DNA from: Yersinia enterocolitica
Lineage (GTDB): Bacteria; Pseudomonadota; Gammaproteobacteria; Enterobacterales; Enterobacteriaceae
Reading direction: 5' to 3'
NCBI GenBank assembly: GCA_002082245.2
Contig: NBTC02000002.1
Location: 1,426,001-1,490,000 of the forward strand
DNA: 64,000 nucleotides
The position numbers and the translations under genes were made by a program. The notes under the pieces are model-generated. The model saw only the letters and a program-made list of their open reading frames with translations. It was not told where the DNA came from and did not search any database. Shown one piece after another: positions 1 through 64,000 of this stretch; within the stretch, counting starts at the first letter, position 1, and each line of letters begins with the position of its first letter.

Positions 1-910
1 CGTTACAGATTAGCGACATTCTTTCCGAGAATCCGGCAGTTTTTAATATTTCCGTACCATAATACATAATGACGTTAACACCGGTAGTTTGCTGTAAAGC
101 TGCCCAGGCAATACCTACCAAAATTAATTTTAAGATCCACGGTGTTTGAAAAATAATAGCCAAATCATTTTTAGCATACAATTTCTTTTCTTTTTCGATA
201 TCAATCAACGTTACGATATCATTAAATTCTTTAATAGCCCGTGGCTCAGGGCGAATTTGTTTTAAAATTACTAATGCCTCTTCCCGCCTATTTTTACTGA
301 TCAACCAACGGGGGCTTTCTGGCGAACGCCACATTCCCACTAACAAGCAAATAGCAGGGATAGTTTGAACCAATAGCATATAACGCCAGACCTCAGGTAG
401 ATGGCCCCAGGCAATACCAATTACCGCATTTACTGCAAATGCTGCTAATTGTCCAATAACAATGGCAACTTCATTCAACCCGGTAAGTTTGCCCCGCATT
501 TCTGTCGGTGCAACCTCGGATATAAATGTAGGTGCAGTAACCGATGCCCCGCCTACCGCGTAACCAAGCAAAAATCTGGCAATTAAAAGAGTGGTGATAT
601 TAGGTGATAATGCACACAATAACGCACCAAAGAAAAAAACGAAGGAGAGATAGAGCAGGTATTTTCTTCGACCAAAAAAGTCAGCCAATTTTCCGCCAAA
701 AACACTACCAATGGCGGCACCGACCAATAGTACACTCATTACCAGGCCCACTGTCGTCGGCGTCAGGGCCATATTTTCTTTCAATGAAGAAAATGCACCA
801 TTAATAACACCGGTATCATAACCAAAGAGCAAGCCACCAAATGTAGCGACTAATGTTATTTGATGTAATCGTTTTCTCTGTTGTGCATTGAGATTCATCA
901 TTAACGACAT
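1..910 (-). CDS. MFS sugar porter, C-terminus beyond window
   Basis: Reading inward from the ATG at 910 gives 303 codons with no stop, so the gene continues past base 1. The start follows a Shine-Dalgarno-like AAGGTAA. Early residues contain the sugar-porter signature GGLLFGYDTGVI in the first membrane segment, then GGKLADFFGRRK in the loop after segment 2, and SPESPRWLI after segment 6. These are hallmarks of the sugar porter (SP) family of the major facilitator superfamily, which includes E. coli GalP/XylE and Bacillus IolT. About 170 C-terminal residues are expected to be missing, judged from the usual 450-480. The substrate cannot be fixed; a sugar or inositol taken up with a proton is likely. 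A relic of a Gfo/Idh/MocA-type dehydrogenase lies just upstream, which weakly favours inositol or a related polyol. Confidence 0.85.
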   Translation of the reverse strand, partial: MSLMMNLNAQQRKRLHQITLVATFGGLLFGYDTGVINGAFSSLKENMALTPTTVGLVMSVLLVGAAIGSVFGGKLADFFGRRKYLLYLSFVFFFGALLCALSPNITTLLIARFLLGYAVGGASVTAPTFISEVAPTEMRGKLTGLNEVAIVIGQLAAFAVNAVIGIAWGHLPEVWRYMLLVQTIPAICLLVGMWRSPESPRWLISKNRREEALVILKQIRPEPRAIKEFNDIVTLIDIEKEKKLYAKNDLAIIFQTPWILKLILVGIAWAALQQTTGVNVIMYYGTEILKTAGFSERMSLICN

Positions 911-1810
911 ATCATTACCTTTTTATTTGATTATCCATTTAATGTCAAAAAGGGTTTCAAAAAACAAAAGTAACTCCTTCTCCACCTTAAAACATGGAGG
1001 TGATGAAGAACTTTTTGACACTCTGATTTATTAATAAGATAAATGCAGTTATTGAAGACAAATAAGCTTTATTCCAGAGTGCGATATTATATGATTCTTG
1101 CTACGGTTTTTATTTTGCATGATCCTTTTGCGCTCCCAATTTTTAAAATGTACCGATTACCATGGTGGTACTGGTAATACGTTATATTTTGCTACCCCGC
1201 CTCAACCGACGTCCCAGCCCCTCATTCTGCTGACAGCACAAACAAAGGTTGCGGCCTGAAACCAACCGACGGCTTGACTGCAATAACCACCACCAATCAA
1301 TCCAACACTGACTTCTTTCATCTATATCCTCCTGACGAGACAAAAATAGACTATCAATGAATGCTCGCTAGCGGTTTCTGGCGATCCTCAACTGGCGTTA
1401 TCACTGATAAGTATGTTAACTCACTGTGACACAACATATCATTTTGATTGAAATTAAAATTCTATATCGATCACAACATGGCATTATAATTTCATTTTTG
1501 GTGAGGGGAATTTCAGGTAATACAGGTATCTCATCATCAAACACACAATTATCTCACTGATATATAAGTAATATTATACTTAGAATAGATGACGGCACTG
1601 ATGCGTTATTCACGCTATAATTACAAAAAAATTTACAATTTTGTGACTTAGATAACTATATTATTTCAAAATAAGCCATCAATAGAATAAAATATTTCAT
1701 TGGTTTTTGACGACTCTAAGTATCAATTTTGGGTGTGATGTTGGTCTGAGTCTGGATTTGTGGCGGGGTTGCGGGCGTCAAAAAAGAAAAGTGATCAAGA
1801 TAATTGATGA
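911..1810. other. AT-rich intergenic stretch with one gene relic
   Basis: No intact gene is visible on either strand. The stretch contains the promoter side of the MFS gene and the dehydrogenase relic at 1202-1321. The rest is AT-rich and I see no clear operator in it. Confidence 0.6.
1202..1321 (-). pseudogene. Relic of a Gfo/Idh/MocA-type dehydrogenase (N-terminal 39 codons)
   Basis: An ATG at 1321 is preceded by a strong CAGGAGG ribosome site eight bases away. It opens a frame beginning MKEVSVGLIGGGY, which matches the first beta-strand and glycine-rich NAD(P) loop of Gfo/Idh/MocA oxidoreductases, the family of inositol 2-dehydrogenase. The resemblance fades after about 13-20 residues, and the frame stops at codon 40. 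Full-length members have 330-400 residues, so this looks like the 5' end of a deleted gene. It lies upstream of the sugar porter in the same direction, which suggests that both once belonged to one polyol or inositol utilisation operon. Chance resemblance of a short peptide remains possible. Confidence 0.45.
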
Positions 1811-1846
1811 GAAAGCCCCGTATAGCTAAGGTTGGGCGGGGCTTTC
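1811..1846. terminator. Perfect 10-bp inverted repeat, probable terminator after lpxO
   Basis: GAAAGCCCCG at 1811-1820 pairs perfectly with CGGGGCTTTC at 1837-1846, with a 16-nt loop. It lies 35 bp past the stop of the minus-strand lpxO-like gene. No long T-run follows on either strand, so termination efficiency is uncertain. Confidence 0.55.
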
Positions 1847-1881
1847 GCTATTTGATAGTCTGTTCTGTGAGCTGTTTTCTT

Positions 1882-2784
1882 TTACAGTGCATAAAAAATC
1901 AATACGGCAATACCACCGAATAATATCCATTTAATCAAATAATAGATCCTACGATTCCAGGCTTTCAACCGTTTCCCCACCTTGCGCACTGCATAGATGT
2001 ATTTAAACATACGATTGACACCACCGGTACGATCCCCCTCTTCGTTGGGGGCTGTGGCTGCACTCATTAAATTGCGCCCCAACCAGTGGTTAATCCATTG
2101 CGCCCAGCGGTAACGCATTGGCCGCTCAATATCACAAAACAGGATCAGCCTATTCTGCCCACTCTGATTCTCGGCATAATGAATATAAGTTTCATCAAAT
2201 AAAATGCCTTGACCGTCACGCCAACTGTAAGTGGTGCCATCAACATCAATAAAACAGCGGTCATCATTCGGGGTGATTAAACCAAGGTGATAACGTAAAG
2301 AACCGGCATAAGGATCACGATGCCGAGGCAGGCGGCTACCGTGCGGTAATTCAGCAAACATCGCTGCCTTTACCGAAGGTAATCCGCGTAATAACGAGGT
2401 GGTATAGGGGCAAAGTGTCATCGCCGAGGGATGGCTATCTTCATACCATTTCAGATAAAAACGTTTCCAGCCAGTTTTAAAAAACGAATTAAAACCCGCA
2501 TCATTATATTTATCCGATGCTTTGATTTGCTGGATTTCCATCAGCGCCTTACCTTCATCCCTGATTTGCTGCCAGTTTTCACGCAGCACGGTCAATTCAG
2601 GGAAGAGATCCTGCTTTAAATAGGGCGTGGTGGGTACCCGTGAAAACAGATACATAAACACATTGATTGGTGAAACAAATGTCGAATGATCTGAGAGCTG
2701 ACGCCAGAACTTGTAGCGAACTTTGCCACGAAAATGCACATAGACTACACATAAGATAAAAGCGAATAGCACTATATATTTCAT
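1882..2784 (-). CDS. lpxO: LpxO-type lipid A hydroxylase (Fe(II)/2-oxoglutarate dioxygenase)
   Basis: The 300 residues match the length of Salmonella LpxO (about 300). LpxO is an inner-membrane aspartyl/asparaginyl beta-hydroxylase-family enzyme that 2-hydroxylates the secondary acyl chain of lipid A. There is a hydrophobic N-terminal segment (residues 3-17) and a second at the C-terminus (about 280-298), which would anchor the cytosolic catalytic domain. The iron-binding triad is visible: H155 and D157 in LPRHRDP, and H202 in ETYIHYAEN, followed by NRLILFCDIERP, which carries the Arg expected to bind 2-oxoglutarate. The gene stands alone, with a terminator-like repeat downstream. The upstream gap to the phosphopantetheinyl transferase is 109 bp, so separate promoters are possible. 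Family assignment is firm; the exact lipid A position is inferred from homologues. Confidence 0.85.
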   Translation of the reverse strand: MKYIVLFAFILCVVYVHFRGKVRYKFWRQLSDHSTFVSPINVFMYLFSRVPTTPYLKQDLFPELTVLRENWQQIRDEGKALMEIQQIKASDKYNDAGFNSFFKTGWKRFYLKWYEDSHPSAMTLCPYTTSLLRGLPSVKAAMFAELPHGSRLPRHRDPYAGSLRYHLGLITPNDDRCFIDVDGTTYSWRDGQGILFDETYIHYAENQSGQNRLILFCDIERPMRYRWAQWINHWLGRNLMSAATAPNEEGDRTGGVNRMFKYIYAVRKVGKRLKAWNRRIYYLIKWILFGGIAVLIFYAL

Positions 2785-2893
2785 GATGTCCTATCAAATA
2801 AATATGGTTGATAGTCAAATATTTAGTCTATATTGATTGAAATTTCCAACTTAAAAAAATAAAAAGTTATTACAACAAGTGACTAGCCCCAAC

Positions 2894-3643
2894 TTAGTAA
2901 GCAATAAATGTTTGAATATCACTGTCATTAACAGTGAAACATCCCGTAAAAATGCGGCCTGCTGGGAAGTCACTGCTGAGATCGCGTAATAGCTGCAACT
3001 CAAAACGCCCTGATGCCATGGAATAACTCAGGAAACGGGCCTCCAGGAAGTCAAAATAACGCCCTAGCTGTGGATACACCGCTTTAAATAGACTCTCTTT
3101 GGCTGAAAAAGCCAATGTCAGTAAATGGTTGAATACTAATGGGCCTTCCTGAAGATCGCGGTACTCCTGCTCACTAAGGATTCCGGGCCATAGATCATTC
3201 GCCCTTTCAACTGCAATCAGGCTTTCAATATCTAGCCCAACACCGTGGACATGGGCACTTTGATCAGAATACTCTGTAGCCGGCGTTATAATTTGCGCAG
3301 TGCACAGAGCACGTTGGTTGTTATGACTGATGCTGCCAATCAAACCGGCGGGCCATAGTGGCGCGCGATCTAGCCCATTCGCTAACGGATAATTGCGTAC
3401 TTCAAGCATATTCAGCACTTGTCGGGCGACAAAACGGCCCGCCAGGTATTCGGCACGCCGTTTTGCCACTGCTTTTTGTAAACTGCCGGGAAACGCAATG
3501 CCATAAGCAGCAAACAGCTCATCCCGGTATTCATTGACATCAAAATCACATTTTGCCAACAGGCCGTGAAACAATGGTTGGCCATTTAAACCGCTGGCTG
3601 GCAGTGCGGCAAAGGTAAAGTTACGAATAAATACCGACGTCAC
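2894..3643 (-). CDS. 4'-phosphopantetheinyl transferase, EntD type
   Basis: This 249-residue protein carries the two signatures of Sfp/EntD-type transferases: GVGLDIE, with Mg-binding D138 and E140, and FSAKESLFKA with K182 and E183. WPAGLIGSISHNN upstream matches the EntD GSISH motif that contacts CoA. The enzyme moves phosphopantetheine from CoA to a serine on a carrier protein, normally to activate a siderophore or polyketide synthetase. No non-ribosomal peptide or polyketide synthetase is present in the window, so its client is elsewhere. It could be the general secondary-metabolism PPTase of the strain. CitD (12400-12693) is not a plausible client, because it carries a different prosthetic group installed by CitX. 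Confidence 0.88.
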   Translation of the reverse strand: MTSVFIRNFTFAALPASGLNGQPLFHGLLAKCDFDVNEYRDELFAAYGIAFPGSLQKAVAKRRAEYLAGRFVARQVLNMLEVRNYPLANGLDRAPLWPAGLIGSISHNNQRALCTAQIITPATEYSDQSAHVHGVGLDIESLIAVERANDLWPGILSEQEYRDLQEGPLVFNHLLTLAFSAKESLFKAVYPQLGRYFDFLEARFLSYSMASGRFELQLLRDLSSDFPAGRIFTGCFTVNDSDIQTFIAY

Positions 3644-4076
3644 GCGTTATCCTAATCATCTGGATTCATAGGCCTTTATAATAGTAGTTAACCCACAGCA
3701 CCACAATATCCGAACCTATCCCGATGGCTAAAACACATCAGTGAAAGCAAGTTGCTACCAAAAGCCAAAACACCAATCCCATCAACAAATAACCCAATAC
3801 GACTTAATTCATTATGAAATGTCACTTCACAATTATTGAAACGCAGTTCCTGACGTTTCTTTTTCTGTGACAATGGTCAATTTAAAAGAAAAAGTAAACA
3901 GCTAGGTTAATTACCAGAGGGATAAAGGAATAACCTTTTTTTATATATTGATATATCCGTCAGGTTACAGGTTACAGATACGCACCTGCTGCTTGAATTC
4001 TATTGGGTATATACCTATCCCATTATTAAAAATAATCCATTTTATCTTTTGTATAGCGACTTCTGGAGAACACTGA
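3644..4076. other. Divergent intergenic region, PPTase / TRAP operon
   Basis: These 433 bases separate the minus-strand PPTase from the plus-strand TRAP operon and should hold both promoters. A 61-codon minus-strand frame starting at a TTG (3873) has no ribosome site and no recognisable motif; I do not call it a gene. The last 150 bases before 4077 are AT-rich. Confidence 0.5.
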
Positions 4077-5054
4077 ATGAAATTCCCAAAGCCTTTGCCC
4101 ACACTGTGCCTGGCTATTTCTGCCATATTATTTAGTCAAATGGCCTCTGCTCAACAAATTAAAGCTGCCGATGTTCATCCCAAAGATTATCCTAATGTTG
4201 TTGCTGTTAAAAATATGGGTGACAAACTAAAGACCGCAACGGATGGTCGCCTGGAAATTAAAACATTCCCAGGTGGCGTCTTAGGTGATGAAAAGCAAAT
4301 GATAGAACAGGCTCAAATGGGAGCAATTGATATTATTCGTGTTTCTATGACCCCTGTTGCCTCTATTCTGCCGGAGATCAGTGTCTTTACCCTGCCCTAT
4401 ATGTTCCGCGACGAAGACCATTTACATAAAGTTATTGATGGTCAAATCGGCCAAGAAATCGGTGATAAAATCACTAACAATAAGAACTCAAAATTGGTAT
4501 TTCTCGGCTGGATGGATGCGGGTACCCGTAATCTGATTACCAAAGAACCGGTGGTTAAACCAGAAGATCTCAAAGGTATGAAAATCCGCGTTCAGGGCAG
4601 CCCGATTGCACTGGCTACCCTTAAGGCCATGGGTGCCAACTCACTCAGTATGGGTGTAAGCGAGGTATTCAGCGGGATGCAAACCGGGGTGATTGATGGT
4701 ACCGAAAATAACGAACCGACCTTTATCGCCCACAATTATCTGCCGGTTGTCAAAAACTATACCCTGAGCGGCCATTTTATTATTCCTGAGCTGTTCCTTT
4801 ATTCCAAAACAAAATGGGATAAATTATCTGCTGAAGATCAACAAACTATTCTGAAATTGGCCAAAGAAGCACAGGCTGAGCAGCGCGTATTATGGCAAGC
4901 CTATGTGCAGCAATCCCATGACAAAATGAAAGCCGGTGGCGTGCAATATCATGAAATGGACCATGACTATTATTATAAAGCCACTCAACCCGTTCGTGAT
5001 GAATTCGGTAAGGATCATCAAGAACTGATCAAGCAGATTGCAGCCGTGCAATAA
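4077..5054 (+). CDS. dctP: TRAP transporter solute-binding protein, DctP family
   Basis: A periplasmic receptor of 325 residues. It has a clear signal peptide ending MASAQQ near residue 26, then a TRAP DctP-family fold. The motif KIRVQGSP (about residues 170-177) carries the conserved arginine that clamps the substrate carboxylate in this family, followed by GVIDGTENNEPT. Such proteins bind organic acids, from C4-dicarboxylates to sugar acids such as uronates, and deliver them to the DctQM membrane pair. The ATG follows CTGGAGAAC. The downstream dctQ and dctM genes complete a sodium-driven tripartite transporter. The neighbouring citrate genes hint at a carboxylate substrate, but the protein alone does not define it; the subfamily looks closer to sugar-acid receptors than to malate/succinate DctP. 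Confidence 0.9.
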   Translation: MKFPKPLPTLCLAISAILFSQMASAQQIKAADVHPKDYPNVVAVKNMGDKLKTATDGRLEIKTFPGGVLGDEKQMIEQAQMGAIDIIRVSMTPVASILPEISVFTLPYMFRDEDHLHKVIDGQIGQEIGDKITNNKNSKLVFLGWMDAGTRNLITKEPVVKPEDLKGMKIRVQGSPIALATLKAMGANSLSMGVSEVFSGMQTGVIDGTENNEPTFIAHNYLPVVKNYTLSGHFIIPELFLYSKTKWDKLSAEDQQTILKLAKEAQAEQRVLWQAYVQQSHDKMKAGGVQYHEMDHDYYYKATQPVRDEFGKDHQELIKQIAAVQ

Positions 5055-5152
5055 CATCTTTCCGACAGTATTAAATATTTTAATACTACTGATATTTACC
5101 CAAGGTCATGGGGGTTGTAGCCAATGACCCTGGGTACACTGAGGTCTCCGCT

Positions 5153-5659
5153 ATGGCTCGCTATTATCTATCAACGATGGATGCGTTATATCGCCTGTCA
5201 ATCTGGGTCGCTGGTATTGCCTTAATCATTATGGTTGTGGTTATCCCTATGGGGATATTTGCCCGTTATGTCCAAAACGATGGCTTATCCTGGCCAGAAC
5301 CCGTCGCCATATTATGTATGGTGACATTTACTTTTATTGGTGCTGCCGCCAGTTATCGTTCTGGTTCACATATTGCTGTCAGTATGGTCACTGATCGGCT
5401 CTCTGAGACCGGTAAAAAAGTATGCCTGTTATTGGTTGATTTGCTGATGGTGCTGATAAGCCTGTTTATTTTGGTCTATAGCTACATTCTGTGTAGCGAG
5501 CTTTGGTCACAACCAGTGGCTGAGTTCCCATTACTGACAGCCGGACAAAGCTATATTCCTCTGCCAATCGGCTCCGCGATTACGCTGATGTTTATCATCG
5601 AGCGGCTATTTTTTGGCCCGCAGACCCACCGCCCGGTAGTGATGATCGGCAATTCATAA
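5153..5659 (+). CDS. dctQ: TRAP transporter small membrane subunit, DctQ family
   Basis: From the ATG at 5153 the protein has 168 residues with four predicted membrane helices, as usual for DctQ. The segment ISMVTDRLS-like after GSHIAV, preceded by FIGAAASYRSGSHI, is typical of the family. I chose 5153 because GAGG stands eight bases upstream and the protein then starts directly before the first helix. An in-frame ATG at 5108 would add 15 polar residues and cannot be excluded. DctQ pairs with DctM to form the transporter core. The gene sits 98 bp after dctP and 18 bp before dctM, so one transcript is expected. Confidence 0.87.
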   Translation: MARYYLSTMDALYRLSIWVAGIALIIMVVVIPMGIFARYVQNDGLSWPEPVAILCMVTFTFIGAAASYRSGSHIAVSMVTDRLSETGKKVCLLLVDLLMVLISLFILVYSYILCSELWSQPVAEFPLLTAGQSYIPLPIGSAITLMFIIERLFFGPQTHRPVVMIGNS

Positions 5660-5677
5660 TTTGGGGAACTTTGCCTT

Positions 5678-6970
5678 ATGGACGCATTTATTTTAGTTTT
5701 TACGCTGGCAATCTTGCTGGCTATTGGTGTCCCGGTGGCTTATGCCGTCGGTTTAAGTGCCATCGCCGGTGCATTTTGGATTGATTTACCGTTGGAAGCG
5801 GTGATGATTCAAATCACCAGTGGCGTCAATAAATTCTCATTACTGGCCATTCCGTTCTTTATTCTGGCGGGGGCCATTATGGCCGAAGGTGGCATCGCAC
5901 GGCGGCTGGTGAGTTTCGCCTATATTTTCGTTGGTTTCATCCGTGGTGGTTTGTCGCTAGTTAACATTGTGGCTTCAACATTTTTCGGTGCCATTTCAGG
6001 ATCATCAGTGGCAGATACCGCCTCCATTGGCTCGGTAATGATCCCGGAAATGGATAAAAAAGGCTATCCGCGTGATTTTGCCGCCGCAGTCACCGCCAGT
6101 GGTTCAGTGCAGGCGATATTGACCCCACCCAGCCATAATTCGGTGATTTACTCACTGGCAACCGGCGGCACCGTATCCATCGCGGCACTGTTTATTGCCG
6201 GGATTTTACCGGGCTTGCTGCTCAGTTTTACCCTGATGCTAATGTGTGTCGGCTTTGCCTATAAGCGAGGTTACCCTAAAGGTGAACGAGTGCCGTTCCG
6301 TCAGGCGCTCAAAATCTTTGTCGATACATTATGGGGGTTGATGACGGTGGTCATCATCATGGGAGGAATTCTTTCCGGGGTATTTACCGCCACAGAATCT
6401 GCCGCGATTGCCTGTTTGTGGTCATTCTTTGTCACTATGTTTATCTATCGCGACTATAAATGGTCCGAATTGCCTAAACTGATGTATCGCACAGTAAAAA
6501 CTGTCACTATCGTGATGATTTTAATAGGTTTTGCCGCCAGTTTCGGCGCTATCATGACCTACATGCAGTTGCCAGAACGTATCACTGAATTCTTTACCTC
6601 GGTTTCTGATAACAAATACGTGATTCTGATGTGTATCAATATCATGCTGCTGCTGATTGGCACCTTGATGGATATGGCACCGCTGATTTTGATCCTAACA
6701 CCGGTACTGATGCCAGTGACCAATTCATTAGGTATTGATCCGGTCCATTTCGGTATGATTATGTTGATCAATTTGGGAATTGGTCTGATCACTCCCCCGG
6801 TGGGGTCGGTGCTGTTTGTCGCCAGTGCGGTGAGTAAACAGAAGATTGAACAAGTGGTGAAAGCGATGTTGCCGTTCTACGGCGCACTGTTCCTGGTGCT
6901 GATGTTGGTCACTTATATTCCTGAAATATCACTGTGGCTGCCAAGGGTATTTGGCGTGTACACCGGCTGA
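5678..6970 (+). CDS. dctM: TRAP transporter large membrane subunit, DctM family
   Basis: This protein of 430 residues is almost entirely hydrophobic and matches the usual length for DctM, the sodium-coupled elevator subunit. Family features include FFGAISGSSVADTASIGSVM (about residues 105-125), the re-entrant hairpin that forms one half of the substrate and sodium site, and GLITPPVGSVLF near residue 370, the second hairpin. The ATG follows TTGGGGAAC. The operon ends just after this gene, in a GC-rich hairpin shared with the convergent citT gene. Confidence 0.92.
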   Translation: MDAFILVFTLAILLAIGVPVAYAVGLSAIAGAFWIDLPLEAVMIQITSGVNKFSLLAIPFFILAGAIMAEGGIARRLVSFAYIFVGFIRGGLSLVNIVASTFFGAISGSSVADTASIGSVMIPEMDKKGYPRDFAAAVTASGSVQAILTPPSHNSVIYSLATGGTVSIAALFIAGILPGLLLSFTLMLMCVGFAYKRGYPKGERVPFRQALKIFVDTLWGLMTVVIIMGGILSGVFTATESAAIACLWSFFVTMFIYRDYKWSELPKLMYRTVKTVTIVMILIGFAASFGAIMTYMQLPERITEFFTSVSDNKYVILMCINIMLLLIGTLMDMAPLILILTPVLMPVTNSLGIDPVHFGMIMLINLGIGLITPPVGSVLFVASAVSKQKIEQVVKAMLPFYGALFLVLMLVTYIPEISLWLPRVFGVYTG

Positions 6971-6990
6971 TAAACCGATAATCATGAGTC

Positions 6991-7007
6991 GGGCCGCTGA
7001 CCGGCCC
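6991..7007. terminator. Hairpin between convergent dctM and citT
   Basis: GGGCCG (6991-6996) pairs with CGGCCC (7002-7007), loop of five bases, in the 57-bp gap between two converging genes. A short T-containing tract follows on the plus strand. It probably serves both transcripts. Confidence 0.6.
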
Positions 7008-7027
7008 TTCTCACGGTTACTTTGTCA

Positions 7028-8491
7028 TCAATACCACAGGCTCATGATTGGCCAGCCCACCAGCAGCAACATTGAGATGTAGAACACCCCCATGATGCCA
7101 CCCAGCCGCCAATAATCTTTCGATTTCACATAACCACAGCCATAGATAATCACACCAGGGCCAGTCGCATACGGCGTCAGGACACCCATGATCCCAATGG
7201 ATAACACCAGCAGCATAGATAAATGTTCCATCGGCACACCACTTAAACCTTTACCGACCGCCAAAATAACCGGCAGCATGGTTGCCGTGTGGGCAGACAA
7301 GCTGGCAAACAGATAATGAGAGAAATAGAACACCAATACTAGCGCGACCACCGTCATATTCGGCGAGAAACCATCCAAATGGGTACTCATGGTATTGGCG
7401 AACCAATCAATGAAGCCCGACCGCGTTAAGCCATTGGCCATCACCACTAGTGTGGCCAGATTGACCAGCGTGTTCCAGGCACTTGAGTATTTAGTAATGT
7501 CTTTCCACGACACCACATGCAGTGCCAACATCAGGGATACTGCCAGCAACCCTACCGCCGTCGCATCAATGAATTTACCGCCAAACACCCATAAGCACAG
7601 GCTCAGCAGCACCAAACCAATTAGGATTGCTTCCTTGCGCGTTAACGCCCCCATCTCAGTCAGTGCTGTTTGCGCCCAAGCCGCTACCTCATCGCTTTTG
7701 GTCACGCCGGGTTTATACAACACATAAGAGAGCCAGGGTGCCACTATCAGTAAAATTAACCCAACGGGCAGGAACGCCAAAAACCACTGCATCCAGCCAA
7801 TATGGACACCGGCAATTTTATTGACAAACTCGATACCCAGTACGTTAGGTGCCGCGCCAGTGACAAACATGGAGGAGCTGATACTGGTCCCGATCACCAT
7901 CATCCACATTAGGTACCCCCCGATACGCCGTGACGACGGATCATTGGGGAATGAATCAAACAGGGGTGGCAGATTTTTTACTACCGGGAACACTGTTCCC
8001 CCGGTACGGGCAGTATTTGATGGTGTAAAGGGTGCCAACAGAATATCTATAATAACAATGGCATAACCCAACGTCAGGGTACGTTTGCCCATGAATTTCA
8101 CCATGAACAGGGCGATACGGCGGCCAAGTCCGGTGGCTTCATAACCCAGCGCAAAGATAAATGCCCCAAACACCAGCCAGACAGTGGTACTGGAGAACCC
8201 GGCCAGCCCCCATTTTAAAGACTCTTTACCGCCGTTAAAGCTGGCATCAGCCACTTCAGCCGCACTAAATAGCACCCAATCTGAACTCAGTACACATATC
8301 GTCACGGCGATAAAGCTTATCGCGGTGGCTGGAATCGGTTCTAAAATCATCCCAACAATCATGGCGACAAAAATCGCAAAATAGCGCCAGGCTTGAGGTG
8401 GCATTCCTTCCGGGGTGGGAATCAACAGCAGAACAGCCAGCACCACAAAAGGCGCGAGCGCTTTCCATAATTTCTCTTGCGACTTCAACAT
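7028..8491 (-). CDS. citT: Citrate/succinate antiporter, DASS family
   Basis: 487 residues, the length of E. coli CitT. It is a divalent-anion:sodium symporter (DASS) family membrane protein with about 12-14 hydrophobic segments. The conserved tip motifs [13 protein letters not shown] (around residues 158-170) and [13 protein letters not shown] (around 440-452) are typical of the CitT/TtdT/YbhI branch. In E. coli, CitT exchanges external citrate for internal succinate during anaerobic citrate fermentation. Here it is the last gene of the citrate lyase operon and overlaps the end of citG by seven bases, so translational coupling is likely. The position and gene order are the same as in E. coli. 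Confidence 0.92.
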
Positions 8492-9456
8492 AGAGATACT
8501 CCTATAGCTGTTACTGGTTCAATAACAACGCTATTATTTTTGTGAGGGAGATGATGAGGGAACTGCGCCAGAAACCAGGTTAGGATCAGCAGGTCAGCAC
8601 TGCCGCCGGGACTAAGGTTGCGGGCGATACATTGGGTATCAAACATTCGCACCCGCCTCAGGCTGAGAGGAGAACCCATCCCTGCCGATGCGAGTGAAGC
8701 CAGAATCTCTGTCGCCTGCTGTTGCAGCCATTGCAGCCCGGCCATACCGCCACGGGATACCACATTGGTATCGCGGTTGACGGACATCAAAATCAGCAAA
8801 GTGTGCAATAAGGCATGGTCGGATTCCGCCCCGTTAACTAATAAGCGTTGGTAAGCCGGCAAGGCATAATTCAACACGGTAGCGAAGCCAGATTCGGCCT
8901 CGCCGCGTGCGCCGGTCAGGCCATAGTGATTGAACAGCCGTTGGCCCGCCGTTTGTTGTGGATTGGATTGACGCAACTCACGCTCTGTCAGCCCAGAGCA
9001 CAGACGCGCCGCCTCCTGGCAAATAGCATCAGCGCTAATCCATTCACCTCGCGCTTTCAGCCGCCCCAACGCACAGCAAATTAATCCCAGCGAAAAAATG
9101 CTACCTTTATGGGTATTCACCCCCCCAGTGGCGTGGAACATACTATTTTCACACGCCAGTCCCAGCGGTCGCAGGCTGTTCAGTGCTGCCTGCCCACCAA
9201 GCTGAGCGTGGTTGATGCCCTGTTCTATAAAGCGCGGGAGCCACGGCGCAATAGCATCAGCACTGTGATAAAAATCGATCAGCGCCATATCCTTATGTGC
9301 ACCACAATTGAAGCGATCCACCAGGCCCGGTTTCGGTGTCAGATTCACCTCTGCCAGCATGGCGCGATACGCCAGTGCGCCATATTTTTTGGCAAAGTCA
9401 GAGGAGGCGACAGGTGATTGAGCCGCCCTGTTGTCAGTGCGTTGCAGTTGTGGCAT
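8485..9456 (-). CDS. citG: Triphosphoribosyl-dephospho-CoA synthase
   Basis: CitG condenses ATP with dephospho-CoA to make 2'-(5''-triphosphoribosyl)-3'-dephospho-CoA, the precursor of the citrate lyase prosthetic group. The family motif [18 protein letters not shown] lies near residues 42-59, and [15 protein letters not shown] (about 112-126) is the second conserved block. The product is 323 residues, somewhat longer than E. coli CitG (about 290); an N-terminal extension rich in polar residues accounts for this. The start overlaps the 3' end of citX by 23 bases. Its partner CitX uses its product. Confidence 0.92.
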
Positions 9457-9982
9457 TGAGCATCAACTCCATCTGAACCAATAGTTGGTCAATACTGTGG
9501 GTTTGCGCGCGGGCACAGACATTGGCTGGACGGTGACAAAGCAGACAGCGGCGCGGCGCTAACCCCACATCACGGCGCGATAAGATTTGCCCCGATGCAT
9601 CAAGCACATCGATATCCCATAACCGGCCCTGCGGGTGCTTTAGCTCAAGTAACAACGCGGCGTCCTTCACCTGTTCCGCAGGTAAATCCACCGCAATCAA
9701 ACCTTCACAGCCGGTCGGCAGTGGAAAAATCTCTTGTTGCAACACTGGCCAACACTGCTGTTGACTTAGCGAGGTGATCGCCTGCCATGCCAATGCAAAT
9801 AATTTGCGCGTCAATGGGTTATCTTTCACCGCACCGGGTGCCACCAACGTCAGTGAAATCAACGTCACCTGATGGCGAGCCAGCCACGCCTGTTGTCTGC
9901 TCTGACGGGACTCACGGCTGGTAAGTAACTCCGGTAAGCTGATGGGCCGGTTGGCCGCTAACGCAGGAGAGAGAGTGTTCAT
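9434..9982 (-). CDS. citX: Apo-citrate lyase phosphoribosyl-dephospho-CoA transferase
   Basis: CitX moves the phosphoribosyl-dephospho-CoA group onto the acyl carrier CitD. The 182-residue protein shows the family motifs [15 protein letters not shown] near the N-terminus, [14 protein letters not shown] (about 45-59), DIDVLD (about 136-141) and [16 protein letters not shown] (about 152-167). Length agrees with E. coli CitX. It is a separate gene here, as in E. coli, whereas in some species it is fused to CitG. The gap to citF is only three bases. Confidence 0.92.
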
Positions 9983-9985
9983 CGC

Positions 9986-11503
9986 CTACTCCTGTATTTG
10001 ATGCACAACGTCAATTACTGAGCCGTCGCGATAGCGCACCACCGCTACGACGCGATCAGTAAATGCAATAGGTTGTGGCACGCCAGTCAGCAGTAACGCG
10101 CGCTGATGCAGCCATTCGATGGTGACTACGGCTAAACCGGCTTGCTGTAAGCGTTCTGCCAATTCGGGCCGGACTGGATTAACCGCAATACCATGATCGG
10201 TCACTAAAATATCGACGCTGGAGCCGGGCGTCACACAGGTGGTGACGTCATTGACCAGCGTCGGGATCCGGCCACGAACCAAGGGAGCGACGATGATAGA
10301 GAGTCGGGCGGCGACCGCCGTATCGCAATGGCCGCCAGAGGCACCGCGTAACACGCCATCCGAGCCGGTCAGTACATTGACGTTAAAACGGGTATCAATC
10401 TCCAGAGCACTGAGCACCACCACATCCAGTCGGTCGACTGACGCACCTTTCGAACTAAAATTGGCGTATTGATTGGCACTGATTTCGATGTGACGTGGAT
10501 TACGGGCCAGTGAGGAAGCAGCCTGCCGGTCAAAGCTTTGCACATCCAACAACTTGGTAATCAGCCCTTTTTCGTGCAGTTCTACCATTGTTGAAGTAAT
10601 GCCACCGAGGGCAAAAGCGGCAGTAATGTTGCGCCGCAGCATTTTATCCTCAAGGAAGCGCGTCACTGCCAGCGATGCCCCGCCGGTCCCGGTCTGCAAA
10701 GAAAATCCATCGATAAAATAGCCAGAACCGGCAATCACCTCGGCAGCTCGGCGGGCGATCAGTAACTCACGAGGATTCGAGGTCATTCGGGTGGTATCAG
10801 CACCGATCTTGTCGGCATCACCGACCTTTTCAACCTGTACAATCAGGTCAACTTGATCTTGGGTAATACTGGCTGGATGATGGGGATAGGTCACCACCGC
10901 TTCTGTCAGCAATACCACACAGTGTGCATATTCTGCATCGACTCTGGCATAGCCCAACGAGCCACAACAGGCATTACCGCTAAAGCCATTGGCGTTACCA
11001 AATTCATCACAGGCCGGTACGCCGATAAAGGCAATATCGATAGTCAGTTCGCCGGATTCAATCAGATTAACCCGGCCACCGTGGGAGTGAATCTGTACGG
11101 GTTTAGCCAGTAACCCACGAGAGATCTCCTCTGCCAACGGCCCGCGCAGACCAGAGGTATAGATCTCACTGACCACCCCATTGCGGATATGATCCACCAG
11201 CGGTGAATGGCAGTCGCTCAGCGAGCTGGAGGCCAGACGCAGATTTTTGAATCCCATGGCGGCAATGGTATCCATCACCAGATTCAGGGTTAAATCACCA
11301 GCACGAAAAGCATGGTGAAAGGAGATAGTCATGCCATCTTGCAACCCGCAACGGCGGATAACTGTCTCCAGTGAGTCACATATTTTGATATCACGGGGTT
11401 TCTGCGCCTGTAAATTCGCTTTCGAGGTGTTTTGATACAGGTGGTACGCCGGGCCGTTATCCTGAGTGCGACTTAAGCTTTCTACTCGTTGTTGCCTATT
11501 CAT
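9986..11503 (-). CDS. citF: Citrate lyase alpha subunit (citrate:acetyl-ACP transferase)
   Basis: 505 residues, normal for CitF. The alpha subunit exchanges acetyl on the CitD thioester for citrate, giving citryl-ACP. Characteristic blocks include MTISFHHAFRAGD (about 58-71), DEFGNANGFSG and GASGGHCDTAVAARL (about 386-400). It belongs to the CoA-transferase fold. The gene lies three bases from citE and citX, in the middle of the citrate lyase operon. Confidence 0.95.
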   Translation of the reverse strand: MNRQQRVESLSRTQDNGPAYHLYQNTSKANLQAQKPRDIKICDSLETVIRRCGLQDGMTISFHHAFRAGDLTLNLVMDTIAAMGFKNLRLASSSLSDCHSPLVDHIRNGVVSEIYTSGLRGPLAEEISRGLLAKPVQIHSHGGRVNLIESGELTIDIAFIGVPACDEFGNANGFSGNACCGSLGYARVDAEYAHCVVLLTEAVVTYPHHPASITQDQVDLIVQVEKVGDADKIGADTTRMTSNPRELLIARRAAEVIAGSGYFIDGFSLQTGTGGASLAVTRFLEDKMLRRNITAAFALGGITSTMVELHEKGLITKLLDVQSFDRQAASSLARNPRHIEISANQYANFSSKGASVDRLDVVVLSALEIDTRFNVNVLTGSDGVLRGASGGHCDTAVAARLSIIVAPLVRGRIPTLVNDVTTCVTPGSSVDILVTDHGIAVNPVRPELAERLQQAGLAVVTIEWLHQRALLLTGVPQPIAFTDRVVAVVRYRDGSVIDVVHQIQE

Positions 11504-11506
11504 CTT

Positions 11507-12400
11507 TTATTCCTCACGCAGGCCACTGACCGCACGTTGCAAAACCAACCGTGCCCGTTCAATCACCGGGCTATCTACCATCTTGCCGTTCAGGGAGACC
11601 ACCCCACGTCCTTCGGCTTCCGCCGCCGCCGCCGCATCGACCACGCGTTGTGCGTGGTGGACTTCCTTCTCGGTCGGGGCGTAGAGGTTATGTAGCAGTT
11701 CGATTTGCCGTGGGTTAATCAGCGATTTGCCATCAAAGCCCAGTTGTTTGATCAATGCGGCTTCCTGCAAAAAACCGGCTTCGTTGTTGGCATCGGAATA
11801 GACGGTATCGAAAGCCTGAATTCCAACAGCGCGGGCCGCCTGCAAAATTGAACAGCGCGCAAACAGCAGCTCAATACCTTCTGGTGAGCGCTCGGTACGC
11901 AAGTTACGCACATAGTCCTCCGCACCTAATGCAATCCCCATCAGGCGCGGAGATGCCTGTGCAATAGCCAGTGCCTGAGTAATCCCTTGTGCTGACTCAA
12001 TCGCGGCCAGCAGACCTGTACTGCCAACGTCACGGCCGCATTCCGACTCGATACGGCTGATCTCGCGTGCCATATCGGTCACATCTTGCGCACAGTCAGT
12101 TTTGGGCAGACGTACAATATCGGCCCCCCCTCGGACCACCGCTTCCAAATCGGCCAGTCCGTAGGCTGAGTCCAACGCATTGACTCGCACAATGGTTTCC
12201 ACATCTTGATAAAGCGGGTGTTGCAAGGCGTGATAGACCAAACGTCGGGCGGCATCTTTTTCGCGCAGAATAACCGAGTCTTCCAGATCGAACATCAATG
12301 CATCAGCCTGATAAATAAAGGCATTGCTTACCATTGCAGCATTAGCGCCAGGAACAAATAACATGCTGCGACGCATTCTGTTTTTCATTTCAGGTTTCAT
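11507..12400 (-). CDS. citE: Citrate lyase beta subunit (citryl-ACP lyase)
   Basis: CitE splits citryl-ACP into oxaloacetate and acetyl-ACP. From the ATG at 12400 it has 297 residues. [11 protein letters not shown], then [11 protein letters not shown] with the acidic Mg ligands, [13 protein letters not shown] and [13 protein letters not shown] are diagnostic of the HpcH/CitE TIM-barrel family. The ATG at 12400 overlaps the citD stop as TGATG and has GGAGAG just upstream, so I prefer it to the in-frame ATG at 12415. Confidence 0.94.
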
Positions 12401-12693
12401 CACGATACTCTCCATGGCAGAATTTTTTCGTCACTTGCCCTGAGTAGCGCGGTTTCCAACCGTGCCTGCAACACGCAATCCAGTGCGCCTTTATCGTCAA
12501 TAATCAGTTGCACTCCGCTTAGCCGATACTGTTCCAACAGCGCTAAAACGCTGTAACGAATAGCTTCACCAAACTGCTTATCCACACTGCTATGTATTTG
12601 CAGATCTATTTCGGGTGGATTTAATGGCGCAATGCGCACCATCACGTCGCTCGACTCCAGTGTTCCGGCGACGGCCTCTCTGATAATTTTCAT
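12400..12693 (-). CDS. citD: Citrate lyase acyl carrier (gamma subunit)
   Basis: A small carrier of 97 residues. In [17 protein letters not shown]14 is in the position of the serine that receives the phosphoribosyl-dephospho-CoA arm in Klebsiella CitD. The rest matches the family in length and order, including [17 protein letters not shown]. The stop overlaps the citE start. It carries acetyl and citryl groups between CitF and CitE and is charged by CitC. Confidence 0.94.
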
Positions 12694-12775
12694 TTTTCAC
12701 CTGATTAACTTGTCTTCAAATTCGAGATTGCTGATCTACGTATCTGCACCTATCTTTGTGCCCTGCTTTATTCGA

Positions 12776-13831
12776 CTAAAACAGGGCTGGATCCTTTGCT
12801 GAAGCTACCTTTTTTGCCCGCTGCGCCAGCAGGCGTTGTAGATAGTGGCAGGTGGCGGGGGGGACCAATTTACGAATGGTTTCGCCATCCCCCTGAGCCA
12901 GTAATTTGCGTACCCAAGAGGCAGAAATAGCGGTGTTGTGATATTTAAGGCGCTCAATTTCTACCAGTGAGATGGGGGGATAGACTAATAACGGGGTTTC
13001 CAGCCAGTAGCTCATGTCATGGTTATATTTGGCGGTCACGGTACAAAACGGTTCGGTACCAACAAAGCGGTGAGTGACACCCAATGCCGGGGCCAAATAT
13101 TGACGGAATATCTTCAGATCGATTTCGGTATAACAGTCATCGGCCACACCTTGATCTTTAATGAAATAACACGGGAAAGTGGCACGAGAGATCATATATT
13201 CCGAGCCTGGATGCACGGTAAGATTGGCAATATCCTCGGTGCCACTGAGCACTAATTGCAGGCGATCTTCATAAGGGAAACGCGAGTTATCTTCTTTCAC
13301 CAAAAACAGGTGCAACCAATCACACTGTGCCGCGGCCTGGCGGACTAAATATTGATGCCCACGGGTAAACGGATTGGCATTCATTACAATGCTGCCAATT
13401 TTTTGTCCCGGTTGGCGTAACTGGCTTAGTTGTTTGGCATAACGCTGCAAGCGGCAGGCGCTATTTTCCATCAACACCACAATACCGGGGACACTGGCTA
13501 TCGGATAAAAGCCACAGGTTTTAAATAAGTCTTCATTCTTGGTCTTGGTATAAATAAACAGATGGCTATGGTGACGTTCATAGGCCAAATTGACCAGTTC
13601 GGTCGCCAGGGTCAGCGCCAATCCTTCCCCCCTAACCTGCTCACTGATTGCCACGCATTTGATAATATTGCCGGCAATCCCGCCACAGGCCACGAGTTGT
13701 TCATTACGGCTTACGGTAATAAATACGTCAACAGTGGTATCTATATTCAGATCGTTTGCACGCAAGAAACGTGTTATTTCTGCAATTTGCTGATGCTCTG
13801 AACGATTAATTTGACTAAATACCGTATCCAT
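12776..13831 (-). CDS. citC: Citrate (pro-3S)-lyase ligase
   Basis: CitC acetylates the thiol of the CitD arm using acetate and ATP, switching on the lyase. The 351-residue protein has two parts: an N-terminal GNAT-like region (about 1-125; VACGGIAGNIIKCVAI) and a C-terminal nucleotidyltransferase-like domain with MNANPFTRGHQYLVRQAA (about 149-166), whose GH pair is the adenylylation motif, plus ISASWVRKLLAQ late in the chain, equivalent to the ISTSxVR class motif. It is the first gene of the citCDEFXG-citT operon and faces citA across a 359-bp region. Confidence 0.94.
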   Translation of the reverse strand: MDTVFSQINRSEHQQIAEITRFLRANDLNIDTTVDVFITVSRNEQLVACGGIAGNIIKCVAISEQVRGEGLALTLATELVNLAYERHHSHLFIYTKTKNEDLFKTCGFYPIASVPGIVVLMENSACRLQRYAKQLSQLRQPGQKIGSIVMNANPFTRGHQYLVRQAAAQCDWLHLFLVKEDNSRFPYEDRLQLVLSGTEDIANLTVHPGSEYMISRATFPCYFIKDQGVADDCYTEIDLKIFRQYLAPALGVTHRFVGTEPFCTVTAKYNHDMSYWLETPLLVYPPISLVEIERLKYHNTAISASWVRKLLAQGDGETIRKLVPPATCHYLQRLLAQRAKKVASAKDPALF

Positions 13832-14190
13832 AATTCACTCTCTAGCATAACGTTTATATAACAAATAAAACACAAGTTAAACTCCCGATAATCAGGCAAG
13901 TCAAAGCGTGCGATTTAAATTAAAAATTCACATAAAAACAACAATATAAAATAACCATTTAAAAACTGATTTTTAATTCCAATTAATTTACGACCACATG
14001 CTAAACATAAAAATAGCGTGGTTAATTGACCTATTTCACATATAAGAGAGTAAATATAAGTTATTTAATGGTTTTAATTTCTTTAATTATTAATATTATT
14101 TTTTATTTCTCTTAGCTATTTAATTATTGCTTAAATTCACTTATGTTAATGCCTGTGCTAATGGTCCATATGTTAATTAAGGTGAGTAGC
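13832..14190. promoter_or_regulatory. Divergent citC / citA control region
   Basis: A 359-bp, strongly AT-rich gap between the divergent citrate lyase operon and citAB. In E. coli and Klebsiella the phosphorylated CitB (DpiA) protein binds AT-rich sites in the equivalent region, with CRP and anaerobic regulators contributing. I see long A/T tracts consistent with this but no site I can delimit with confidence. AAGGTGA at the right end is the ribosome site of citA. Confidence 0.55.
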
Positions 14191-15846
14191 ATGCCCAGTT
14201 CCTCTTCAGGTTCTTCCCCATTACGCAAATTAAAATGGCACGGCCTGAAATGGAGTCGCTTGAAGAATATTGCCTTCCCGCTGCGTATATTTTTGCTGCT
14301 ATTAACCGTCTCGATCATTTTGGTTGGTACACTTGATCGTTTTCTGAGCCACAGTTTTGAACAATATTTACTGGATCAGGTCAGTAAAACCGCGATGAAT
14401 CAGGCCAAGATTATCGCCGCGATGGATTCGGTGGTGGCTGCAGTAAAACGCCGCGATAAAGCTCAGTTAGCACAAATTGTGGGGCGGTTAGGTGATACCT
14501 CAGATCTTGATTATCTGGTGATTGGCGATACTCAGTCGATTCGTCTGTATCACCCTAATCCGCAAATGATTGGTTATCCGATGCAATGGACGAAACCCGG
14601 TGCGCTGGAACGAGGTGAAAGTTATATCATTTTCGGTAAAGGCTCGATGGGGGAAGCGATGCGGGCCAAAACCCCGATCCGTGACGAACACGGACAAATC
14701 ATCGGGGTCGTTTCTCTGGGCTACCTCATCAGCAAGATTGACCACTGGCGACTCATTTATCTGCTGCCACTCACTCACTCGTTTATCATGGTGCTGATTG
14801 TATTGCTATTGTTGTCATGGCTGTTTGCACACCACATCCGCCGACAAATGATGGGAATGGAGCCGAAAGAGATAGCGCGGGTATTGCGCCAACAAGAAGC
14901 CTTGTTTGGTGCCGTATTTGAAGGGCTGCTGGCGGTTGATCCTGAGGGAAGGATCACTGCAATCAATCAAAATGCGCGTAAAATGCTGCACATCTCCGCC
15001 ACACCACAACAGTTAATAGGTTGCAACGTCAGTGAAGTGGTCTCACCTGACCATTTCTTCCTCGATCAAACCGGCGATAACCGTCAGGATGAGCTATGTA
15101 CCTTTAATGGCTTGAATACTATCGCCAATCGGGCGGGTATTTGGTCTGAAGAGGGGGTGTTTCAAGGCTGGGTGGTGAGCTTTCGTAGCCAGGATGATAT
15201 TCATACTCTTAGCGTCCAACTGAGCCAGATTAAGCAATATGTCGAGAATCTGCGCACGGTACGCCATGAACACTTGAACTGGATGTCAACCATCAGTGGG
15301 TTATTGCAGATGAAAGAGTTTGATCGGGCGCTTGAGATGGTAAAAACCGAGTCTTCATCCCATCAGGCTCTGATTGATATGTTACGTACCGCGTTCAGTA
15401 ACCGGCAAATTGCCGCTTTACTCTTCGGTAAATACCACCGGGCCAAGGAGTTAGGGCTGAGCTTGAACTTTATTCCCGGTTGCCAGTTGGGCATACTGCC
15501 GCCCACCATCGGGGAGAACGAATTGGCTGCCATCATGGGGAATTTACTGGATAACGCTTTTGAGGCTAGCTTGAAGAACCCGGAATGCGATAAACAGGTT
15601 GAGATTTACCTCTCTGATGAAGGGGATAACTTGATTTTGGAGGTTGCTGACCACGGTTGCGGTATCGATCCACAACTGCAAGATAGCTTATTCGAACGCG
15701 GTATCAGCTCTAAAAATTCAGACGAACACGGGATCGGCCTGTACCTGGTAGCCACCTATGTTCAGCAAAGTGGCGGCACCATTACGATAGAAGAAAATCC
15801 GCCGCGCGGCACCTTATTTACGGTCTTTATTCCGAAGACGCGTTGA
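14191..15846 (+). CDS. citA: Citrate sensor histidine kinase
   Basis: From the ATG at 14191 the protein has 551 residues, like E. coli DpiB/CitA. Order: a membrane helix (about 33-54, IFLLLLTVSIILVG), a periplasmic PDC/PAS citrate-sensing domain, a second helix (about 196-216), a cytosolic PAS domain, then the kinase. The phospho-accepting H359 lies in TVRHEHLNWMSTISGLLQM, the CitA/DcuS-type H-box, and the ATPase has NLLDNAFEAS and DHGCGID. An in-frame ATG at 14143 exists, but 14191 has a good AAGGTGA site six bases upstream. It pairs with citB, 21 bases downstream, and governs the divergent citrate operon. Confidence 0.93.
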   Translation: MPSSSSGSSPLRKLKWHGLKWSRLKNIAFPLRIFLLLLTVSIILVGTLDRFLSHSFEQYLLDQVSKTAMNQAKIIAAMDSVVAAVKRRDKAQLAQIVGRLGDTSDLDYLVIGDTQSIRLYHPNPQMIGYPMQWTKPGALERGESYIIFGKGSMGEAMRAKTPIRDEHGQIIGVVSLGYLISKIDHWRLIYLLPLTHSFIMVLIVLLLLSWLFAHHIRRQMMGMEPKEIARVLRQQEALFGAVFEGLLAVDPEGRITAINQNARKMLHISATPQQLIGCNVSEVVSPDHFFLDQTGDNRQDELCTFNGLNTIANRAGIWSEEGVFQGWVVSFRSQDDIHTLSVQLSQIKQYVENLRTVRHEHLNWMSTISGLLQMKEFDRALEMVKTESSSHQALIDMLRTAFSNRQIAALLFGKYHRAKELGLSLNFIPGCQLGILPPTIGENELAAIMGNLLDNAFEASLKNPECDKQVEIYLSDEGDNLILEVADHGCGIDPQLQDSLFERGISSKNSDEHGIGLYLVATYVQQSGGTITIEENPPRGTLFTVFIPKTR

Positions 15847-15867
15847 TCTCAAAGATGAGGAGATCCC

Positions 15868-16554
15868 ATGGAATGGCTTAATATTTTAGTGGTAGAAGAC
15901 GAAACACCGCTGGCAGAGATGCATGCAGAATTTATCAAACAAAGCAGCTATTGCCACGAAGTTTGGCTCGCGGGTAACTTGCAACAAGCCCGCAGCATGG
16001 TGACGCGTTTCAAGCCTGATTTGATTTTGCTGGATAACTATCTGCCCGATGGTAGTGGCCTGGAATTACTGCGTGAGATGACCTTACAGGGTTTCTCTGG
16101 TGGCATTATTTTCGTCACTGCTGCCAGCGATAGTGAGACGGTATCTGAAGCAATCCGTTATGGGGTTTTTGATTACCTGATTAAACCGGTAGCCTATGAG
16201 CGGTTGGAGCAGTCATTAGCCCGTTACAGCCACCGCCATCAGGTATTACAAGATGGTACCAAGGTTAATCAGCGCCAGATCGATGAAATGTATAATACCT
16301 ATGCCCGTGGTGAACAGAAAGTGACGCTACCATTAGGCATAGACCAGATGACATTGGACAAAATCCAAACCCTATTCAGTGATAACACGGCGGAGTACAC
16401 CGCAGAAACTGTCGCCCAGGTTCTGGGATTAAGCCGTACTACGGCACGCCGTTATCTGGAGTTCTGTGCCACTAATCAGGCCCTACAGGCAGAAATTATT
16501 TATGGCAAGGTGGGTCGGCCACAGCGGATTTATCGCAGTAAAAAATCAGCGTAG
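15868..16554 (+). CDS. citB: Citrate response regulator
   Basis: 228 residues: an N-terminal receiver with D56 in LILLDNYLPDGSG, and a C-terminal helix-turn-helix of the CitB/DcuR type (TAETVAQVLGLSRTTARRYL, about 183-202). The ribosome site is GAGGAGA. In E. coli, DpiA activates the citrate fermentation genes and interferes with plasmid and chromosome replication initiation by binding AT-rich sequences. Function here is inferred from homology and from its place divergent to citC. Confidence 0.93.
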   Translation: MEWLNILVVEDETPLAEMHAEFIKQSSYCHEVWLAGNLQQARSMVTRFKPDLILLDNYLPDGSGLELLREMTLQGFSGGIIFVTAASDSETVSEAIRYGVFDYLIKPVAYERLEQSLARYSHRHQVLQDGTKVNQRQIDEMYNTYARGEQKVTLPLGIDQMTLDKIQTLFSDNTAEYTAETVAQVLGLSRTTARRYLEFCATNQALQAEIIYGKVGRPQRIYRSKKSA

Positions 16555-16583
16555 TTGGCACGACTCTCCACTCGACAGCAAAG

Positions 16584-16611
16584 GCGTTCCACCGTCAATC
16601 ACGTGGAGCGC
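16584..16611 (+). terminator. Hairpin downstream of citB
   Basis: GCGTTCCAC (16584-16592) pairs with GTGGAGCGC (16603-16611) with one G-T wobble, loop of ten bases, then TTCATTT. It lies 30 bp after the citB stop and probably ends the citAB transcript. Confidence 0.55.
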
Positions 16612-16754
16612 TTCATTTCTCAGATAATAATTGCCTAGTTAATAATCAGATTTTTCCTGCATCTGTTAAGCCTCTAACATTTTTGATAACAATTATTGCT
16701 ACAACAAAGATTGATGAGCATCATGCAGGCTAGGTTCCGTAATACAGAAAAATC

Positions 16755-17384
16755 ATGATTAATGTTGCATTGATAGATGACCATATTGTCGTCCGTTCTG
16801 GGTTTGCCCAACTGCTCTCGCTGGAAAAAGATATTCGCATTATTGGTGAGTATGGTTCGGCAGCACAGGCGTGGGCCGAACTACCGAATATCGATGTGCA
16901 TGTTACCGTTATGGATATTTCGATGCCGGATGAAAGCGGGCTAAGTCTGCTCAAACGTCTGCGTCAAACCATGCCTCATTTTCGCGCAATTATTCTGAGT
17001 ATTTATGACACCACCGCCTTTGTGCAAAGTGCGATGGATGCGGGTGCCAGCGGCTATCTGACTAAACGCTGTGGGCCGGATGAATTGGTTCAGGCGCTGC
17101 GGACGGTCAATGGCGGCGGCCTCTATCTGTGTGCCGACGCACTGCGAGCACTGCGTTATATACCACAACATCCGCCACAACTGGCAATATTAACGCCACG
17201 CGAGAAAGAGGTTTTCCAATTGTTAATCAATGGAATCAGTGTTAAATCCATTGCCGAGCAATTGTCACTCAGCCACAAAACCGTCCACGTCCATCGAGCC
17301 AATATTCTGGGCAAACTCAACTGTGAAACCACTGTCGAACTGGTGCATTTTGCCCTACAGCATCAGTTGTTGGCAGGTAACTAA
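16755..17384 (+). CDS. uhpA: UhpA-like response regulator (NarL/FixJ family)
   Basis: 209 residues. The receiver opens MINVALIDDHIVVRSGFAQL, very close to E. coli UhpA, with D54 in VMDISMPDESG and the lysine in LTKRCGPDEL. The C-terminal LuxR-type helix-turn-helix has TPREKEVFQLL and SLSHKTVHVHRANILGKL, again close to UhpA. In E. coli UhpA turns on uhpT in response to external glucose-6-phosphate through UhpB and UhpC. No uhpT exists here; the likely target is the afuABC operon downstream. uhpB follows two bases after the stop. Confidence 0.88.
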   Translation: MINVALIDDHIVVRSGFAQLLSLEKDIRIIGEYGSAAQAWAELPNIDVHVTVMDISMPDESGLSLLKRLRQTMPHFRAIILSIYDTTAFVQSAMDAGASGYLTKRCGPDELVQALRTVNGGGLYLCADALRALRYIPQHPPQLAILTPREKEVFQLLINGISVKSIAEQLSLSHKTVHVHRANILGKLNCETTVELVHFALQHQLLAGN

Positions 17385-17386
17385 GT

Positions 17387-18964
17387 ATGTTGCAGCTACG
17401 GTCGGTGGGGCTATCGCTGTTTCTGACCATCTTCTATTCTCTGAGTTGGCTCGCCCTGTGGACCATCAGTTTTTATCTCAGTAATGACGGTTTACACGCC
17501 GTTTTACTGCTGCCGCAAGGGCTACGGCTGGCCTTAATGATTCTGCTACCCCGCCGTTATTGGCCGGTACTGCTGCTGGCCGAATCTGGGATGTTGTGGT
17601 GGTTGTATAGCGAAAAGTTACAAGTTACGGCCTTAATTGTGCTTTCATCGGCGCTGAGTTTATTGCCCGCCTGGCTGAGTCAACGTTTCTGGCATCACTA
17701 CACCCTTTATTGGCAACGGCTGTTACTTTTACTCACTGCGGTGACGGGCAACAGCTTACTGCACGGCTTCGTACTGGGTTTTTGGCTACCTTTATCGTTA
17801 ACGCAGACCCTGCTTGCCACCTTTACCGGCGGTATTTTGCTAGTCCCCTTTACCTATCTTATCTATGAATATTTAAAGCAGCAGCACATCCGTAACCTGT
17901 TTTCCCAACAGATGCCCGATCCGCCGCTGCGTACCTCGCTACTGATTTGGTGCTCGCTTATTTTTGCCATTGGCGTGTGTATACAGGTTGCTATTACGCC
18001 GAATATGGAGCGCCTGTTGCTGATTTTTGTTTTTCTGCCCAATGTGTTTATGGCTTACAAATTCGGTTGGCAAGGGGGGGTATTGGCTGCGGTATTAGGC
18101 AGCCTGATGATAACAGTCACCCGTCAGGCCAGTGGCGCGTTTCATGACCTGGCGGAACTGGAGCTGTTCCTCTCGACCCAAGCCCTGCTGGGGATGACGC
18201 TGGGTATCGCTATCAGCCGTCAGCAGCAACTGACACAACATCTGCACCGTTACCGCAATCAGTTAGAACAAGAATTACAAACTCGCCGCAAACTAATGGA
18301 GCGGTTGGTGCATACCGAGGAGGATGTGCGCAAAGAGATTGCACGCGAGTTGCATGATGAGATTGGTCAGAATATCACTGCAATTCAAATCCAAGCGATG
18401 TTAGTCAACCGCAGCGCCCCCTCCGCGGCAGCGCAATCCGCAGCAAATCAGATAAGCACCCTGTCGCAACGTATTCATCAAACCACGCGCCAACTGTTAC
18501 GCCAGTTACGTCCGCCAGTTCTGGATGAAATGCCGCTGGATCAAGCACTGCACCATCTGGCTGAAGAATTTGCTTTTGCCGAGCAAGGTATCAACTTCCA
18601 ACTGGATTATGCGCTGCCACCCGACCCTGGTGAAGATGCAGTGATATTCACCCTGTATCGATTGGTGCAGGAGTTATTGAACAATATTAATAAGCATGCC
18701 AAGGCACACAATATTCACGTCAGCCTGCGCATCGGTAACAATATCATCACGCTGGACGTGCGCGATGATGGCATGGGTATTCCGGTACAACCGCCTGGAG
18801 GTGGTTTTGGCCTGCGTGGCATTGAAGAACGGGTGCGCGCACTGGGGGGAGACTGGTTACTGCAACGCCGGCTAGGTACCCGGGTGGTGGTCAATCTACC
18901 CACTCACGTCCGCAGTAATGACACTGTGAACCTGCCCACAAAATTGAATCAAAAGTCTTCATAA
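17387..18964 (+). CDS. uhpB: UhpB-like membrane histidine kinase
   Basis: 525 residues. The first ~290 are a multi-helix membrane sensor of MASE1 type. They are followed by a HisKA_3 dimerisation domain with H323 in IARELHDEIGQNITAIQIQ, then an HATPase_c domain with LVQELLNNINKHA and RDDGMGI and GFGLRGIEERV. This is the architecture of E. coli UhpB, whose membrane part interacts with UhpC. The ATG is two bases from the uhpA stop and uhpC starts 88 bases downstream. Confidence 0.88.
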   Translation: MLQLRSVGLSLFLTIFYSLSWLALWTISFYLSNDGLHAVLLLPQGLRLALMILLPRRYWPVLLLAESGMLWWLYSEKLQVTALIVLSSALSLLPAWLSQRFWHHYTLYWQRLLLLLTAVTGNSLLHGFVLGFWLPLSLTQTLLATFTGGILLVPFTYLIYEYLKQQHIRNLFSQQMPDPPLRTSLLIWCSLIFAIGVCIQVAITPNMERLLLIFVFLPNVFMAYKFGWQGGVLAAVLGSLMITVTRQASGAFHDLAELELFLSTQALLGMTLGIAISRQQQLTQHLHRYRNQLEQELQTRRKLMERLVHTEEDVRKEIARELHDEIGQNITAIQIQAMLVNRSAPSAAAQSAANQISTLSQRIHQTTRQLLRQLRPPVLDEMPLDQALHHLAEEFAFAEQGINFQLDYALPPDPGEDAVIFTLYRLVQELLNNINKHAKAHNIHVSLRIGNNIITLDVRDDGMGIPVQPPGGGFGLRGIEERVRALGGDWLLQRRLGTRVVVNLPTHVRSNDTVNLPTKLNQKSS

Positions 18965-19052
18965 ATAAGCATTATTCCTAGCCGCCTAAAACCTTGTCTC
19001 ATCTCTTTCACTTTCACCTTCCCTACACTCAACTCACTTACTGGAGGAATCC

Positions 19053-20423
19053 ATGCCTGCATCGTACACGTCGTCGAAGACTTTACCCCCCGAGCCTTTG
19101 ACGCCGGAACAGGTGAATGCGCGTTATCGCTATTGGCGGCCGCGCCTGATGGCCGCCATGGTGATGGGTTACGCCGCCTTTTATTTAACGCGTAAAAGTG
19201 TCAATTACGCGATGCCAGTGATGCAACTGGAACTGGGGTTGGACAAAGGGGATATCGGCTTACTCGGCACCCTGTTTTACCTGGCTTACGGCGGTTCTAA
19301 ATTTGTCTCCGGTATCGTCAGCGACCGGACTCAAGCCCGCTGGATTATGGGCATCGGCCTGATGATGACCGGGGTGCTGAATGTGGTGTTCACCCTATGC
19401 CACACCCTACCCGCACTGTTAATTGTGTGGACCTTGAATGGCTTCTTTCAGGGATGGGGCTGGCCGCCATGCGCCAAATTGCTCAGCACATGGTATTCAC
19501 GCAGTGAACGCGGTAGCTGGTGGGGATGCTGGAATACCTCTATCAGCATCGGGGGGGCGGCAGTGCCTCTGCTGTCTGCCTTTCTGGCTTCGCACTATGG
19601 CTGGCAAGCCGCACTACTGGTACCGGGTGCGATAGGCATCGTATTAGGGATTTGGCTGTGCTGGCAGTTGTGCGATAAGCCGCAACAGCAAGGTTTGCCG
19701 ACTATCGGCCAATGGCGGCGCGATCCACAGGATCAATGGCAGGAGCAACAAAGCCCGCCGATGCCGATGGGGCGTATTTTACGTGATGCCATTTTAGGTA
19801 ATCGCACCATCTGGTTGCTGGGGGTCTCTTATGTGCTGGTCTATTTGATCCGCATTGCTCTCAACGACTGGGGCAATATCTGGCTGGCGGAGAGCCATGG
19901 GGTCAATTTGCTCAGTGCCAATGCCACGTTGTCGTTATTTGAGTTAGGTGGATTATTTGGCGCGCTGTTTGCTGGCTGGGGATCAGATCTGTTATTTCGT
20001 GGTCAGCGGGCACCGATGATTTTGTTATTCGCGCTGGGGTTATTTCTGACTATGACCGCGCTGTGGTTGGCACCGGTACATAACTATCCGCTGCTGTCAG
20101 TGACATTTTTCAGTATCGGTTTTTTTGTTTTCGGGCCGCAAATGCTCATTGGATTGGCGGCAACGGAATATACCCATAAAGACGCCGCCGGTACGGTCAC
20201 TGGATTTCTCGGATTATTTGCCTACCTCGGTGCAGCACTCGCGGGATGGCCACTGGCGCAAGTATTGCAACATTATGGCTGGCAAGGCTTTTTTGCCTTA
20301 CTGACGTTGGCATCAGCCGGGGTTGGGTTGCTATTAATGCCGCTATTAATGACCGGTATGAATTTGTCGGGGTTGGAACCCGCGCAAAAGAGATTCGCCC
20401 CACAAGATAAAGATAATCTTTAG
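19053..20423 (+). CDS. uhpC: UhpC-like sugar-phosphate sensor (MFS, OPA family)
   Basis: 456 residues of the organophosphate:phosphate antiporter family: RKSVNYAMPVMQLELGL in the first periplasmic loop, SKFVSGIVSDR (about 90-100), GWGWPPCAKLLSTWYSRSER and GSWWGCWNTS (about 145-166). UhpC has transporter structure but acts as the receptor that signals external glucose-6-phosphate to UhpB. It could in principle transport; the uhpAB partners and the ABC transporter downstream favour the sensor role. A GGAGGA site lies seven bases before the ATG. Slightly longer than E. coli UhpC (about 440). Confidence 0.87.
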   Translation: MPASYTSSKTLPPEPLTPEQVNARYRYWRPRLMAAMVMGYAAFYLTRKSVNYAMPVMQLELGLDKGDIGLLGTLFYLAYGGSKFVSGIVSDRTQARWIMGIGLMMTGVLNVVFTLCHTLPALLIVWTLNGFFQGWGWPPCAKLLSTWYSRSERGSWWGCWNTSISIGGAAVPLLSAFLASHYGWQAALLVPGAIGIVLGIWLCWQLCDKPQQQGLPTIGQWRRDPQDQWQEQQSPPMPMGRILRDAILGNRTIWLLGVSYVLVYLIRIALNDWGNIWLAESHGVNLLSANATLSLFELGGLFGALFAGWGSDLLFRGQRAPMILLFALGLFLTMTALWLAPVHNYPLLSVTFFSIGFFVFGPQMLIGLAATEYTHKDAAGTVTGFLGLFAYLGAALAGWPLAQVLQHYGWQGFFALLTLASAGVGLLLMPLLMTGMNLSGLEPAQKRFAPQDKDNL

Positions 20424-20566
20424 CCCGCAATGGAACGCAGGTGAGTAGCACCTAAAAAAGAAAATAAAACAGTACCTTACGTGAAGTCAGCACGACCTCT
20501 ACCCTACAACATCAGCCCGACCTGTCACCCCGTATCGGCGACAAAAAGGGATAAAAGGATAATGTT
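20424..20566 (+). promoter_or_regulatory. uhpC-afuA intergenic region, probable UhpA-controlled promoter
   Basis: A 143-bp gap with a small inverted repeat AGGTG/CACCT (20439-20443 and 20449-20453) and the afuA ribosome site AAAAGGATAA. By position it should carry the promoter that the UhpA-like regulator activates. No UhpA site was identified directly. Confidence 0.35.
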
Positions 20567-21598
20567 ATGAAACTCGCACCACTCTCAGTTCTGATTGCCG
20601 CCGGCCTCGCCCTGAGCGCCTTGACTACTGTCGCCAAAGCCGAAGGCCGTCTGGTGATTTATTGCAGTGCCACCAATGCGATGTGTGAAGAAGAAGCCAA
20701 AGCCTTTGGGGCAAAATACGATGTAAAAACCAGCTTTATTCGTAATGGTTCCGGCAGCACGCTGGCCAAAGTGGATGCTGAGAAAAAGAACCCGCAGGCC
20801 GATGTTTGGTATGGCGGCACTCTGGATCCACAATCTCAAGCGGGTGAAATGGACCTGCTCTATCCTTACCAGTCACCTAATCTGGCGCAAATAATGCCGC
20901 AGTTCCGTGATCCGGCCAAACGCAAAGGTAACTACTCTTCAGCGGTTTACATCGGCATTTTAGGCATGGGCGTGAATACCGACCGCTTGAAAGAAAAAGG
21001 TCTGCCAGAGCCAAAATGTTGGAAAGACCTGACCAACCCAGTTTACAAAGGTGAAATTCAGATTGCTGATCCACAAAGCTCCGGTACCGCCTACACCGCG
21101 TTGGCAACTTTTTCACAATTATGGGGTGAAGATGCCGCCTTCGATTACCTGAAAAAACTGAATGCCAACGTGTCGCAATACACCAAATCCGGTATTGCCC
21201 CGGCCCGGAATGCTGCCCGTGGCGAAACCACAATTGGTATTGGCTTCCTGCACGACTACTCGCTGGAAAAAGAGAAAGGTGCACCGTTGAAATTGATCTC
21301 GCCATGTGAGGGTTCCGGCTATGAAATCGGCGGAGTCAGTATCCTAAAGGGCGCTCGTAATCTGGATAATGCCAAGTTATTTGTTGATTGGGTGTTGTCA
21401 AAAGAGGCACAAGAACTGGCATGGCAAAAGGGCCAGTCCTACCAGATTCTGACCAATACCACGGCGGCAACCTCACCTAACTCGCTCAAGTTGGATGATC
21501 TGAAGCTGATTAACTACGACATGGACACTTATGGTGCCACAGAAATGCGTAAGAAGCTGATCACCAAGTGGGTCAACGACGTCAAGATGGGCCAATAA
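20567..21598 (+). CDS. afuA: Periplasmic sugar-phosphate (AfuA-like) binding protein
   Basis: 343 residues with a signal peptide cleaved after VAKA (about residue 25). It belongs to the ferric-iron-binding protein fold (class of FbpA/AfuA): RLVIYCSATNAMCEEEAKAF at the mature N-terminus and KNPQADVWYGGTLDP after it. AfuA of Actinobacillus and Citrobacter was once called an iron protein but was shown to bind glucose-6-, fructose-6- and sedoheptulose-7-phosphate. This protein lacks the paired C-terminal tyrosines that coordinate iron in FbpA, and it follows uhpABC, so a sugar-phosphate ligand fits better. In Yersinia related genes were described as the Yfu iron system, so the older name may appear in annotations. 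Confidence 0.8.
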   Translation: MKLAPLSVLIAAGLALSALTTVAKAEGRLVIYCSATNAMCEEEAKAFGAKYDVKTSFIRNGSGSTLAKVDAEKKNPQADVWYGGTLDPQSQAGEMDLLYPYQSPNLAQIMPQFRDPAKRKGNYSSAVYIGILGMGVNTDRLKEKGLPEPKCWKDLTNPVYKGEIQIADPQSSGTAYTALATFSQLWGEDAAFDYLKKLNANVSQYTKSGIAPARNAARGETTIGIGFLHDYSLEKEKGAPLKLISPCEGSGYEIGGVSILKGARNLDNAKLFVDWVLSKEAQELAWQKGQSYQILTNTTAATSPNSLKLDDLKLINYDMDTYGATEMRKKLITKWVNDVKMGQ

Positions 21599-21782
21599 AA
21601 GCCCACAAAGGACTCCGACTCATATAAATAATTTATTTCTATAACCGAGTCATTGGCGTTGCAGCAAGGCAGCAAATGAATAACAGATCGGTCGGGGACC
21701 GGTTTGCATAGCATTTATGCCGGTTCGCAAGGTAAGCGAACATTGCTGTAACGCCAGGGACAAAGGGTATCTGGGGAACACC

Positions 21783-23861
21783 ATGACACATGCACATGCT
21801 CTGCGGCTCCCGCAGACACGGGATGCTATTTTCTATTGGCTGGCTTTCGCCGTGGCTGCTTTTGCCCTATTGCCCGCGTTTAGCCTGGATTACGGCCTGC
21901 TTGAGGCCAGTCGTTCGGAGCTACTGGCCTCTTATGGTTGGTCTGGCCTTAATATCAGTACGCTGTGGTTTGGCCTGCCGTTACTGCTGCTTTTCAGGCC
22001 ATTGTCACCCGTTGGTCGCGAACATCGCTACCGCCATCTGTTTGATGCAGGCTATGCCTTATTCTGCGCACTGCTGGTGGTGGTAAGCTCAGCCTGGCTC
22101 GGGCGCGGGTTAGGATTTGCCACTATCGGGCTGTTTATCGCTCTGGGGGCAATCATTACTCTGGCGCTGGCGCGCCTTGAATGGCTGGGTGGTGACCGTT
22201 TTGTACTCGGATCACTGGTGACTATCATTGCCCTGATCACCGTTTTTATTCTGTTCCCCAGTATTGCCATTTTTATCCCGATCTTTACCGATGAGAGTGG
22301 CGCTTTTGCACCGTGGCAGTTTATGGCAATCCTCGGTCAAGCGCATATCCTGCAAGTTATCTGGAATTCGTTCCTGCTGTCGGTGGCGGTTGGCATAGGT
22401 TGTACCTTTTTCGGTATGGTGCTGGCTATCTATACCACGCGTATTGCCAAACGCTCCGCTTTGCTGGGGCGCATCTTCTCAATTCTGCCTATTGTTACCC
22501 CACCCTTTGTCGTCGGGCTGGGTGTAACCTTGATGATGGGCCGCTCCGGCTATGTGACAGAGTTGATGGTCACTTGGTTCGGACTGACCAATACCAACTG
22601 GTTATATGGCTTCACCGGCATCTGGCTGGCACAAGTTTTAGCCTTTACGCCGATGTCATTTATGATCCTCGATGGCGCAATCAAAACTATCCACCCGTCG
22701 CTGGAGGAAGCCTCTTATACCTTGCGGGCCAGCCGTTGGCAGACCTTTATGCAGGTGTTTTTACCCTTGCTAAAACCGGCATTGGCCAACTCATTCCTAA
22801 TCGTCATTGTGCAATCACTGGCTGATTTCAGTAACCCATTAGTGTTGGGTGGTAACTTTGACGTGCTGGCTACCCAAATCTACTTCTATATCACTGGTGC
22901 ACAACTTGACTATCCAGCAGCCTCCACGCTGGGGGTTATCTTGCTGATGTTTTCACTGTTTATCTTCTGCATTCAGTATATGTGGATAGGTAAACGCTCT
23001 TACGTCACCATTTCTGGTAAGTCTTCTCGGGGCGATGTCCAGCCATTACCGGTATCACTGGTGTGGGGCACCACCGCCATGCTGTATGTGTGGATTGCCT
23101 TTAACGTCTTACTGTATGGCAGCATTTTCTACGGCAGTTTCACCGTCAACTGGGGGGTCGATTACACCCTGACGCTGAATAACTTTAATCAGCTATTTGG
23201 TCAAGGTTTCAGTGACGGCGCATGGCCTTCTCTGCTCGATACGCTGCTCTATGCGGGTATTGCTGCCCCTATCACCGCCGCCTTTGGTCTGCTGATTGCC
23301 TATATCGTGGTGCGCCAACAGTTCCGTGGTAAAAAAACCATCGAATTCAGCACCATGTTGTGCTTCGCGGTACCGGGTACAGTCGCGGGGGTGTCCTATA
23401 TTCTGGCCTTTAACAGTGCCCCGGTGTACCTGACCGGTACTGCCGCCATCGTTATTATCTCTATGGTGATGCGTAATGTGCCGGTAGGGATACGCGCGGG
23501 GATTGCCGGGCTGGGACAACTGGATAAATCATTGGATGAGGCATCACTTAGTCTGCGGGCGGGTTCGCTGCGTACGGTGATTTATATTCTACTGCCGTTG
23601 CTACGCCCGGCGATTCTATCGGCGCTGATTTACAGTTTTGTGCGCGCCATGACTACCGTCAGTGCCATCGTCTTCCTGGTAACACCTGATACACGGGTCG
23701 CCACCTCTTACATCCTTAACCGGGTGGAAGATGGCGAATACGGTATTGCCATCGCTTATGGTTCGATTCTGATTGTGGTCATGCTCGCCATCATCTTCCT
23801 GTTTGATTATCTGGTTGGCGAAGCGCGTACTGCCCGCTCGAAAGCCAGTAATGCTGAATAA
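21783..23861 (+). CDS. afuB: ABC transporter permease, fused double (AfuB-like)
   Basis: From the ATG at 21783 the protein has 692 residues and carries two permease units in one chain. The EAA-loop motifs are in [24 protein letters not shown] (about 325-348) and [24 protein letters not shown] (about 603-626). Fused permeases are typical of the FbpB/AfuB family. I prefer 21783, with GGGGA seven bases upstream, to the in-frame ATG at 21717, which adds 22 residues with two cysteines and no obvious role. It sits 184 bp after afuA and 25 bp before afuC. Confidence 0.87.
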
Positions 23862-23886
23862 TGACGTACTGATAAGGCTGAATGCT

Positions 23887-24999
23887 ATGTCTACTATAAA
23901 TACAGTATCTACTCAAAATAATCTGTCAGAGCAAAAGACAGTCACTGGCGATAAGAAACATTTCGTCGAGCTAAAACACGTCACCAAGCGTTTTGGTAGC
24001 AATATCGTGATTGACAGTCTCAATCTGGCTATCCCTAAAGGGGAAATGGTCACCCTGCTGGGGCCATCGGGTTGTGGTAAAACCACGGTATTACGGCTGG
24101 TTGCCGGGCTAGAAAAACCGTCCGGTGGACAAATCTTTATCGATGGTGAAGATGTGACTGACCGATCTATCCAGCAACGGGATATCTGCATGGTATTCCA
24201 GTCCTATGCCTTGTTCCCGCACATGTCACTGGGCGAAAACATTGGCTATGGTCTGAAAATGCTGGGCCGGCCGAAAGATGAGATTCGAGATCGTGTACAA
24301 GAAGCCTTAGCGTTAGTCGATTTAGACGGCTTTGCCGATCGCTTCGTGGATCAAATATCCGGTGGGCAGCAGCAACGTGTTGCGCTGGCAAGGGCACTAA
24401 TCCTCAAACCTAAAGTGCTGCTTTTTGATGAACCGCTCAGTAATCTGGATGCTAATTTGCGCCGCAGCATGCGTGATAAAATTCGAGAATTGCAGCAGCA
24501 GTTTAATATTACCTCGCTGTATGTTACCCACGACCAAAGTGAAGCCTTTGCCGTGTCTGATACCGTGCTGGTGATGAATAAAGGTAAAATAATGCAAATT
24601 GGTGCGCCACAAGAACTGTATCGCCATCCCGCCTCGCATTTTATGGCCAGTTTCATGGGTGACGCTAACGTCTTTCCAGCCACTATTCACAGCAGTAGCG
24701 TTGAAATCTTCGGTTATCACATTCCTAAACCACAGGGATTTGCCGCCCAACGGCAACAGTCCACCGTAGGTGTACGACCAGAGGCTATCACGCTAAGTCA
24801 GCAAGGTGAGCCAAGCCAGCGGTGTACTATTAATAAAGTGGCTTATATGGGGCCGCAATATGAGGTACTGGTGGATTGGCAAGGTCAATCTTTGCTATTG
24901 CAAGTAAATGCCACACAACTGCAACCCGCCCCCGGTGACAGTTATTATTTGCAAATCCATCCCTATGGCATGTTTGTTCTGGCTGATACGCCCCAGTAG
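23887..24999 (+). CDS. afuC: ABC transporter ATPase (AfuC-like)
   Basis: 370 residues: Walker [11 protein letters not shown]-loop [13 protein letters not shown], signature [15 protein letters not shown], Walker [14 protein letters not shown], switch histidine in YVTHDQSEA, and a C-terminal TOBE-like domain with VGVRPEAI. This is the CUT2/FbpC-type importer ATPase that powers afuB. An upstream in-frame ATG inside afuB (23773) lies in the permease coding sequence and is unlikely to be used. A GC-rich hairpin follows the stop. Confidence 0.88.
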
Positions 25000-25007
25000 A
25001 CTTGTTG

Positions 25008-25035
25008 GCGAGCAGCGTAACAATACGTTGCTCGC
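25008..25035 (+). terminator. Terminator after afuC
   Basis: GCGAGCAGCG (25008-25017) pairs with CGTTGCTCGC (25026-25035), ten pairs including one wobble, eight-base loop, followed by TCTTTCG. It begins nine bases after the afuC stop. Confidence 0.7.
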
Positions 25036-25145
25036 TCTTTCGTTAAACAATCGGCCGTTTTTTGCGCAAGGATTGAGCTAAAAGCCAAAATTCTCAATAA
25101 GTTGCGCAAACTGTAAGCAAACAATCCAAATTTACTGTTTCCCCT

Positions 25146-25174
25146 TTGACATGTTCCTCATACCCCGCTATTAT
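25146..25174 (+). promoter_or_regulatory. Promoter of first tRNA-Asn
   Basis: A perfect -35 TTGACA (25146-25151), 17-bp spacer and -10 TATTAT (25169-25174), followed by a GC-rich discriminator CGCC as in stringently controlled stable-RNA promoters. Transcription would begin about ten bases before the tRNA. Confidence 0.8.
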
Positions 25175-25272
25175 TCGCCCCGTTCACACGATTCCTCTGT
25201 AGTTCAGTCGGTAGAACGGCGGACTGTTAATCCGTATGTCACTGGTTCGAGTCCAGTCAGAGGAGCCAAATT
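25166..25272 (+). repeat. Direct repeat copy 1 (tRNA-Asn with 5' flank)
   Basis: These 107 bases recur at 37214-37320 with a single C/T difference in the 5' flank. The repeat covers the -10 region, the discriminator, the whole tRNA gene and four bases after CCA. Both copies point the same way. Confidence 0.9.
25193..25268 (+). tRNA. tRNA-Asn (GTT anticodon)
   Basis: 76 bases including encoded CCA. Acceptor arm TCCTCTG pairs with CAGAGGA, anticodon GTT at 25226-25228 in the loop CTGTTAA, T-loop GGTTCGAGTCC. A complete copy with its own promoter and a strong terminator. Identical to the gene at 37241. Confidence 0.97.
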
Positions 25273-25277
25273 AAAGA

Positions 25278-25303
25278 AGCCCGCTTAGGCAACTAAGCGG
25301 GCT
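25278..25303 (+). terminator. Strong intrinsic terminator after tRNA-Asn 1
   Basis: AGCCCGCTTAG (25278-25288) and CTAAGCGGGCT (25293-25303) form a perfect 11-bp stem with a GCAA tetraloop, followed by TTTTATTTT. Confidence 0.92.
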
Positions 25304-25829
25304 TTTTATTTTAATCCTGTAGATTCACGCTCCGCCGCAGTTTTGCGATAGTTAATGTATTATCATTAATTGCATTAGGTTACCATCCGCAAACCATTAT
25401 CAGATAGGACCTATCTCCCTGATATTCATACTAGAATAACCCACACAATAGATTATAGAAGTTTCCTACACCCTACTCTGAAAAGTCGTATATATTTACA
25501 TTTGGAATTATAAATTAACTATTTCTTCTCTGTTTTTCTGAATAATCTATTTTAAATTTAATAAAAAAATTCCTAATTCGTTTATAATCAATTCACTAGG
25601 CAGAATAAGGTTGCGGTGATGAGTTGACTTCAGCGGGCTATACATGAGTAAGAATCTTTTCTTGATAATCTATAATTAGAGATTAGAATCACCGAAATAG
25701 TACTTTGGGCATCGGCAGCGTGGTTCTTGTTTATCTCGTCTTGGGTAATCATTTGGAGTCGATCGGTGCGAGTGAGGAGCAGTGAATTAACTCTGCGAAT
25801 CCCAAGATATAACGATTTACGGAGAGAAC
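25304..25829 (+). promoter_or_regulatory. Long leader/control region of the EvgA-like gene
   Basis: A 526-bp gap with no gene I can support. It holds a perfect 15-bp palindrome AGATAGG-A-CCTATCT (25402-25416), the TTCCTACA-type promoter element at 25463, and a GGAGAG ribosome site before 25830. The transcript from 25463 would have a leader of more than 300 bases. A 68-codon minus-strand frame in it shows no gene-like features. Confidence 0.5.
25463..25496 (+). promoter_or_regulatory. TTCCTACA promoter element upstream of the EvgA-like gene
   Basis: TTCCTACA at 25463-25470 is followed after 20 bases by TATATT (25491-25496). The same arrangement occurs before the fimbrial operon and the autotransporter gene. 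The octamer sits where a -35 box would be, as expected for activation by a regulator bound next to RNA polymerase. Confidence 0.45.
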
Positions 25830-26462
25830 ATGACAAAATCAGTGATGATAGTTGATGACCACCCGGCTATTCGTGTCGCCATTCGTGCATTACTATCACA
25901 AAGTAACGAATTTTCAACCATTTACGAATCGGTTGATGGCAGTGAAGCCTTAGAGATTTTAAAAAACAACCCTGTTGATCTGGTTATTATCGATATTGAG
26001 TTACCTAACTTCGATGGTTTCTCATTGTTGAAAAAACTACAGCAACGTGGATTTACAGGCAAATCATTATTCTTGTCCGCCAAGAATGAGCAAGTTTTTG
26101 CGGTACGGGCATTACAGGCCGGTGCCAACGGTTTCATCAGTAAAAATAAAGATATTAGCGAAATTCTTTTTGCTGCACAGAACGTATTACGTGGGTATTC
26201 TTTCTTCCCCTCTGAAACGTTGACCCAATTAGCCGGGCAACCTTCCAGCCATGATCCTGTCAATCGGGCGCGGTTGTTGTCAGAACGAGAAATTAATGTT
26301 TTACGTTATCTGGTGAATGGTTTGTCAAATAAACAGATTGCCGACGAAATGTTTATCAGTAACAAAACTGTCAGTACCTATAAAACCCGCATCTTGACCA
26401 AATTAGGGCTAAGTTCCGTAATTGAACTGGCAGATTATGCGCATACCCATAATTTGGTATAA
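25830..26462 (+). CDS. EvgA/BvgA-like response regulator
   Basis: 210 residues. The receiver begins MTKSVMIVDDHPAIRVAIRA, with D55 in LVIIDIELPNFDG and FISKNKDISEI carrying the conserved lysine. A LuxR-type HTH follows, with LSEREINVLRYLVNG and MFISNKTVSTYKTRILTKL (about 180-198). Sequence style and partner kinase point to the EvgA/BvgA branch. The kinase gene overlaps its 3' end. Likely targets in view are the fimbrial operon directly downstream, its own gene and possibly the autotransporter at 62183, all of which share an upstream TTCCTACA element. Confidence 0.85.
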   Translation: MTKSVMIVDDHPAIRVAIRALLSQSNEFSTIYESVDGSEALEILKNNPVDLVIIDIELPNFDGFSLLKKLQQRGFTGKSLFLSAKNEQVFAVRALQAGANGFISKNKDISEILFAAQNVLRGYSFFPSETLTQLAGQPSSHDPVNRARLLSEREINVLRYLVNGLSNKQIADEMFISNKTVSTYKTRILTKLGLSSVIELADYAHTHNLV

Positions 26463-29400
26463 TTCAGGCGGCTCAGGTTTACCACGGGCAATCTTATCTT
26501 TACCGAGTAGGTTATCTTTGCGAATTCTTCTTTACTGTTTGCTGTTGCTTAGCGGGCAGCTTAATGCCGCAATGATGACCGGTCGTCAGGGGTGCGATAC
26601 TGGGCAGCCATTGACGATACACAGTATCGCTAATAGCTACAGTGAAGACCTATTACTGACACCTTCCACGGACACTCGCCAATCAAGCCGGCGCACGGTG
26701 AAAGTGGGGGTGGTCATGGATGCCAATACTCCTTTTGTCGTTAACCGTGATGATAATGCCATTGAAGGTATTGTTGCGGATTACCTGAAAATAATCAGTG
26801 ATGCCAGCCAATTATCTTTCCAGATGATCGGTTATTGCGATTACGGGTTAGTTTTGAATGCATTGGAAAATGGCCAGATTGACTTAATGGCCGGGACACC
26901 TATGCCCCCTCAGCCGGGGCTGATAGCTTCCCATGCCTTCTTTACCAACCGGCATGTCGAAGTTCGCAGCAAAAATTGGGACCCGACCAAACGTACCCAC
27001 CCAGAAACGGTGGCTATCGTTAATAACGAGCCACTCTCCCCTGAGTTTTTATTTAATTATCATGCCGATAAAATTGTTGCCTACCCCAACCAATTGCAGG
27101 GGTTGTTGGCTGTCGCCTATGGTAATGCCGATGTCTTTGTCGCGAATGCCACAACAGCTAACTATCTGATTGATCAGTTACAATTGCTGACGTTGCAAAT
27201 TCGTAACTTTGCGCCTTATCACCCTGCCCCTTACACATTCCTGGCGAGGGAAAGTAATCAAAAGCTGATTGACTACATTAATCAGATTTTAGAATTATTA
27301 CCGACCCGCGCGACCGGTGATATTCAGCAACGCTGGTTTGGTAGCAAACATCATTACAATATTGATGCCAAGTTACTGTTGACCGAACAAGAGGTGAGCT
27401 GGATTCAGCACCATCCGGTGGTGACTTATGTCGCCCCACTTGATCTGGCACCACTGATATTCCGCGATCGTCAAACCGGACAAATGGCCGGTTTCTCAGT
27501 CGATCTTATCGATATTATCGCGCGCCGAACCGGGATTAAATTTGAACCGGTTTATACCAAAGATACCGGTGAAGGGGTGCGTGATTTTATCGCCGGTAAA
27601 ACCGATTTACTGCCGATTGTAGCCGTTCGCAACGGTATGTATGGTAACAACCTTTACTCCTCACCAGTAGCTCAATCCTTATGGGGAATATTGACGCGCG
27701 AAGATCGCCTGGATATCAACAATGTGGCAGATCTAGCAGGAAAGCGCGTGGGGATACAAGCGGGTAGTGCTTCTGGCGGGATTATTGGTAACCCCCTGTT
27801 AGCTCAAAAGATTACCTTTGTCCAAGCCCCGGATACCATGACACTGGTGCGTTGGTTGCAGCAAGGTAAAGTGGATGCTGTCGTTAAGAATATGATGACC
27901 GCCAACTACCTGTCAGCTCAGAATTTTAGCCCGAATATAAAAACGGTCGCGGTTGCAGGTGAAGAACCGCTGATGATGGCATTTGCCATCCGCCCAGACC
28001 TGCCCGAATTAAAAGCCATTATTGATAAAGTAATTGAATCTATTCCACCAGAAGAGTTAGACAACTTAATTAGTGAATGGAGTACCTTCAAGCCTAAGCC
28101 AATAAGTTTTGATGAAGACTCATCAGATAATGAATGGCTGATGATGGCGTTGAAAATAAGTTCAGGGCTATTGTTGGTCTTCGGTCTATACCTGTGCTAT
28201 CTGGTGTTCAATAAGCGCCGCCAGGCCAAGTTGCTACATGCCCGTTTGCTACAGCAAGAATCGATTATCAATGCATTGCCCTTTGCGGTCTTTATTCGTA
28301 CAACCAATGCCGAGTTAGCCGTTTATAACAGCCACTTTGCTGCGGCTCACCAAGATAAGCTTCACGATTTGCTCAATCAGGATATTGAACAAGCCAACTG
28401 GCCGATGACCAGTCCGCTTGATCGCGAGATAGATAAATACTGTCGTTATGTATTACAGGACAGAAAACCACAAATGGTGGATTTATCTCTTGAAATCAAT
28501 GGTGAGCTACGGGATATCTTCCTATGGATTATTCCACTGGACAATGCCGAACGCAGTTTACTGGGCGGCTGGCTGGACATTAGCCAACGTAAAACCGTTG
28601 AGCGTGAGTTAGAAGCGGCCCGTGTCGAAGCCGAAAGCGCCAACCGGACCAAGAGTACGTTCCTTGCCACAATCAGTCATGAACTGCGAACGCCAATGTA
28701 CGCCATTATGGGCTTATTGGAGCTGGAGATCCGCAGCTCCCAGCCGGTTGATAAAGATACACTGATTACCGTGTCCAAATCAGCTCAATCGTTGATGTTA
28801 CTGCTTGATGACATCATCGACTCTGCCAAAATTGAAGCCGGCCAACTGAGTGTTCACCCTGCGGTGGTAGATTTCCGCCAGGAAATGGAACGGATGCTGA
28901 CTATCTATCAACCCATCGCCGATGAGCGTGGGCTTCAATTCTCGGGTTGGCTGGATGACCAAATCCCTCACCTGCTGATGGCAGATATGCTCAGAGTGCG
29001 ACAAGTGATGGGTAATCTGTTAGGTAACGCGTTGAAATTTACCGAACAAGGTAGTGTTTCGGTGGATGTGACTTGGGAGCCGACGGATGATAAGCATGGC
29101 GTAATGAATATCGATATTACCGATACCGGTATTGGTATTTCTCCAGCGGCACAGGCCACGCTGTTCCAACCCTTTAGCCAGGCGAATGAAGGTAAATCAC
29201 CCCGTTTTGGCGGCTCAGGGCTAGGGCTTTGGATCTGCCATCAATTGATTCATAAAATGGGCGGGCAAATCAGCTTAGAAAGCCAGCTCGGCAAAGGCAC
29301 CAGTTTGTTTATTACTTTACCACTGGAGATTGCCACTGCTGAGGATTTACCGCCAGATGCGACTATTCTGCATGCCGATGAAAAGCAGTTGGACCAGTTG

Positions 29401-30300
29401 AAAAATCTACGTGTTCTGGTGGTGGATGACCTTCCGGCCAACCGCCAGTTACTTCAGCAGCAATTGGCCTTTATCGGCATCGAACAGGTGATGAGCGCAG
29501 AAAATGGCGCAGAAGCCTGGAAAATATTGCAACATTACAGTTTTGATATCGTCATCACCGATTACAACATGCCGCTGATGAATGGCTATGAACTTGCCGC
29601 CCATATCCGCAATAGTCCGGCAATGAAGGAGATGATAATCATTGGCTGTACCGCAGATGCGCGGGAAGAGAGCGTAACTCGCTGTTCTGATGCTGGTATG
29701 AATGATTGCATGGTTAAACCGGTGACTATTGACACCTTACGCACTGTTTTGCTCCATCAACAGATTGTCGGTAACGATGTCGAGGCGAATTATCATCACA
29801 CTACCGGCGACGATGGTCCCAATGCGATGGAGATGAGCCATCAGGAAAATAGGAACTCAGCCGCGGACAACAGTGAGACCCCAAAAACGCAACAGCCCCC
29901 TATTGTCGCAGCACAAGATAAATTGAAATCGCTCTCGGGTGGCAGAGCTGAGGTAGAGTTGCAGTTATTACAATCGTTGCTGGAAAGCAATGTGCAGGAT
30001 ACTGCCGCGCTAACGAAACTGTTTGACCATCTGATAACGGATGATAGCAGTACGAATGCTAGCGATATTTATAACGAAATGGCAACGTTGGTGCACCGGA
30101 TCAAAGGCGCGGTACAACTGATTGATGCGCAAGATCTGGTAGATTGTTGTATCAGATTCGAATCCCTGTTACTCGCTCATGATAGGCCAGCAGTCATTTC
30201 ACTTGGAGCAGACTATCTGAAACAGTTAACGGAGACTAATCAGTTATTAGTTAAGCTGGTTGCCTCATATGCCGAAATAGATAGCGATACCCCCGATTAA
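26437..30300 (+). CDS. EvgS/BvgS-like unorthodox sensor kinase (phosphorelay)
   Basis: 1287 residues from the ATG at 26437. Order: signal peptide, two periplasmic venus-flytrap (SBP_bac_3) domains (about 55-280 and 315-555), a membrane helix (about 572-594), a PAS-like segment, HisKA with H748 in TISHELRTP, HATPase_c (GSGLGLWICHQLI), receiver with D1042 in IVITDYNMPLMNG and HPt with H1220 in LVHRIKGAV. This is the four-step His-Asp-His-Asp relay of BvgS/EvgS. The start is uncertain: a TTG at 26422 extends it slightly, and a TTG at 26515 would give a shorter, classical signal peptide (MRILLYCLLLLSG). It overlaps the regulator gene. The input signal is unknown. Confidence 0.88.
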   Translation: MRIPIIWYNSGGSGLPRAILSLPSRLSLRILLYCLLLLSGQLNAAMMTGRQGCDTGQPLTIHSIANSYSEDLLLTPSTDTRQSSRRTVKVGVVMDANTPFVVNRDDNAIEGIVADYLKIISDASQLSFQMIGYCDYGLVLNALENGQIDLMAGTPMPPQPGLIASHAFFTNRHVEVRSKNWDPTKRTHPETVAIVNNEPLSPEFLFNYHADKIVAYPNQLQGLLAVAYGNADVFVANATTANYLIDQLQLLTLQIRNFAPYHPAPYTFLARESNQKLIDYINQILELLPTRATGDIQQRWFGSKHHYNIDAKLLLTEQEVSWIQHHPVVTYVAPLDLAPLIFRDRQTGQMAGFSVDLIDIIARRTGIKFEPVYTKDTGEGVRDFIAGKTDLLPIVAVRNGMYGNNLYSSPVAQSLWGILTREDRLDINNVADLAGKRVGIQAGSASGGIIGNPLLAQKITFVQAPDTMTLVRWLQQGKVDAVVKNMMTANYLSAQNFSPNIKTVAVAGEEPLMMAFAIRPDLPELKAIIDKVIESIPPEELDNLISEWSTFKPKPISFDEDSSDNEWLMMALKISSGLLLVFGLYLCYLVFNKRRQAKLLHARLLQQESIINALPFAVFIRTTNAELAVYNSHFAAAHQDKLHDLLNQDIEQANWPMTSPLDREIDKYCRYVLQDRKPQMVDLSLEINGELRDIFLWIIPLDNAERSLLGGWLDISQRKTVERELEAARVEAESANRTKSTFLATISHELRTPMYAIMGLLELEIRSSQPVDKDTLITVSKSAQSLMLLLDDIIDSAKIEAGQLSVHPAVVDFRQEMERMLTIYQPIADERGLQFSGWLDDQIPHLLMADMLRVRQVMGNLLGNALKFTEQGSVSVDVTWEPTDDKHGVMNIDITDTGIGISPAAQATLFQPFSQANEGKSPRFGGSGLGLWICHQLIHKMGGQISLESQLGKGTSLFITLPLEIATAEDLPPDATILHADEKQLDQLKNLRVLVVDDLPANRQLLQQQLAFIGIEQVMSAENGAEAWKILQHYSFDIVITDYNMPLMNGYELAAHIRNSPAMKEMIIIGCTADAREESVTRCSDAGMNDCMVKPVTIDTLRTVLLHQQIVGNDVEANYHHTTGDDGPNAMEMSHQENRNSAADNSETPKTQQPPIVAAQDKLKSLSGGRAEVELQLLQSLLESNVQDTAALTKLFDHLITDDSSTNASDIYNEMATLVHRIKGAVQLIDAQDLVDCCIRFESLLLAHDRPAVISLGADYLKQLTETNQLLVKLVASYAEIDSDTPD

Positions 30301-30328
30301 ATAAATATTTAAAGAGTGCTTTCATCTA

Positions 30329-30357
30329 AAGCCCGCCAGTACATACTTGGTGGGCTT
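30329..30357 (+). terminator. Terminator after the EvgS-like gene
   Basis: AAGCCCGCCA (30329-30338) pairs with TGGTGGGCTT (30348-30357) with one wobble pair, followed by a run of T residues. It separates the phosphorelay genes from the fimbrial operon. Confidence 0.85.
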
Positions 30358-30483
30358 TTTTATTTATCAAGTAATCATTCCTGCGTGATAGCAAAAACAC
30401 AATTTCATATTTAATTAAAATAAACAACATAAGATATTGAAATTAAAATAATTTATAGTTTTTACTTTTTTTAATCGACTAAG

Positions 30484-30518
30484 TTCCTACACCTTTTGTG
30501 GGAAATTTCACATATAAA
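30484..30518 (+). promoter_or_regulatory. TTCCTACA inverted repeat and -10 box upstream of the fimbrial operon
   Basis: TTCCTACA (30484-30491), five bases, then TGTGGGAA (30497-30504) form an inverted repeat with one mismatch, a shape suited to a dimeric NarL-family regulator. TATAAA at 30513-30518 can serve as -10. The gene start is 179 bp further on, so the leader is long. The EvgA-like regulator encoded upstream is the obvious candidate protein. Confidence 0.5.
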
Positions 30519-30696
30519 ACAAGGACGCCTCTCATTTTATCTGTCTCTATTTCCCCCTACACTAGCCTCGGCCCGGATACCAAATAGCACAGCTCAATCG
30601 CGGCTGACTTTATTCAACTTAATGATCGCTCATTGTGATGAATGCTAGAGGTCTCCGTACAACGAAATATAAATTATAAAATTAAGTAGGAATTAA

Positions 30697-31227
30697 ATGG
30701 GAAAGACTCTAATGACGTTGGTGCTACTTACCCTGCCGGGTATGGCGTTAGCTGCAACCTCAAATAACACTATCAAGTTTCAGGGAGAGGTAGCCGAACA
30801 GACTTGCATGGTGGATATCAATGGCACAGCTAACACCCCGGTAGTTTTGTTACCAACAGTTTCGACCAGCAACCTGAATCAAGTTAATTCAGTTGCAGGT
30901 AAAACCAATTTTACGATTAACCTAACCGGCTGCAATATCGCCATTCAAGACACCAAGATCAGTTCGGTTTTTCAGGGGATGAACGTCACTTCGGCGGGTA
31001 ATTTGGGCAATGTGGGTACAGCTCAAAATGTTGCTATTCAGTTACTTGATACCAATGGTGCCCCAATTCGCATGTCTGGTGGCAGTGTTGAAGTACCGGG
31101 GATCACCTTGGTCGCCGGTGCAACCTCAGCATCACAGGATCTGGCGGCTCAATATATTACGGAAGAAGGTCGTGCGACCGCCGGGAGCGTTATTGCTTCC
31201 GCACAATACGCGATCACCTATCCCTGA
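30697..31227 (+). CDS. Fimbrial major subunit (type 1 pilin family)
   Basis: 176 residues with a signal peptide ending MALAATS (about residue 20). The mature part has the pilin pattern: IKFQGEVAEQTCMVDI near the N-terminus, a second cysteine in INLTGCNIA completing the disulfide, and a C-terminal ASAQYAITYP with the penultimate tyrosine and alternating hydrophobic residues recognised by the chaperone. First gene of a five-gene chaperone-usher operon. The small size and position mark it as the rod subunit. Confidence 0.9.
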   Translation: MGKTLMTLVLLTLPGMALAATSNNTIKFQGEVAEQTCMVDINGTANTPVVLLPTVSTSNLNQVNSVAGKTNFTINLTGCNIAIQDTKISSVFQGMNVTSAGNLGNVGTAQNVAIQLLDTNGAPIRMSGGSVEVPGITLVAGATSASQDLAAQYITEEGRATAGSVIASAQYAITYP

Positions 31228-31318
31228 CTATTCATGAGATCCAAGCCATATCATGAATACGTTGCCAATCGGTAACGAAGCCGAAACAAACCAGAAGTAT
31301 CAAGGATAAGTAATTGCT

Positions 31319-32050
31319 ATGACACTGATTGCCCACAGAATGATCGCCTGCTCGTTGCTGCTGCTCAGCGGCGTACCCTTATGGACGCAAGCCAGTGTTG
31401 TCATGACCGGTACTCGTATTATTTATCCCGAAGGTACGCGGGAAAAAGTAATACAGCTCAGTAACAAAGATGACCATCCGAATTTAGTCCAATTATGGAT
31501 GGACGACGGTAATAACCAGTCTTCGCCATCAAAAAGTGATGTCCCTTTCACACTGACACCACAGATATTCCGTATGGAAGCCCAAAGTGGGCAAGTGGTA
31601 CGGTTGTCATATATTGAGCGCCATTTACCCAAAGATCGTGAATCAGTTTTCTATCTTAACTTCTTGCAGATCCCCGCGTTAAAAGCAGATAAGCAGACCG
31701 AAAACAAACTGGTTTTGATCGTTAATAACCGAATGAAAGTTTTTTACCGCCCTGCGGCATTAAAAGAAAATGTCGATACATTAGGTGAAAAGATACGCGT
31801 TACTCTGGATGGCACTAGCGGTGATAAAATCAAGATAAGTAACCCGACGGGTTATTATATCAGCCTGCGTGATGCCAAATTGGTCAGTGATGGGAAAACG
31901 ATTTCGTTCGCCACCAGTGAGATGTTCTCGCCCAATTCGACCACTGATTTAGCCTTACCCGCTGGGGTTAAGGCCAAAAAGGGCGAAGTGCTGACGCTGA
32001 ACGTGGTTAATGATTATGGCACCAACATTTCCACGAATTATCATTTGTAG
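31319..32050 (+). CDS. Periplasmic fimbrial chaperone
   Basis: 243 residues with a signal peptide ending TQAS. PapD-like: TGTRIIYPEGTREKVIQLSN at the start of the mature chain, the PRESVFYLNFL-like motif here as DRESVFYLNFLQIP (about 102-115), and RMKVFYRP (about 139-146), with the lysine and arginine that anchor subunit C-termini. The ATG follows AAGGATAAG. A second chaperone gene closes the operon, so each may serve different subunits. Confidence 0.93.
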   Translation: MTLIAHRMIACSLLLLSGVPLWTQASVVMTGTRIIYPEGTREKVIQLSNKDDHPNLVQLWMDDGNNQSSPSKSDVPFTLTPQIFRMEAQSGQVVRLSYIERHLPKDRESVFYLNFLQIPALKADKQTENKLVLIVNNRMKVFYRPAALKENVDTLGEKIRVTLDGTSGDKIKISNPTGYYISLRDAKLVSDGKTISFATSEMFSPNSTTDLALPAGVKAKKGEVLTLNVVNDYGTNISTNYHL

Positions 32051-32098
32051 TCCAGCCGTGATGATAATCCAGACGGTGCCCAGTTATAGAGATAACCA

Positions 32099-34714
32099 GT
32101 GAGGTTTGCTCCCTGGTTATCCTATTTGCTAACGCACGGTTTACTGGCGAGCCATTTCGTGTCAGCAGCAGAGCAGAGTAATCAAGACGAATATGTATTT
32201 GAGGATGCGTTAGTCCGCGGCTCAGCGCTCGGCTTAGGCTCCATCTCCCGCTTTAATAAAAAAGACTCCTATCAAGAAGGCAAATATCAGGTTGATCTCT
32301 ATATGAACAACAATTTTGTTGATCGTATAGAAATGATATTTATTGCAAAAAATGATGCGGTTATTCCCTGTTTGTCAGTCGCACTACTGCAACAAGCCGG
32401 CGTCACTGAGGAGGCGCTGAAGAACAGCGACCCAAAAGATGACTGTCTGGATTTTAAAACCACCTTGCCGGCCAGTGACTATCGCTTTGATTACGCCAAG
32501 TTGCGCTTCGACTTGTCGGTACCACAGCTGTTCGTTAAAAAAGTGCCGCGTGGCTATGTTGACCCCCATAATTTAACCTCGGGGGATACCATTGGTTTCA
32601 GCAATTACAACTTGAACCAATATCACGTGGGCTATAACAAAGATGGAATTAAGCGTTCAACCAACTCAACTTATCTCAGCCTAACTAATGGTATCAATGC
32701 TGGCATGTGGCGCTTGCGTCAACAGGGTTCATTGCGCTATGACCCTACCCGAGGAGCCGACTGGACCTCTAACCGGCTATACAGCCAACGCGCGCTGCCC
32801 GCCATAGGCAGTGAAGTGACCTTGGGCCAAACGTTCAGCGCTGGTCAGTTTTTCTCCAGCTTGGGTTTTAACGGCATCGCATTGGCCACTGATGACCGCA
32901 TGTTGCCTGAATCGCAACGCGGCTATGCCCCTATTGTGCGAGGGATTGCCAGAACCAATGCCAAAGTCACGGTTTATCAAAACAATCGGTCTATTTACCA
33001 AACCACTGTGTCACCAGGACCGTTTGAATTTAATGATTTATCAGCCACCAATTTCGGCGGTGACCTGACGGTAGAAATTCAGGAAGCGGATGGCAGCGTA
33101 AGCACCTTTCAGGTGCCATTCTCTTCCGTGCCGGAGTCGTTGCGCCCCGGTTATTCCCGCTATAGCTTCGCCGCTGGGCAAGTGCGGGATCTGAGCAGTA
33201 ATGAAGTGTTCAGTGAACTGACTTATCAACGAGGGGTCAGTAACGCCATTACCGCCAATACCGGGCTACGCGTGGCATCAGGTTATCAGGCCATCATGCT
33301 GGGGGGAGTCTTTACCCACTATATTGGTGCCTTAGGGCTGGATGCTACCTATTCGAATGCCAGGCTAGCGGATGACAACAGTGATGGTGATGAACGGCAG
33401 CAGGGCTGGATGGCGCGAGCCTCCTTCAGCCGCACGTTCGAAGCTACCAATACCACATTATCCGTGGCGGGTTACCGCTATTCTACCGAGGGTTATCGCG
33501 ATTTAAGTGATGTTTTGGGGGTACGTGCAGCCCGTAATGGCAAAGTCTGGAATTCAGATACTTACCGGCAACGCAGCCGGGCAGAAATATCGATGAATCA
33601 GAGTTTTAACAGCTACGGTTCTCTGTATTTGACCGCGTCTTCACAGGATTATCGCAATGACCGCAAGCGGGATACACAGTTGCAATTAGGCTATGCCAAT
33701 ACTCTGTGGCGCGATACCAGTTTCAATATTGCGGTCTCACGACAAAAAACCGGGGGCGGCAGCAACGAAACCTCCTTTGTCGACCCCGGTAGCGGCATGC
33801 CAGCGGCTAATGGTGCAAATATTCTTGGCATCAGCGAGACTGTGGTGCAGATGTCGGTCTCATTCCCATTAGGTGGTAGTGCGCATGCGCCGTATATCTC
33901 CGCCGGTGCTGTCAACAGTAAGCTCAGTGGCGCCAGCTATCAGACCTCATTATCCGGTGTGATGGGCGAGGACCAATCCTCCAGTTACAGTATGGATTTT
34001 GCCCGCAGTGAACAAACGAAAGAAAACACCTTTAGTGGCAGTTTACAAAAACGGCTTCCTGTCACTAGTCTGAGCGGCAGTGCGTCCAGCAGCCCTGGTT
34101 ATTGGCAAGGTTCAGCCAGCGCCCGTGGGGCAGTGGCCTTCCATAGTGGCGGTGTCACACTGGGACCTTATCTGAGTGATACTTTTGCCCTGATCGAGGC
34201 CAAAGGCGCCAGTGGTGCCAAAGTGATGTATGGCCAAGGTTCAAGTATTGACAGATTTGGCTATGCACTGGTGCCAACACTCACCCCGTATCGCTACAAC
34301 ACCATTACGCTCAATCCTGATGGCATGGATTTCAATACAGAGCTTCAGGATGGTGAGCGGCAAGTTGCCCCCTTTGCCGGCTCAGCAGTGAAAGTCACTT
34401 TCCGCACTCTCAGCGGTTACCCGGTACTCATTACCGTCCGGCTGGCTGATGGTAGTCAGTTACCTATGGGCACCGTGGTATACAGCACGACTGCCGACAG
34501 CGACAACAGTGCTCAGCAGCAAAAGAACGAGGTTGGTATGGTTGGTCAGGCCAGCCAGGCTTATGTTCGGGCTGAAGGAACCCGAGGCACACTCATTTTA
34601 GTATGGGGCGATGCTACCGATGAACGCTGCCAGTTAAATTACGACTTAGGCACGCCCAATAACGATAAACAGTTATATAAACTCGATGCCTTGTGTGTCG
34701 TTACCCAGCATTGA
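32099..34714 (+). CDS. Outer-membrane fimbrial usher
   Basis: 871 residues, typical for ushers. The start is a GTG at 32099; an in-frame stop lies two codons upstream, so nothing longer is possible. After a signal peptide (cleaved near VSAAEQ) come the N-terminal chaperone-binding domain, the 24-strand barrel with plug (SVTVYQNNRSIYQTTV-like block here as KVTVYQNNRSIYQTTV, and PGPFEFNDL), and C-terminal domains with paired cysteines (C at about 849 and 866). Exports and assembles the pilus. Confidence 0.93.
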   Translation: MRFAPWLSYLLTHGLLASHFVSAAEQSNQDEYVFEDALVRGSALGLGSISRFNKKDSYQEGKYQVDLYMNNNFVDRIEMIFIAKNDAVIPCLSVALLQQAGVTEEALKNSDPKDDCLDFKTTLPASDYRFDYAKLRFDLSVPQLFVKKVPRGYVDPHNLTSGDTIGFSNYNLNQYHVGYNKDGIKRSTNSTYLSLTNGINAGMWRLRQQGSLRYDPTRGADWTSNRLYSQRALPAIGSEVTLGQTFSAGQFFSSLGFNGIALATDDRMLPESQRGYAPIVRGIARTNAKVTVYQNNRSIYQTTVSPGPFEFNDLSATNFGGDLTVEIQEADGSVSTFQVPFSSVPESLRPGYSRYSFAAGQVRDLSSNEVFSELTYQRGVSNAITANTGLRVASGYQAIMLGGVFTHYIGALGLDATYSNARLADDNSDGDERQQGWMARASFSRTFEATNTTLSVAGYRYSTEGYRDLSDVLGVRAARNGKVWNSDTYRQRSRAEISMNQSFNSYGSLYLTASSQDYRNDRKRDTQLQLGYANTLWRDTSFNIAVSRQKTGGGSNETSFVDPGSGMPAANGANILGISETVVQMSVSFPLGGSAHAPYISAGAVNSKLSGASYQTSLSGVMGEDQSSSYSMDFARSEQTKENTFSGSLQKRLPVTSLSGSASSSPGYWQGSASARGAVAFHSGGVTLGPYLSDTFALIEAKGASGAKVMYGQGSSIDRFGYALVPTLTPYRYNTITLNPDGMDFNTELQDGERQVAPFAGSAVKVTFRTLSGYPVLITVRLADGSQLPMGTVVYSTTADSDNSAQQQKNEVGMVGQASQAYVRAEGTRGTLILVWGDATDERCQLNYDLGTPNNDKQLYKLDALCVVTQH

Positions 34715-34728
34715 ATCAGAGAAACAGT

Positions 34729-36063
34729 ATGAATCCTATAACGACTCACTACGCCAGGTTATACCGATACAAGCCCCTATTCTCACACTATATGGGGTTA
34801 TTCTTTTCACTCGCATTACTGAGCACCAGCTTACCCAGTTATGCACAATGTGTTTGGAAAGGCGCCAATATCGGTGGTGATAACTACGGTGCGTCCTTGC
34901 AATTAGGTAATATCAATATAACCAGTAATTACATTCAGCCTGTCGATTCAATCCTTGCCTCCAGCATTATCAGCTTGGTACCCGCCCGTTTCTGGTCAGA
35001 CCCAGAAGCGGTTATCTATGAATGTGATGTGGCCGATAAAGACAGTTTATTTGAAGTTTTTGCGACTAATGGCGACAGTAATGTCGGCGGCTACAGCAAT
35101 ATGGGTGATAACTATTTTCAGACTTTCTTCCCCTATACCGCATTGAAACTGACTCATGTTGATACTGGCGTCGAATTCACCCGCATCTGGCAGCAGGTCC
35201 CGTTGAGAAAGTACGACGTAGTCGGGAATAAAATTCAAATTAAGGGTAAACATTTCAGCCAAATTCGTGCTGAGCTAAAAAAAGTAGGTTCTGTAGACCG
35301 CACGCCCGGCCCTTCCAGTTGGGGATGTTCTGGTCCTGCGGCTGATAACTATTCGGGTAGCTATTCCTGCAATCAACCCAACGGTTACGTGGTATTCAAA
35401 GGGCCTGGCATGCCAGTACCGGAAACCGGCTATGACTCAGCAACCAATTACCAAACATGGGGAAGTGGCCGCTATATGGCATTTGGTATGAATACCTCTC
35501 CGGTCTCTGCCCTGACACGCAAAAATACCTGCGTAGTACGTAACGTCACACCTTATGTGGTTTTCCCTATTATCACCGTGAACGAACTTAATGATAATCA
35601 ATCACGCAGCGCGGATATCACTGTCGATATCGAATGCCAGTCGGGTACGGAATCTGGCATTAATAGTGGGCAAACTGCGCTGGGCATCCAAACTTCATTA
35701 CCCGGTTATCTGAAAGCACAAGGACTCGGGTTAGTAAACGCAGCCGGCGGCGTGAGTTATCTTTTATCAGACCACTATGGTACTGACAAAAATATAGCCA
35801 CCGGCGTGGGAATCAGCCTGAGTGACAGCAGCGGTGCGGCAATGAATTTTGTTGGTTGGGGAGGATGTGTCAGTAATTGCAATGCCAATACCAACGCGGG
35901 TTGGTACCCGGTACTCACGGGTGCCAGCGCTAATGGCAGCAATGGTGCTGGTTATGATAACTATTCACATCACTTTGTCGCCACCTTGAAAAAATTACCT
36001 AACGGCACGCCTACTGCTGGCAAAGTCGATGCGACCGCTTACGTTTTGGTGAAGATACAATGA
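34729..36063 (+). CDS. Fimbrial tip adhesin candidate
   Basis: From the ATG at 34729 the protein has 444 residues, long for a pilin. A signal peptide ends SYAQCVW. The N-terminal half (about 30-260) is not a recognisable pilin and would be the receptor-binding domain. The C-terminal half has pilin features: CVVRNVTPYVVFPIITVNEL, VDIECQSG and a C-terminal ATAYVLVKIQ suitable for donor-strand exchange. The longer frame from 34693 overlaps the usher and is less likely. The chaperone gene that follows overlaps the stop by four bases. The receptor cannot be predicted. Confidence 0.82.
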   Translation: MNPITTHYARLYRYKPLFSHYMGLFFSLALLSTSLPSYAQCVWKGANIGGDNYGASLQLGNINITSNYIQPVDSILASSIISLVPARFWSDPEAVIYECDVADKDSLFEVFATNGDSNVGGYSNMGDNYFQTFFPYTALKLTHVDTGVEFTRIWQQVPLRKYDVVGNKIQIKGKHFSQIRAELKKVGSVDRTPGPSSWGCSGPAADNYSGSYSCNQPNGYVVFKGPGMPVPETGYDSATNYQTWGSGRYMAFGMNTSPVSALTRKNTCVVRNVTPYVVFPIITVNELNDNQSRSADITVDIECQSGTESGINSGQTALGIQTSLPGYLKAQGLGLVNAAGGVSYLLSDHYGTDKNIATGVGISLSDSSGAAMNFVGWGGCVSNCNANTNAGWYPVLTGASANGSNGAGYDNYSHHFVATLKKLPNGTPTAGKVDATAYVLVKIQ

Positions 36064-36800
36064 GACTCCTCTGCCTATTTTTACTGATGTTGAGCATCAG
36101 CCAACACACCATGGCCGGTTTAGTGGCAGGTTCAACCCGCATGATTTATCAGCCTGAATCGCGTGAGCGCACCCTGATGTTGGCTAATACCAATGATTAT
36201 CCGGTCGTGGTGCAGACCTGGATTGATGATGGCGATGTGGACAGCACTCCCGATCAGAGCAAAGCGCCTTTCATTGTCTTGCCTGCTGTTTTTAAAATGC
36301 AGGCAGGAGCGGCTCAAGGGCTGCGCATTATCAATAAAGGTGACAATCTGCCGACAGATCGAGAGTCTGTTTATTGGCTCAATCTGTATGAAATTCCGCC
36401 TAAATCCCGGCGTAACATCGATGCTCAAGCCCAGGTTGCTATGGCGATGAATACCCAAATGAAAATATTCTACCGGCCTGATGGGCTAACGCCGAAACCG
36501 GCTGAGGCAATGAAAAAAGTCAGTTTTACCCTTAAGAAGAAAAACAAAGAATACATTCTCACTGCCCATAACCCCACACCATACCATGTATCTTTTGGTC
36601 AGGTTCAGCTAGAAAACCAACAACAACGCTTTCTGATAGCACAAGAGATGGACATGATGGTCACACCCTTTGCTGAACGCCAATATCATTTTGAACAGCA
36701 GCCTACCTCACTCAATGGTGAAGTAACCTTGAACTATGTTTATTTTGATGATGCTGGTAATCAGCTAAAAAACAGCCAGTTAATAAAAGTGACGTTGTAA
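36060..36800 (+). CDS. Second periplasmic fimbrial chaperone
   Basis: 246 residues, signal peptide ending TMAG, PapD-like. Motifs: GSTRMIYQPESRERTLML, PTDRESVYWLNLYEIPP (about 99-115) and QMKIFYRPDGL (about 137-147). It is clearly paralogous to the first chaperone but divergent. Its ATG overlaps the adhesin stop (ATGA), so it is probably the dedicated chaperone of the tip adhesin. Confidence 0.92.
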   Translation: MRLLCLFLLMLSISQHTMAGLVAGSTRMIYQPESRERTLMLANTNDYPVVVQTWIDDGDVDSTPDQSKAPFIVLPAVFKMQAGAAQGLRIINKGDNLPTDRESVYWLNLYEIPPKSRRNIDAQAQVAMAMNTQMKIFYRPDGLTPKPAEAMKKVSFTLKKKNKEYILTAHNPTPYHVSFGQVQLENQQQRFLIAQEMDMMVTPFAERQYHFEQQPTSLNGEVTLNYVYFDDAGNQLKNSQLIKVTL

Positions 36801-36826
36801 CGAATTACTGTTTTCACGGATAATCG

Positions 36827-36859
36827 CAGAGGAATTGCAGCGCTCATGTAATTCCTCTG
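36827..36859 (+). terminator. Inverted repeat after the fimbrial operon
   Basis: CAGAGGAATT (36827-36836) pairs perfectly with AATTCCTCTG (36850-36859), 13-base loop. There is no T-run after it, so it may be a stabilising 3' hairpin or weak terminator. The remaining ~330 bases before the tRNA promoter hold no visible gene. Confidence 0.5.
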
Positions 36860-37193
36860 ACAATGCTGGCTACCCGCCGCGAAATTATTACCCTATTGAA
36901 TTTAGGGGATATTTTACACATGTCCCACTTATGTTGCTTATGTCACTAAAACACACTGCTAAAAGTGTCTTTCCTACTGATTAGCGGGGTTAAATACATA
37001 ACCTCGGCGTGTAATGTGCGCTTTTCGGTCACTACCGAGCCAATCACCTTCCCCAATACAAACTCGCCTCTCCGCCTTATTAAAAATAACCTCATTTGGC
37101 GGGATAACTCACGGGAAAATAAACAAGTTTGCTGAAAAACAAGCCAATAAGCTCATTCTCTCAGCAAACGCACATTTTTAGTGTTTTTCTACT

Positions 37194-37222
37194 TTGACAA
37201 ACGTCACCACCCTCGCTATTAT
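37194..37222 (+). promoter_or_regulatory. Promoter of second tRNA-Asn
   Basis: TTGACA (37194-37199), 17-bp spacer, TATTAT (37217-37222) and a GC-rich discriminator. The -35 half and most of the spacer differ from copy 1, so each tRNA has an independent, equally strong promoter. Confidence 0.8.
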
Positions 37223-37320
37223 TCGCCTCGTTCACACGATTCCTCTGTAGTTCAGTCGGTAGAACGGCGGACTGTTAATCCGTATGTCACTGGTTCGAGT
37301 CCAGTCAGAGGAGCCAAATT
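37214..37320 (+). repeat. Direct repeat copy 2 (tRNA-Asn with 5' flank)
   Basis: Second copy of the 107-bp repeat found at 25166-25272. Similarity ends four bases after the tRNA, exactly where an element that integrates into tRNA-Asn would join. Confidence 0.9.
37241..37316 (+). tRNA. tRNA-Asn (GTT anticodon), second copy
   Basis: Identical over all 76 bases to the gene at 25193, anticodon GTT at 37274-37276. Unlike copy 1, it is not followed by an intrinsic terminator; downstream lies integrase-type sequence. This is the usual picture of a tRNA used as an attachment site. Confidence 0.97.
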
Positions 37321-37477
37321 TGTGTTTTCATGCATCTTCACGAATCTTTATAAGATTTAGATTCAACGAGTTAGTGTGAAAAGTCTTCCCGATGCATTTT
37401 CATTTCCCCCTCCGCATCGGGCAAGATTGGTGGTCTGATTTGGGGTCATTTCAGTTCGATTATGGAGTGACCACACT

Positions 37478-37624
37478 ATGTCTCTGAACGACACTAAAAT
37501 CCGCAGTCTCAAGCCTTCTGAAAAACCTTTCAAAGTTTCCGATTCACACGGTTTGTACCTTTTGGTCAATCCAAGTGGTTCACGTTTCTGGTATCTTAAA
37601 TATCAAACCGAATCAGGACCATTG
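37478..37624 (+). pseudogene. Truncated P4-type tyrosine integrase (N-terminal arm-binding part)
   Basis: The frame starting at 37478 gives MSLNDTKIRSLKPSEKPFKV, then SDSHGLYLLVNPSGSRFWYL. This is the conserved N-terminal DNA-arm-binding domain (DUF4102) of P4/HPI-type integrases, about 400 residues when intact. Resemblance ends after about 48 residues and the frame stops at 37660 in unrelated sequence. The catalytic domain is absent. It lies 161 bp downstream of tRNA-Asn, the normal spacing for an island integrase. A hairpin CCCGATGC/GCATCGGG (37388-37395, 37414-37421) lies between them, probably old integrase control sequence. Confidence 0.85.
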
Positions 37625-37778
37625 ACCACGGATTCCATGCCATGGCCTGTAGTGCCCTGATAGAATCTGGTCTGTGGTCATAGAATGCAGTTGAACGCCA
37701 GATGAGTCATCAGGAACGCAACAGCCTGACCGATAACTCTTTGATAACAGCAGACCCTGTAGTTCCAGTCCCCCTGAA

Positions 37779-37898
37779 TTATTTAGCGAATTTCTCAGCT
37801 TCTTCGTGAGTAGTGATGAAGCTTTCGCCAAAACCAATCGCAATAAAAACGCCCACGATATAGCCTGCTAGCTTACTGTTTAGAATTTTCTTGAGCAT
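37779..37898 (-). CDS. Small hypothetical membrane peptide, 39 residues
   Basis: The ATG at 37898 follows GGGGGATTG. The peptide has a short basic start (MLKKILNSKL), one membrane helix (AGYIVGVFIAIGFGESFI) and a charged tail (THEEAEKFAK). I do not recognise a family. The pattern of basic head, single helix and acidic-basic tail is gene-like, and it lies beside the integrase relic and the toxin gene. There is no statistical proof of coding. Confidence 0.45.
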   Translation of the reverse strand: MLKKILNSKLAGYIVGVFIAIGFGESFITTHEEAEKFAK

Positions 37899-38054
37899 CA
37901 ATCCCCCAATTCAGAGAAGTCATTATCCTATACCCTTTTAAAATATTGGAGAAGACCCACAATAGTGCAGCCCTATAATTTGAATTATCTTGCAAAAATA
38001 CACGTACTTTCAGCGATAATGAGTAAATGACATGGTCAAAAGGAAAATTGCCCC

Positions 38055-38231
38055 ATGAATACCGGATTTATCCTGCTCTGCATTTACGGAATTGGGGCTA
38101 TTGCCTCTACCCTCATCATCTTTCCACTAACACGTGATCAGAGCTTAGCAGTAAGGTGCTTATCATCATCTCTTATCGGATTAACGTGGCCCTTGAGCCT
38201 GCCAGTTGCCTTACTGCTTTCGATATTCTGA
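38055..38231 (+). CDS. ortT: Orphan membrane toxin, GhoT/OrtT family
   Basis: A 58-residue protein with two hydrophobic helices (about 3-24 and 38-58). The C-terminus GLTWPLSLPVALLLSIF is nearly the same as the family ending known from E. coli GhoT and OrtT (WPMSLPVALLFSLF). A central TRDQSLAVRCL corresponds to the polar loop. These peptides insert in the inner membrane, lower the proton motive force and ATP, and slow growth under stress. GhoT is paired with the RNase antitoxin GhoS; no GhoS-like gene is nearby, so the orphan OrtT type fits better. An AAAAGGA site stands about eleven bases upstream. Confidence 0.75.
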   Translation: MNTGFILLCIYGIGAIASTLIIFPLTRDQSLAVRCLSSSLIGLTWPLSLPVALLLSIF

Positions 38232-38304
38232 TTAATAATACAGATGGATAAATAATCAGGCCGAATCACTAAGTGCCTGATCCAATGCCGAGAATATATT
38301 TAAT

Positions 38305-39273
38305 TTACCCCTCGTTCAGTTGATAGAGCATACCACTAGTTTGATTTCGGCCATTTTTCTTTGCCTGATACAATTGCAGGTCAGTTTGACGCAGAAGTGC
38401 CGTTGACATACCGACGCTTTGATTTTCTTTGCAGCAAACCCCAAGGCTAATGCTGACAAAGGGGTAAACTGTGGAACCAGAATGTGGAATTTTTTGTTCA
38501 AGAATTTGCAGCCTGATAGTTTCTGCCATATCCATTGCTCCGGCTAACTCGGTGTCGGGGAGCAGACAAACAAATTCTTCACCACCATAGCGGGCCACCA
38601 AATCCGCAGGGCGTCGGAGAGTTTCTCGGATAACTTTTGCAATACTCCGTAAACAATCGTCCCCTGCCTGATGCCCATATAAATCATTATATTTTTTGAA
38701 AAAATCAACATCAATCATGATCATGCTAAGTGGAGTCTGGTTACGATTTGAGAGTTTCCACTCCAATTCTAACTGTTTATCAAAGTAACGCCGGTTATGT
38801 ACTTCGGTTAATCCATCTAAATAAACTAGTTGGCGTAATAAGTCGGATTGAGCTTTAAGCAATAAGTGTGTTTTCACTCTAGCCCGAACGGTGTTCCTAT
38901 TAATAGGTTTACTGATAAAATCTACGGCACCTTCGCTAAAGCAGCGAGTTTCGGTCTCTTCATCAATATGCGCAGTGACAAAGATAACAGGAATATCCTG
39001 AGTGTCTGGCGATGCCTTGAGTCTGGCACAAACCTCAAAACCATTCATACCGGGCATTTCAATATCCAGTAGAATCAAGTCTGGATGTTGACTAATACAG
39101 ACGTCGAGTGCCTGTTTACCACTGGTGGCCATACACACATGATAATCGGAAGAGAATGCTTGATAGAGCATCTGAATATTTATCGGATGATCATCAACAA
39201 TAAGGATCTTGGGCTTCCCCGTGCCGGGTAGATCTAAGGTCAAATCTTGCGAAAAAGAATGGATTATAGTCAT
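38305..39273 (-). CDS. Response regulator diguanylate cyclase (REC-GGDEF)
   Basis: 322 residues: receiver with D70 in LILLDIEMPGMNGF, then a GGDEF domain. The active site is GGEEF at 230-234, intact, and RPAD five residues upstream fits the RxxD inhibitory site for c-di-GMP feedback. It should make c-di-GMP when phosphorylated. Its ATG overlaps the stop of the hybrid kinase gene by four bases, so the kinase HPt domain is the natural phosphate donor. Last gene of the minus-strand glycan block. Confidence 0.92.
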   Translation of the reverse strand: MTIIHSFSQDLTLDLPGTGKPKILIVDDHPINIQMLYQAFSSDYHVCMATSGKQALDVCISQHPDLILLDIEMPGMNGFEVCARLKASPDTQDIPVIFVTAHIDEETETRCFSEGAVDFISKPINRNTVRARVKTHLLLKAQSDLLRQLVYLDGLTEVHNRRYFDKQLELEWKLSNRNQTPLSMIMIDVDFFKKYNDLYGHQAGDDCLRSIAKVIRETLRRPADLVARYGGEEFVCLLPDTELAGAMDMAETIRLQILEQKIPHSGSTVYPFVSISLGVCCKENQSVGMSTALLRQTDLQLYQAKKNGRNQTSGMLYQLNEG

Positions 39274-42200
39274 ATCTTCTTATCTCTCTGAGTAGGAAGA
39301 TTAACCATCAAGGCTTGGCATAACTTGATAGCGTTGGCAAAATCTAGTTGGTTTACTGCATCATTAAGAGGAGATAATTGTCCATTAAGTTGCTTAGCAA
39401 AAGTCATCATCAATTTATTCATCAGCTCTAACGCAGCCATATCTGAGTTTTGTAATAACAGCATCAAACGATTCAGTTCCAACTCGATAGGTTTTATATC
39501 AACTGCCTCTGCCACAACATTACTAGTGTTATCTTTCGATAGCATTGGGATTAGTATCATTATCCCAGATTGTATAACGGATACTTTATTTCGCATCTCA
39601 CTCAGTAATTGATTAATCGTATCTGCCGTAGGTATAGCGCCCTGGCTAAATAACTTCTCCCCCTGCCCCGCACTCAAAGAAAGGCCAGTGGCCCCCAGCT
39701 GTGCGGCAAGTCCTTTGATGGTATGTAGCAGACGAGATGCCGACAGATGGTCACCTTCAGTCAATAATGTCTCCAACTGGGTAGGGAAATTAGCCAAATC
39801 CTCACTAAGCAGCGATAACATTTTTTGGTACAGCGTAATATCGCCACCTAATCGATTAAGGGCGGTATCAACGTCAATTCCTGCCGTTGCCGCGACATTT
39901 TTTAATTCAGCAGATAACAAAACAGGAGTTATATGGCTAATCGTAGCGACAACATCAGTTTGCCCACTGTATTTCCGTATGATGTGTATTAGATTATTCA
40001 AGTCAAAGGGTTTACCAATATGGTCATTCATTCCAGCAGCAAGGCAGGCATCACGATCAGAGGCCATCGCATTAGCTGTCATGGCTATAATCGGTAAGTT
40101 TTTTAACCCAAGACTTTTTCGAATATATTTCGTCGCATTGTAGCCATCCATGACCGGCATTTGTAAATCCATCAATATCAGATCAAATGAAGACGGATGA
40201 TGTTCTAATATCTCAATTGCCTCTTTGCCATGATTGGCAATACTGACCTCTGCTCCCTCATCCTCAAGTAACTCACGTGCTATTTGCTGGTTATTCAAGT
40301 TATCTTCAACAATTAATAGCCTTATACCAGACAGTCGGTGTAAAGATTCGGTTATTGCCGGTTTCGCAACATCAGGTTGTTTGCGTTCGCTTAATGCATC
40401 AATCACTGAATCCAACAACATTGATGCTGTGATCGGCTTAACCAAATAACCATCCAGTAATGCCTGCTCTTCTTCGCTGCGCTGTAATAACATTTCGCGA
40501 TCATGGGCGGTTATCATGACAATCATAGGGCCGTTATCTACTGGCATCAGTTCACGCACACATTTACTGGTCTGCCAACCATCTAACCCCGGCATTTGCC
40601 AGTCAATAAAGAGCGCCCCGTAGGTAATACCACTATCATGCTGCTGTCTCATCAATTGCAATGCATCATTGCCACTGGTTGCGACATCAACGGTCCATTT
40701 TAGTGATTCCCCCATCTGTTTGATCAGGTCACAGGCTGTCGGATTATCATCAACAACCAAGACTCGTAAATTATTCAATGCCTGTGCTCTGTTTACCAAA
40801 GTGTTTGGTGTTTCATTATTAATAACCAGATTGGTATAAGAAGGTAGCGACAGCGTTATGGTGAAATGAAATAGGCTCCCTTTACCCGGTTCACTTTCTA
40901 AGGTGAGCGTCCCGCCCATCAGTGCAACAAAGCGCTGACTTATCACTAGCCCTAAGCCCGTGCCACCAAACCGGCGCGTTGTCGAGGCTTCTGCTTGTGT
41001 AAAACCACTAAAAATACTTTCTTGATTCTCTGGTGCAATGCCAATTCCGGTATCGCGCACCCCAAAATGCAACGTAACGTGATGGCTATCCTGTGTGATA
41101 ACTTTGATGAAAAGCACCACCTCACCAAGTTCGGTGAACTTCAGCGCATTGCCCCCCAGATTGGTTAATATTTGCTGGAGTCGCATGCTATCGCCTTCAA
41201 CAAACTGGGGTAGTGAAGGGTCAATATCAAATAAGACCTCAACCTTTTTAACCTTCAGATTGCTCGATAAGATAACCGCCAAATCACGCAACATCACACG
41301 AATATCAAACGGGATACATTCCAGTTCCATTTTACCGGATTCGATTTTGGAGAAGTCCAGGATATCGTTCAGCAAGCGCAGCAAGGTGCGCGTGGCGGCT
41401 TCACTTTTAACCGCATAATCAGCTTGTTTCCTATCAAGACCCGTCCTACGTAGCAATGTCAGCATGCCAAGGATGGCATTCATCGGGGTCCGTAGCTCAT
41501 GACTCATATTGGCCAAAAATGCAGATTTGGCCTTATTGGCTTCTTCAGCAGCTTCTCTTGCTGTTTTCAGGATATTCTCGGCCTCGCGTTGTTGAGTAAT
41601 ATCCCGATTAATCCCCATCATCAACATTGCTTTGCCACTTTCATCCCGTTCAACCGTTCCAGTTGATTGAATAAAGTGAACTTCATTTCTCACCACAATA
41701 CGGAAAACCTGACGATAGACACTTTCATTTTCTAACGCTGCTTTTATTGCACTTTTAACGTCGGGAATATCCTCTGGATACAAAAGGCTATACCAATACG
41801 CCAACGGGATATCGGCATTGTGTAACTCCTCAGGGATCCCATAGATATTATTCATCCGCTCATCGAAAGAAAGCGTACCTTCTGGAATGTTCCAGGTCCA
41901 AATACCTAACTCAGCAACATCCGCCGCTCTGACTAATTGATTTCGAGCAATAATCAGATTGGCTTGCTGATTTTTATTGGTTGTAATATCAACTTGAATG
42001 GAAATATATCGCTCAATCTGGCCAGTACTATTGTTAAACGGAGCAATCGTGGTATCGACCCAATATAAAGAGCCATCTTTAGCTTTATTACAGATTTCTC
42101 CACGCCACGAGATCCCATTAGCAATGTTATGCCACATCGATTGCCAAAAATCAGTCGAATGTGTATGAGAATCAACTAAGCGGTAAGTCTGCCCTATAAG

Positions 42201-43838
42201 TTCTTCGCGACTGTAACCACTGATAGTACAAAATGCGTCATTAACATCGGTGATTATCCCATCCCGGTCTGCAGTAGAGATAATACCGTGTAAATTAAGG
42301 GTGCTGAGTAAGGCATTATTTTCACGTAAGGCCGCTTCAAGACGTTGATAAGTCGCTTTACGTTCACTGATATCCGACTCAATCGCCATAAAGCCGATAA
42401 GTTCACTCTTATCGTTATAACGCGGTTGAATCTCCAGCTCAATCCAATATTCTTGCCCCGATTTAGCGCGATTGACTATTTCACCTTTAAATGGCTCTCC
42501 GGCATCTAACGCAATTTTCATCTCACTTGCTACGCCTTGGTCTGTATTACTACATTGCAGTAATTTCCCCGGCGACTTGCCGAAAGCCTCGGCTTGACTG
42601 TATCCGGTAATACGTTCAAAGCCCTCGTTAACCCAGACGATATTACGTTTTACATCGGTAATAACGACGGCGTTAGAGGTGTTCTTGGCCACTAAAGCCA
42701 GACGTTCAAGATCTGCGGTCATATTCCGCGCCAGCATCTCTGCCCGATTACGTCCACTGATTTGCTGGCGAATAAGTAAAGCCAATGCCGAACTTAGCAA
42801 AAGACCAAAAGCAAACACCAACCAAGGTGCATAACGTTCGGTTAGCGCTTCAAACACTGGTGTGCTGCTGATTCGCAGTGTCATTTTTCGACCAGGTAGT
42901 GGCAAGACGCTGGTATTGTGAAATATTCTGGCAGCTATGGCTTCATCATCATGCTCTTCGTCCGGTATGAAATTGGCGTATTTACTGCCATCTGCATCGA
43001 AGATCATCGTTCTATTAGATAAATCATTGAGACTATCAAACAATTCAACATCCACTCGCCCATTCATAAACTCGGGAATATCACGTAATAGATCAGCAAT
43101 CACAATGGGTGAATAGAGTAGACCGACCAATGACGCCTGCCGTTCAGCAAGTGTCGTAGGATAGGTACCCGACTTATAAACCGGGACAAAAAGTAATGTG
43201 CCGGGAGTTTTAACATTAGACTGAACCAGATGAATAGTGCCAGAAAGAGTGGGTTTTCCGCTGTTTATTGCCAACAATGCGGCTTCTCGTCTGACCGACT
43301 CAGAGCCAATATCAAGCCCCTCTGCGCCTTGGTTTTTTTCTGCTGGTGCAATGTATTTAATAATATACAAATCATCATGCTGTTTATCCTGAAGTTGCCG
43401 CAAAGAAAACGTCGGCGCACCGTCAGCTCGGGTATCAGTAATAAACGCATTTAACTGGCTGCGCGACACCCGTTGAATAAAACCAAATCCCCTCACGCCA
43501 GGGAACTCCACCGGCAAATTACGCGAAGCAACATAAGCATTAAATTGCTCGCGGGTTAAATGACTGTTGGTAGCATAAACACCTCTTATCCCATTCAACC
43601 CATATATTGGCTGAGAGAAACGTCGCTCAACTTCTCCAGAAACCCTATCAACATTACGTTGAAAATCGATTTTTGCATTGGCTTCAATTTCGTTATAAAG
43701 CCACCATGCTCCCGCACCTGAAATAACCAGTCCAATAATGAAAATAACCAGTGGCAGTAAAATATTTTGTTGTAACTTAAATGAAAGCCAAGATGAGGAC
43801 AATTGCTGCGTATGGGCATTGAATGGAGAAGGATTCAT
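39270..43838 (-). CDS. CHASE-PAS hybrid histidine kinase with two receivers and HPt
   Basis: 1522 residues. Two helices (about 27-49 and 333-355) flank a periplasmic CHASE domain. Then come three PAS/PAC units (about 370-760; NAVVITDVKRNIVWVN, GIISTADRDGIITDVN, WTWNIPEGTLSFDE), HisKA with H780 in NMSHELRTP, HATPase_c, receiver 1 with D1079 in FIDWQMPGLDG, receiver 2 with D1224 in LMDLQMPVMDG, and HPt with H1372 in LLHTIKGLAAQLG. It can run a complete internal relay and pass phosphate to the REC-GGDEF partner. A 122-bp gap to the GH2 gene upstream could carry its own promoter. The ligand of the CHASE domain is unknown. Confidence 0.92.
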   Translation of the reverse strand: MNPSPFNAHTQQLSSSWLSFKLQQNILLPLVIFIIGLVISGAGAWWLYNEIEANAKIDFQRNVDRVSGEVERRFSQPIYGLNGIRGVYATNSHLTREQFNAYVASRNLPVEFPGVRGFGFIQRVSRSQLNAFITDTRADGAPTFSLRQLQDKQHDDLYIIKYIAPAEKNQGAEGLDIGSESVRREAALLAINSGKPTLSGTIHLVQSNVKTPGTLLFVPVYKSGTYPTTLAERQASLVGLLYSPIVIADLLRDIPEFMNGRVDVELFDSLNDLSNRTMIFDADGSKYANFIPDEEHDDEAIAARIFHNTSVLPLPGRKMTLRISSTPVFEALTERYAPWLVFAFGLLLSSALALLIRQQISGRNRAEMLARNMTADLERLALVAKNTSNAVVITDVKRNIVWVNEGFERITGYSQAEAFGKSPGKLLQCSNTDQGVASEMKIALDAGEPFKGEIVNRAKSGQEYWIELEIQPRYNDKSELIGFMAIESDISERKATYQRLEAALRENNALLSTLNLHGIISTADRDGIITDVNDAFCTISGYSREELIGQTYRLVDSHTHSTDFWQSMWHNIANGISWRGEICNKAKDGSLYWVDTTIAPFNNSTGQIERYISIQVDITTNKNQQANLIIARNQLVRAADVAELGIWTWNIPEGTLSFDERMNNIYGIPEELHNADIPLAYWYSLLYPEDIPDVKSAIKAALENESVYRQVFRIVVRNEVHFIQSTGTVERDESGKAMLMMGINRDITQQREAENILKTAREAAEEANKAKSAFLANMSHELRTPMNAILGMLTLLRRTGLDRKQADYAVKSEAATRTLLRLLNDILDFSKIESGKMELECIPFDIRVMLRDLAVILSSNLKVKKVEVLFDIDPSLPQFVEGDSMRLQQILTNLGGNALKFTELGEVVLFIKVITQDSHHVTLHFGVRDTGIGIAPENQESIFSGFTQAEASTTRRFGGTGLGLVISQRFVALMGGTLTLESEPGKGSLFHFTITLSLPSYTNLVINNETPNTLVNRAQALNNLRVLVVDDNPTACDLIKQMGESLKWTVDVATSGNDALQLMRQQHDSGITYGALFIDWQMPGLDGWQTSKCVRELMPVDNGPMIVMITAHDREMLLQRSEEEQALLDGYLVKPITASMLLDSVIDALSERKQPDVAKPAITESLHRLSGIRLLIVEDNLNNQQIARELLEDEGAEVSIANHGKEAIEILEHHPSSFDLILMDLQMPVMDGYNATKYIRKSLGLKNLPIIAMTANAMASDRDACLAAGMNDHIGKPFDLNNLIHIIRKYSGQTDVVATISHITPVLLSAELKNVAATAGIDVDTALNRLGGDITLYQKMLSLLSEDLANFPTQLETLLTEGDHLSASRLLHTIKGLAAQLGATGLSLSAGQGEKLFSQGAIPTADTINQLLSEMRNKVSVIQSGIMILIPMLSKDNTSNVVAEAVDIKPIELELNRLMLLLQNSDMAALELMNKLMMTFAKQLNGQLSPLNDAVNQLDFANAIKLCQALMVNLPTQRDKKI

Positions 43839-43960
43839 ATAATATCTATACCCTTATAATCACTATTGGCTAAAGCATAGGATCACTCTGTAATTTAAGA
43901 TAGTATTGGCCACAATCAAATCTAGCTTAAGTGTTCTCTGCTAATAATAAACAGTATTAG

Positions 43961-46183
43961 TTAGGGTTGAATGTAAATTTGTAGTTCATTGTGGCCTAAT
44001 ATCTCACCCTGTTCGTTAATAATGTCACTCATTACATTCATTGGTTGAACGCTACGAGGTATAACTTGCAATTCAATCACCTTTTGACCGCTATCCGCCA
44101 TTAATTTTATGTTCCGCGATCCTTTAGATAAAATCATACCACTTTGCAATATTTTCCAATGTAATGATGCCTTTTGATAGTTGAACCAACGGTCGTTGAT
44201 GGCCCATAAATCAATACGCCCTCTCTGCCCCTGCACCCAATTTTCTGTTTTCGGATCTATAGAGGGTAAAACGGGCTGATAAGCTCGCTGCAAAGCAAAA
44301 TAACCCGGCTTAGGATGGCGGAGATAGTCCACCACGCCCCAGTTAATTGACGGCCAGTTTTCAGTAAACATAAAGTGAAATAATGCAGCAACGGGTTGAT
44401 AACGTTGGCGTCGATAACTCTCTGCGGCGAGTTGGATTAAACTTGCCTGATACTGTTGGCTGTTCTTGATAAACGTATTGATATTTGGCCCGCGAGTCAC
44501 TTTAGCTAATTCAAATGTCTCATGAGGTTGAAAGTTATGGTATGCCCAGATACGCCAGCCTTCATCTTGTTTATCCGCCGTTTTGGGCCACAGCTCAGCG
44601 TGCGGAATTATCGTTTTTAACGTTGCCAGGTCAGGTAAGGCTTGTGCGCCAAACTCGCTGATGATTGAGGTAGTTGCCGGTTTAAGATGATCACTTTTCT
44701 GCCCTGAGTACCACCCTTGCCAGTAGTGTTCAGCAGTGGACGAGTAAGCATGAGTGATCCGGCTATGGTCCTGACTGAGCACCTGCGCGACGCTCGCGGT
44801 TAACGCCCGGTTGATGTCAGGCCGCCAGTCTGAATAACGATATTGCATCCATGTGGCATCCCAGGGCGGTTCATTGTGCCCAGACCACAATACAATCGCT
44901 GGATGGCTGCCAAACTGCTGTGTCATATCCGCGGCCTGCCTGGCAGCCTCTCTGGCAAAAGAGGCTGAATCGTCATATCCCCATTGCAGTGGAAAATCTT
45001 GCCAGAGCAGTATCCCCATCTCATCAGCCAGGTCGTACAACGCCCGCCCAGCCACATGGGCATGTACTCGTATGGCGTTGATGTTCGCCAGCTGCATCAT
45101 GAGCAAGTCATGGCGATAATCTGTCGGTGTCAGGCTTCCCAGCCACGGGCTACCAATATAGTTCGTCCCCCTTATGAATAGTCGCTTGCCATTGATTGAC
45201 CAACTTTGCTGTTGGGGGTCTATCGCAATTCGCCGTAAGCCAGTGCGAACATGAGTCACATCCATCATGCCTAAACGGTCTGAGAAACTGACCTCCAGCC
45301 GATAAAGATTTTGTTTCCCATGACCAGACGGCCACCACAATGCGGGGTTATCAAGCAGAAAATTAGCGGTGAGAGTTTGTGCATTATGCTGACTGGCAAC
45401 CAATGAAACACTTTTCTCCAGTTGATAAGATTGGCCGATAAAATTATCGGGTATCAGGCGTAGCAACATAACAACGGGGCGGTTGTGGTTAGCACGATAA
45501 TCCAAACTCACCTTCAGAATCGGATGTGCAAGCCCCCGTGACCAGTCAGGCACGGCCAGTACATTGTCTATAACAGCGCCACGGCTGATATGTGACGTTA
45601 CCGGAGCCCAGATACCGCCTGAATTAGCATCTTGTCCGTGATCCGACCACGCGCCACCGGGCCGAGTATCATGATGGTTGAACACGCCCTTAATCAGTTG
45701 CTTACGAAATGACCAAATTTTGCCCGGAGTCTCGTAAGGGCTATCTACACGCATAGCCAGCACATTATCTATTCGGGCTATATCGGTGATATCGATACTG
45801 AACCGCTGAAAATACCCCTTATGTTGCCCCGCTCGTTGACTGTTGAGCCAAATATCCGTTTGATAATCGACGCCATCGAATACCAAGGTCGCCATATCAT
45901 CGGTATCTAAAACCGGTAATGTAAACCGGGTGCGATACCATAATACGCCTTGATGATCGACGCCCTCACTGTACCAATTAGCGGGCACTTTCAACTGTTG
46001 CCACTGGCTGTCATCCAGGGTGTCACTCCAGGCGTCAGAAGCTGGCGGATTGCCATCCCGTATTCGCCACTGACCGGACAAATCTAAAGTGGATGGCAAC
46101 TGAGCAACAACAACCGACGAGATAAGTTGTAAAAGAAATCCCAAACTTAAAATAGAAGCCCTGCACCAGCAATTAATGTTCAT
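43961..46183 (-). CDS. Exported GH2-family glycosidase (beta-mannosidase/glucuronidase-like)
   Basis: 740 residues from the ATG at 46183, which overlaps the upstream DUF3131 stop as ATGA. A signal peptide ends SSVVVAQ. The GH2 sugar-binding (WRIRDGNPPASDAW), immunoglobulin-like and TIM-barrel parts follow. The acid/base E438 is in WSGHNEPPWD, the nucleophile E510 in IISEFGAQALP; both look intact. SEFGAQ is typical of the beta-mannosidase-like branch, but GH2 specificities vary. An exported glycosidase within a polymer operon most likely trims or recycles the product. An in-frame ATG at 46228 is inside the previous gene. Confidence 0.85.
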   Translation of the reverse strand: MNINCWCRASILSLGFLLQLISSVVVAQLPSTLDLSGQWRIRDGNPPASDAWSDTLDDSQWQQLKVPANWYSEGVDHQGVLWYRTRFTLPVLDTDDMATLVFDGVDYQTDIWLNSQRAGQHKGYFQRFSIDITDIARIDNVLAMRVDSPYETPGKIWSFRKQLIKGVFNHHDTRPGGAWSDHGQDANSGGIWAPVTSHISRGAVIDNVLAVPDWSRGLAHPILKVSLDYRANHNRPVVMLLRLIPDNFIGQSYQLEKSVSLVASQHNAQTLTANFLLDNPALWWPSGHGKQNLYRLEVSFSDRLGMMDVTHVRTGLRRIAIDPQQQSWSINGKRLFIRGTNYIGSPWLGSLTPTDYRHDLLMMQLANINAIRVHAHVAGRALYDLADEMGILLWQDFPLQWGYDDSASFAREAARQAADMTQQFGSHPAIVLWSGHNEPPWDATWMQYRYSDWRPDINRALTASVAQVLSQDHSRITHAYSSTAEHYWQGWYSGQKSDHLKPATTSIISEFGAQALPDLATLKTIIPHAELWPKTADKQDEGWRIWAYHNFQPHETFELAKVTRGPNINTFIKNSQQYQASLIQLAAESYRRQRYQPVAALFHFMFTENWPSINWGVVDYLRHPKPGYFALQRAYQPVLPSIDPKTENWVQGQRGRIDLWAINDRWFNYQKASLHWKILQSGMILSKGSRNIKLMADSGQKVIELQVIPRSVQPMNVMSDIINEQGEILGHNELQIYIQP

Positions 46184-47556
46184 TTCGATGCCGCCTGTCG
46201 ACGGATGACTCTTTCTTGCGGCAGGCATAATTGTGGTCGTGAAAAAATATCACTCATGCGCACATCCAGATATCCCGCGGTAGAGTCGCTATTAATTAAA
46301 CTCCCCGCCGCTTTATAGAGCAGCGTTTCCAATACCATAGCGTTTGTCGTCAGACTAATTGTTTTGTTATAGGCACCATTATTTTCATAACGCCCCTCAT
46401 ACCATCCGCGTTGTTCATCATACTGCATCTGAGTCAACTGCATTAATGCATCGGTATAAGGGCTATTCCACAAAACCCATAAGCCAAAAACTACACGGGT
46501 TGATACCAACGCCAGGTCAGGATGAAATTGCCCGTCTTCGCTAATCGTATTCCAATGATAACCGTTAGCGAACACCGTATCGTAAACGTGATATGGCGCA
46601 ACTGAGGTGAAATAATCACTACGTGCCGTCAATATATGTTCTTTTTGCCACCGTATTTCTTGTACCCGATAGATATTATCTATCCGTTTTTTTTGCTGTT
46701 TAAATATTGGGGTGCTTTTTAATTCCATTACAGTAAGTAAATAAGGCAAGCTGACGACAATAGAGGGTACATAGGTTGTTCGAGCATCTCTGATATCAAA
46801 ATCGATAGGTATGTCATAAATAAACGTGGTGTTATAGGGAAGATTAGCTGATATTCCTACAGGAAAACCCCACAGACCAAACGCACCAGCGGTATATTCG
46901 CTATAACCCAAAACGCCTTCGGGTTTGGCTATAAATCTGCCATTAACAGTCGCTGATTTCAGTAACTCACCATGACCATCAATAATCTGACAGAAATTCC
47001 ATCGTAATAGGACCTTATCCAAATACTCAGCATATTCAGGATAAAAACGCACAACAACTTTCAAACCTATCATTAAGCGGCCGATATCTTGTGCAGACCA
47101 CCCCAGTGGTTTTGGCTGGTGAGCATAATCAATCATCTGTCCGTTGGCGGTGTTGTAAAGCAGATTTGGCGTTTTTCCCTCCACCAAAGGTAAATGACTT
47201 ATTGTTGCCAATAATAGTGTGAGGCGCTGATCAAACTCCTGACGATTGATCAACCCTAATTGGGCTGCTGCGGTTAATGTGACAAGTGTGTCGCCGATTT
47301 GCCAGAGATTAACAACCGGGTAATTATCCAAAGAATTAACCAACCCAGTACTCACTTGCGTATTATTAACAAAGTAACGCCAAGCTACTTTCGCCCACAA
47401 TTGTTCATTATCAGATAGCACACCACTACGGGCAGAATAGGCAACAGAGCTGTGAGTAATACTGCTTGCCACAAACATACCGCCCGTAAATGCAGCACCC
47501 AGTAGCCCAGCACCAATAACCCAGGCAAAAGCGGCGGACTTCACTGTTTTGCGCAT
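46180..47556 (-). CDS. DUF3131 protein, divergent paralogue 1
   Basis: 458 residues with an N-terminal hydrophobic segment (about 10-30) that serves as signal anchor. DUF3131 pattern: YFVNNTQVSTGLVNSLDNYP, LGWSAQDIGRLMIGL, EGVLGYSEYTAGAFGLWGF, APYHVYDTVF. Compared with paralogues 2 and 3, two acidic positions are lost: MWD becomes LWQ (Q86) and SEPYIL/TESYIL becomes VSLPYLL (L270). If those residues are catalytic, this copy would be inactive, perhaps a binding or scaffold partner. The alternating repeats of helical blocks suggest an alpha/alpha-barrel like many glycosidases; that is inference. Start overlaps paralogue 2 by 16 bases. Confidence 0.85.
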   Translation of the reverse strand: MRKTVKSAAFAWVIGAGLLGAAFTGGMFVASSITHSSVAYSARSGVLSDNEQLWAKVAWRYFVNNTQVSTGLVNSLDNYPVVNLWQIGDTLVTLTAAAQLGLINRQEFDQRLTLLLATISHLPLVEGKTPNLLYNTANGQMIDYAHQPKPLGWSAQDIGRLMIGLKVVVRFYPEYAEYLDKVLLRWNFCQIIDGHGELLKSATVNGRFIAKPEGVLGYSEYTAGAFGLWGFPVGISANLPYNTTFIYDIPIDFDIRDARTTYVPSIVVSLPYLLTVMELKSTPIFKQQKKRIDNIYRVQEIRWQKEHILTARSDYFTSVAPYHVYDTVFANGYHWNTISEDGQFHPDLALVSTRVVFGLWVLWNSPYTDALMQLTQMQYDEQRGWYEGRYENNGAYNKTISLTTNAMVLETLLYKAAGSLINSDSTAGYLDVRMSDIFSRPQLCLPQERVIRRQAASK

Positions 47557-49133
47557 GATGATGTTGCCGCCGGTAATTTAAATAAATTATTACTGCTGCT
47601 TTCATCCTGACACTGAGCACACTGGCAGCTCTTACAATCTGGTGCTTTACGTATCGCAATGTCCGTTTGATCACAAAATGCGGCTAAACTCGGTGTTGCA
47701 TCAATATACGGCCGATTCCTTTTACTGTTATTATCATCAAAAGCATTAATTAACTGCCGTTCCCACAACGAGGGAATATAATCTTTATGGCTAGGATCAC
47801 CACTGGTGAAACGGAGTATTTTCCCTGTTTTTTTAAATAATAGCGCTTCTAACATGATGCCATTATTATTTGCCGTAAACTCTTTAATTGGCCCTTTACC
47901 ATTTTCGTAGAGGCCCTCGTTAAAGCCGATATCCTTAACGTTAGCATTTTCTATTGCATCAAATAATCGGTCAGTGTACGGCGAATGCCATAATACCCAC
48001 ATGCCTAGCGCAGCTTTTAATGACACTGCCGCATTTTCAGGGACAAAAAAGCCCTGATCGGTAATTGTGTTCCAGTTATAGCCATCGGAAAAAACCGTGT
48101 CATAAACAAAGTAAGGGGCGTGGTCTAACTGATGCTCCGAACGCGCTGTCAGTATTCCCGTTTCACGATAGCGGTTTTCCTGTGCCTGATAGACGCGATT
48201 GGCGAAGTCTTTCATCCACGGATGGCTGTAGCTCGCTGCTTTATTAGCCCGATCATTACTGCGATCCCACCCCATCTCAAGGCCATGTAAGATATACGAC
48301 TCGGTAACCACATAGTTGTGTTGATTCGTTTTGCGTGCATCCCTAGAGTCATAAGGGACTAATACACAATAAATTTTAGCCAAATCATAAGGTTCAGGGC
48401 GCGATGCCTGACAGGTAGAAAAACCCCAAAGTTGGAAACCACTGGCGGCGTATTCTTCATAACCCAGTCGCCCTTCCTGTACATACTGAGGCGTGTTATT
48501 TTTATCTAATATCGCACCATATAACGTACCGCAATCATCGACAACATGTGAAAAATCCCAACCTAAGACCACGTTATCAATGCTATTGGCATATTCAGGA
48601 TAACGTTCTTTAATAATTTTCAGCCAAATTAACATACGGCCAGTATCAATAGCTGAAAATCCTATTTCACCGGATTTATTCATATAGTTAACTTTTTCAG
48701 CAGTTATGGTGTTGTAAGCTTTATTGGGTAATTGCCCTTGGAATAGTGAAATATTATTCAGTGTCTTTAAAAAAGGTAACATTCGGTGGTCAAACTCTTC
48801 CTTATTAATAATACCCAACTCGCGCGCCGACACCAGTGCCGCCAAATAAGATGCACTGTCCCACATTGTGGTCGAAGGATAATTATTAACTGCATTAACA
48901 AGCCCAGTTGTAGGTTGTAAATTATGGACAAAATATTGCCAGGCATTAACTGCAACCGCCATCTCTCTGGGCGTTAACTCACCGTGCCGCACAGGGTAGT
49001 TTTCAGACGCTAATTTATTGCCAGGTAATTCAGCAAAGGTATTAAAAGACGGTATGGCCAGGAGTATCAAAATCAAGCAGCCAGCCTTAACAATGAGACT
49101 TAACCTTATCAAAAATGACTGATTTCCCATCAT
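47541..49133 (-). CDS. DUF3131 protein, paralogue 2, with Cys-rich tail
   Basis: 530 residues, the longest of the three. Signal peptide ending SFNTFAEL. Conserved blocks: WQYFVHNLQPTTGLVNAVNN, STTMWDSASY with D92, GQLPNKAYNT, IGFSAIDTGRMLIWLK, EGRLGYEEYAASGFQLWGF, TESYILHGLEMGWD with E278, and APYFVYDTVFSDGYNWNTI. It has a unique C-terminal extension with the cysteine cluster CKSCQCAQC and a further cysteine near the end, suited to disulfides or metal binding in the periplasm. ATGs at 49133 and 49130 follow AGGAAGG; either may be used. Function of the family is not known to me. Confidence 0.88.
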   Translation of the reverse strand: MMGNQSFLIRLSLIVKAGCLILILLAIPSFNTFAELPGNKLASENYPVRHGELTPREMAVAVNAWQYFVHNLQPTTGLVNAVNNYPSTTMWDSASYLAALVSARELGIINKEEFDHRMLPFLKTLNNISLFQGQLPNKAYNTITAEKVNYMNKSGEIGFSAIDTGRMLIWLKIIKERYPEYANSIDNVVLGWDFSHVVDDCGTLYGAILDKNNTPQYVQEGRLGYEEYAASGFQLWGFSTCQASRPEPYDLAKIYCVLVPYDSRDARKTNQHNYVVTESYILHGLEMGWDRSNDRANKAASYSHPWMKDFANRVYQAQENRYRETGILTARSEHQLDHAPYFVYDTVFSDGYNWNTITDQGFFVPENAAVSLKAALGMWVLWHSPYTDRLFDAIENANVKDIGFNEGLYENGKGPIKEFTANNNGIMLEALLFKKTGKILRFTSGDPSHKDYIPSLWERQLINAFDDNNSKRNRPYIDATPSLAAFCDQTDIAIRKAPDCKSCQCAQCQDESSSNNLFKLPAATSSCAKQ

Positions 49134-49142
49134 AAAACCTTC

Positions 49143-50504
49143 CTACCTTAGTTGTTTATCTGTTGCGCCAACGGATTGCATCACCTGAGGACAGGCAGCA
49201 CAAAGTAGTTTTCCACCCTTGATAAAAGCCAAACTTTCTAACACCACGCCATTGGTATTGGCATTTAGTGAAGTATTTATTTTATTGTTAACTTCATAAA
49301 TTCCGCTATACCAACCTTTGTTCGAATCCATCAAGCTATTTAATTGATTCCGTGTCTGTTCACTATAAGGTGTGCGCCATAAGGCATACCAACTAAATGC
49401 CGATTTGGTTGATAACTGTCGTAACTGATTGACACTCTCACCTTTGTCCGTAATTACCGCCCAATCTTCATTAGCATAATGGAGTGTGCTATAAATAAAG
49501 AAAGGAGCTTGATCCACATGATCCTCACTGACAGAGGTATATATAGCAGTACGCTGAAAACGATTTTCCTGAGCCTTAAAAACCCGCCAGGCTAGTTCTG
49601 ATGAATAAAGATCAAAACCCAACTCTAAGCCGGTCAAGATATAGGGTTCACTGACGATAAATGTATTTGCCCCCTCTTTTTGCGAGACACGATCATCATC
49701 TGGCACCAATATCCCTTCAACTTTAATAAATTGTAGATGTACAGTGTAATCAAGGGCTAAGCTAGCATTAATACCCACTAATTGCAGGATCCGTGCCGCA
49801 TATTGCTCATACCCCATACGCCCTTCCTGATGCAATGAAATGAGCTGAGTTTTATCATCAACTACCGAACCTTGTAATTGATCATCGACCACTAGCGCAT
49901 CTAATTGCCAACGTGAAATAACCTTATTGACCTCGACAGCATGCTGGGGATAACTCCAGACCAATATATTTAATGGCACCATCATTCGACTGATATCAAT
50001 AGCCGACCAGCCTATACCTTTCGTACTGGGCTGATTAATATAATTAACCATAGATAGAGTCTGTGTATTATAGGCTTTATTAGGTAATTTACCTTCAAAT
50101 AGTGGCAATTTAGCCAATGCACCTAATGCATTACTGATTCGGGTATCAAACTCATCTTGTTGAATAATACCAATTCGTTGCGCTGAAATCAGCGCCATAA
50201 AATAACTACTGGTATCCCACATTGTCGACGATGGGAATTTATCCACGGAATTCACTAAACCACTCGGCTGAGTATTATTAATAAAATATTGCCATGCAGC
50301 CTTAGCCCAAATTACTTCTTCGGAACTCAATGGTCGAGGAACTGGTGTTAATGGTCTGCCAATACTGGTGGTGATATGGACACGAGAATCTTCCATATCT
50401 TGAGAGTTCTTTTCGACATACAACACAATAGAAAATGCGATTAAAATACCGATCACCATCGCCAGATAACTTCTCGCCTTGAGGAGGTTATATTTGAATG
50501 ACAT
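49143..50504 (-). CDS. DUF3131 protein, paralogue 3
   Basis: 453 residues from the ATG at 50504, which overlaps the GT2 stop as TGATG and has AGGAGGGGG six bases upstream. One N-terminal membrane helix (about 13-31) anchors it in the inner membrane facing the periplasm. Blocks: WQYFINNTQPSGLVNSVDKF, SSTMWDTSSY with D97, GKLPNKAYNT, IGWSAIDISRMMVPL, EGRMGYEQYA, VSEPYILTGLELGFD with E286, QAPFFIYSTLHY. A CAAC pair near the C-terminus recalls the cysteines of paralogue 2. Its direct coupling to the polymerase gene suggests close work on the nascent chain. Confidence 0.88.
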   Translation of the reverse strand: MSFKYNLLKARSYLAMVIGILIAFSIVLYVEKNSQDMEDSRVHITTSIGRPLTPVPRPLSSEEVIWAKAAWQYFINNTQPSGLVNSVDKFPSSTMWDTSSYFMALISAQRIGIIQQDEFDTRISNALGALAKLPLFEGKLPNKAYNTQTLSMVNYINQPSTKGIGWSAIDISRMMVPLNILVWSYPQHAVEVNKVISRWQLDALVVDDQLQGSVVDDKTQLISLHQEGRMGYEQYAARILQLVGINASLALDYTVHLQFIKVEGILVPDDDRVSQKEGANTFIVSEPYILTGLELGFDLYSSELAWRVFKAQENRFQRTAIYTSVSEDHVDQAPFFIYSTLHYANEDWAVITDKGESVNQLRQLSTKSAFSWYALWRTPYSEQTRNQLNSLMDSNKGWYSGIYEVNNKINTSLNANTNGVVLESLAFIKGGKLLCAACPQVMQSVGATDKQLR

Positions 50505-52330
50505 CAAGCCCCCTCCTGTCCGGTGGATTCAGCATGCTCGGGTTGCCAAAATGCGGCTAAAACCATCGGCATCATGGCTGCAATATTTGCAGCTCCCCAA
50601 AAGATATTGATCACAAAACCTGAGGGATCTTTTATGTTCCCTACGGCTATCTGAATCGCCCCCCAAATCAACCCCAATAACGTCAGCCCAATAATGGCGA
50701 GCTGAGGTTTAACTAAGGATAAAAAATTGCCCTGTTGGCGTTCTTTGGGCGTCACATGAAACTTGATTTTCTCACCTCTTAGTACTGTATCAAGAGCTCG
50801 TAGATTCATGGAAAATAAAGCAAGAAAAGACGATTTCCCATCCCACGCTGATATACCCCAGGTGCCAAACATAAATGCTAATTCAGAGACAATCATGAAG
50901 GGCAAAAAATGCAAATAAAAAGGAGATGAGTAAGTCGAAACGGGGGGGATCCCCGTAAAAAGATAAATTAATGGGGCAATCAAGAATACCGTATTCCAGA
51001 TACAGGCAAAATAGGACCAAAAAGTAGTTCCGTACATTAATTTTTGTATTGCACTGAGCTTAATCCTTTTACTAGTGAAAAGTCTGTCATGCAAGGCAAT
51101 ATCCATTGAACCAGCCGCATATTTAAATCTCTGGATCATCCAGGTCAACAAATCCTGCGGTGAAAGCATTTTTGATTCTATTTGCGGGTGCATGACAGAT
51201 CGCCATTTACGGCCTGGATCACCATGTAAAACGATAGAAGTATAGATATCTTCTGAAACATGAAATTTATATGGCATCAGCTCGGTATCATGCACCACAT
51301 GAGGTAACATGGCCTTAGCCAAGTCTACTTTGGTTTCTTTATCAGTTAGGTCGCCCGTATATTGCTCGATCTCATCTTCTATATTATCTACATAGCGACG
51401 CAGTGCAGCTTGCATAATAGCTTCACGACGATGAATTGATGCGGCGCCACAACAAAAAGCCGCATTAGCCCAATTACGTCGGCGTAAAATAACATCGTAA
51501 AACATTTGCGGATCATTAAAAAAGGGATCATGCCCCACAGTAAGCGGGCCAACCAATTTTTCAATCCCTTTACCAACAAAATAACCTGCTGAACCTAATT
51601 TTTTCTTTGCCCATTCAGGTAATCGCTTGCCCTGTGGTAAATCATAAAACCACTGAGGAGTCTGGACCCAGGCAACATCAACATCACGAAAATAACCCAA
51701 AGTATGAGTCAATATTGTGGGGAAAACTCGGGTATCTGCATCACAGATAATAATAAAGTCACCGTCCGTCATATCCAGCCCGTGGCGGAGATTACCTGCT
51801 TTGTAACCGATATTATTTTCCCGACTTAAGTAATTAACCCCCTCTTCTTTTGCAACAACCTCCATTTCGCTTCGTTTACCATCATCTAATACATGAATGC
51901 GATAATCCAAGGAGAAGGGATAAGTTACGGCGAGTGCATCCCGAATCGATAAACGCACTAATTCGACATCTTCATTATAGGTGGCAATAAACAAATCAAC
52001 TTTTATCTGACGCCTTTCTTGCATCTCTTCCGCGGCTATACAGTCATCGATTGTTTCAGGTACTGGGAGTACAGGAATATCTCTGACTTTCCAGAGGTTG
52101 ATAGTGAATAAAACAGAACCAATATAGGCTAGTGTTTCAGCCATTACCAAAGGGATGGAATACCAAAGCGCATCGTAATTCAGTGAATTCATCCAGCGCC
52201 AGCGGATATAATTTGCCCCCAAGATAAGCGCTGCAACCGCCAGACTTTGCCATAAAAACTCAGTAGCCCAATGAGTTTTGAGTGGTGATGGTGGTTTCCT
52301 GTTTTCAAACGAAGAGAAATAAAAAGCCAT
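50504..52330 (-). CDS. Cellulose-synthase-like GT2 membrane glycosyltransferase
   Basis: 608 residues from the ATG at 52330. Two N-terminal helices, a cytosolic GT2 domain and about six further helices. Processive-synthase residues: D149 in VLDDGKR, DAD at 197-199, E360/D361 in VSEDIYTS, and QRFKY from Q400, where most cellulose synthases have QxxRW. So the aromatic is Tyr and the Arg is Lys. No PilZ domain follows the last helices, unlike BcsA; KFHVTPKERQQ near residue 545 marks where the family continues. It should polymerise an NDP-sugar and move the chain to the periplasm. Product linkage is unknown. Confidence 0.87.
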   Translation of the reverse strand: MAFYFSSFENRKPPSPLKTHWATEFLWQSLAVAALILGANYIRWRWMNSLNYDALWYSIPLVMAETLAYIGSVLFTINLWKVRDIPVLPVPETIDDCIAAEEMQERRQIKVDLFIATYNEDVELVRLSIRDALAVTYPFSLDYRIHVLDDGKRSEMEVVAKEEGVNYLSRENNIGYKAGNLRHGLDMTDGDFIIICDADTRVFPTILTHTLGYFRDVDVAWVQTPQWFYDLPQGKRLPEWAKKKLGSAGYFVGKGIEKLVGPLTVGHDPFFNDPQMFYDVILRRRNWANAAFCCGAASIHRREAIMQAALRRYVDNIEDEIEQYTGDLTDKETKVDLAKAMLPHVVHDTELMPYKFHVSEDIYTSIVLHGDPGRKWRSVMHPQIESKMLSPQDLLTWMIQRFKYAAGSMDIALHDRLFTSKRIKLSAIQKLMYGTTFWSYFACIWNTVFLIAPLIYLFTGIPPVSTYSSPFYLHFLPFMIVSELAFMFGTWGISAWDGKSSFLALFSMNLRALDTVLRGEKIKFHVTPKERQQGNFLSLVKPQLAIIGLTLLGLIWGAIQIAVGNIKDPSGFVINIFWGAANIAAMMPMVLAAFWQPEHAESTGQEGA

Positions 52331-52433
52331 TATCACAACCTCAGTCAATCCATGAAGATAAGTGAGATAAATCAGCCCATTTTAAGGGGGAGTTCGAAGA
52401 GCATTATTTTATGAATAAACATAATTTTTACGC

Positions 52434-52895
52434 CTACTCTTCTATTTTCTTTATCAGCGATAGATAATTGATGCCCTCTTCCACTTTATAACTGATGTCA
52501 TCAACGGCATTAAACATCATCATCAATCCCATCCCATTTTCTGGCCAAGAATCCGGCGCTGACAACTCAGGAATATGAGACAACCCACTTTTATTTTGCA
52601 AAAATTTTGTAGGTATAGGCTTTCCTTTATCTTGTAAGGTCACAGCTAGTTGATTATTGCCATAATGCATCACAATAGTAATATCTTGGGTGGCATCATA
52701 GTTAACACCATGCTTTACAATATTGATAAATGCTTCATTTAATGCAAGTTCCATAGCATAACTGCTAGATGAATCAATCTTTAAGGGTTGAATAAATTGT
52801 AGTAACTTTTCATGTAAAACATTCAGGCTAGACAAGGAAGCAGGCAAACATATTCTCATTAACCAGCCCTGTGAGTCACGCTGGTGATAACTCAT
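52434..52895 (-). CDS. RsbW-like serine kinase / anti-sigma-type ATPase
   Basis: 153 residues with the HATPase_c fold of anti-sigma kinases: N-box NEAFINIVKHGVNYD, then LQDKGKPIP and GMGLMMMFNAVDDISY. It is expected to phosphorylate the STAS protein encoded two genes upstream and to release its target when the STAS protein is dephosphorylated. No sigma factor gene accompanies it, so the target is another protein, perhaps the glycosyltransferase or nucleotidyltransferase. Its ATG overlaps the nucleotidyltransferase stop by four bases. Confidence 0.87.
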   Translation of the reverse strand: MSYHQRDSQGWLMRICLPASLSSLNVLHEKLLQFIQPLKIDSSSSYAMELALNEAFINIVKHGVNYDATQDITIVMHYGNNQLAVTLQDKGKPIPTKFLQNKSGLSHIPELSAPDSWPENGMGLMMMFNAVDDISYKVEEGINYLSLIKKIEE

Positions 52896-54055
52896 ATCAA
52901 CGTATCTTTATGTAGGAATTCATCGAACAAAGATTTCTCTGCCATAATAATATCTTTACGCCGTTTATCATCAATGAGCCAGTTTAAACCCGCCTCAGAT
53001 AAATCAATGGACATACCGTCTGGTGAGATAACTTTCCCAGCAAAAATCATCTGTTGATGCAAATGCGCAATACCCCCGACCCGGGTATAATCAGCAATAA
53101 AACTCTGATCGATAACAGCTCCCTGCTCTAATAAACACCCCGCACCAATAATTGTAGGCCCTTTAATCGTTACGCCAGACTGTATTTCTGTACTACTACC
53201 AATATAGACTGGCCCTTCAATATCTAAGGTCGAAAAGTCGGCTTTAACATTAAGTCCACACCAGATTTGAGGTGCAATTTTAATTCCCGGCATGGGATAG
53301 TCGGGTAAATCTTGATTAAGGATCATGCGATTTACACGCCAAAAATCTTGTAGAGACCCAATATCAACCCATTGGAAGGGCAAGGCAATACCGTAGAAAG
53401 GAACACCTAATTCAGCAAGTTTGGGGAACAACTGACTACCAATGTCGTATTCAACGCCATCAGGAATATAATCGAATATTTCTGGCTCAAAAACATAGAT
53501 TCCGGTATTGGCATTGTTTGATAATGCATCCTCGGTTTTAGGTTTTTCTTGAAACTTACTAACTCTACCCTGCTCATCAGTAACAACAATACCGTATTTG
53601 TTTACCTGATCTGCTGAGACTGGGCGCATCACCAAGGTTGCCACACTTTTTCTGGCTCGATGGAAAGCCAATACCTTATCGAAATCTACATCAATTAATG
53701 CATCACCACAGACAACGACAAAAGTTTCATCAAAAAAACCTGAGAAATTTTGGATGTGTTTCATTCCACCCGCTGACCCCAGAACATTGTCAACAAAAGT
53801 ATTACCCTCCATAATACCTTCGTAGGAGTAACCTATTTCTACTCCCCAGGCATGGCCATCACGAAAATAATTCTCGATGTCCACAGATAGATAGCTGGTA
53901 TTCACCATTAACTGATTAAAACCATATTTTCTTAAATGCTCAATAATCGATTCCATAATAGGTTTTCGAATCAATGGAATCATTGGCTTTGGCAGTATGG
54001 TGGTCAGTGGTCTGGCTCTGGTTCCTTTCCCTGCAGCAAGGATCATGGCTTTCAT
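52892..54055 (-). CDS. Sugar-phosphate nucleotidyltransferase with left-handed beta-helix tail
   Basis: 387 residues. The N-terminal nucleotidyltransferase domain opens MKAMILAAGKGTRARPL, with LPKPMIPL following, VVVCGDALIDVDF (about 112-124) as metal site and FQEKPKTED. The C-terminal part (about 265-355) has hexapeptide repeats such as GPVYIGSSTEIQSG and GPTIIGAGCLL. This is the layout of mannose-1-phosphate guanylyltransferases and some glucose-1-phosphate transferases. It should make the NDP-sugar used by the GT2 enzyme; with a glycogen phosphorylase in the operon, Glc-1-P is an attractive substrate, but GDP-mannose is equally possible from sequence alone. Confidence 0.87.
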   Translation of the reverse strand: MKAMILAAGKGTRARPLTTILPKPMIPLIRKPIMESIIEHLRKYGFNQLMVNTSYLSVDIENYFRDGHAWGVEIGYSYEGIMEGNTFVDNVLGSAGGMKHIQNFSGFFDETFVVVCGDALIDVDFDKVLAFHRARKSVATLVMRPVSADQVNKYGIVVTDEQGRVSKFQEKPKTEDALSNNANTGIYVFEPEIFDYIPDGVEYDIGSQLFPKLAELGVPFYGIALPFQWVDIGSLQDFWRVNRMILNQDLPDYPMPGIKIAPQIWCGLNVKADFSTLDIEGPVYIGSSTEIQSGVTIKGPTIIGAGCLLEQGAVIDQSFIADYTRVGGIAHLHQQMIFAGKVISPDGMSIDLSEAGLNWLIDDKRRKDIIMAEKSLFDEFLHKDTLI

Positions 54056-54075
54056 AAATAGGTATTCCTTACAAA

Positions 54076-54423
54076 TTAAGGTGCTACGGAATGCATCTGC
54101 TGTAATGTATCGGGTTGATTAGCACCGATAGTAAATATCCTATCCATCCGGGTTAATTTGAACATTCCGTGGATATTATTATTCAGTGAGCAAATAGCCA
54201 GTTCACCTTTCCCATTTAAGGTCTTCAACAACGAAACCAGAGCACCTAAACAACTACTGTCGATGAAATCTACCCGACTAAAATCCAATAAAATATTTTT
54301 GGCTCCCTGAGCGATCATTGCTTGTATATCTTCCTTAAATTTCAGGGAAACTGATGCATCGAGTCGCCTGATCAAGGGGGTTATCACCAATACATTGTCA
54401 ATTGTCTGAGTTTCAAAGTTCAT
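54076..54423 (-). CDS. STAS-domain anti-sigma-factor-antagonist protein (RsbV-like)
   Basis: 115 residues, a single STAS domain. The phosphorylation site region reads RVDFIDSSCLGALV; S56 is in the place of the serine phosphorylated in RsbV and SpoIIAA. It should cycle between the phosphorylated state (by the RsbW-like kinase) and the free state (by the REC-PP2C phosphatase encoded ten bases upstream). HsbA of Pseudomonas and SypA of Vibrio are Gram-negative examples of such proteins that control biofilm polysaccharide. Confidence 0.92.
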   Translation of the reverse strand: MNFETQTIDNVLVITPLIRRLDASVSLKFKEDIQAMIAQGAKNILLDFSRVDFIDSSCLGALVSLLKTLNGKGELAICSLNNNIHGMFKLTRMDRIFTIGANQPDTLQQMHSVAP

Positions 54424-54433
54424 TTTTTCTTCC

Positions 54434-55720
54434 TTACAATGCTGCCAGGAGAGGGGAATTGTTATTGCGTTCGATCACCAGTAACGAGATATCATCACTA
54501 AATACAGAACGCCCATTCTGAATATCACTTTGATGTTCATCTTTTTGTACCGGATGCCAGTATTTCAGTGCCTGCTGTACTTGCCCAAAAACAGTTTGCA
54601 CACAGTCACGTTGACTTGCGGCCAGTAAGTCTTGTAATCGTCGTTCTCCAAATAGCTCTTGCTCAGGGTTTTCACACTCAACAATGCCATCGGTGAATAA
54701 ATAGAGCCGATCACCCGAAGCAAGAGTGAACGCAGTGTCCTGATAGTCCATCGAATCAATAAGTCCAACCGGTGCACCACCGTCACCAATAGGGGTAATC
54801 TGACCTGAACTACTGACAATAAAGGGGGTCGGATGCCCAGCTTGGCAAAGCACCCCACCCGCTGTTTGAACATCGATAACGCCATAAATAAGAGTGAAAT
54901 AGCTGGCTATATCATCATTCTCTATACAAAAACGGCGATTAAGTTCGCTCACAACTTTGTGTGGCGGGGTAATTAGATAACCAGAGGGAGTATCTGCCAG
55001 TGAAATCAGTAAGTTATCTACCGTGCGCCCATTAAGAAATTGGCGTGCAACTGACAGTGAGAGCATCGCCGCAGCCACGCCATGCCCTGCAACATCAATA
55101 CTATAAAAACCAATGTGTTGATTTCCCAGTTGGAAAAAACTTAACAAGTCACCCGAAACATACGCGGAGGGTATAAACATCCATTCGGCTTGAAAACCAC
55201 TCACCATTAGCTTTTCTGCTGGCAAAACACTACGTTGCAATTTTGCCGCAGCCTGCAAGTCATCTTCTATTTGTTGGTAGGCTTGGGACAGTTTCTGATT
55301 ACGGGCATCGAGGGTTGCCTCTAGCATTAATATCCGTTCACCTGCATGTAATCGGGCGCGTAGCTCACTTTGATTTATCGGCTTTGACAGAAAATCATCG
55401 GCGCCCGCATCTAATCCTGCGATCAAATCCTCGACGGATTGCCGCACGGTTATCAATACTAAGTAAATATACCTATCGGAATAATGTTTACGGATAGTAG
55501 TACAGAGTTTCAACCCATCCATAACTGGCATTTCCCAGTCACTGATCACCATATTGATGGCATTATTATCAAGGATAGCCAAAGCATCTTGGCCATTTTC
55601 TGCTTCAAAAACAGTAAATTGCCAATTTTTTAGTAGATTAACCAGTAAAAAGCGATAACTTGCTGAATCATCAACAACAAGAATAGATGTCACACCAGTA
55701 GCGGAAGGATGTGGTTGCAT
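54434..55720 (-). CDS. Response regulator with PP2C/SpoIIE phosphatase (RsbU-like)
   Basis: 428 residues: receiver with D61 in MVISDWEMPVMDGL, a short coiled linker (about 130-165), then a PP2C-type SpoIIE domain with YVSGDLLSFFQL, IDVAGHGVAAAMLS, GAPVGLIDSMDY and LFTDGIVECENPE giving the metal-binding aspartates. It would dephosphorylate the STAS protein when its receiver is phosphorylated, joining an external signal to the partner switch. Same layout as Pseudomonas HsbR. The donor kinase is not obvious; the hybrid kinase of the same block is a candidate. Confidence 0.92.
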   Translation of the reverse strand: MQPHPSATGVTSILVVDDSASYRFLLVNLLKNWQFTVFEAENGQDALAILDNNAINMVISDWEMPVMDGLKLCTTIRKHYSDRYIYLVLITVRQSVEDLIAGLDAGADDFLSKPINQSELRARLHAGERILMLEATLDARNQKLSQAYQQIEDDLQAAAKLQRSVLPAEKLMVSGFQAEWMFIPSAYVSGDLLSFFQLGNQHIGFYSIDVAGHGVAAAMLSLSVARQFLNGRTVDNLLISLADTPSGYLITPPHKVVSELNRRFCIENDDIASYFTLIYGVIDVQTAGGVLCQAGHPTPFIVSSSGQITPIGDGGAPVGLIDSMDYQDTAFTLASGDRLYLFTDGIVECENPEQELFGERRLQDLLAASQRDCVQTVFGQVQQALKYWHPVQKDEHQSDIQNGRSVFSDDISLLVIERNNNSPLLAAL

Positions 55721-55877
55721 AAGTTACCCAAGAGCTTCGTGTAAACATAATTTATCAAACATCATCGTCGATAGAGGATGCTCAACGTCCCTGAACCTTT
55801 CATACCCACAAAAACATTATGCTCACTTAACTATTAATAGCGTAATTAAGCGTAGCACAGATTCTTACACCTCCAAT

Positions 55878-56759
55878 TTATAGGGGTAATGTCCAACTGA
55901 GATTTATTGTCCCACTACGAAAATTAGCATTTGCATTCTGCCGCCACGGGTAGCGAGTCCCGGTGTAATTGCCATAAAAAAGCGACCAGGACCCCGGAGC
56001 GTAGCCAGACGTATAGCCAAAACTATAGGTATAATCATAATTCCAAGGTTGCTGCTGATTCTTGTTAGGGTAATAAAACGCGGACAAACGCAAAAAATAG
56101 TGTTGTTGTAAGGTATAGCCACAACTCCCTAAAAAACTGTTCTTATTTTCTTTGATAGTTGATGAAGCGTCAGAGTAATAACGAGGCACATAGCTATAGC
56201 CAACTTGACAAATCAGTGAGTCATCTTTGTTAATCAATAATGCAGACTCCACCGTCTTGGGTAAGGTAAATTTATAGCCCAAAGTCCAAGAGCCTTGTTC
56301 AAACCGTGTTCTTTGAGCACCTGTCGTAGGGAAGAAACTATTATTATCGTTGTAATTACCATAAACCAAACTAAAAGTACCCGGATGCCAATCGTCATAA
56401 CCAAAACTATAAACAAAATCGGTACTGTATTTACTGGTATTTTGTAATGGAACCCGAACCGTCATATTGGCAAAAAGATAACTTATTGGGGAATACTGCA
56501 CACTAAAAAGTCCCCGCTGATTTAGTTTATATATTTCCTCCGAGCTATATTTCCCTGTAGGTACATTAACCATCTTTTTTTTAAGTGGCGAACTATAGGT
56601 TAATGCCGTTGAAAATGTGTTCTCATCACCAGAAAAAAGGCGTGACCAAGGGCTGGTAAATAATTTAACAGCTGGTGGATTAGTCGTTTCACTCGCAGTC
56701 ACCAGCGGGCAGAAAAAGAGTCCACTAAGTAATACCGTGAGTGATTTGTAATGTTTCAC
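55878..56759 (-). CDS. Outer-membrane beta-barrel protein with internal duplication
   Basis: 293 residues with a signal peptide cleaved near VTASE. The mature chain is rich in alternating aromatic/polar strands. One unit occurs twice: YSFGYDDWHPGTFSLVYGNY (about 123-142) and YSFGYTSGYAPGSWSLFYGN (about 244-263), each followed by about 20 residues and an aromatic strand, the second ending the protein as SWTLPL. That implies duplication of a barrel half or repeat of hairpins. No family recognised. ATG overlaps the glycogen phosphorylase stop by four bases. A role as outer-membrane channel or anchor for the polymer is plausible but inferred only from location. Confidence 0.75.
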   Translation of the reverse strand: MKHYKSLTVLLSGLFFCPLVTASETTNPPAVKLFTSPWSRLFSGDENTFSTALTYSSPLKKKMVNVPTGKYSSEEIYKLNQRGLFSVQYSPISYLFANMTVRVPLQNTSKYSTDFVYSFGYDDWHPGTFSLVYGNYNDNNSFFPTTGAQRTRFEQGSWTLGYKFTLPKTVESALLINKDDSLICQVGYSYVPRYYSDASSTIKENKNSFLGSCGYTLQQHYFLRLSAFYYPNKNQQQPWNYDYTYSFGYTSGYAPGSWSLFYGNYTGTRYPWRQNANANFRSGTINLSWTLPL

Positions 56760-59206
56760 TTAAGGTTGTCCTCCCTCCAAATATCCTTGCTGTATCCACG
56801 AATAGTCCTGTCGCTGGAAAACTCTCCCATGCCACTTATCGTGTTTAATGCTCGCTTGTGCCAACTGTAAGTATCGCTATAATCGGTCAATGCTTGATAT
56901 TGTGCGTAACAATAACTATCAAAATCAGCCAAATGGAAATAGTGGTCACCGTGACTCACCAACATATGAAATATCGGTGAAAACAGGTTCTTATCGGCAT
57001 GAAAAGCACCTGAAATAAGTGAATCAACAGTTTCTTTAAGTTCTGTATTAGATAAATACTCATCATATGATGACCGTCCTTTAGCTCTTTGCTCAGCAAT
57101 TTGCTCCGCAGACAAACCAAAAACATAGAAATTCTCATGACCCACAGCATCTCTAATTTCAATATTAGCGCCATCTAGCGTTCCGATAGTTAAAGCACCA
57201 TTCATCGCCAGCTTCATATTGCTGGTACCCGATGCTTCAGTACCCGCAGTAGATATCTGCTCTGATAAGTCAGCGGCTGGAATAATATTTTCCGCTAGCG
57301 AGACTTTATAGTCTTCTAAAAAAACCACTTTTAGTTGCTCATTGACTCTAGGATCATTGTTCACTTTAAGAGCAACTTGATTAATCAACTGGATGATCAA
57401 TTTGGCCATGGCATAACCCGGTGCAGCTTTGCCCGAGAATATATGGACTTTCGGCGAAATAGTTCCTCTTCCATTCAGCATTTTCTGGTAAAGGTTTATC
57501 ACATAGAGGATGTTGAGTAATTGCCGTTTATACTCATGAATTCGTTTAATCTGACAGTCGAACATAGCTTCGGGATTGATAATTATTCCTTGCTGACGCG
57601 TAATTATCTGACTTAATTTTAATTTATTAAATTTTTTAATTTCAGCCAGTTCGGCAATAATGTCACGTTCGTTCGCTAACGATTTAAGTTTAGTCAAAAG
57701 AGTCAGGTCGGTAACCCATTCATGGCCTAAGTGACAATCCAGAAAAGTCGATAACCGAGGATTAGCCTGCTGAATCCAGCGACGAGGTGTAACACCGTTG
57801 GTTTGATTAGTGAACTTCTCTGGCATTAAATGATAAAAATCGGGTACAAGATTCGATTTAATTAATTCCGAATGAAGTTTAGCCACTCCATTCACTTTGT
57901 GACTACCAATAATAGCAAGGTAGGCCATGCGAACTTTCTTTTCAGGCGTCTCTTCAATCAAAGACATTGATGCTAATAAATCTGCACGTTCAGGACGCCA
58001 TCTATGTATTTCCAGTAAGAAACGGCGGTTGATTTCATAAATAATTTGTAGATGTCGAGGCAGCAACAACTCGAATAAATTAACTGACCACTTCTCTAAC
58101 GCCTCTGGCATTAAAGTATGATTGGTGTAGGCGCAAACCCGTTGTGTCAAATCCCAAGCGATATCCCAATCAACAGTATGTTCATCTACCAATATTCTCA
58201 TTAGCTCAACAATAGCTAGGGCCGGGTGGGTATCATTAAGTTGAATGGCTACAAAATCCGGCAACTGGTTAATATCACTGGAAAGTAAGAAGAAATCATG
58301 CATGACATCACGTAATGTACAAGCCACCAGAAAATACTCTTGTGTTAAGCGTAATTCCTTCCCTGCCAACACTTCATCGGAGGGATAAAGCACTTTAGAG
58401 ATATTTTCCGATGCTATTTTTTGATTAACAGCATTCAGATAATCACCATGATTAAAGATATGAATATCAAATGAATCTGAAGCGCAAGCACTATATAAAC
58501 GCAACGAGTTTACGGTATGATTAATATAACCTGAGACCAGATAGTCGTGAGGCACACCAATAATTATTTTCCAATCCATCCACATTGGATTGTAATTTCC
58601 TTGCTGGTCCTCTATTTCGACTATGCGCCCATACAGCGGAATTATCATTGCCTGACTTTGATGTTCTATTAGCCAGGGTGAGTGTGCAGAGTGCCAATCA
58701 TCAGGCTTCTCTATTTGTTGTCCATCCTGAATTTGTTGGTGAAACAAGCCATATTCGTATTTTATACCGTGACCAGAGCCAGCAATATCCAAGGTTGCCA
58801 TTGAATCAATGAAACATGCAGCCAGGCGCCCCAACCCCCCATTACCTAATGCTGCATCTTCTTCACTTTTTACAATAACTTCAAAATCTACCCCAAGAGA
58901 TTCTAATGCGGCTTTAGCTATCTCCATTATCCCTTGATTTATTAAGTTATTCCGCAGAGATTGACCAATTAAAAACTCCATAGAAATATAATAGATACGT
59001 TTTTTTCTTGCCTGGTGATGTCGTTCCCGAGTGTTAAAATAATCATCAGTTTGGTTGCGTCGCACGACCAGTGCTAATGCACTAAAAATGTCACTGGATG
59101 ATGCTGTTGATAGTATCACTCCGAGAGAATATTTCAGTTCATAAAGTATGCTATTACGTAGCTTGCTAATCTGATTCTTATCTGAAGTCGATGGAGTATT
59201 TTTCAT
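56756..59206 (-). CDS. glgP: Glycogen/alpha-glucan phosphorylase
   Basis: 816 residues, standard length. It shows FIDSMATLDIAGSGHGIKYE, ALGNGGLGRLAACF, IQLNDTHPALAIVELMR, QIKRIHEYKRQLLN and the pyridoxal-phosphate lysine in GTSNMKLAMNGALTIGT. The enzyme releases glucose-1-phosphate from glycogen or maltodextrin. It has no neighbouring glgBXCA genes here, so this is probably not the housekeeping copy. Sitting in a glycan operon, it can feed Glc-1-P to the nucleotidyltransferase. Cytosolic; no signal peptide. Confidence 0.93.
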   Translation of the reverse strand: MKNTPSTSDKNQISKLRNSILYELKYSLGVILSTASSSDIFSALALVVRRNQTDDYFNTRERHHQARKKRIYYISMEFLIGQSLRNNLINQGIMEIAKAALESLGVDFEVIVKSEEDAALGNGGLGRLAACFIDSMATLDIAGSGHGIKYEYGLFHQQIQDGQQIEKPDDWHSAHSPWLIEHQSQAMIIPLYGRIVEIEDQQGNYNPMWMDWKIIIGVPHDYLVSGYINHTVNSLRLYSACASDSFDIHIFNHGDYLNAVNQKIASENISKVLYPSDEVLAGKELRLTQEYFLVACTLRDVMHDFFLLSSDINQLPDFVAIQLNDTHPALAIVELMRILVDEHTVDWDIAWDLTQRVCAYTNHTLMPEALEKWSVNLFELLLPRHLQIIYEINRRFLLEIHRWRPERADLLASMSLIEETPEKKVRMAYLAIIGSHKVNGVAKLHSELIKSNLVPDFYHLMPEKFTNQTNGVTPRRWIQQANPRLSTFLDCHLGHEWVTDLTLLTKLKSLANERDIIAELAEIKKFNKLKLSQIITRQQGIIINPEAMFDCQIKRIHEYKRQLLNILYVINLYQKMLNGRGTISPKVHIFSGKAAPGYAMAKLIIQLINQVALKVNNDPRVNEQLKVVFLEDYKVSLAENIIPAADLSEQISTAGTEASGTSNMKLAMNGALTIGTLDGANIEIRDAVGHENFYVFGLSAEQIAEQRAKGRSSYDEYLSNTELKETVDSLISGAFHADKNLFSPIFHMLVSHGDHYFHLADFDSYCYAQYQALTDYSDTYSWHKRALNTISGMGEFSSDRTIRGYSKDIWREDNLK

Positions 59207-59245
59207 TTCTAGCCTATTTATAAGATTGAGTCAAAAAAATACAAA

Positions 59246-60472
59246 TCAGTTAGGAATAAATCTCCTACCGACATCATATTTTGCTAATAGCCATAACATC
59301 ATTAAGGCACAGAGATGAACCAATGTATTTAGCAACCATGCCCGATGCCATAAACCAAAATCAACTACCTGACTAACCAATAAGACCACATACACGTGGA
59401 TAATAAAAACATACAAAGAATGTTGGCCTAATGTTATTAAAAACCAACCACACATCTTATTTATTGGTTTCCAAAAATAACTTAACACCAAATAACATGT
59501 TGTTAGCAGACTAAAATCATTAATAATACGCAGTGGACCTAATGCATTCTTTTCAGCAAAGTTCAGATAGAACCAATTGAAATTTTTCGTATTTATGATA
59601 TGGAGCATCGTGTTATAGGGCATAAATGGATTGGTATGATTCTGTGCAATAAACATCATTACTAATGTAAATAATACAACAACTGACAAACTCCAGAATC
59701 CAGCCTGAGTATGGGCTAAAGAAAGCAACTCTTCTTTGTACCAACCAATCGTCATCCCCAAGACATAAATAAATTGCCAAGCCAAAAATGGAAAAGCAAA
59801 CTCAAATTCCGCTGATGTAACTCGTATCCCGGTAATATGGTAGATAATATATAATGCCAGAGATAACAGCAGCAATACACCTACCCATCGGCGTTGCAAT
59901 AAATAGATAAAAATAGGACTGGCCAACAGCAGATAGAAATATAGCCCCAAAATCTGGCTCTGATGAGGCCCGATTTGTAAGTAGAGCACCATGTTAAACC
60001 AAGATTCTTTTAGCTGGTCGTAAAGTGGATATAACGTATAACTTACGTTTGAAAAGCGATCGGTAAAATGGGTTACTTCGAAAGTGTTTATGAACGTCAG
60101 TTTAGCTAGAAGTAAAATACTAAGGATGATCACTATATTAACCACATATATTTTTGCTGCTCGTCGATATAGTGCATAGCTTATAGTTAGCAGAACTTCT
60201 TTTTTTAAACGCTGGCGATTGATTACACCCAACATAAATCCCGAGAGAATAACGAACCCTTCCGCGCCGGTTGTCAGGCCAAAACGCTCCCAAGTAAAGA
60301 TATTCAATAGCGACATCACTTCAATGTGGGCTACAACCATCATCACCAAAGCAATGCCCCGCAGCAGATCAATCCTTAAATCACGCTTATCTGATGATAT
60401 ATAACGAAACGATTTTACCCAAGAAAGTATTGTCCTACATTTATCTTCAAGTACAGAAAATGCGTGAATCAT
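59246..60472 (-). CDS. OpgC-like membrane acyltransferase
   Basis: 408 residues with about ten membrane helices. The start LRIDLLRGIALVMMVVAHIE and LTTGAEGFVILSGFMLGVIN (about 34-53 and 66-85) are typical of the OpgC family (OpgC_C), which succinylates osmoregulated periplasmic glucans in proteobacteria. H in VVAHIE and E in GAEGFV fit the conserved acyltransferase residues. It is the first gene of the block, 39 bp before glgP. No opgGH genes are present, so the acceptor may be the polymer of this locus. Confidence 0.88.
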   Translation of the reverse strand: MIHAFSVLEDKCRTILSWVKSFRYISSDKRDLRIDLLRGIALVMMVVAHIEVMSLLNIFTWERFGLTTGAEGFVILSGFMLGVINRQRLKKEVLLTISYALYRRAAKIYVVNIVIILSILLLAKLTFINTFEVTHFTDRFSNVSYTLYPLYDQLKESWFNMVLYLQIGPHQSQILGLYFYLLLASPIFIYLLQRRWVGVLLLLSLALYIIYHITGIRVTSAEFEFAFPFLAWQFIYVLGMTIGWYKEELLSLAHTQAGFWSLSVVVLFTLVMMFIAQNHTNPFMPYNTMLHIINTKNFNWFYLNFAEKNALGPLRIINDFSLLTTCYLVLSYFWKPINKMCGWFLITLGQHSLYVFIIHVYVVLLVSQVVDFGLWHRAWLLNTLVHLCALMMLWLLAKYDVGRRFIPN

Positions 60473-60933
60473 CCAATCACCCGCAAAAATTACTTGCCAA
60501 TAAAAAGGGGTAGTATTTATTTATCAGCCTAACCCTATTTCCTTTTGAAAGCATTAACGCCCTTTAACTGTAGAACAATCCGGCAATTATGGTTAATAAT
60601 GAGAATAATTTATGAGTAATGGGATACGTAAAAAATAACCCCTCAAATGGGTGCCACTTTCGAAGATTTCCCAACACCTTCTTCTTTAAGCTGTCGCACT
60701 CACCTTCAGGCTAAGTTATTTGCCGAAGGTGCGGACCAAATTCTACAGTCATGAGAACTATCTTTTAGTTGTATCCAGGAGTCATGTCTTTATTGGCTGC
60801 CTGGTAAAAGATACTCAATGGACCCGCTATTTAGTGTATTCATGAATACTGCTCATAGTGCTTATCCTGCTACCTGCCATTATCTCTTTGCATAAATCCG
60901 TTAACATGCGTTCACCTCTTAATATTCAGATAG
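60473..60933. other. Intergenic region, glycan block / broken efflux gene
   Basis: 461 bases that should contain the promoter of the minus-strand glycan genes. A hairpin CACCTTC/GAAGGTG (60701-60707 and 60725-60731) stands in the middle. No coding sequence recognised; frames on the plus strand are short and lack motifs. Confidence 0.5.
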
Positions 60934-61597
60934 ATGATCATGGCCAACTCACAGACACGATCGCAACTAGCTGCCGGAAAAACCAGCGGCCTTACACTTG
61001 TTTTAATTCTCAGTGCGTTAATGGCTATCACCGGCTTTTTAATCGATATCTATTTACCTACCATGCCAGTCATGGCAATAGATTTGCAGGGCGATGTGGA
61101 ATTGACTATACCGGCTTTTGTCTTGCCCAACAGATTTTAGGGTCAATTAGTGACCACTTTAGTCGACGCCTGCCGGCATGATATTGTTCGTTATAGGCTC
61201 GGTGGGCTGCGCATTATCGACTGATATTGTGCAAATCATTTTCTGGCGTGTCTTTCAGGCTTTGGGAGTATGCACAGGCCCCATGCTGGCACGGGCAATG
61301 ATACGCGATCTGTTTAGTCGTACTCGTGCAGCACAGATGCTTTCTACCCTGATGATCATTATGGCTATTGCGCCCATTGCCGGGCCACTGGTCGGCGGAC
61401 AAATGATTAGCATCACCTCCTGGCACGCCATTTTCTGGTTGCTGGCAATTATCGGTGCATTGATGCTGGTTTCTCTATTCTGGCTTGCAGAAACCTTACC
61501 TGCAGAAAAACGGGTTAAAGCATCTTTGTCCGGCGCTTTTGGTAACATTCATAAATTCAGCTGCACACAAAAGATAATAATGGTGCTGAATAACTAG
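60934..61597 (+). pseudogene. Bcr/CflA-type multidrug efflux MFS gene, frameshifted and truncated
   Basis: Three frames together spell a Bcr/CflA exporter. From 60934: LMAITGFLIDIYLPTMPVMA, then DVELTI, after which the frame shifts near 61100. The second frame continues TGFCLAQQILGSISDHFSRR to a stop at 61181. The third frame from 61178 gives MILFVIGSVGCALSTDIVQI, GPMLARAMIRDLFSRTRAA and LFWLAETLPAEKR, ending at 61597 after FGNIHKF. About half of the normal 400 residues remain. Two frameshifts and a lost C-terminal half make it non-functional. Confidence 0.88.
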
Positions 61598-62182
61598 ATT
61601 AATTCACTCCAGTTTAAATTTATAATTAAAAACATTTTTTCATTCTCATCTTATTAAGATTATCAATTACACATCTAACAATGATTCAGTTTTATTTAAC
61701 TATCACACACTAAACGCATTGAGCATTGTATCCGTAACCTGAAATAAGAATAGATATAAAACTGTGGCTGAGATAATTGCGACGAAAAAATAGCAGCAAG
61801 TTACCCACTCAGTTACTATGGTTAACTCAACCGCTATCAATATAAAGATAGCGCCCCAATAAATCCGAAACACCACGCCACCAAAACCATAATAAAAAAC
61901 ATAACAGCCTGAAAAATAACAAGTAAAAATTAAAAAGCAAACATCTTACATTTACAATAAGTCGCACTGCACTTAATAAATAAATTAAATCAATTTAGGG
62001 AAATTTCCTACAACACCCCTATCGCCCTCCTATATTCGTAATTAGTGGGGTGAGTTATATTGTGCTGATTAAAAGGTCAACATTGTTAATTTAACATTTT
62101 AAACAATCCTACTCAGTTCTAAACCAACACCCTTGTGGATAGACCAGATTATTAGGTCTACGCATCTAATCAGAGTAATACT
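61598..62182 (+). promoter_or_regulatory. Upstream region of the autotransporter gene
   Basis: 585 AT-rich bases without a gene. The right part carries the TTCCTACA element at 62005 with a TATATT box, and a long untranslated leader of about 145 bases. CAGAGTAATACT before the ATG is a weak ribosome site. Confidence 0.5.
62005..62036 (+). promoter_or_regulatory. TTCCTACA promoter element upstream of the autotransporter
   Basis: TTCCTACA (62005-62012), 18 bases, TATATT (62031-62036). The octamer is also the right arm of a near-palindrome TAGGGAAATTTCCTA. Third member of the element set with 25463 and 30484. Confidence 0.45.
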
Positions 62183-64000
62183 ATGAATAAAGTATTTAAA
62201 GTCATTTGGAATAGTGCCTTAGGCCGCTATGACGTTGCATCTGAAATCTCTAAATCAGGAAAAAAAACTAAGTCACTTTGCTCGGGAACTGTCGATACAA
62301 CTTTAGGTTTAACGACCCCCTCTCGCCTGAGCCAAATTGCCATCACCTTGATGTTCACATTAGGGGCGAGCTCTGCTTTTGCTGCGGATGTAAGTGTTCC
62401 CGGATTTACACCTGAAGTTGATTTTACGCAGACGTTTAGTGGGGCCAACAATACTTTATCGGGGAGTTTTAGCAATATTGCCAAAGGTGATGTTGGTTTC
62501 AAAAACAGTAAACTGGGTGATATTCCCCCGGGGAACTTCCTCTATGGTGCTGAGAATCTGATCAGTAAAAATATTTTCAATTTAGGGGATATGGTTACTG
62601 AAACTTTCCTTGACCCGAAAGGCACTGGCGCATTAATTACTATTAATGTGTATAGCAGTACTGCGATGTCAATTAAACCACTTGCTGATTTTGTGGTACC
62701 TGTTTCTTATGCGGTTGGTGAAAATGGCCAGTATGTGAATCGCAACTTATTCCATGTGCAGGATAGCAGTGATCTGACCGTGGCTGTCGGCAGCACGGCC
62801 GCAGGTTGGGTTAATGACAGCAATAACTATTTTAACGCCATTCTTAAAGGCAGCCTGAAAAGTGAAGCGGCAACAACGACTTCTTCAGGATTCTATGTTG
62901 ACTCTACGACTTCAGCCCAGAATACAGTCTTAAATTACAACGCCAAAACTGTAGTCAATCTGGGGAGTAACAGCAATAACATTCGTGACAGTGGTACCTC
63001 GGTGGCGAATGCTGTACTTGATGACTTTACCGGTGCATTCACCAGCCCGTATTTAGGGGCCCAAAATGTTCAAAACTTTGCTGATTTCCAAAAATACAAC
63101 AATGATTTAATCGCAGGCATTAAAAGTGGTGCGATTGCACTGGACAGCAATGGCTACCAGGCTGAACTTGCGCGAGCTTATATAACTACTAGCGGCCAGG
63201 TTACACCCAAAGTCACCCCGATCTATCTTGATATGGGGATTGATGCCAATGATGCCGTAAATCACCTGGTCGATTCTAGCCGTGTTGCCTTTATTCATGG
63301 TGATGGTCAACATGCTATTGTGAATATAGGTGCTGATGCCAATATTCAGGCGTTCAATACGGATATTTCCGTGGTGCGATTGAACGATGGCGCGACCCTG
63401 AATAACGCTGGGACATTAGGTTCAGCCGCAGGCACTGTTCGTGGCACCAATATTATTTTCGCCACTGACAGTACAGTAATCAATGAAGCGACTGGGGTTC
63501 TGGACGCGGGGACTAACCCTGACATGCTGGATTTCAAACCCATACCGAGTGCCACTTTACCACTGGATGTCGCCAGTGGGAGCCATACTGCAATTTTGGC
63601 TAATGGGGCCTCCTCAGTCACTAACAACGGCGTAATTAACACGGCTTCACGTGGGAGCAGTGTTTATACCCGCGTAGCTATCATTGACGGTACCTCAACC
63701 TTCGTCAATAACGGCGCTATTAACATTGCTGCAACTATCGATAAATCGCCTCCAACAGGGTATCTGAACGAAGGGGTGAGTGTTCAGAAAGGCTCTACCT
63801 TTGAAAATAACGGTACCGTCTATATTGGCCGTCAAGCACAGCGTTCAGCGACTGATATCGTCACTGATCTGGCTATTAAGACCCAGTCTTATGCCGTCAA
63901 ATTACTGCAAGATACGGTTAATCTGAGCAATATCGCTACCTTTACCAATAGTGCGACCGGTAAAATCGTGATTGGCAGCAAAACTGAAAACTCTACAGCT
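62183..64000 (+). CDS. ESPR autotransporter adhesin-like protein, 3' end beyond window
   Basis: Open from the ATG at 62183 for 606 codons to the last base with no stop. It begins MNKVFKVIWNSALGRYDVAS, the extended signal peptide region (ESPR) of large type V secreted proteins, then a hydrophobic core and cleavage after SSAFAA (about residue 73). The passenger region is rich in Asn, Thr, Gly and Val with motifs such as TLNNAGTLGS, VTNNGVINTA and FVNNGAINIA, the short strands of a beta-helix. The C-terminal barrel must lie downstream. The length so far and composition fit a classical (type Va) autotransporter of the Yersinia Yap kind. Ligand unknown. Confidence 0.88.
   Translation, partial: MNKVFKVIWNSALGRYDVASEISKSGKKTKSLCSGTVDTTLGLTTPSRLSQIAITLMFTLGASSAFAADVSVPGFTPEVDFTQTFSGANNTLSGSFSNIAKGDVGFKNSKLGDIPPGNFLYGAENLISKNIFNLGDMVTETFLDPKGTGALITINVYSSTAMSIKPLADFVVPVSYAVGENGQYVNRNLFHVQDSSDLTVAVGSTAAGWVNDSNNYFNAILKGSLKSEAATTTSSGFYVDSTTSAQNTVLNYNAKTVVNLGSNSNNIRDSGTSVANAVLDDFTGAFTSPYLGAQNVQNFADFQKYNNDLIAGIKSGAIALDSNGYQAELARAYITTSGQVTPKVTPIYLDMGIDANDAVNHLVDSSRVAFIHGDGQHAIVNIGADANIQAFNTDISVVRLNDGATLNNAGTLGSAAGTVRGTNIIFATDSTVINEATGVLDAGTNPDMLDFKPIPSATLPLDVASGSHTAILANGASSVTNNGVINTASRGSSVYTRVAIIDGTSTFVNNGAINIAATIDKSPPTGYLNEGVSVQKGSTFENNGTVYIGRQAQRSATDIVTDLAIKTQSYAVKLLQDTVNLSNIATFTNSATGKIVIGSKTENSTA

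Follow-up and report, generated by a model that had tools for sequence, protein, structure and literature searches.

Bacterial cellulose synthase (BcsA) is a membrane synthase of family GT2, characterized by the motifs DDG, DxD, S/TED and F-x-V-T-x-K; BcsA systems include BcsB, BcsC and a PilZ domain, which gates the synthase in response to c-di-GMP. In acetylated cellulose loci, the product is acylated by acyltransferases other than OpgC, and known OpgC carries out succinylation. Partner switches of the RsbU/RsbV/RsbW type, among them SypE/SypA and HsbR/HsbA, group a phosphatase, a STAS antagonist and a HATPase. Cgs is described, in the excerpts available, as a single inner-membrane protein of about 2800 aa with cytoplasmic domains.

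A gene set like the one reported here is listed, with no function, as block 3b of Klebsiella pneumoniae NTUH-K2044 in a 2026 paper (PMC12974863). The accessible portion of that paper places the set in a block that ranks among the top four of a population gradient in K. pneumoniae, a gradient with an as yet unidentified trait behind it, and treats block 3b as a population-genomic block only, giving no product, fold or mechanism for it. Sequence comparison of block 3b with our locus was confined to a barrel fragment from K. pneumoniae (P0302). Literature searches aimed at the locus returned no named product; the preliminary description of the system as undescribed is nearly right, a similar gene set being named in that paper. 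Papers naming DUF3131 report no function for it in the portions available, a literature search with PF11329 and an InterPro number found no paper, and one on Thiothrix sheath glycan genes gave nothing usable. The twisted-stalk sfz cluster (PMC8250860) was considered as a related system and dropped, as the available part of its text contains neither "DUF" nor "GH2".

The window analyzed is a stretch of 64,000 nucleotides from Yersinia enterocolitica (contig NBTC02000002.1). The ORF listing gives 14 consecutive minus-strand genes between positions 38305 and 60472 (A to N, Table 1), and not thirteen, as initially proposed. The overlaps claimed at the same time are found at 6 of the 13 junctions, by 4 bases at A/B, F/G, H/I and L/M, by 16 at D/E and by 49 at C/D. 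A Pfam scan at an E-value of 1e-3 bears out the previously listed contents for 13 genes (response regulator-GGDEF, CHASE/PAS hybrid kinase, GH2, three DUF3131, GT2, HATPase_c_2, nucleotidyltransferase, STAS, response regulator-SpoIIE, carbohydrate phosphorylase and OpgC_C); for gene L, which has no Pfam match at this threshold, the predicted model is an outer-membrane-type beta-barrel with a mean pLDDT of 81. The closest solved relatives of gene C carry the name beta-mannosidase (E 6e-43), gene I scores below the cut-off in all 25 of the listed NCBIfam models, and gene N is the sole OpgC_C match in its own genome.

Table 1. Genes of the locus, with positions in the window, strand and supporting evidence.
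Gene	Product	Position	Strand	Evidence
A	Response regulator carrying a diguanylate cyclase (GGDEF) domain	38305..39273	-	Pfam GGDEF 167 bits, Response_reg 108 bits
B	Hybrid histidine kinase (CHASE/PAS; receiver and Hpt domains)	39270..43838	-	Pfam
C	GH2-family glycosidase, N-terminal hydrophobic (export) segment	43961..46228	-	Pfam GH2 domains; hydrophobic segment
D	DUF3131 type c, N-terminal hydrophobic segment	46180..47556	-	PF11329 334 bits
E	DUF3131 type b, N-terminal hydrophobic segment	47541..49133	-	PF11329 427 bits
F	DUF3131 type a, N-terminal hydrophobic segment, predicted (alpha/alpha)6 barrel of the beta-1,2-glucan enzyme clan	49143..50507	-	
G	Membrane GT2 synthase, BcsA relative; QRFKY replaces QxxRW, gating loop kept, no PilZ	50504..52348	-	Pfam; profile; motif counts
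H	HATPase_c_2 (RsbW/SpoIIAB-like) partner-switch component	52434..52895	-	Pfam HATPase_c_2 67 bits
I	Sugar-1-phosphate nucleotidyltransferase, hexapeptide repeats	52892..54055	-	Pfam NTP_transferase 172 bits
J	STAS-domain antagonist, D-S-S-x-LG motif	54076..54423	-	Pfam STAS; TIGR00377 over cut-off
K	Response regulator with SpoIIE-type phosphatase	54434..55720	-	Pfam SpoIIE 122 bits, Response_reg 98 bits
L	Beta-barrel of outer-membrane type; unmatched in Pfam	55878..56759	-	
M	Glycogen/alpha-glucan phosphorylase (glgP)	56756..59206	-	Pfam Phosphorylase 1014 bits; TIGR02093 1098 bits, over cut-off
N	OpgC-type membrane acyltransferase	59246..60472	-	Pfam OpgC_C 172 bits

As originally claimed, the 14 genes give no Pfam match to a bcsB, bcsC, pgaB or wza family. 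The locus shares a membrane GT2 with BcsA systems, but has no BcsB, BcsC or PilZ, carries QRFKY where 7lby has QRIRW, and includes a partner switch and DUF3131 proteins. Unlike Cgs, it consists of separate proteins with export segments, with a BcsA-type GT2 and, by Pfam, no GH94-type domain; a Cgs-size open frame (2903 aa) lies elsewhere in the genome. An OpgC-type acyltransferase and a putative processing of beta-glucan outside the cytoplasm recall opgGHC, but no OpgG is found among the 14 genes, and the one MdoG of the genome is encoded elsewhere (C2:459464). Genes for a phosphatase, a STAS antagonist and a HATPase stand together as in RsbU/RsbV/RsbW-type switches, but with no sigma factor gene, and they are linked to a glycan synthase across phyla. 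DUF3131 differs from the beta-1,2-glucanases of the SGL clan (GH144, GH162, GH192-GH194) in being present as several paralogues within a synthesis locus.

The genes of the locus form a co-conserved unit. Among 60 genomes, the one under study included, GT2 and DUF3131 are both present in the same 8 (co-occurrence 8 of 8). Of 24 other genomes of the genus, 5 carry the complete set of 14 genes in unchanged order; gene A is conserved in all five loci, and GT2, DUF3131 type c and the hybrid kinase give split readings in one of them (G009). From a collection with one genome per species, 80 GT2 loci were fetched with flanks of up to 10 kb, and their contents were counted by single domains. Within these flanks, DUF3131 is found in 77 loci and a complete SpoIIE/STAS/HATPase partner switch in 66, which upholds the earlier reading: a glycan-synthase locus, conserved as a unit, that includes the genes of a partner switch. 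In 73 counted pairs, DUF3131 directly follows GT2. By family, HATPase is present in 70 loci, SpoIIE in 69, GH2 in 54, the hybrid-kinase core in 51 and OpgC in 38, and the GH2 acid/base and nucleophile patterns are matched in 33 and 46, respectively, of the 54 GH2 proteins. Less common are the nucleotidyltransferase (26), the glgP phosphorylase (10) and GGDEF (1), the last count being low by design, because an arrangement like that of the window puts the GGDEF gene beyond the 10 kb flank. The core is thus made of GT2, DUF3131 and the partner switch, often with the barrel and GH2, and does not include glgP, nucleotidyltransferase or GGDEF. Since these three are scarce, the gene set said to encode "all steps" for a polymer does describe the Yersinia form, but is the arrangement of one lineage and not a general set. 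The locus recurs from Ignavibacteria to enterobacteria, through lineages as different as Desulfoluna, Burkholderia and Photobacterium, and including the filamentous Sphaerotilus, Thiothrix and Leucothrix. The switch is missing from five loci with full 10 kb flanks (two from Serratia, two from Edwardsiella and one from Kapaibacterium; L056, L058, L068, L075 and L103), and the three GT2 loci with no DUF3131 still keep it.

Among the libraries used, the GT2 is closest, by profile, to BcsA (E 6e-47), and it keeps DDG, DxD, SED and the gating loop F-x-V-T-x-K. In place of QxxRW, 74 of the 80 sequences show QRFKY and one QRYKY, the remaining five being unmatched by the pattern. The CelA cut-off (TIGR03030) is not reached (181.9 vs 699.1 bits), and no OpgH model is present among the NCBIfam matches. 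Neither PilZ nor BcsB was detected by Pfam among the 14 genes, and 70-101 residues follow the gating loop in 66 GT2 proteins. Sequence computation thus shows the GT2 to be related to BcsA but set apart by its motif and by the lack of a PilZ domain, the gating loop being kept; since nothing in the libraries used lies nearer to it than cellulose synthase, any linkage assigned to the glucan is tentative. No GT2-HATPase fusion was found in a search of the 80 loci; the eight GT2 ORFs longer than 640 aa have no second domain of the locus set. The fusion case P0189 is a single cluster from a contig of 3.6 kb, where a frame error is possible.

The three DUF3131 proteins of the window match PF11329 at 334, 427 and 458 bits (cut-off 20.3). 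Other members were assigned to types a, b and c by nearest identity to these three, with no tree; type b (gene E) is the most constant. Structural modelling and comparison by computation show the (alpha/alpha)6 fold of the beta-1,2-glucan enzyme clan (SGL clan, clan GH-S; similar to GH144/GH162/GH189). DUF3131, whose role had been left blank in the preliminary description, can thus be placed in this clan by predicted fold and partly by sequence, its enzymatic activity being putative. Identity to SGL clan enzymes (GH144, GH162, GH192-GH194) is 8-15%; to solved members of GH189, GH144, GH192 and GH194 it is 11-14%, with no family-level similarity, and a phmmer search of the PDB with type a, up to E 10, found no member of these four families. 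The profile alignment of DUF3131 with Cgs is above noise for the N-terminal third only, and that with GH144 is not significant (probability 2%). In the PDB profile search, the match following 8wy1 is an unrelated pilin (E 0.009), Cgs itself scoring E 0.7. No DUF or Pfam name appears in the main text of the SGL clan paper (PMC12102758).

Candidate catalytic residues were counted in 193 proteins, namely 190 of 209 DUF3131 ORFs (330-650 aa) and the three of the window, covering 74 of the 77 DUF3131 loci. Both acidic positions are present in 70 of 70 type b and 40 of 48 type c proteins, and one or both are missing in 31 of the 193; the two acids are 55-65 residues apart in 162. Positions were mapped by HMMER, by hhalign in local and global mode, by a spacing test and by a MAFFT alignment that included L042 and L043 as bridging proteins. 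For the base, the mapping is consistent: D171, invariant in 42 of 42 alignment rows, pairs in the profile alignment with the SSV-D of Cgs, corresponding to D1104 by counting along the motif. Through this alignment to Cgs, rather than to CpSGL, D171 is placed as the acidic residue at the position of CpSGL E142, the candidate base in GH144 and GH192-194. The candidate acid is method-dependent, being E228 by MAFFT and E234/235 when the ends of the helices are aligned by eye; XcSGL E239 aligns with E228 by MAFFT, in an uncertain register, other clan residues being F286 and Y367. A counterpart of the GH189 nucleophile (E1442 of TiCGS) was looked for in DUF3131 and not found. In the portion of the clan paper available (PMC12102758), Group 4 has no known substrate and lacks the acid at the E142 position, and the SkSGL acids D160/E246 are, in its numbering, 86 residues apart, against 55-65 in DUF3131.

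The SpoIIE phosphatase, the STAS protein with its phosphoserine motif and HATPase_c_2 together make up, by their domains, an Rsb-type partner-switch gene set. The D-S-S-x-LG motif is present in 70 of 70 STAS proteins of the fetched loci, and the HATPase N-box pattern is matched in 32 of 70.

Linkage, product and switch target are what we infer from these data. The locus would be a synthase-dependent system for a periplasmic or extracellular beta-glucan, most likely a beta-1,2-linked or beta-1,2-containing glucan, linear or cyclic, a view held with belief and doubt about equal. Gene G would polymerize UDP-glucose and extrude the chain, glucose-1-phosphate and sugar nucleotide being supplied, in the Yersinia form, by M and I. 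The exported or anchored DUF3131 proteins may cut, transfer or cyclize the emerging chain, types b and c as putative catalysts; type a would, in some lineages, have degenerated into a binding partner. The chain would then be trimmed by C, acylated by N and passed through the outer membrane via L. Sensor B and regulator K would act on J and H, and phosphorylation of J would decide whether H restrains G or another partner; the switch would thus take the place of the c-di-GMP/PilZ gate of cellulose synthase.

The kinship with BcsA, including the conserved DDG, DxD, SED and gating loop, would also suit a cellulose-like system, in which the GT2 makes a beta-1,4- or mixed-linkage glucan, DUF3131 has the role of the BcsZ endoglucanase and OpgC acylates the product. 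BcsZ does share the wider (alpha/alpha)6 fold, at ranks 28, 31, 32, 39 and 49 of the structure comparison (TM 0.39-0.44); we regard this reading as rather unlikely. It is quite improbable that OpgC and DUF3131 remodel glucans made elsewhere, either OpgGH osmoregulated or Cgs cyclic glucans, with the GT2 making a side chain or primer: the genome does have one MdoG and the Cgs-size frame, and its only OpgC_C is in the locus, but the unit is kept in distant lineages, with DUF3131 directly after GT2, and OpgC is found in fewer than half of the loci. A glucan-degrading locus, with the GT2 as a bystander, would account for the hydrolase-like families and the phosphorylase; the constant company of GT2 and DUF3131, the assignment of the phosphorylase, itself infrequent, to alpha-glucan (glycogen) by TIGR02093, and the lack of any transporter or SusCD family among the 14 genes by Pfam make it very improbable.

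As to the switch, sigma-factor partner switches and HsbR/HsbA in Pseudomonas are precedents for control of a transcription factor or a diguanylate cyclase instead of the synthase. The resemblance of H to RsbW/SpoIIAB in NCBIfam and the GGDEF regulator as last gene of the locus fit such a target, which is possible, if somewhat doubtful: Pfam detects no sigma factor among the 14 genes, although one could be encoded elsewhere, GGDEF is found within the flanks of a single locus, and the switch remains with GT2 where DUF3131 is missing.

Our full proposal is that DUF3131 is an undescribed glycoside hydrolase or transglycosylase family of the beta-1,2-glucan clan, an active enzyme working on the nascent chain with, in many enterobacteria, degenerate partners, and that the locus makes an unseen beta-glucan through a BcsA-type synthase whose gate is a partner switch based on serine phosphorylation, in place of PilZ and c-di-GMP; taken as a whole it is tentative, and held with more doubt than belief. 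For DUF3131, a Pfam family of unknown function, the analysis provides a predicted fold, a possible reaction and candidates for two catalytic residues, and it links the family with a subfamily of synthases and a set of regulatory genes recurring from Ignavibacteria to enterobacteria. A switch gating the synthase, if real, would represent another kind of control over a processive glycan synthase.

In the window, the locus has flanks unlike those in the five other genomes of the genus, three of which have a common upstream flank. Direct repeats marking an island end were looked for at the locus and not found, and a DNA search of E. coli genomes gave no match to the GT2. DUF3131 type b matches are present in 26 of 72,556 plasmid records.

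The glycan locus lies in a genome of 5.07 Mb, and its genes were identified by ORF listing and Pfam searches. The preliminary description had counted 13 consecutive minus-strand genes, many of them overlapping: strand and contiguity hold, the number becomes 14, and 6 of the 13 junctions overlap. The GC content of the locus is 42.1%, versus 47.0% in the remainder of the window. The barrel protein is without a Pfam family, and the three DUF3131 (PF11329) proteins carry a hydrophobic segment at the N-terminus, weakest in type c.

Genes of the glycan locus, in transcription order, and neighbouring features (window coordinates)
Feature	Position	Strand	Remark
Glycan locus	60472 to 38305	-	14 genes
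OpgC; glycogen-type phosphorylase (glgP); barrel; RR-SpoIIE		-	first four, from 60472
STAS; nucleotidyltransferase; HATPase_c_2; GT2		-	next four
DUF3131 a, b, c; GH2; hybrid kinase; RR-GGDEF		-	last six, to 38305
tRNA-Asn	25193-25268		identical to the other copy (76/76)
LuxR-type regulator; hybrid kinase with solute-binding domains; chaperone-usher fimbrial cluster	25830-36800		between the tRNA-Asn copies
tRNA-Asn	37241-37316		
Short ORF, like a tyrosine integrase N-terminus (by eye)	37478-37660		directly after tRNA-Asn; adjoins the locus
MFS-type transporter	60858-61597		two overlapping short ORFs; MFS_1 match in the second only (profile 69-184 of 347)
Large adhesin/autotransporter-like ORF (by eye)	62183-64000		beginning only; continues past window end

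A one-genome-per-species collection was scanned for the GT2 synthase, and the best 80 of the 382 relatives were taken, together with at most 10 kb of flanking sequence to either side. DUF3131 is found in 77 of these 80 loci, and in 73 pairs it is the next same-strand gene after GT2. STAS and HATPase are each present in 70, SpoIIE in 69 and all three in 66, followed by the barrel (59), GH2 (54), the kinase core (51) and OpgC (38); within the flanks, the nucleotidyltransferase is found in 26, the phosphorylase in 10 and GGDEF in 1. Among 60 compared genomes, the GT2 profile (E 1e-40) and PF11329 match the same 8, own genome counted (Fisher p 2.9e-9 with the own genome excluded, the genomes being related to one another). 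The co-occurrence, proposed earlier as a check, is borne out, and the GT2/DUF3131 locus is a conserved unit.

The three loci with no DUF3131 within the fetched stretch (L123, L126 and L130, from Sphingobium and Rhizorhabdus) keep a complete switch. The switch is incomplete in 14 of the 80, 9 of them with cut flanks; the 5 with full flanks (2 Serratia, 2 Edwardsiella, 1 Kapaibacterium) are true counter-examples, at the distance fetched. The locus is also carried by Sphaerotilus, Thiothrix and Leucothrix (L082, L083, L098, L101, L108, L111, L120), which are filamentous and in part sheathed bacteria; a connection to sheath glycans is no more than a lead.

Of 24 other same-genus genomes, 5 carry the full set of 14 genes with unchanged order; one of the five (G009) gave split readings. 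In the stretches fetched from G026 and G055 the locus genes are rearranged, and glgP was not found. An even draw of 369 class genomes (own counted) gave PF11329 matches in 12, full-length only in the own genome and G195, where GT2 adjoins DUF3131; the other ten are partial, mostly within open frames of 1771-2956 aa. DUF3131b matches 26 of 72,556 plasmid records, 14 covering at least 80% of its length.

By Pfam, RR-SpoIIE, STAS and HATPase_c_2 form a phosphatase/antagonist/kinase-like set, with no sigma factor among the 14 locus genes. The phosphoserine motif is present in 70/70 STAS proteins, but the N-box pattern used here matches only 32/70 HATPase proteins, so that their kinase activity is putative. 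In 24/70 loci the HATPase gene and GT2 share a strand and are no more than 150 bases apart; a single metagenome protein (P0189) unites the two, and may be a genuine fusion or a frame error.

The GT2 profile matches the cellulose synthase BcsA (E 6e-47), and GT2 scores 182 bits against the CelA model (cut-off 699). It shares DDG, DxD, SED and the gating loop with BcsA, but has QRFKY at the site of QRIRW in the solved structure 7lby; QRFKY is found in 74/80 GT2 and QRYKY in 1/80, the pattern being unmatched in 5/80. The gating-loop pattern, present in 66/80, is followed by 70-101 residues, so that a PilZ domain has no room there. Outside the locus, the own genome holds two CelA over the cut-off, one MdoG and a Cgs-size (cyclic beta-1,2-glucan synthase) open frame of 2903 aa, which matches Glycoamylase (PF10091) at C2:2196087-2196716; the locus thus represents a further glycan system. 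No OpgC other than that of the locus is present in the genome.

Two open frames from two gammaproteobacterial genomes, L042 (690 aa) and L043 (728 aa), seem intermediate between the Cgs cyclase and DUF3131 families: in a search confined to this pair, both match the profile of Cgs cyclase (E 1e-61, 7e-61) as well as that of DUF3131 (E 2e-12, 4e-13). Concerning linkage, DUF3131 points to beta-1,2 and GT2 to the cellulose-synthase branch.

GT2 would extrude a beta-glucan, which the DUF3131 proteins, exported or anchored by their hydrophobic segment, would cut, transfer or close; GH2 may trim and OpgC acylate it, the barrel would be its exit, and the hybrid kinase and partner switch would exert control. 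In the Yersinia form, phosphorylase and nucleotidyltransferase may supply precursors, and RR-GGDEF would contribute c-di-GMP.

A published locus with the same gene set and a known product had been named as contrary evidence: a like set appears in K. pneumoniae as block 3b, with no function given in the part consulted (PMC12974863). DUF3131 genes are table entries in the consulted parts of Brucella and Shewanella papers. The main text of the paper on the clan of beta-1,2-glucan enzymes has no Pfam or DUF name (PMC12102758). We place the locus among the synthase-dependent glycan systems, as a variant whose enzyme family was not found described in the literature searched.

The flanks differ from those of other same-genus loci, so the locus occupies different sites. 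It lies 1 kb away from a tRNA-Asn and, by eye, an integrase-like fragment; no repeat matching this side was found at its opposite end. The identity of the two tRNA-Asn copies extends 12 bases before and 4 after the genes, and the fimbrial segment between them looks like an inserted unit.
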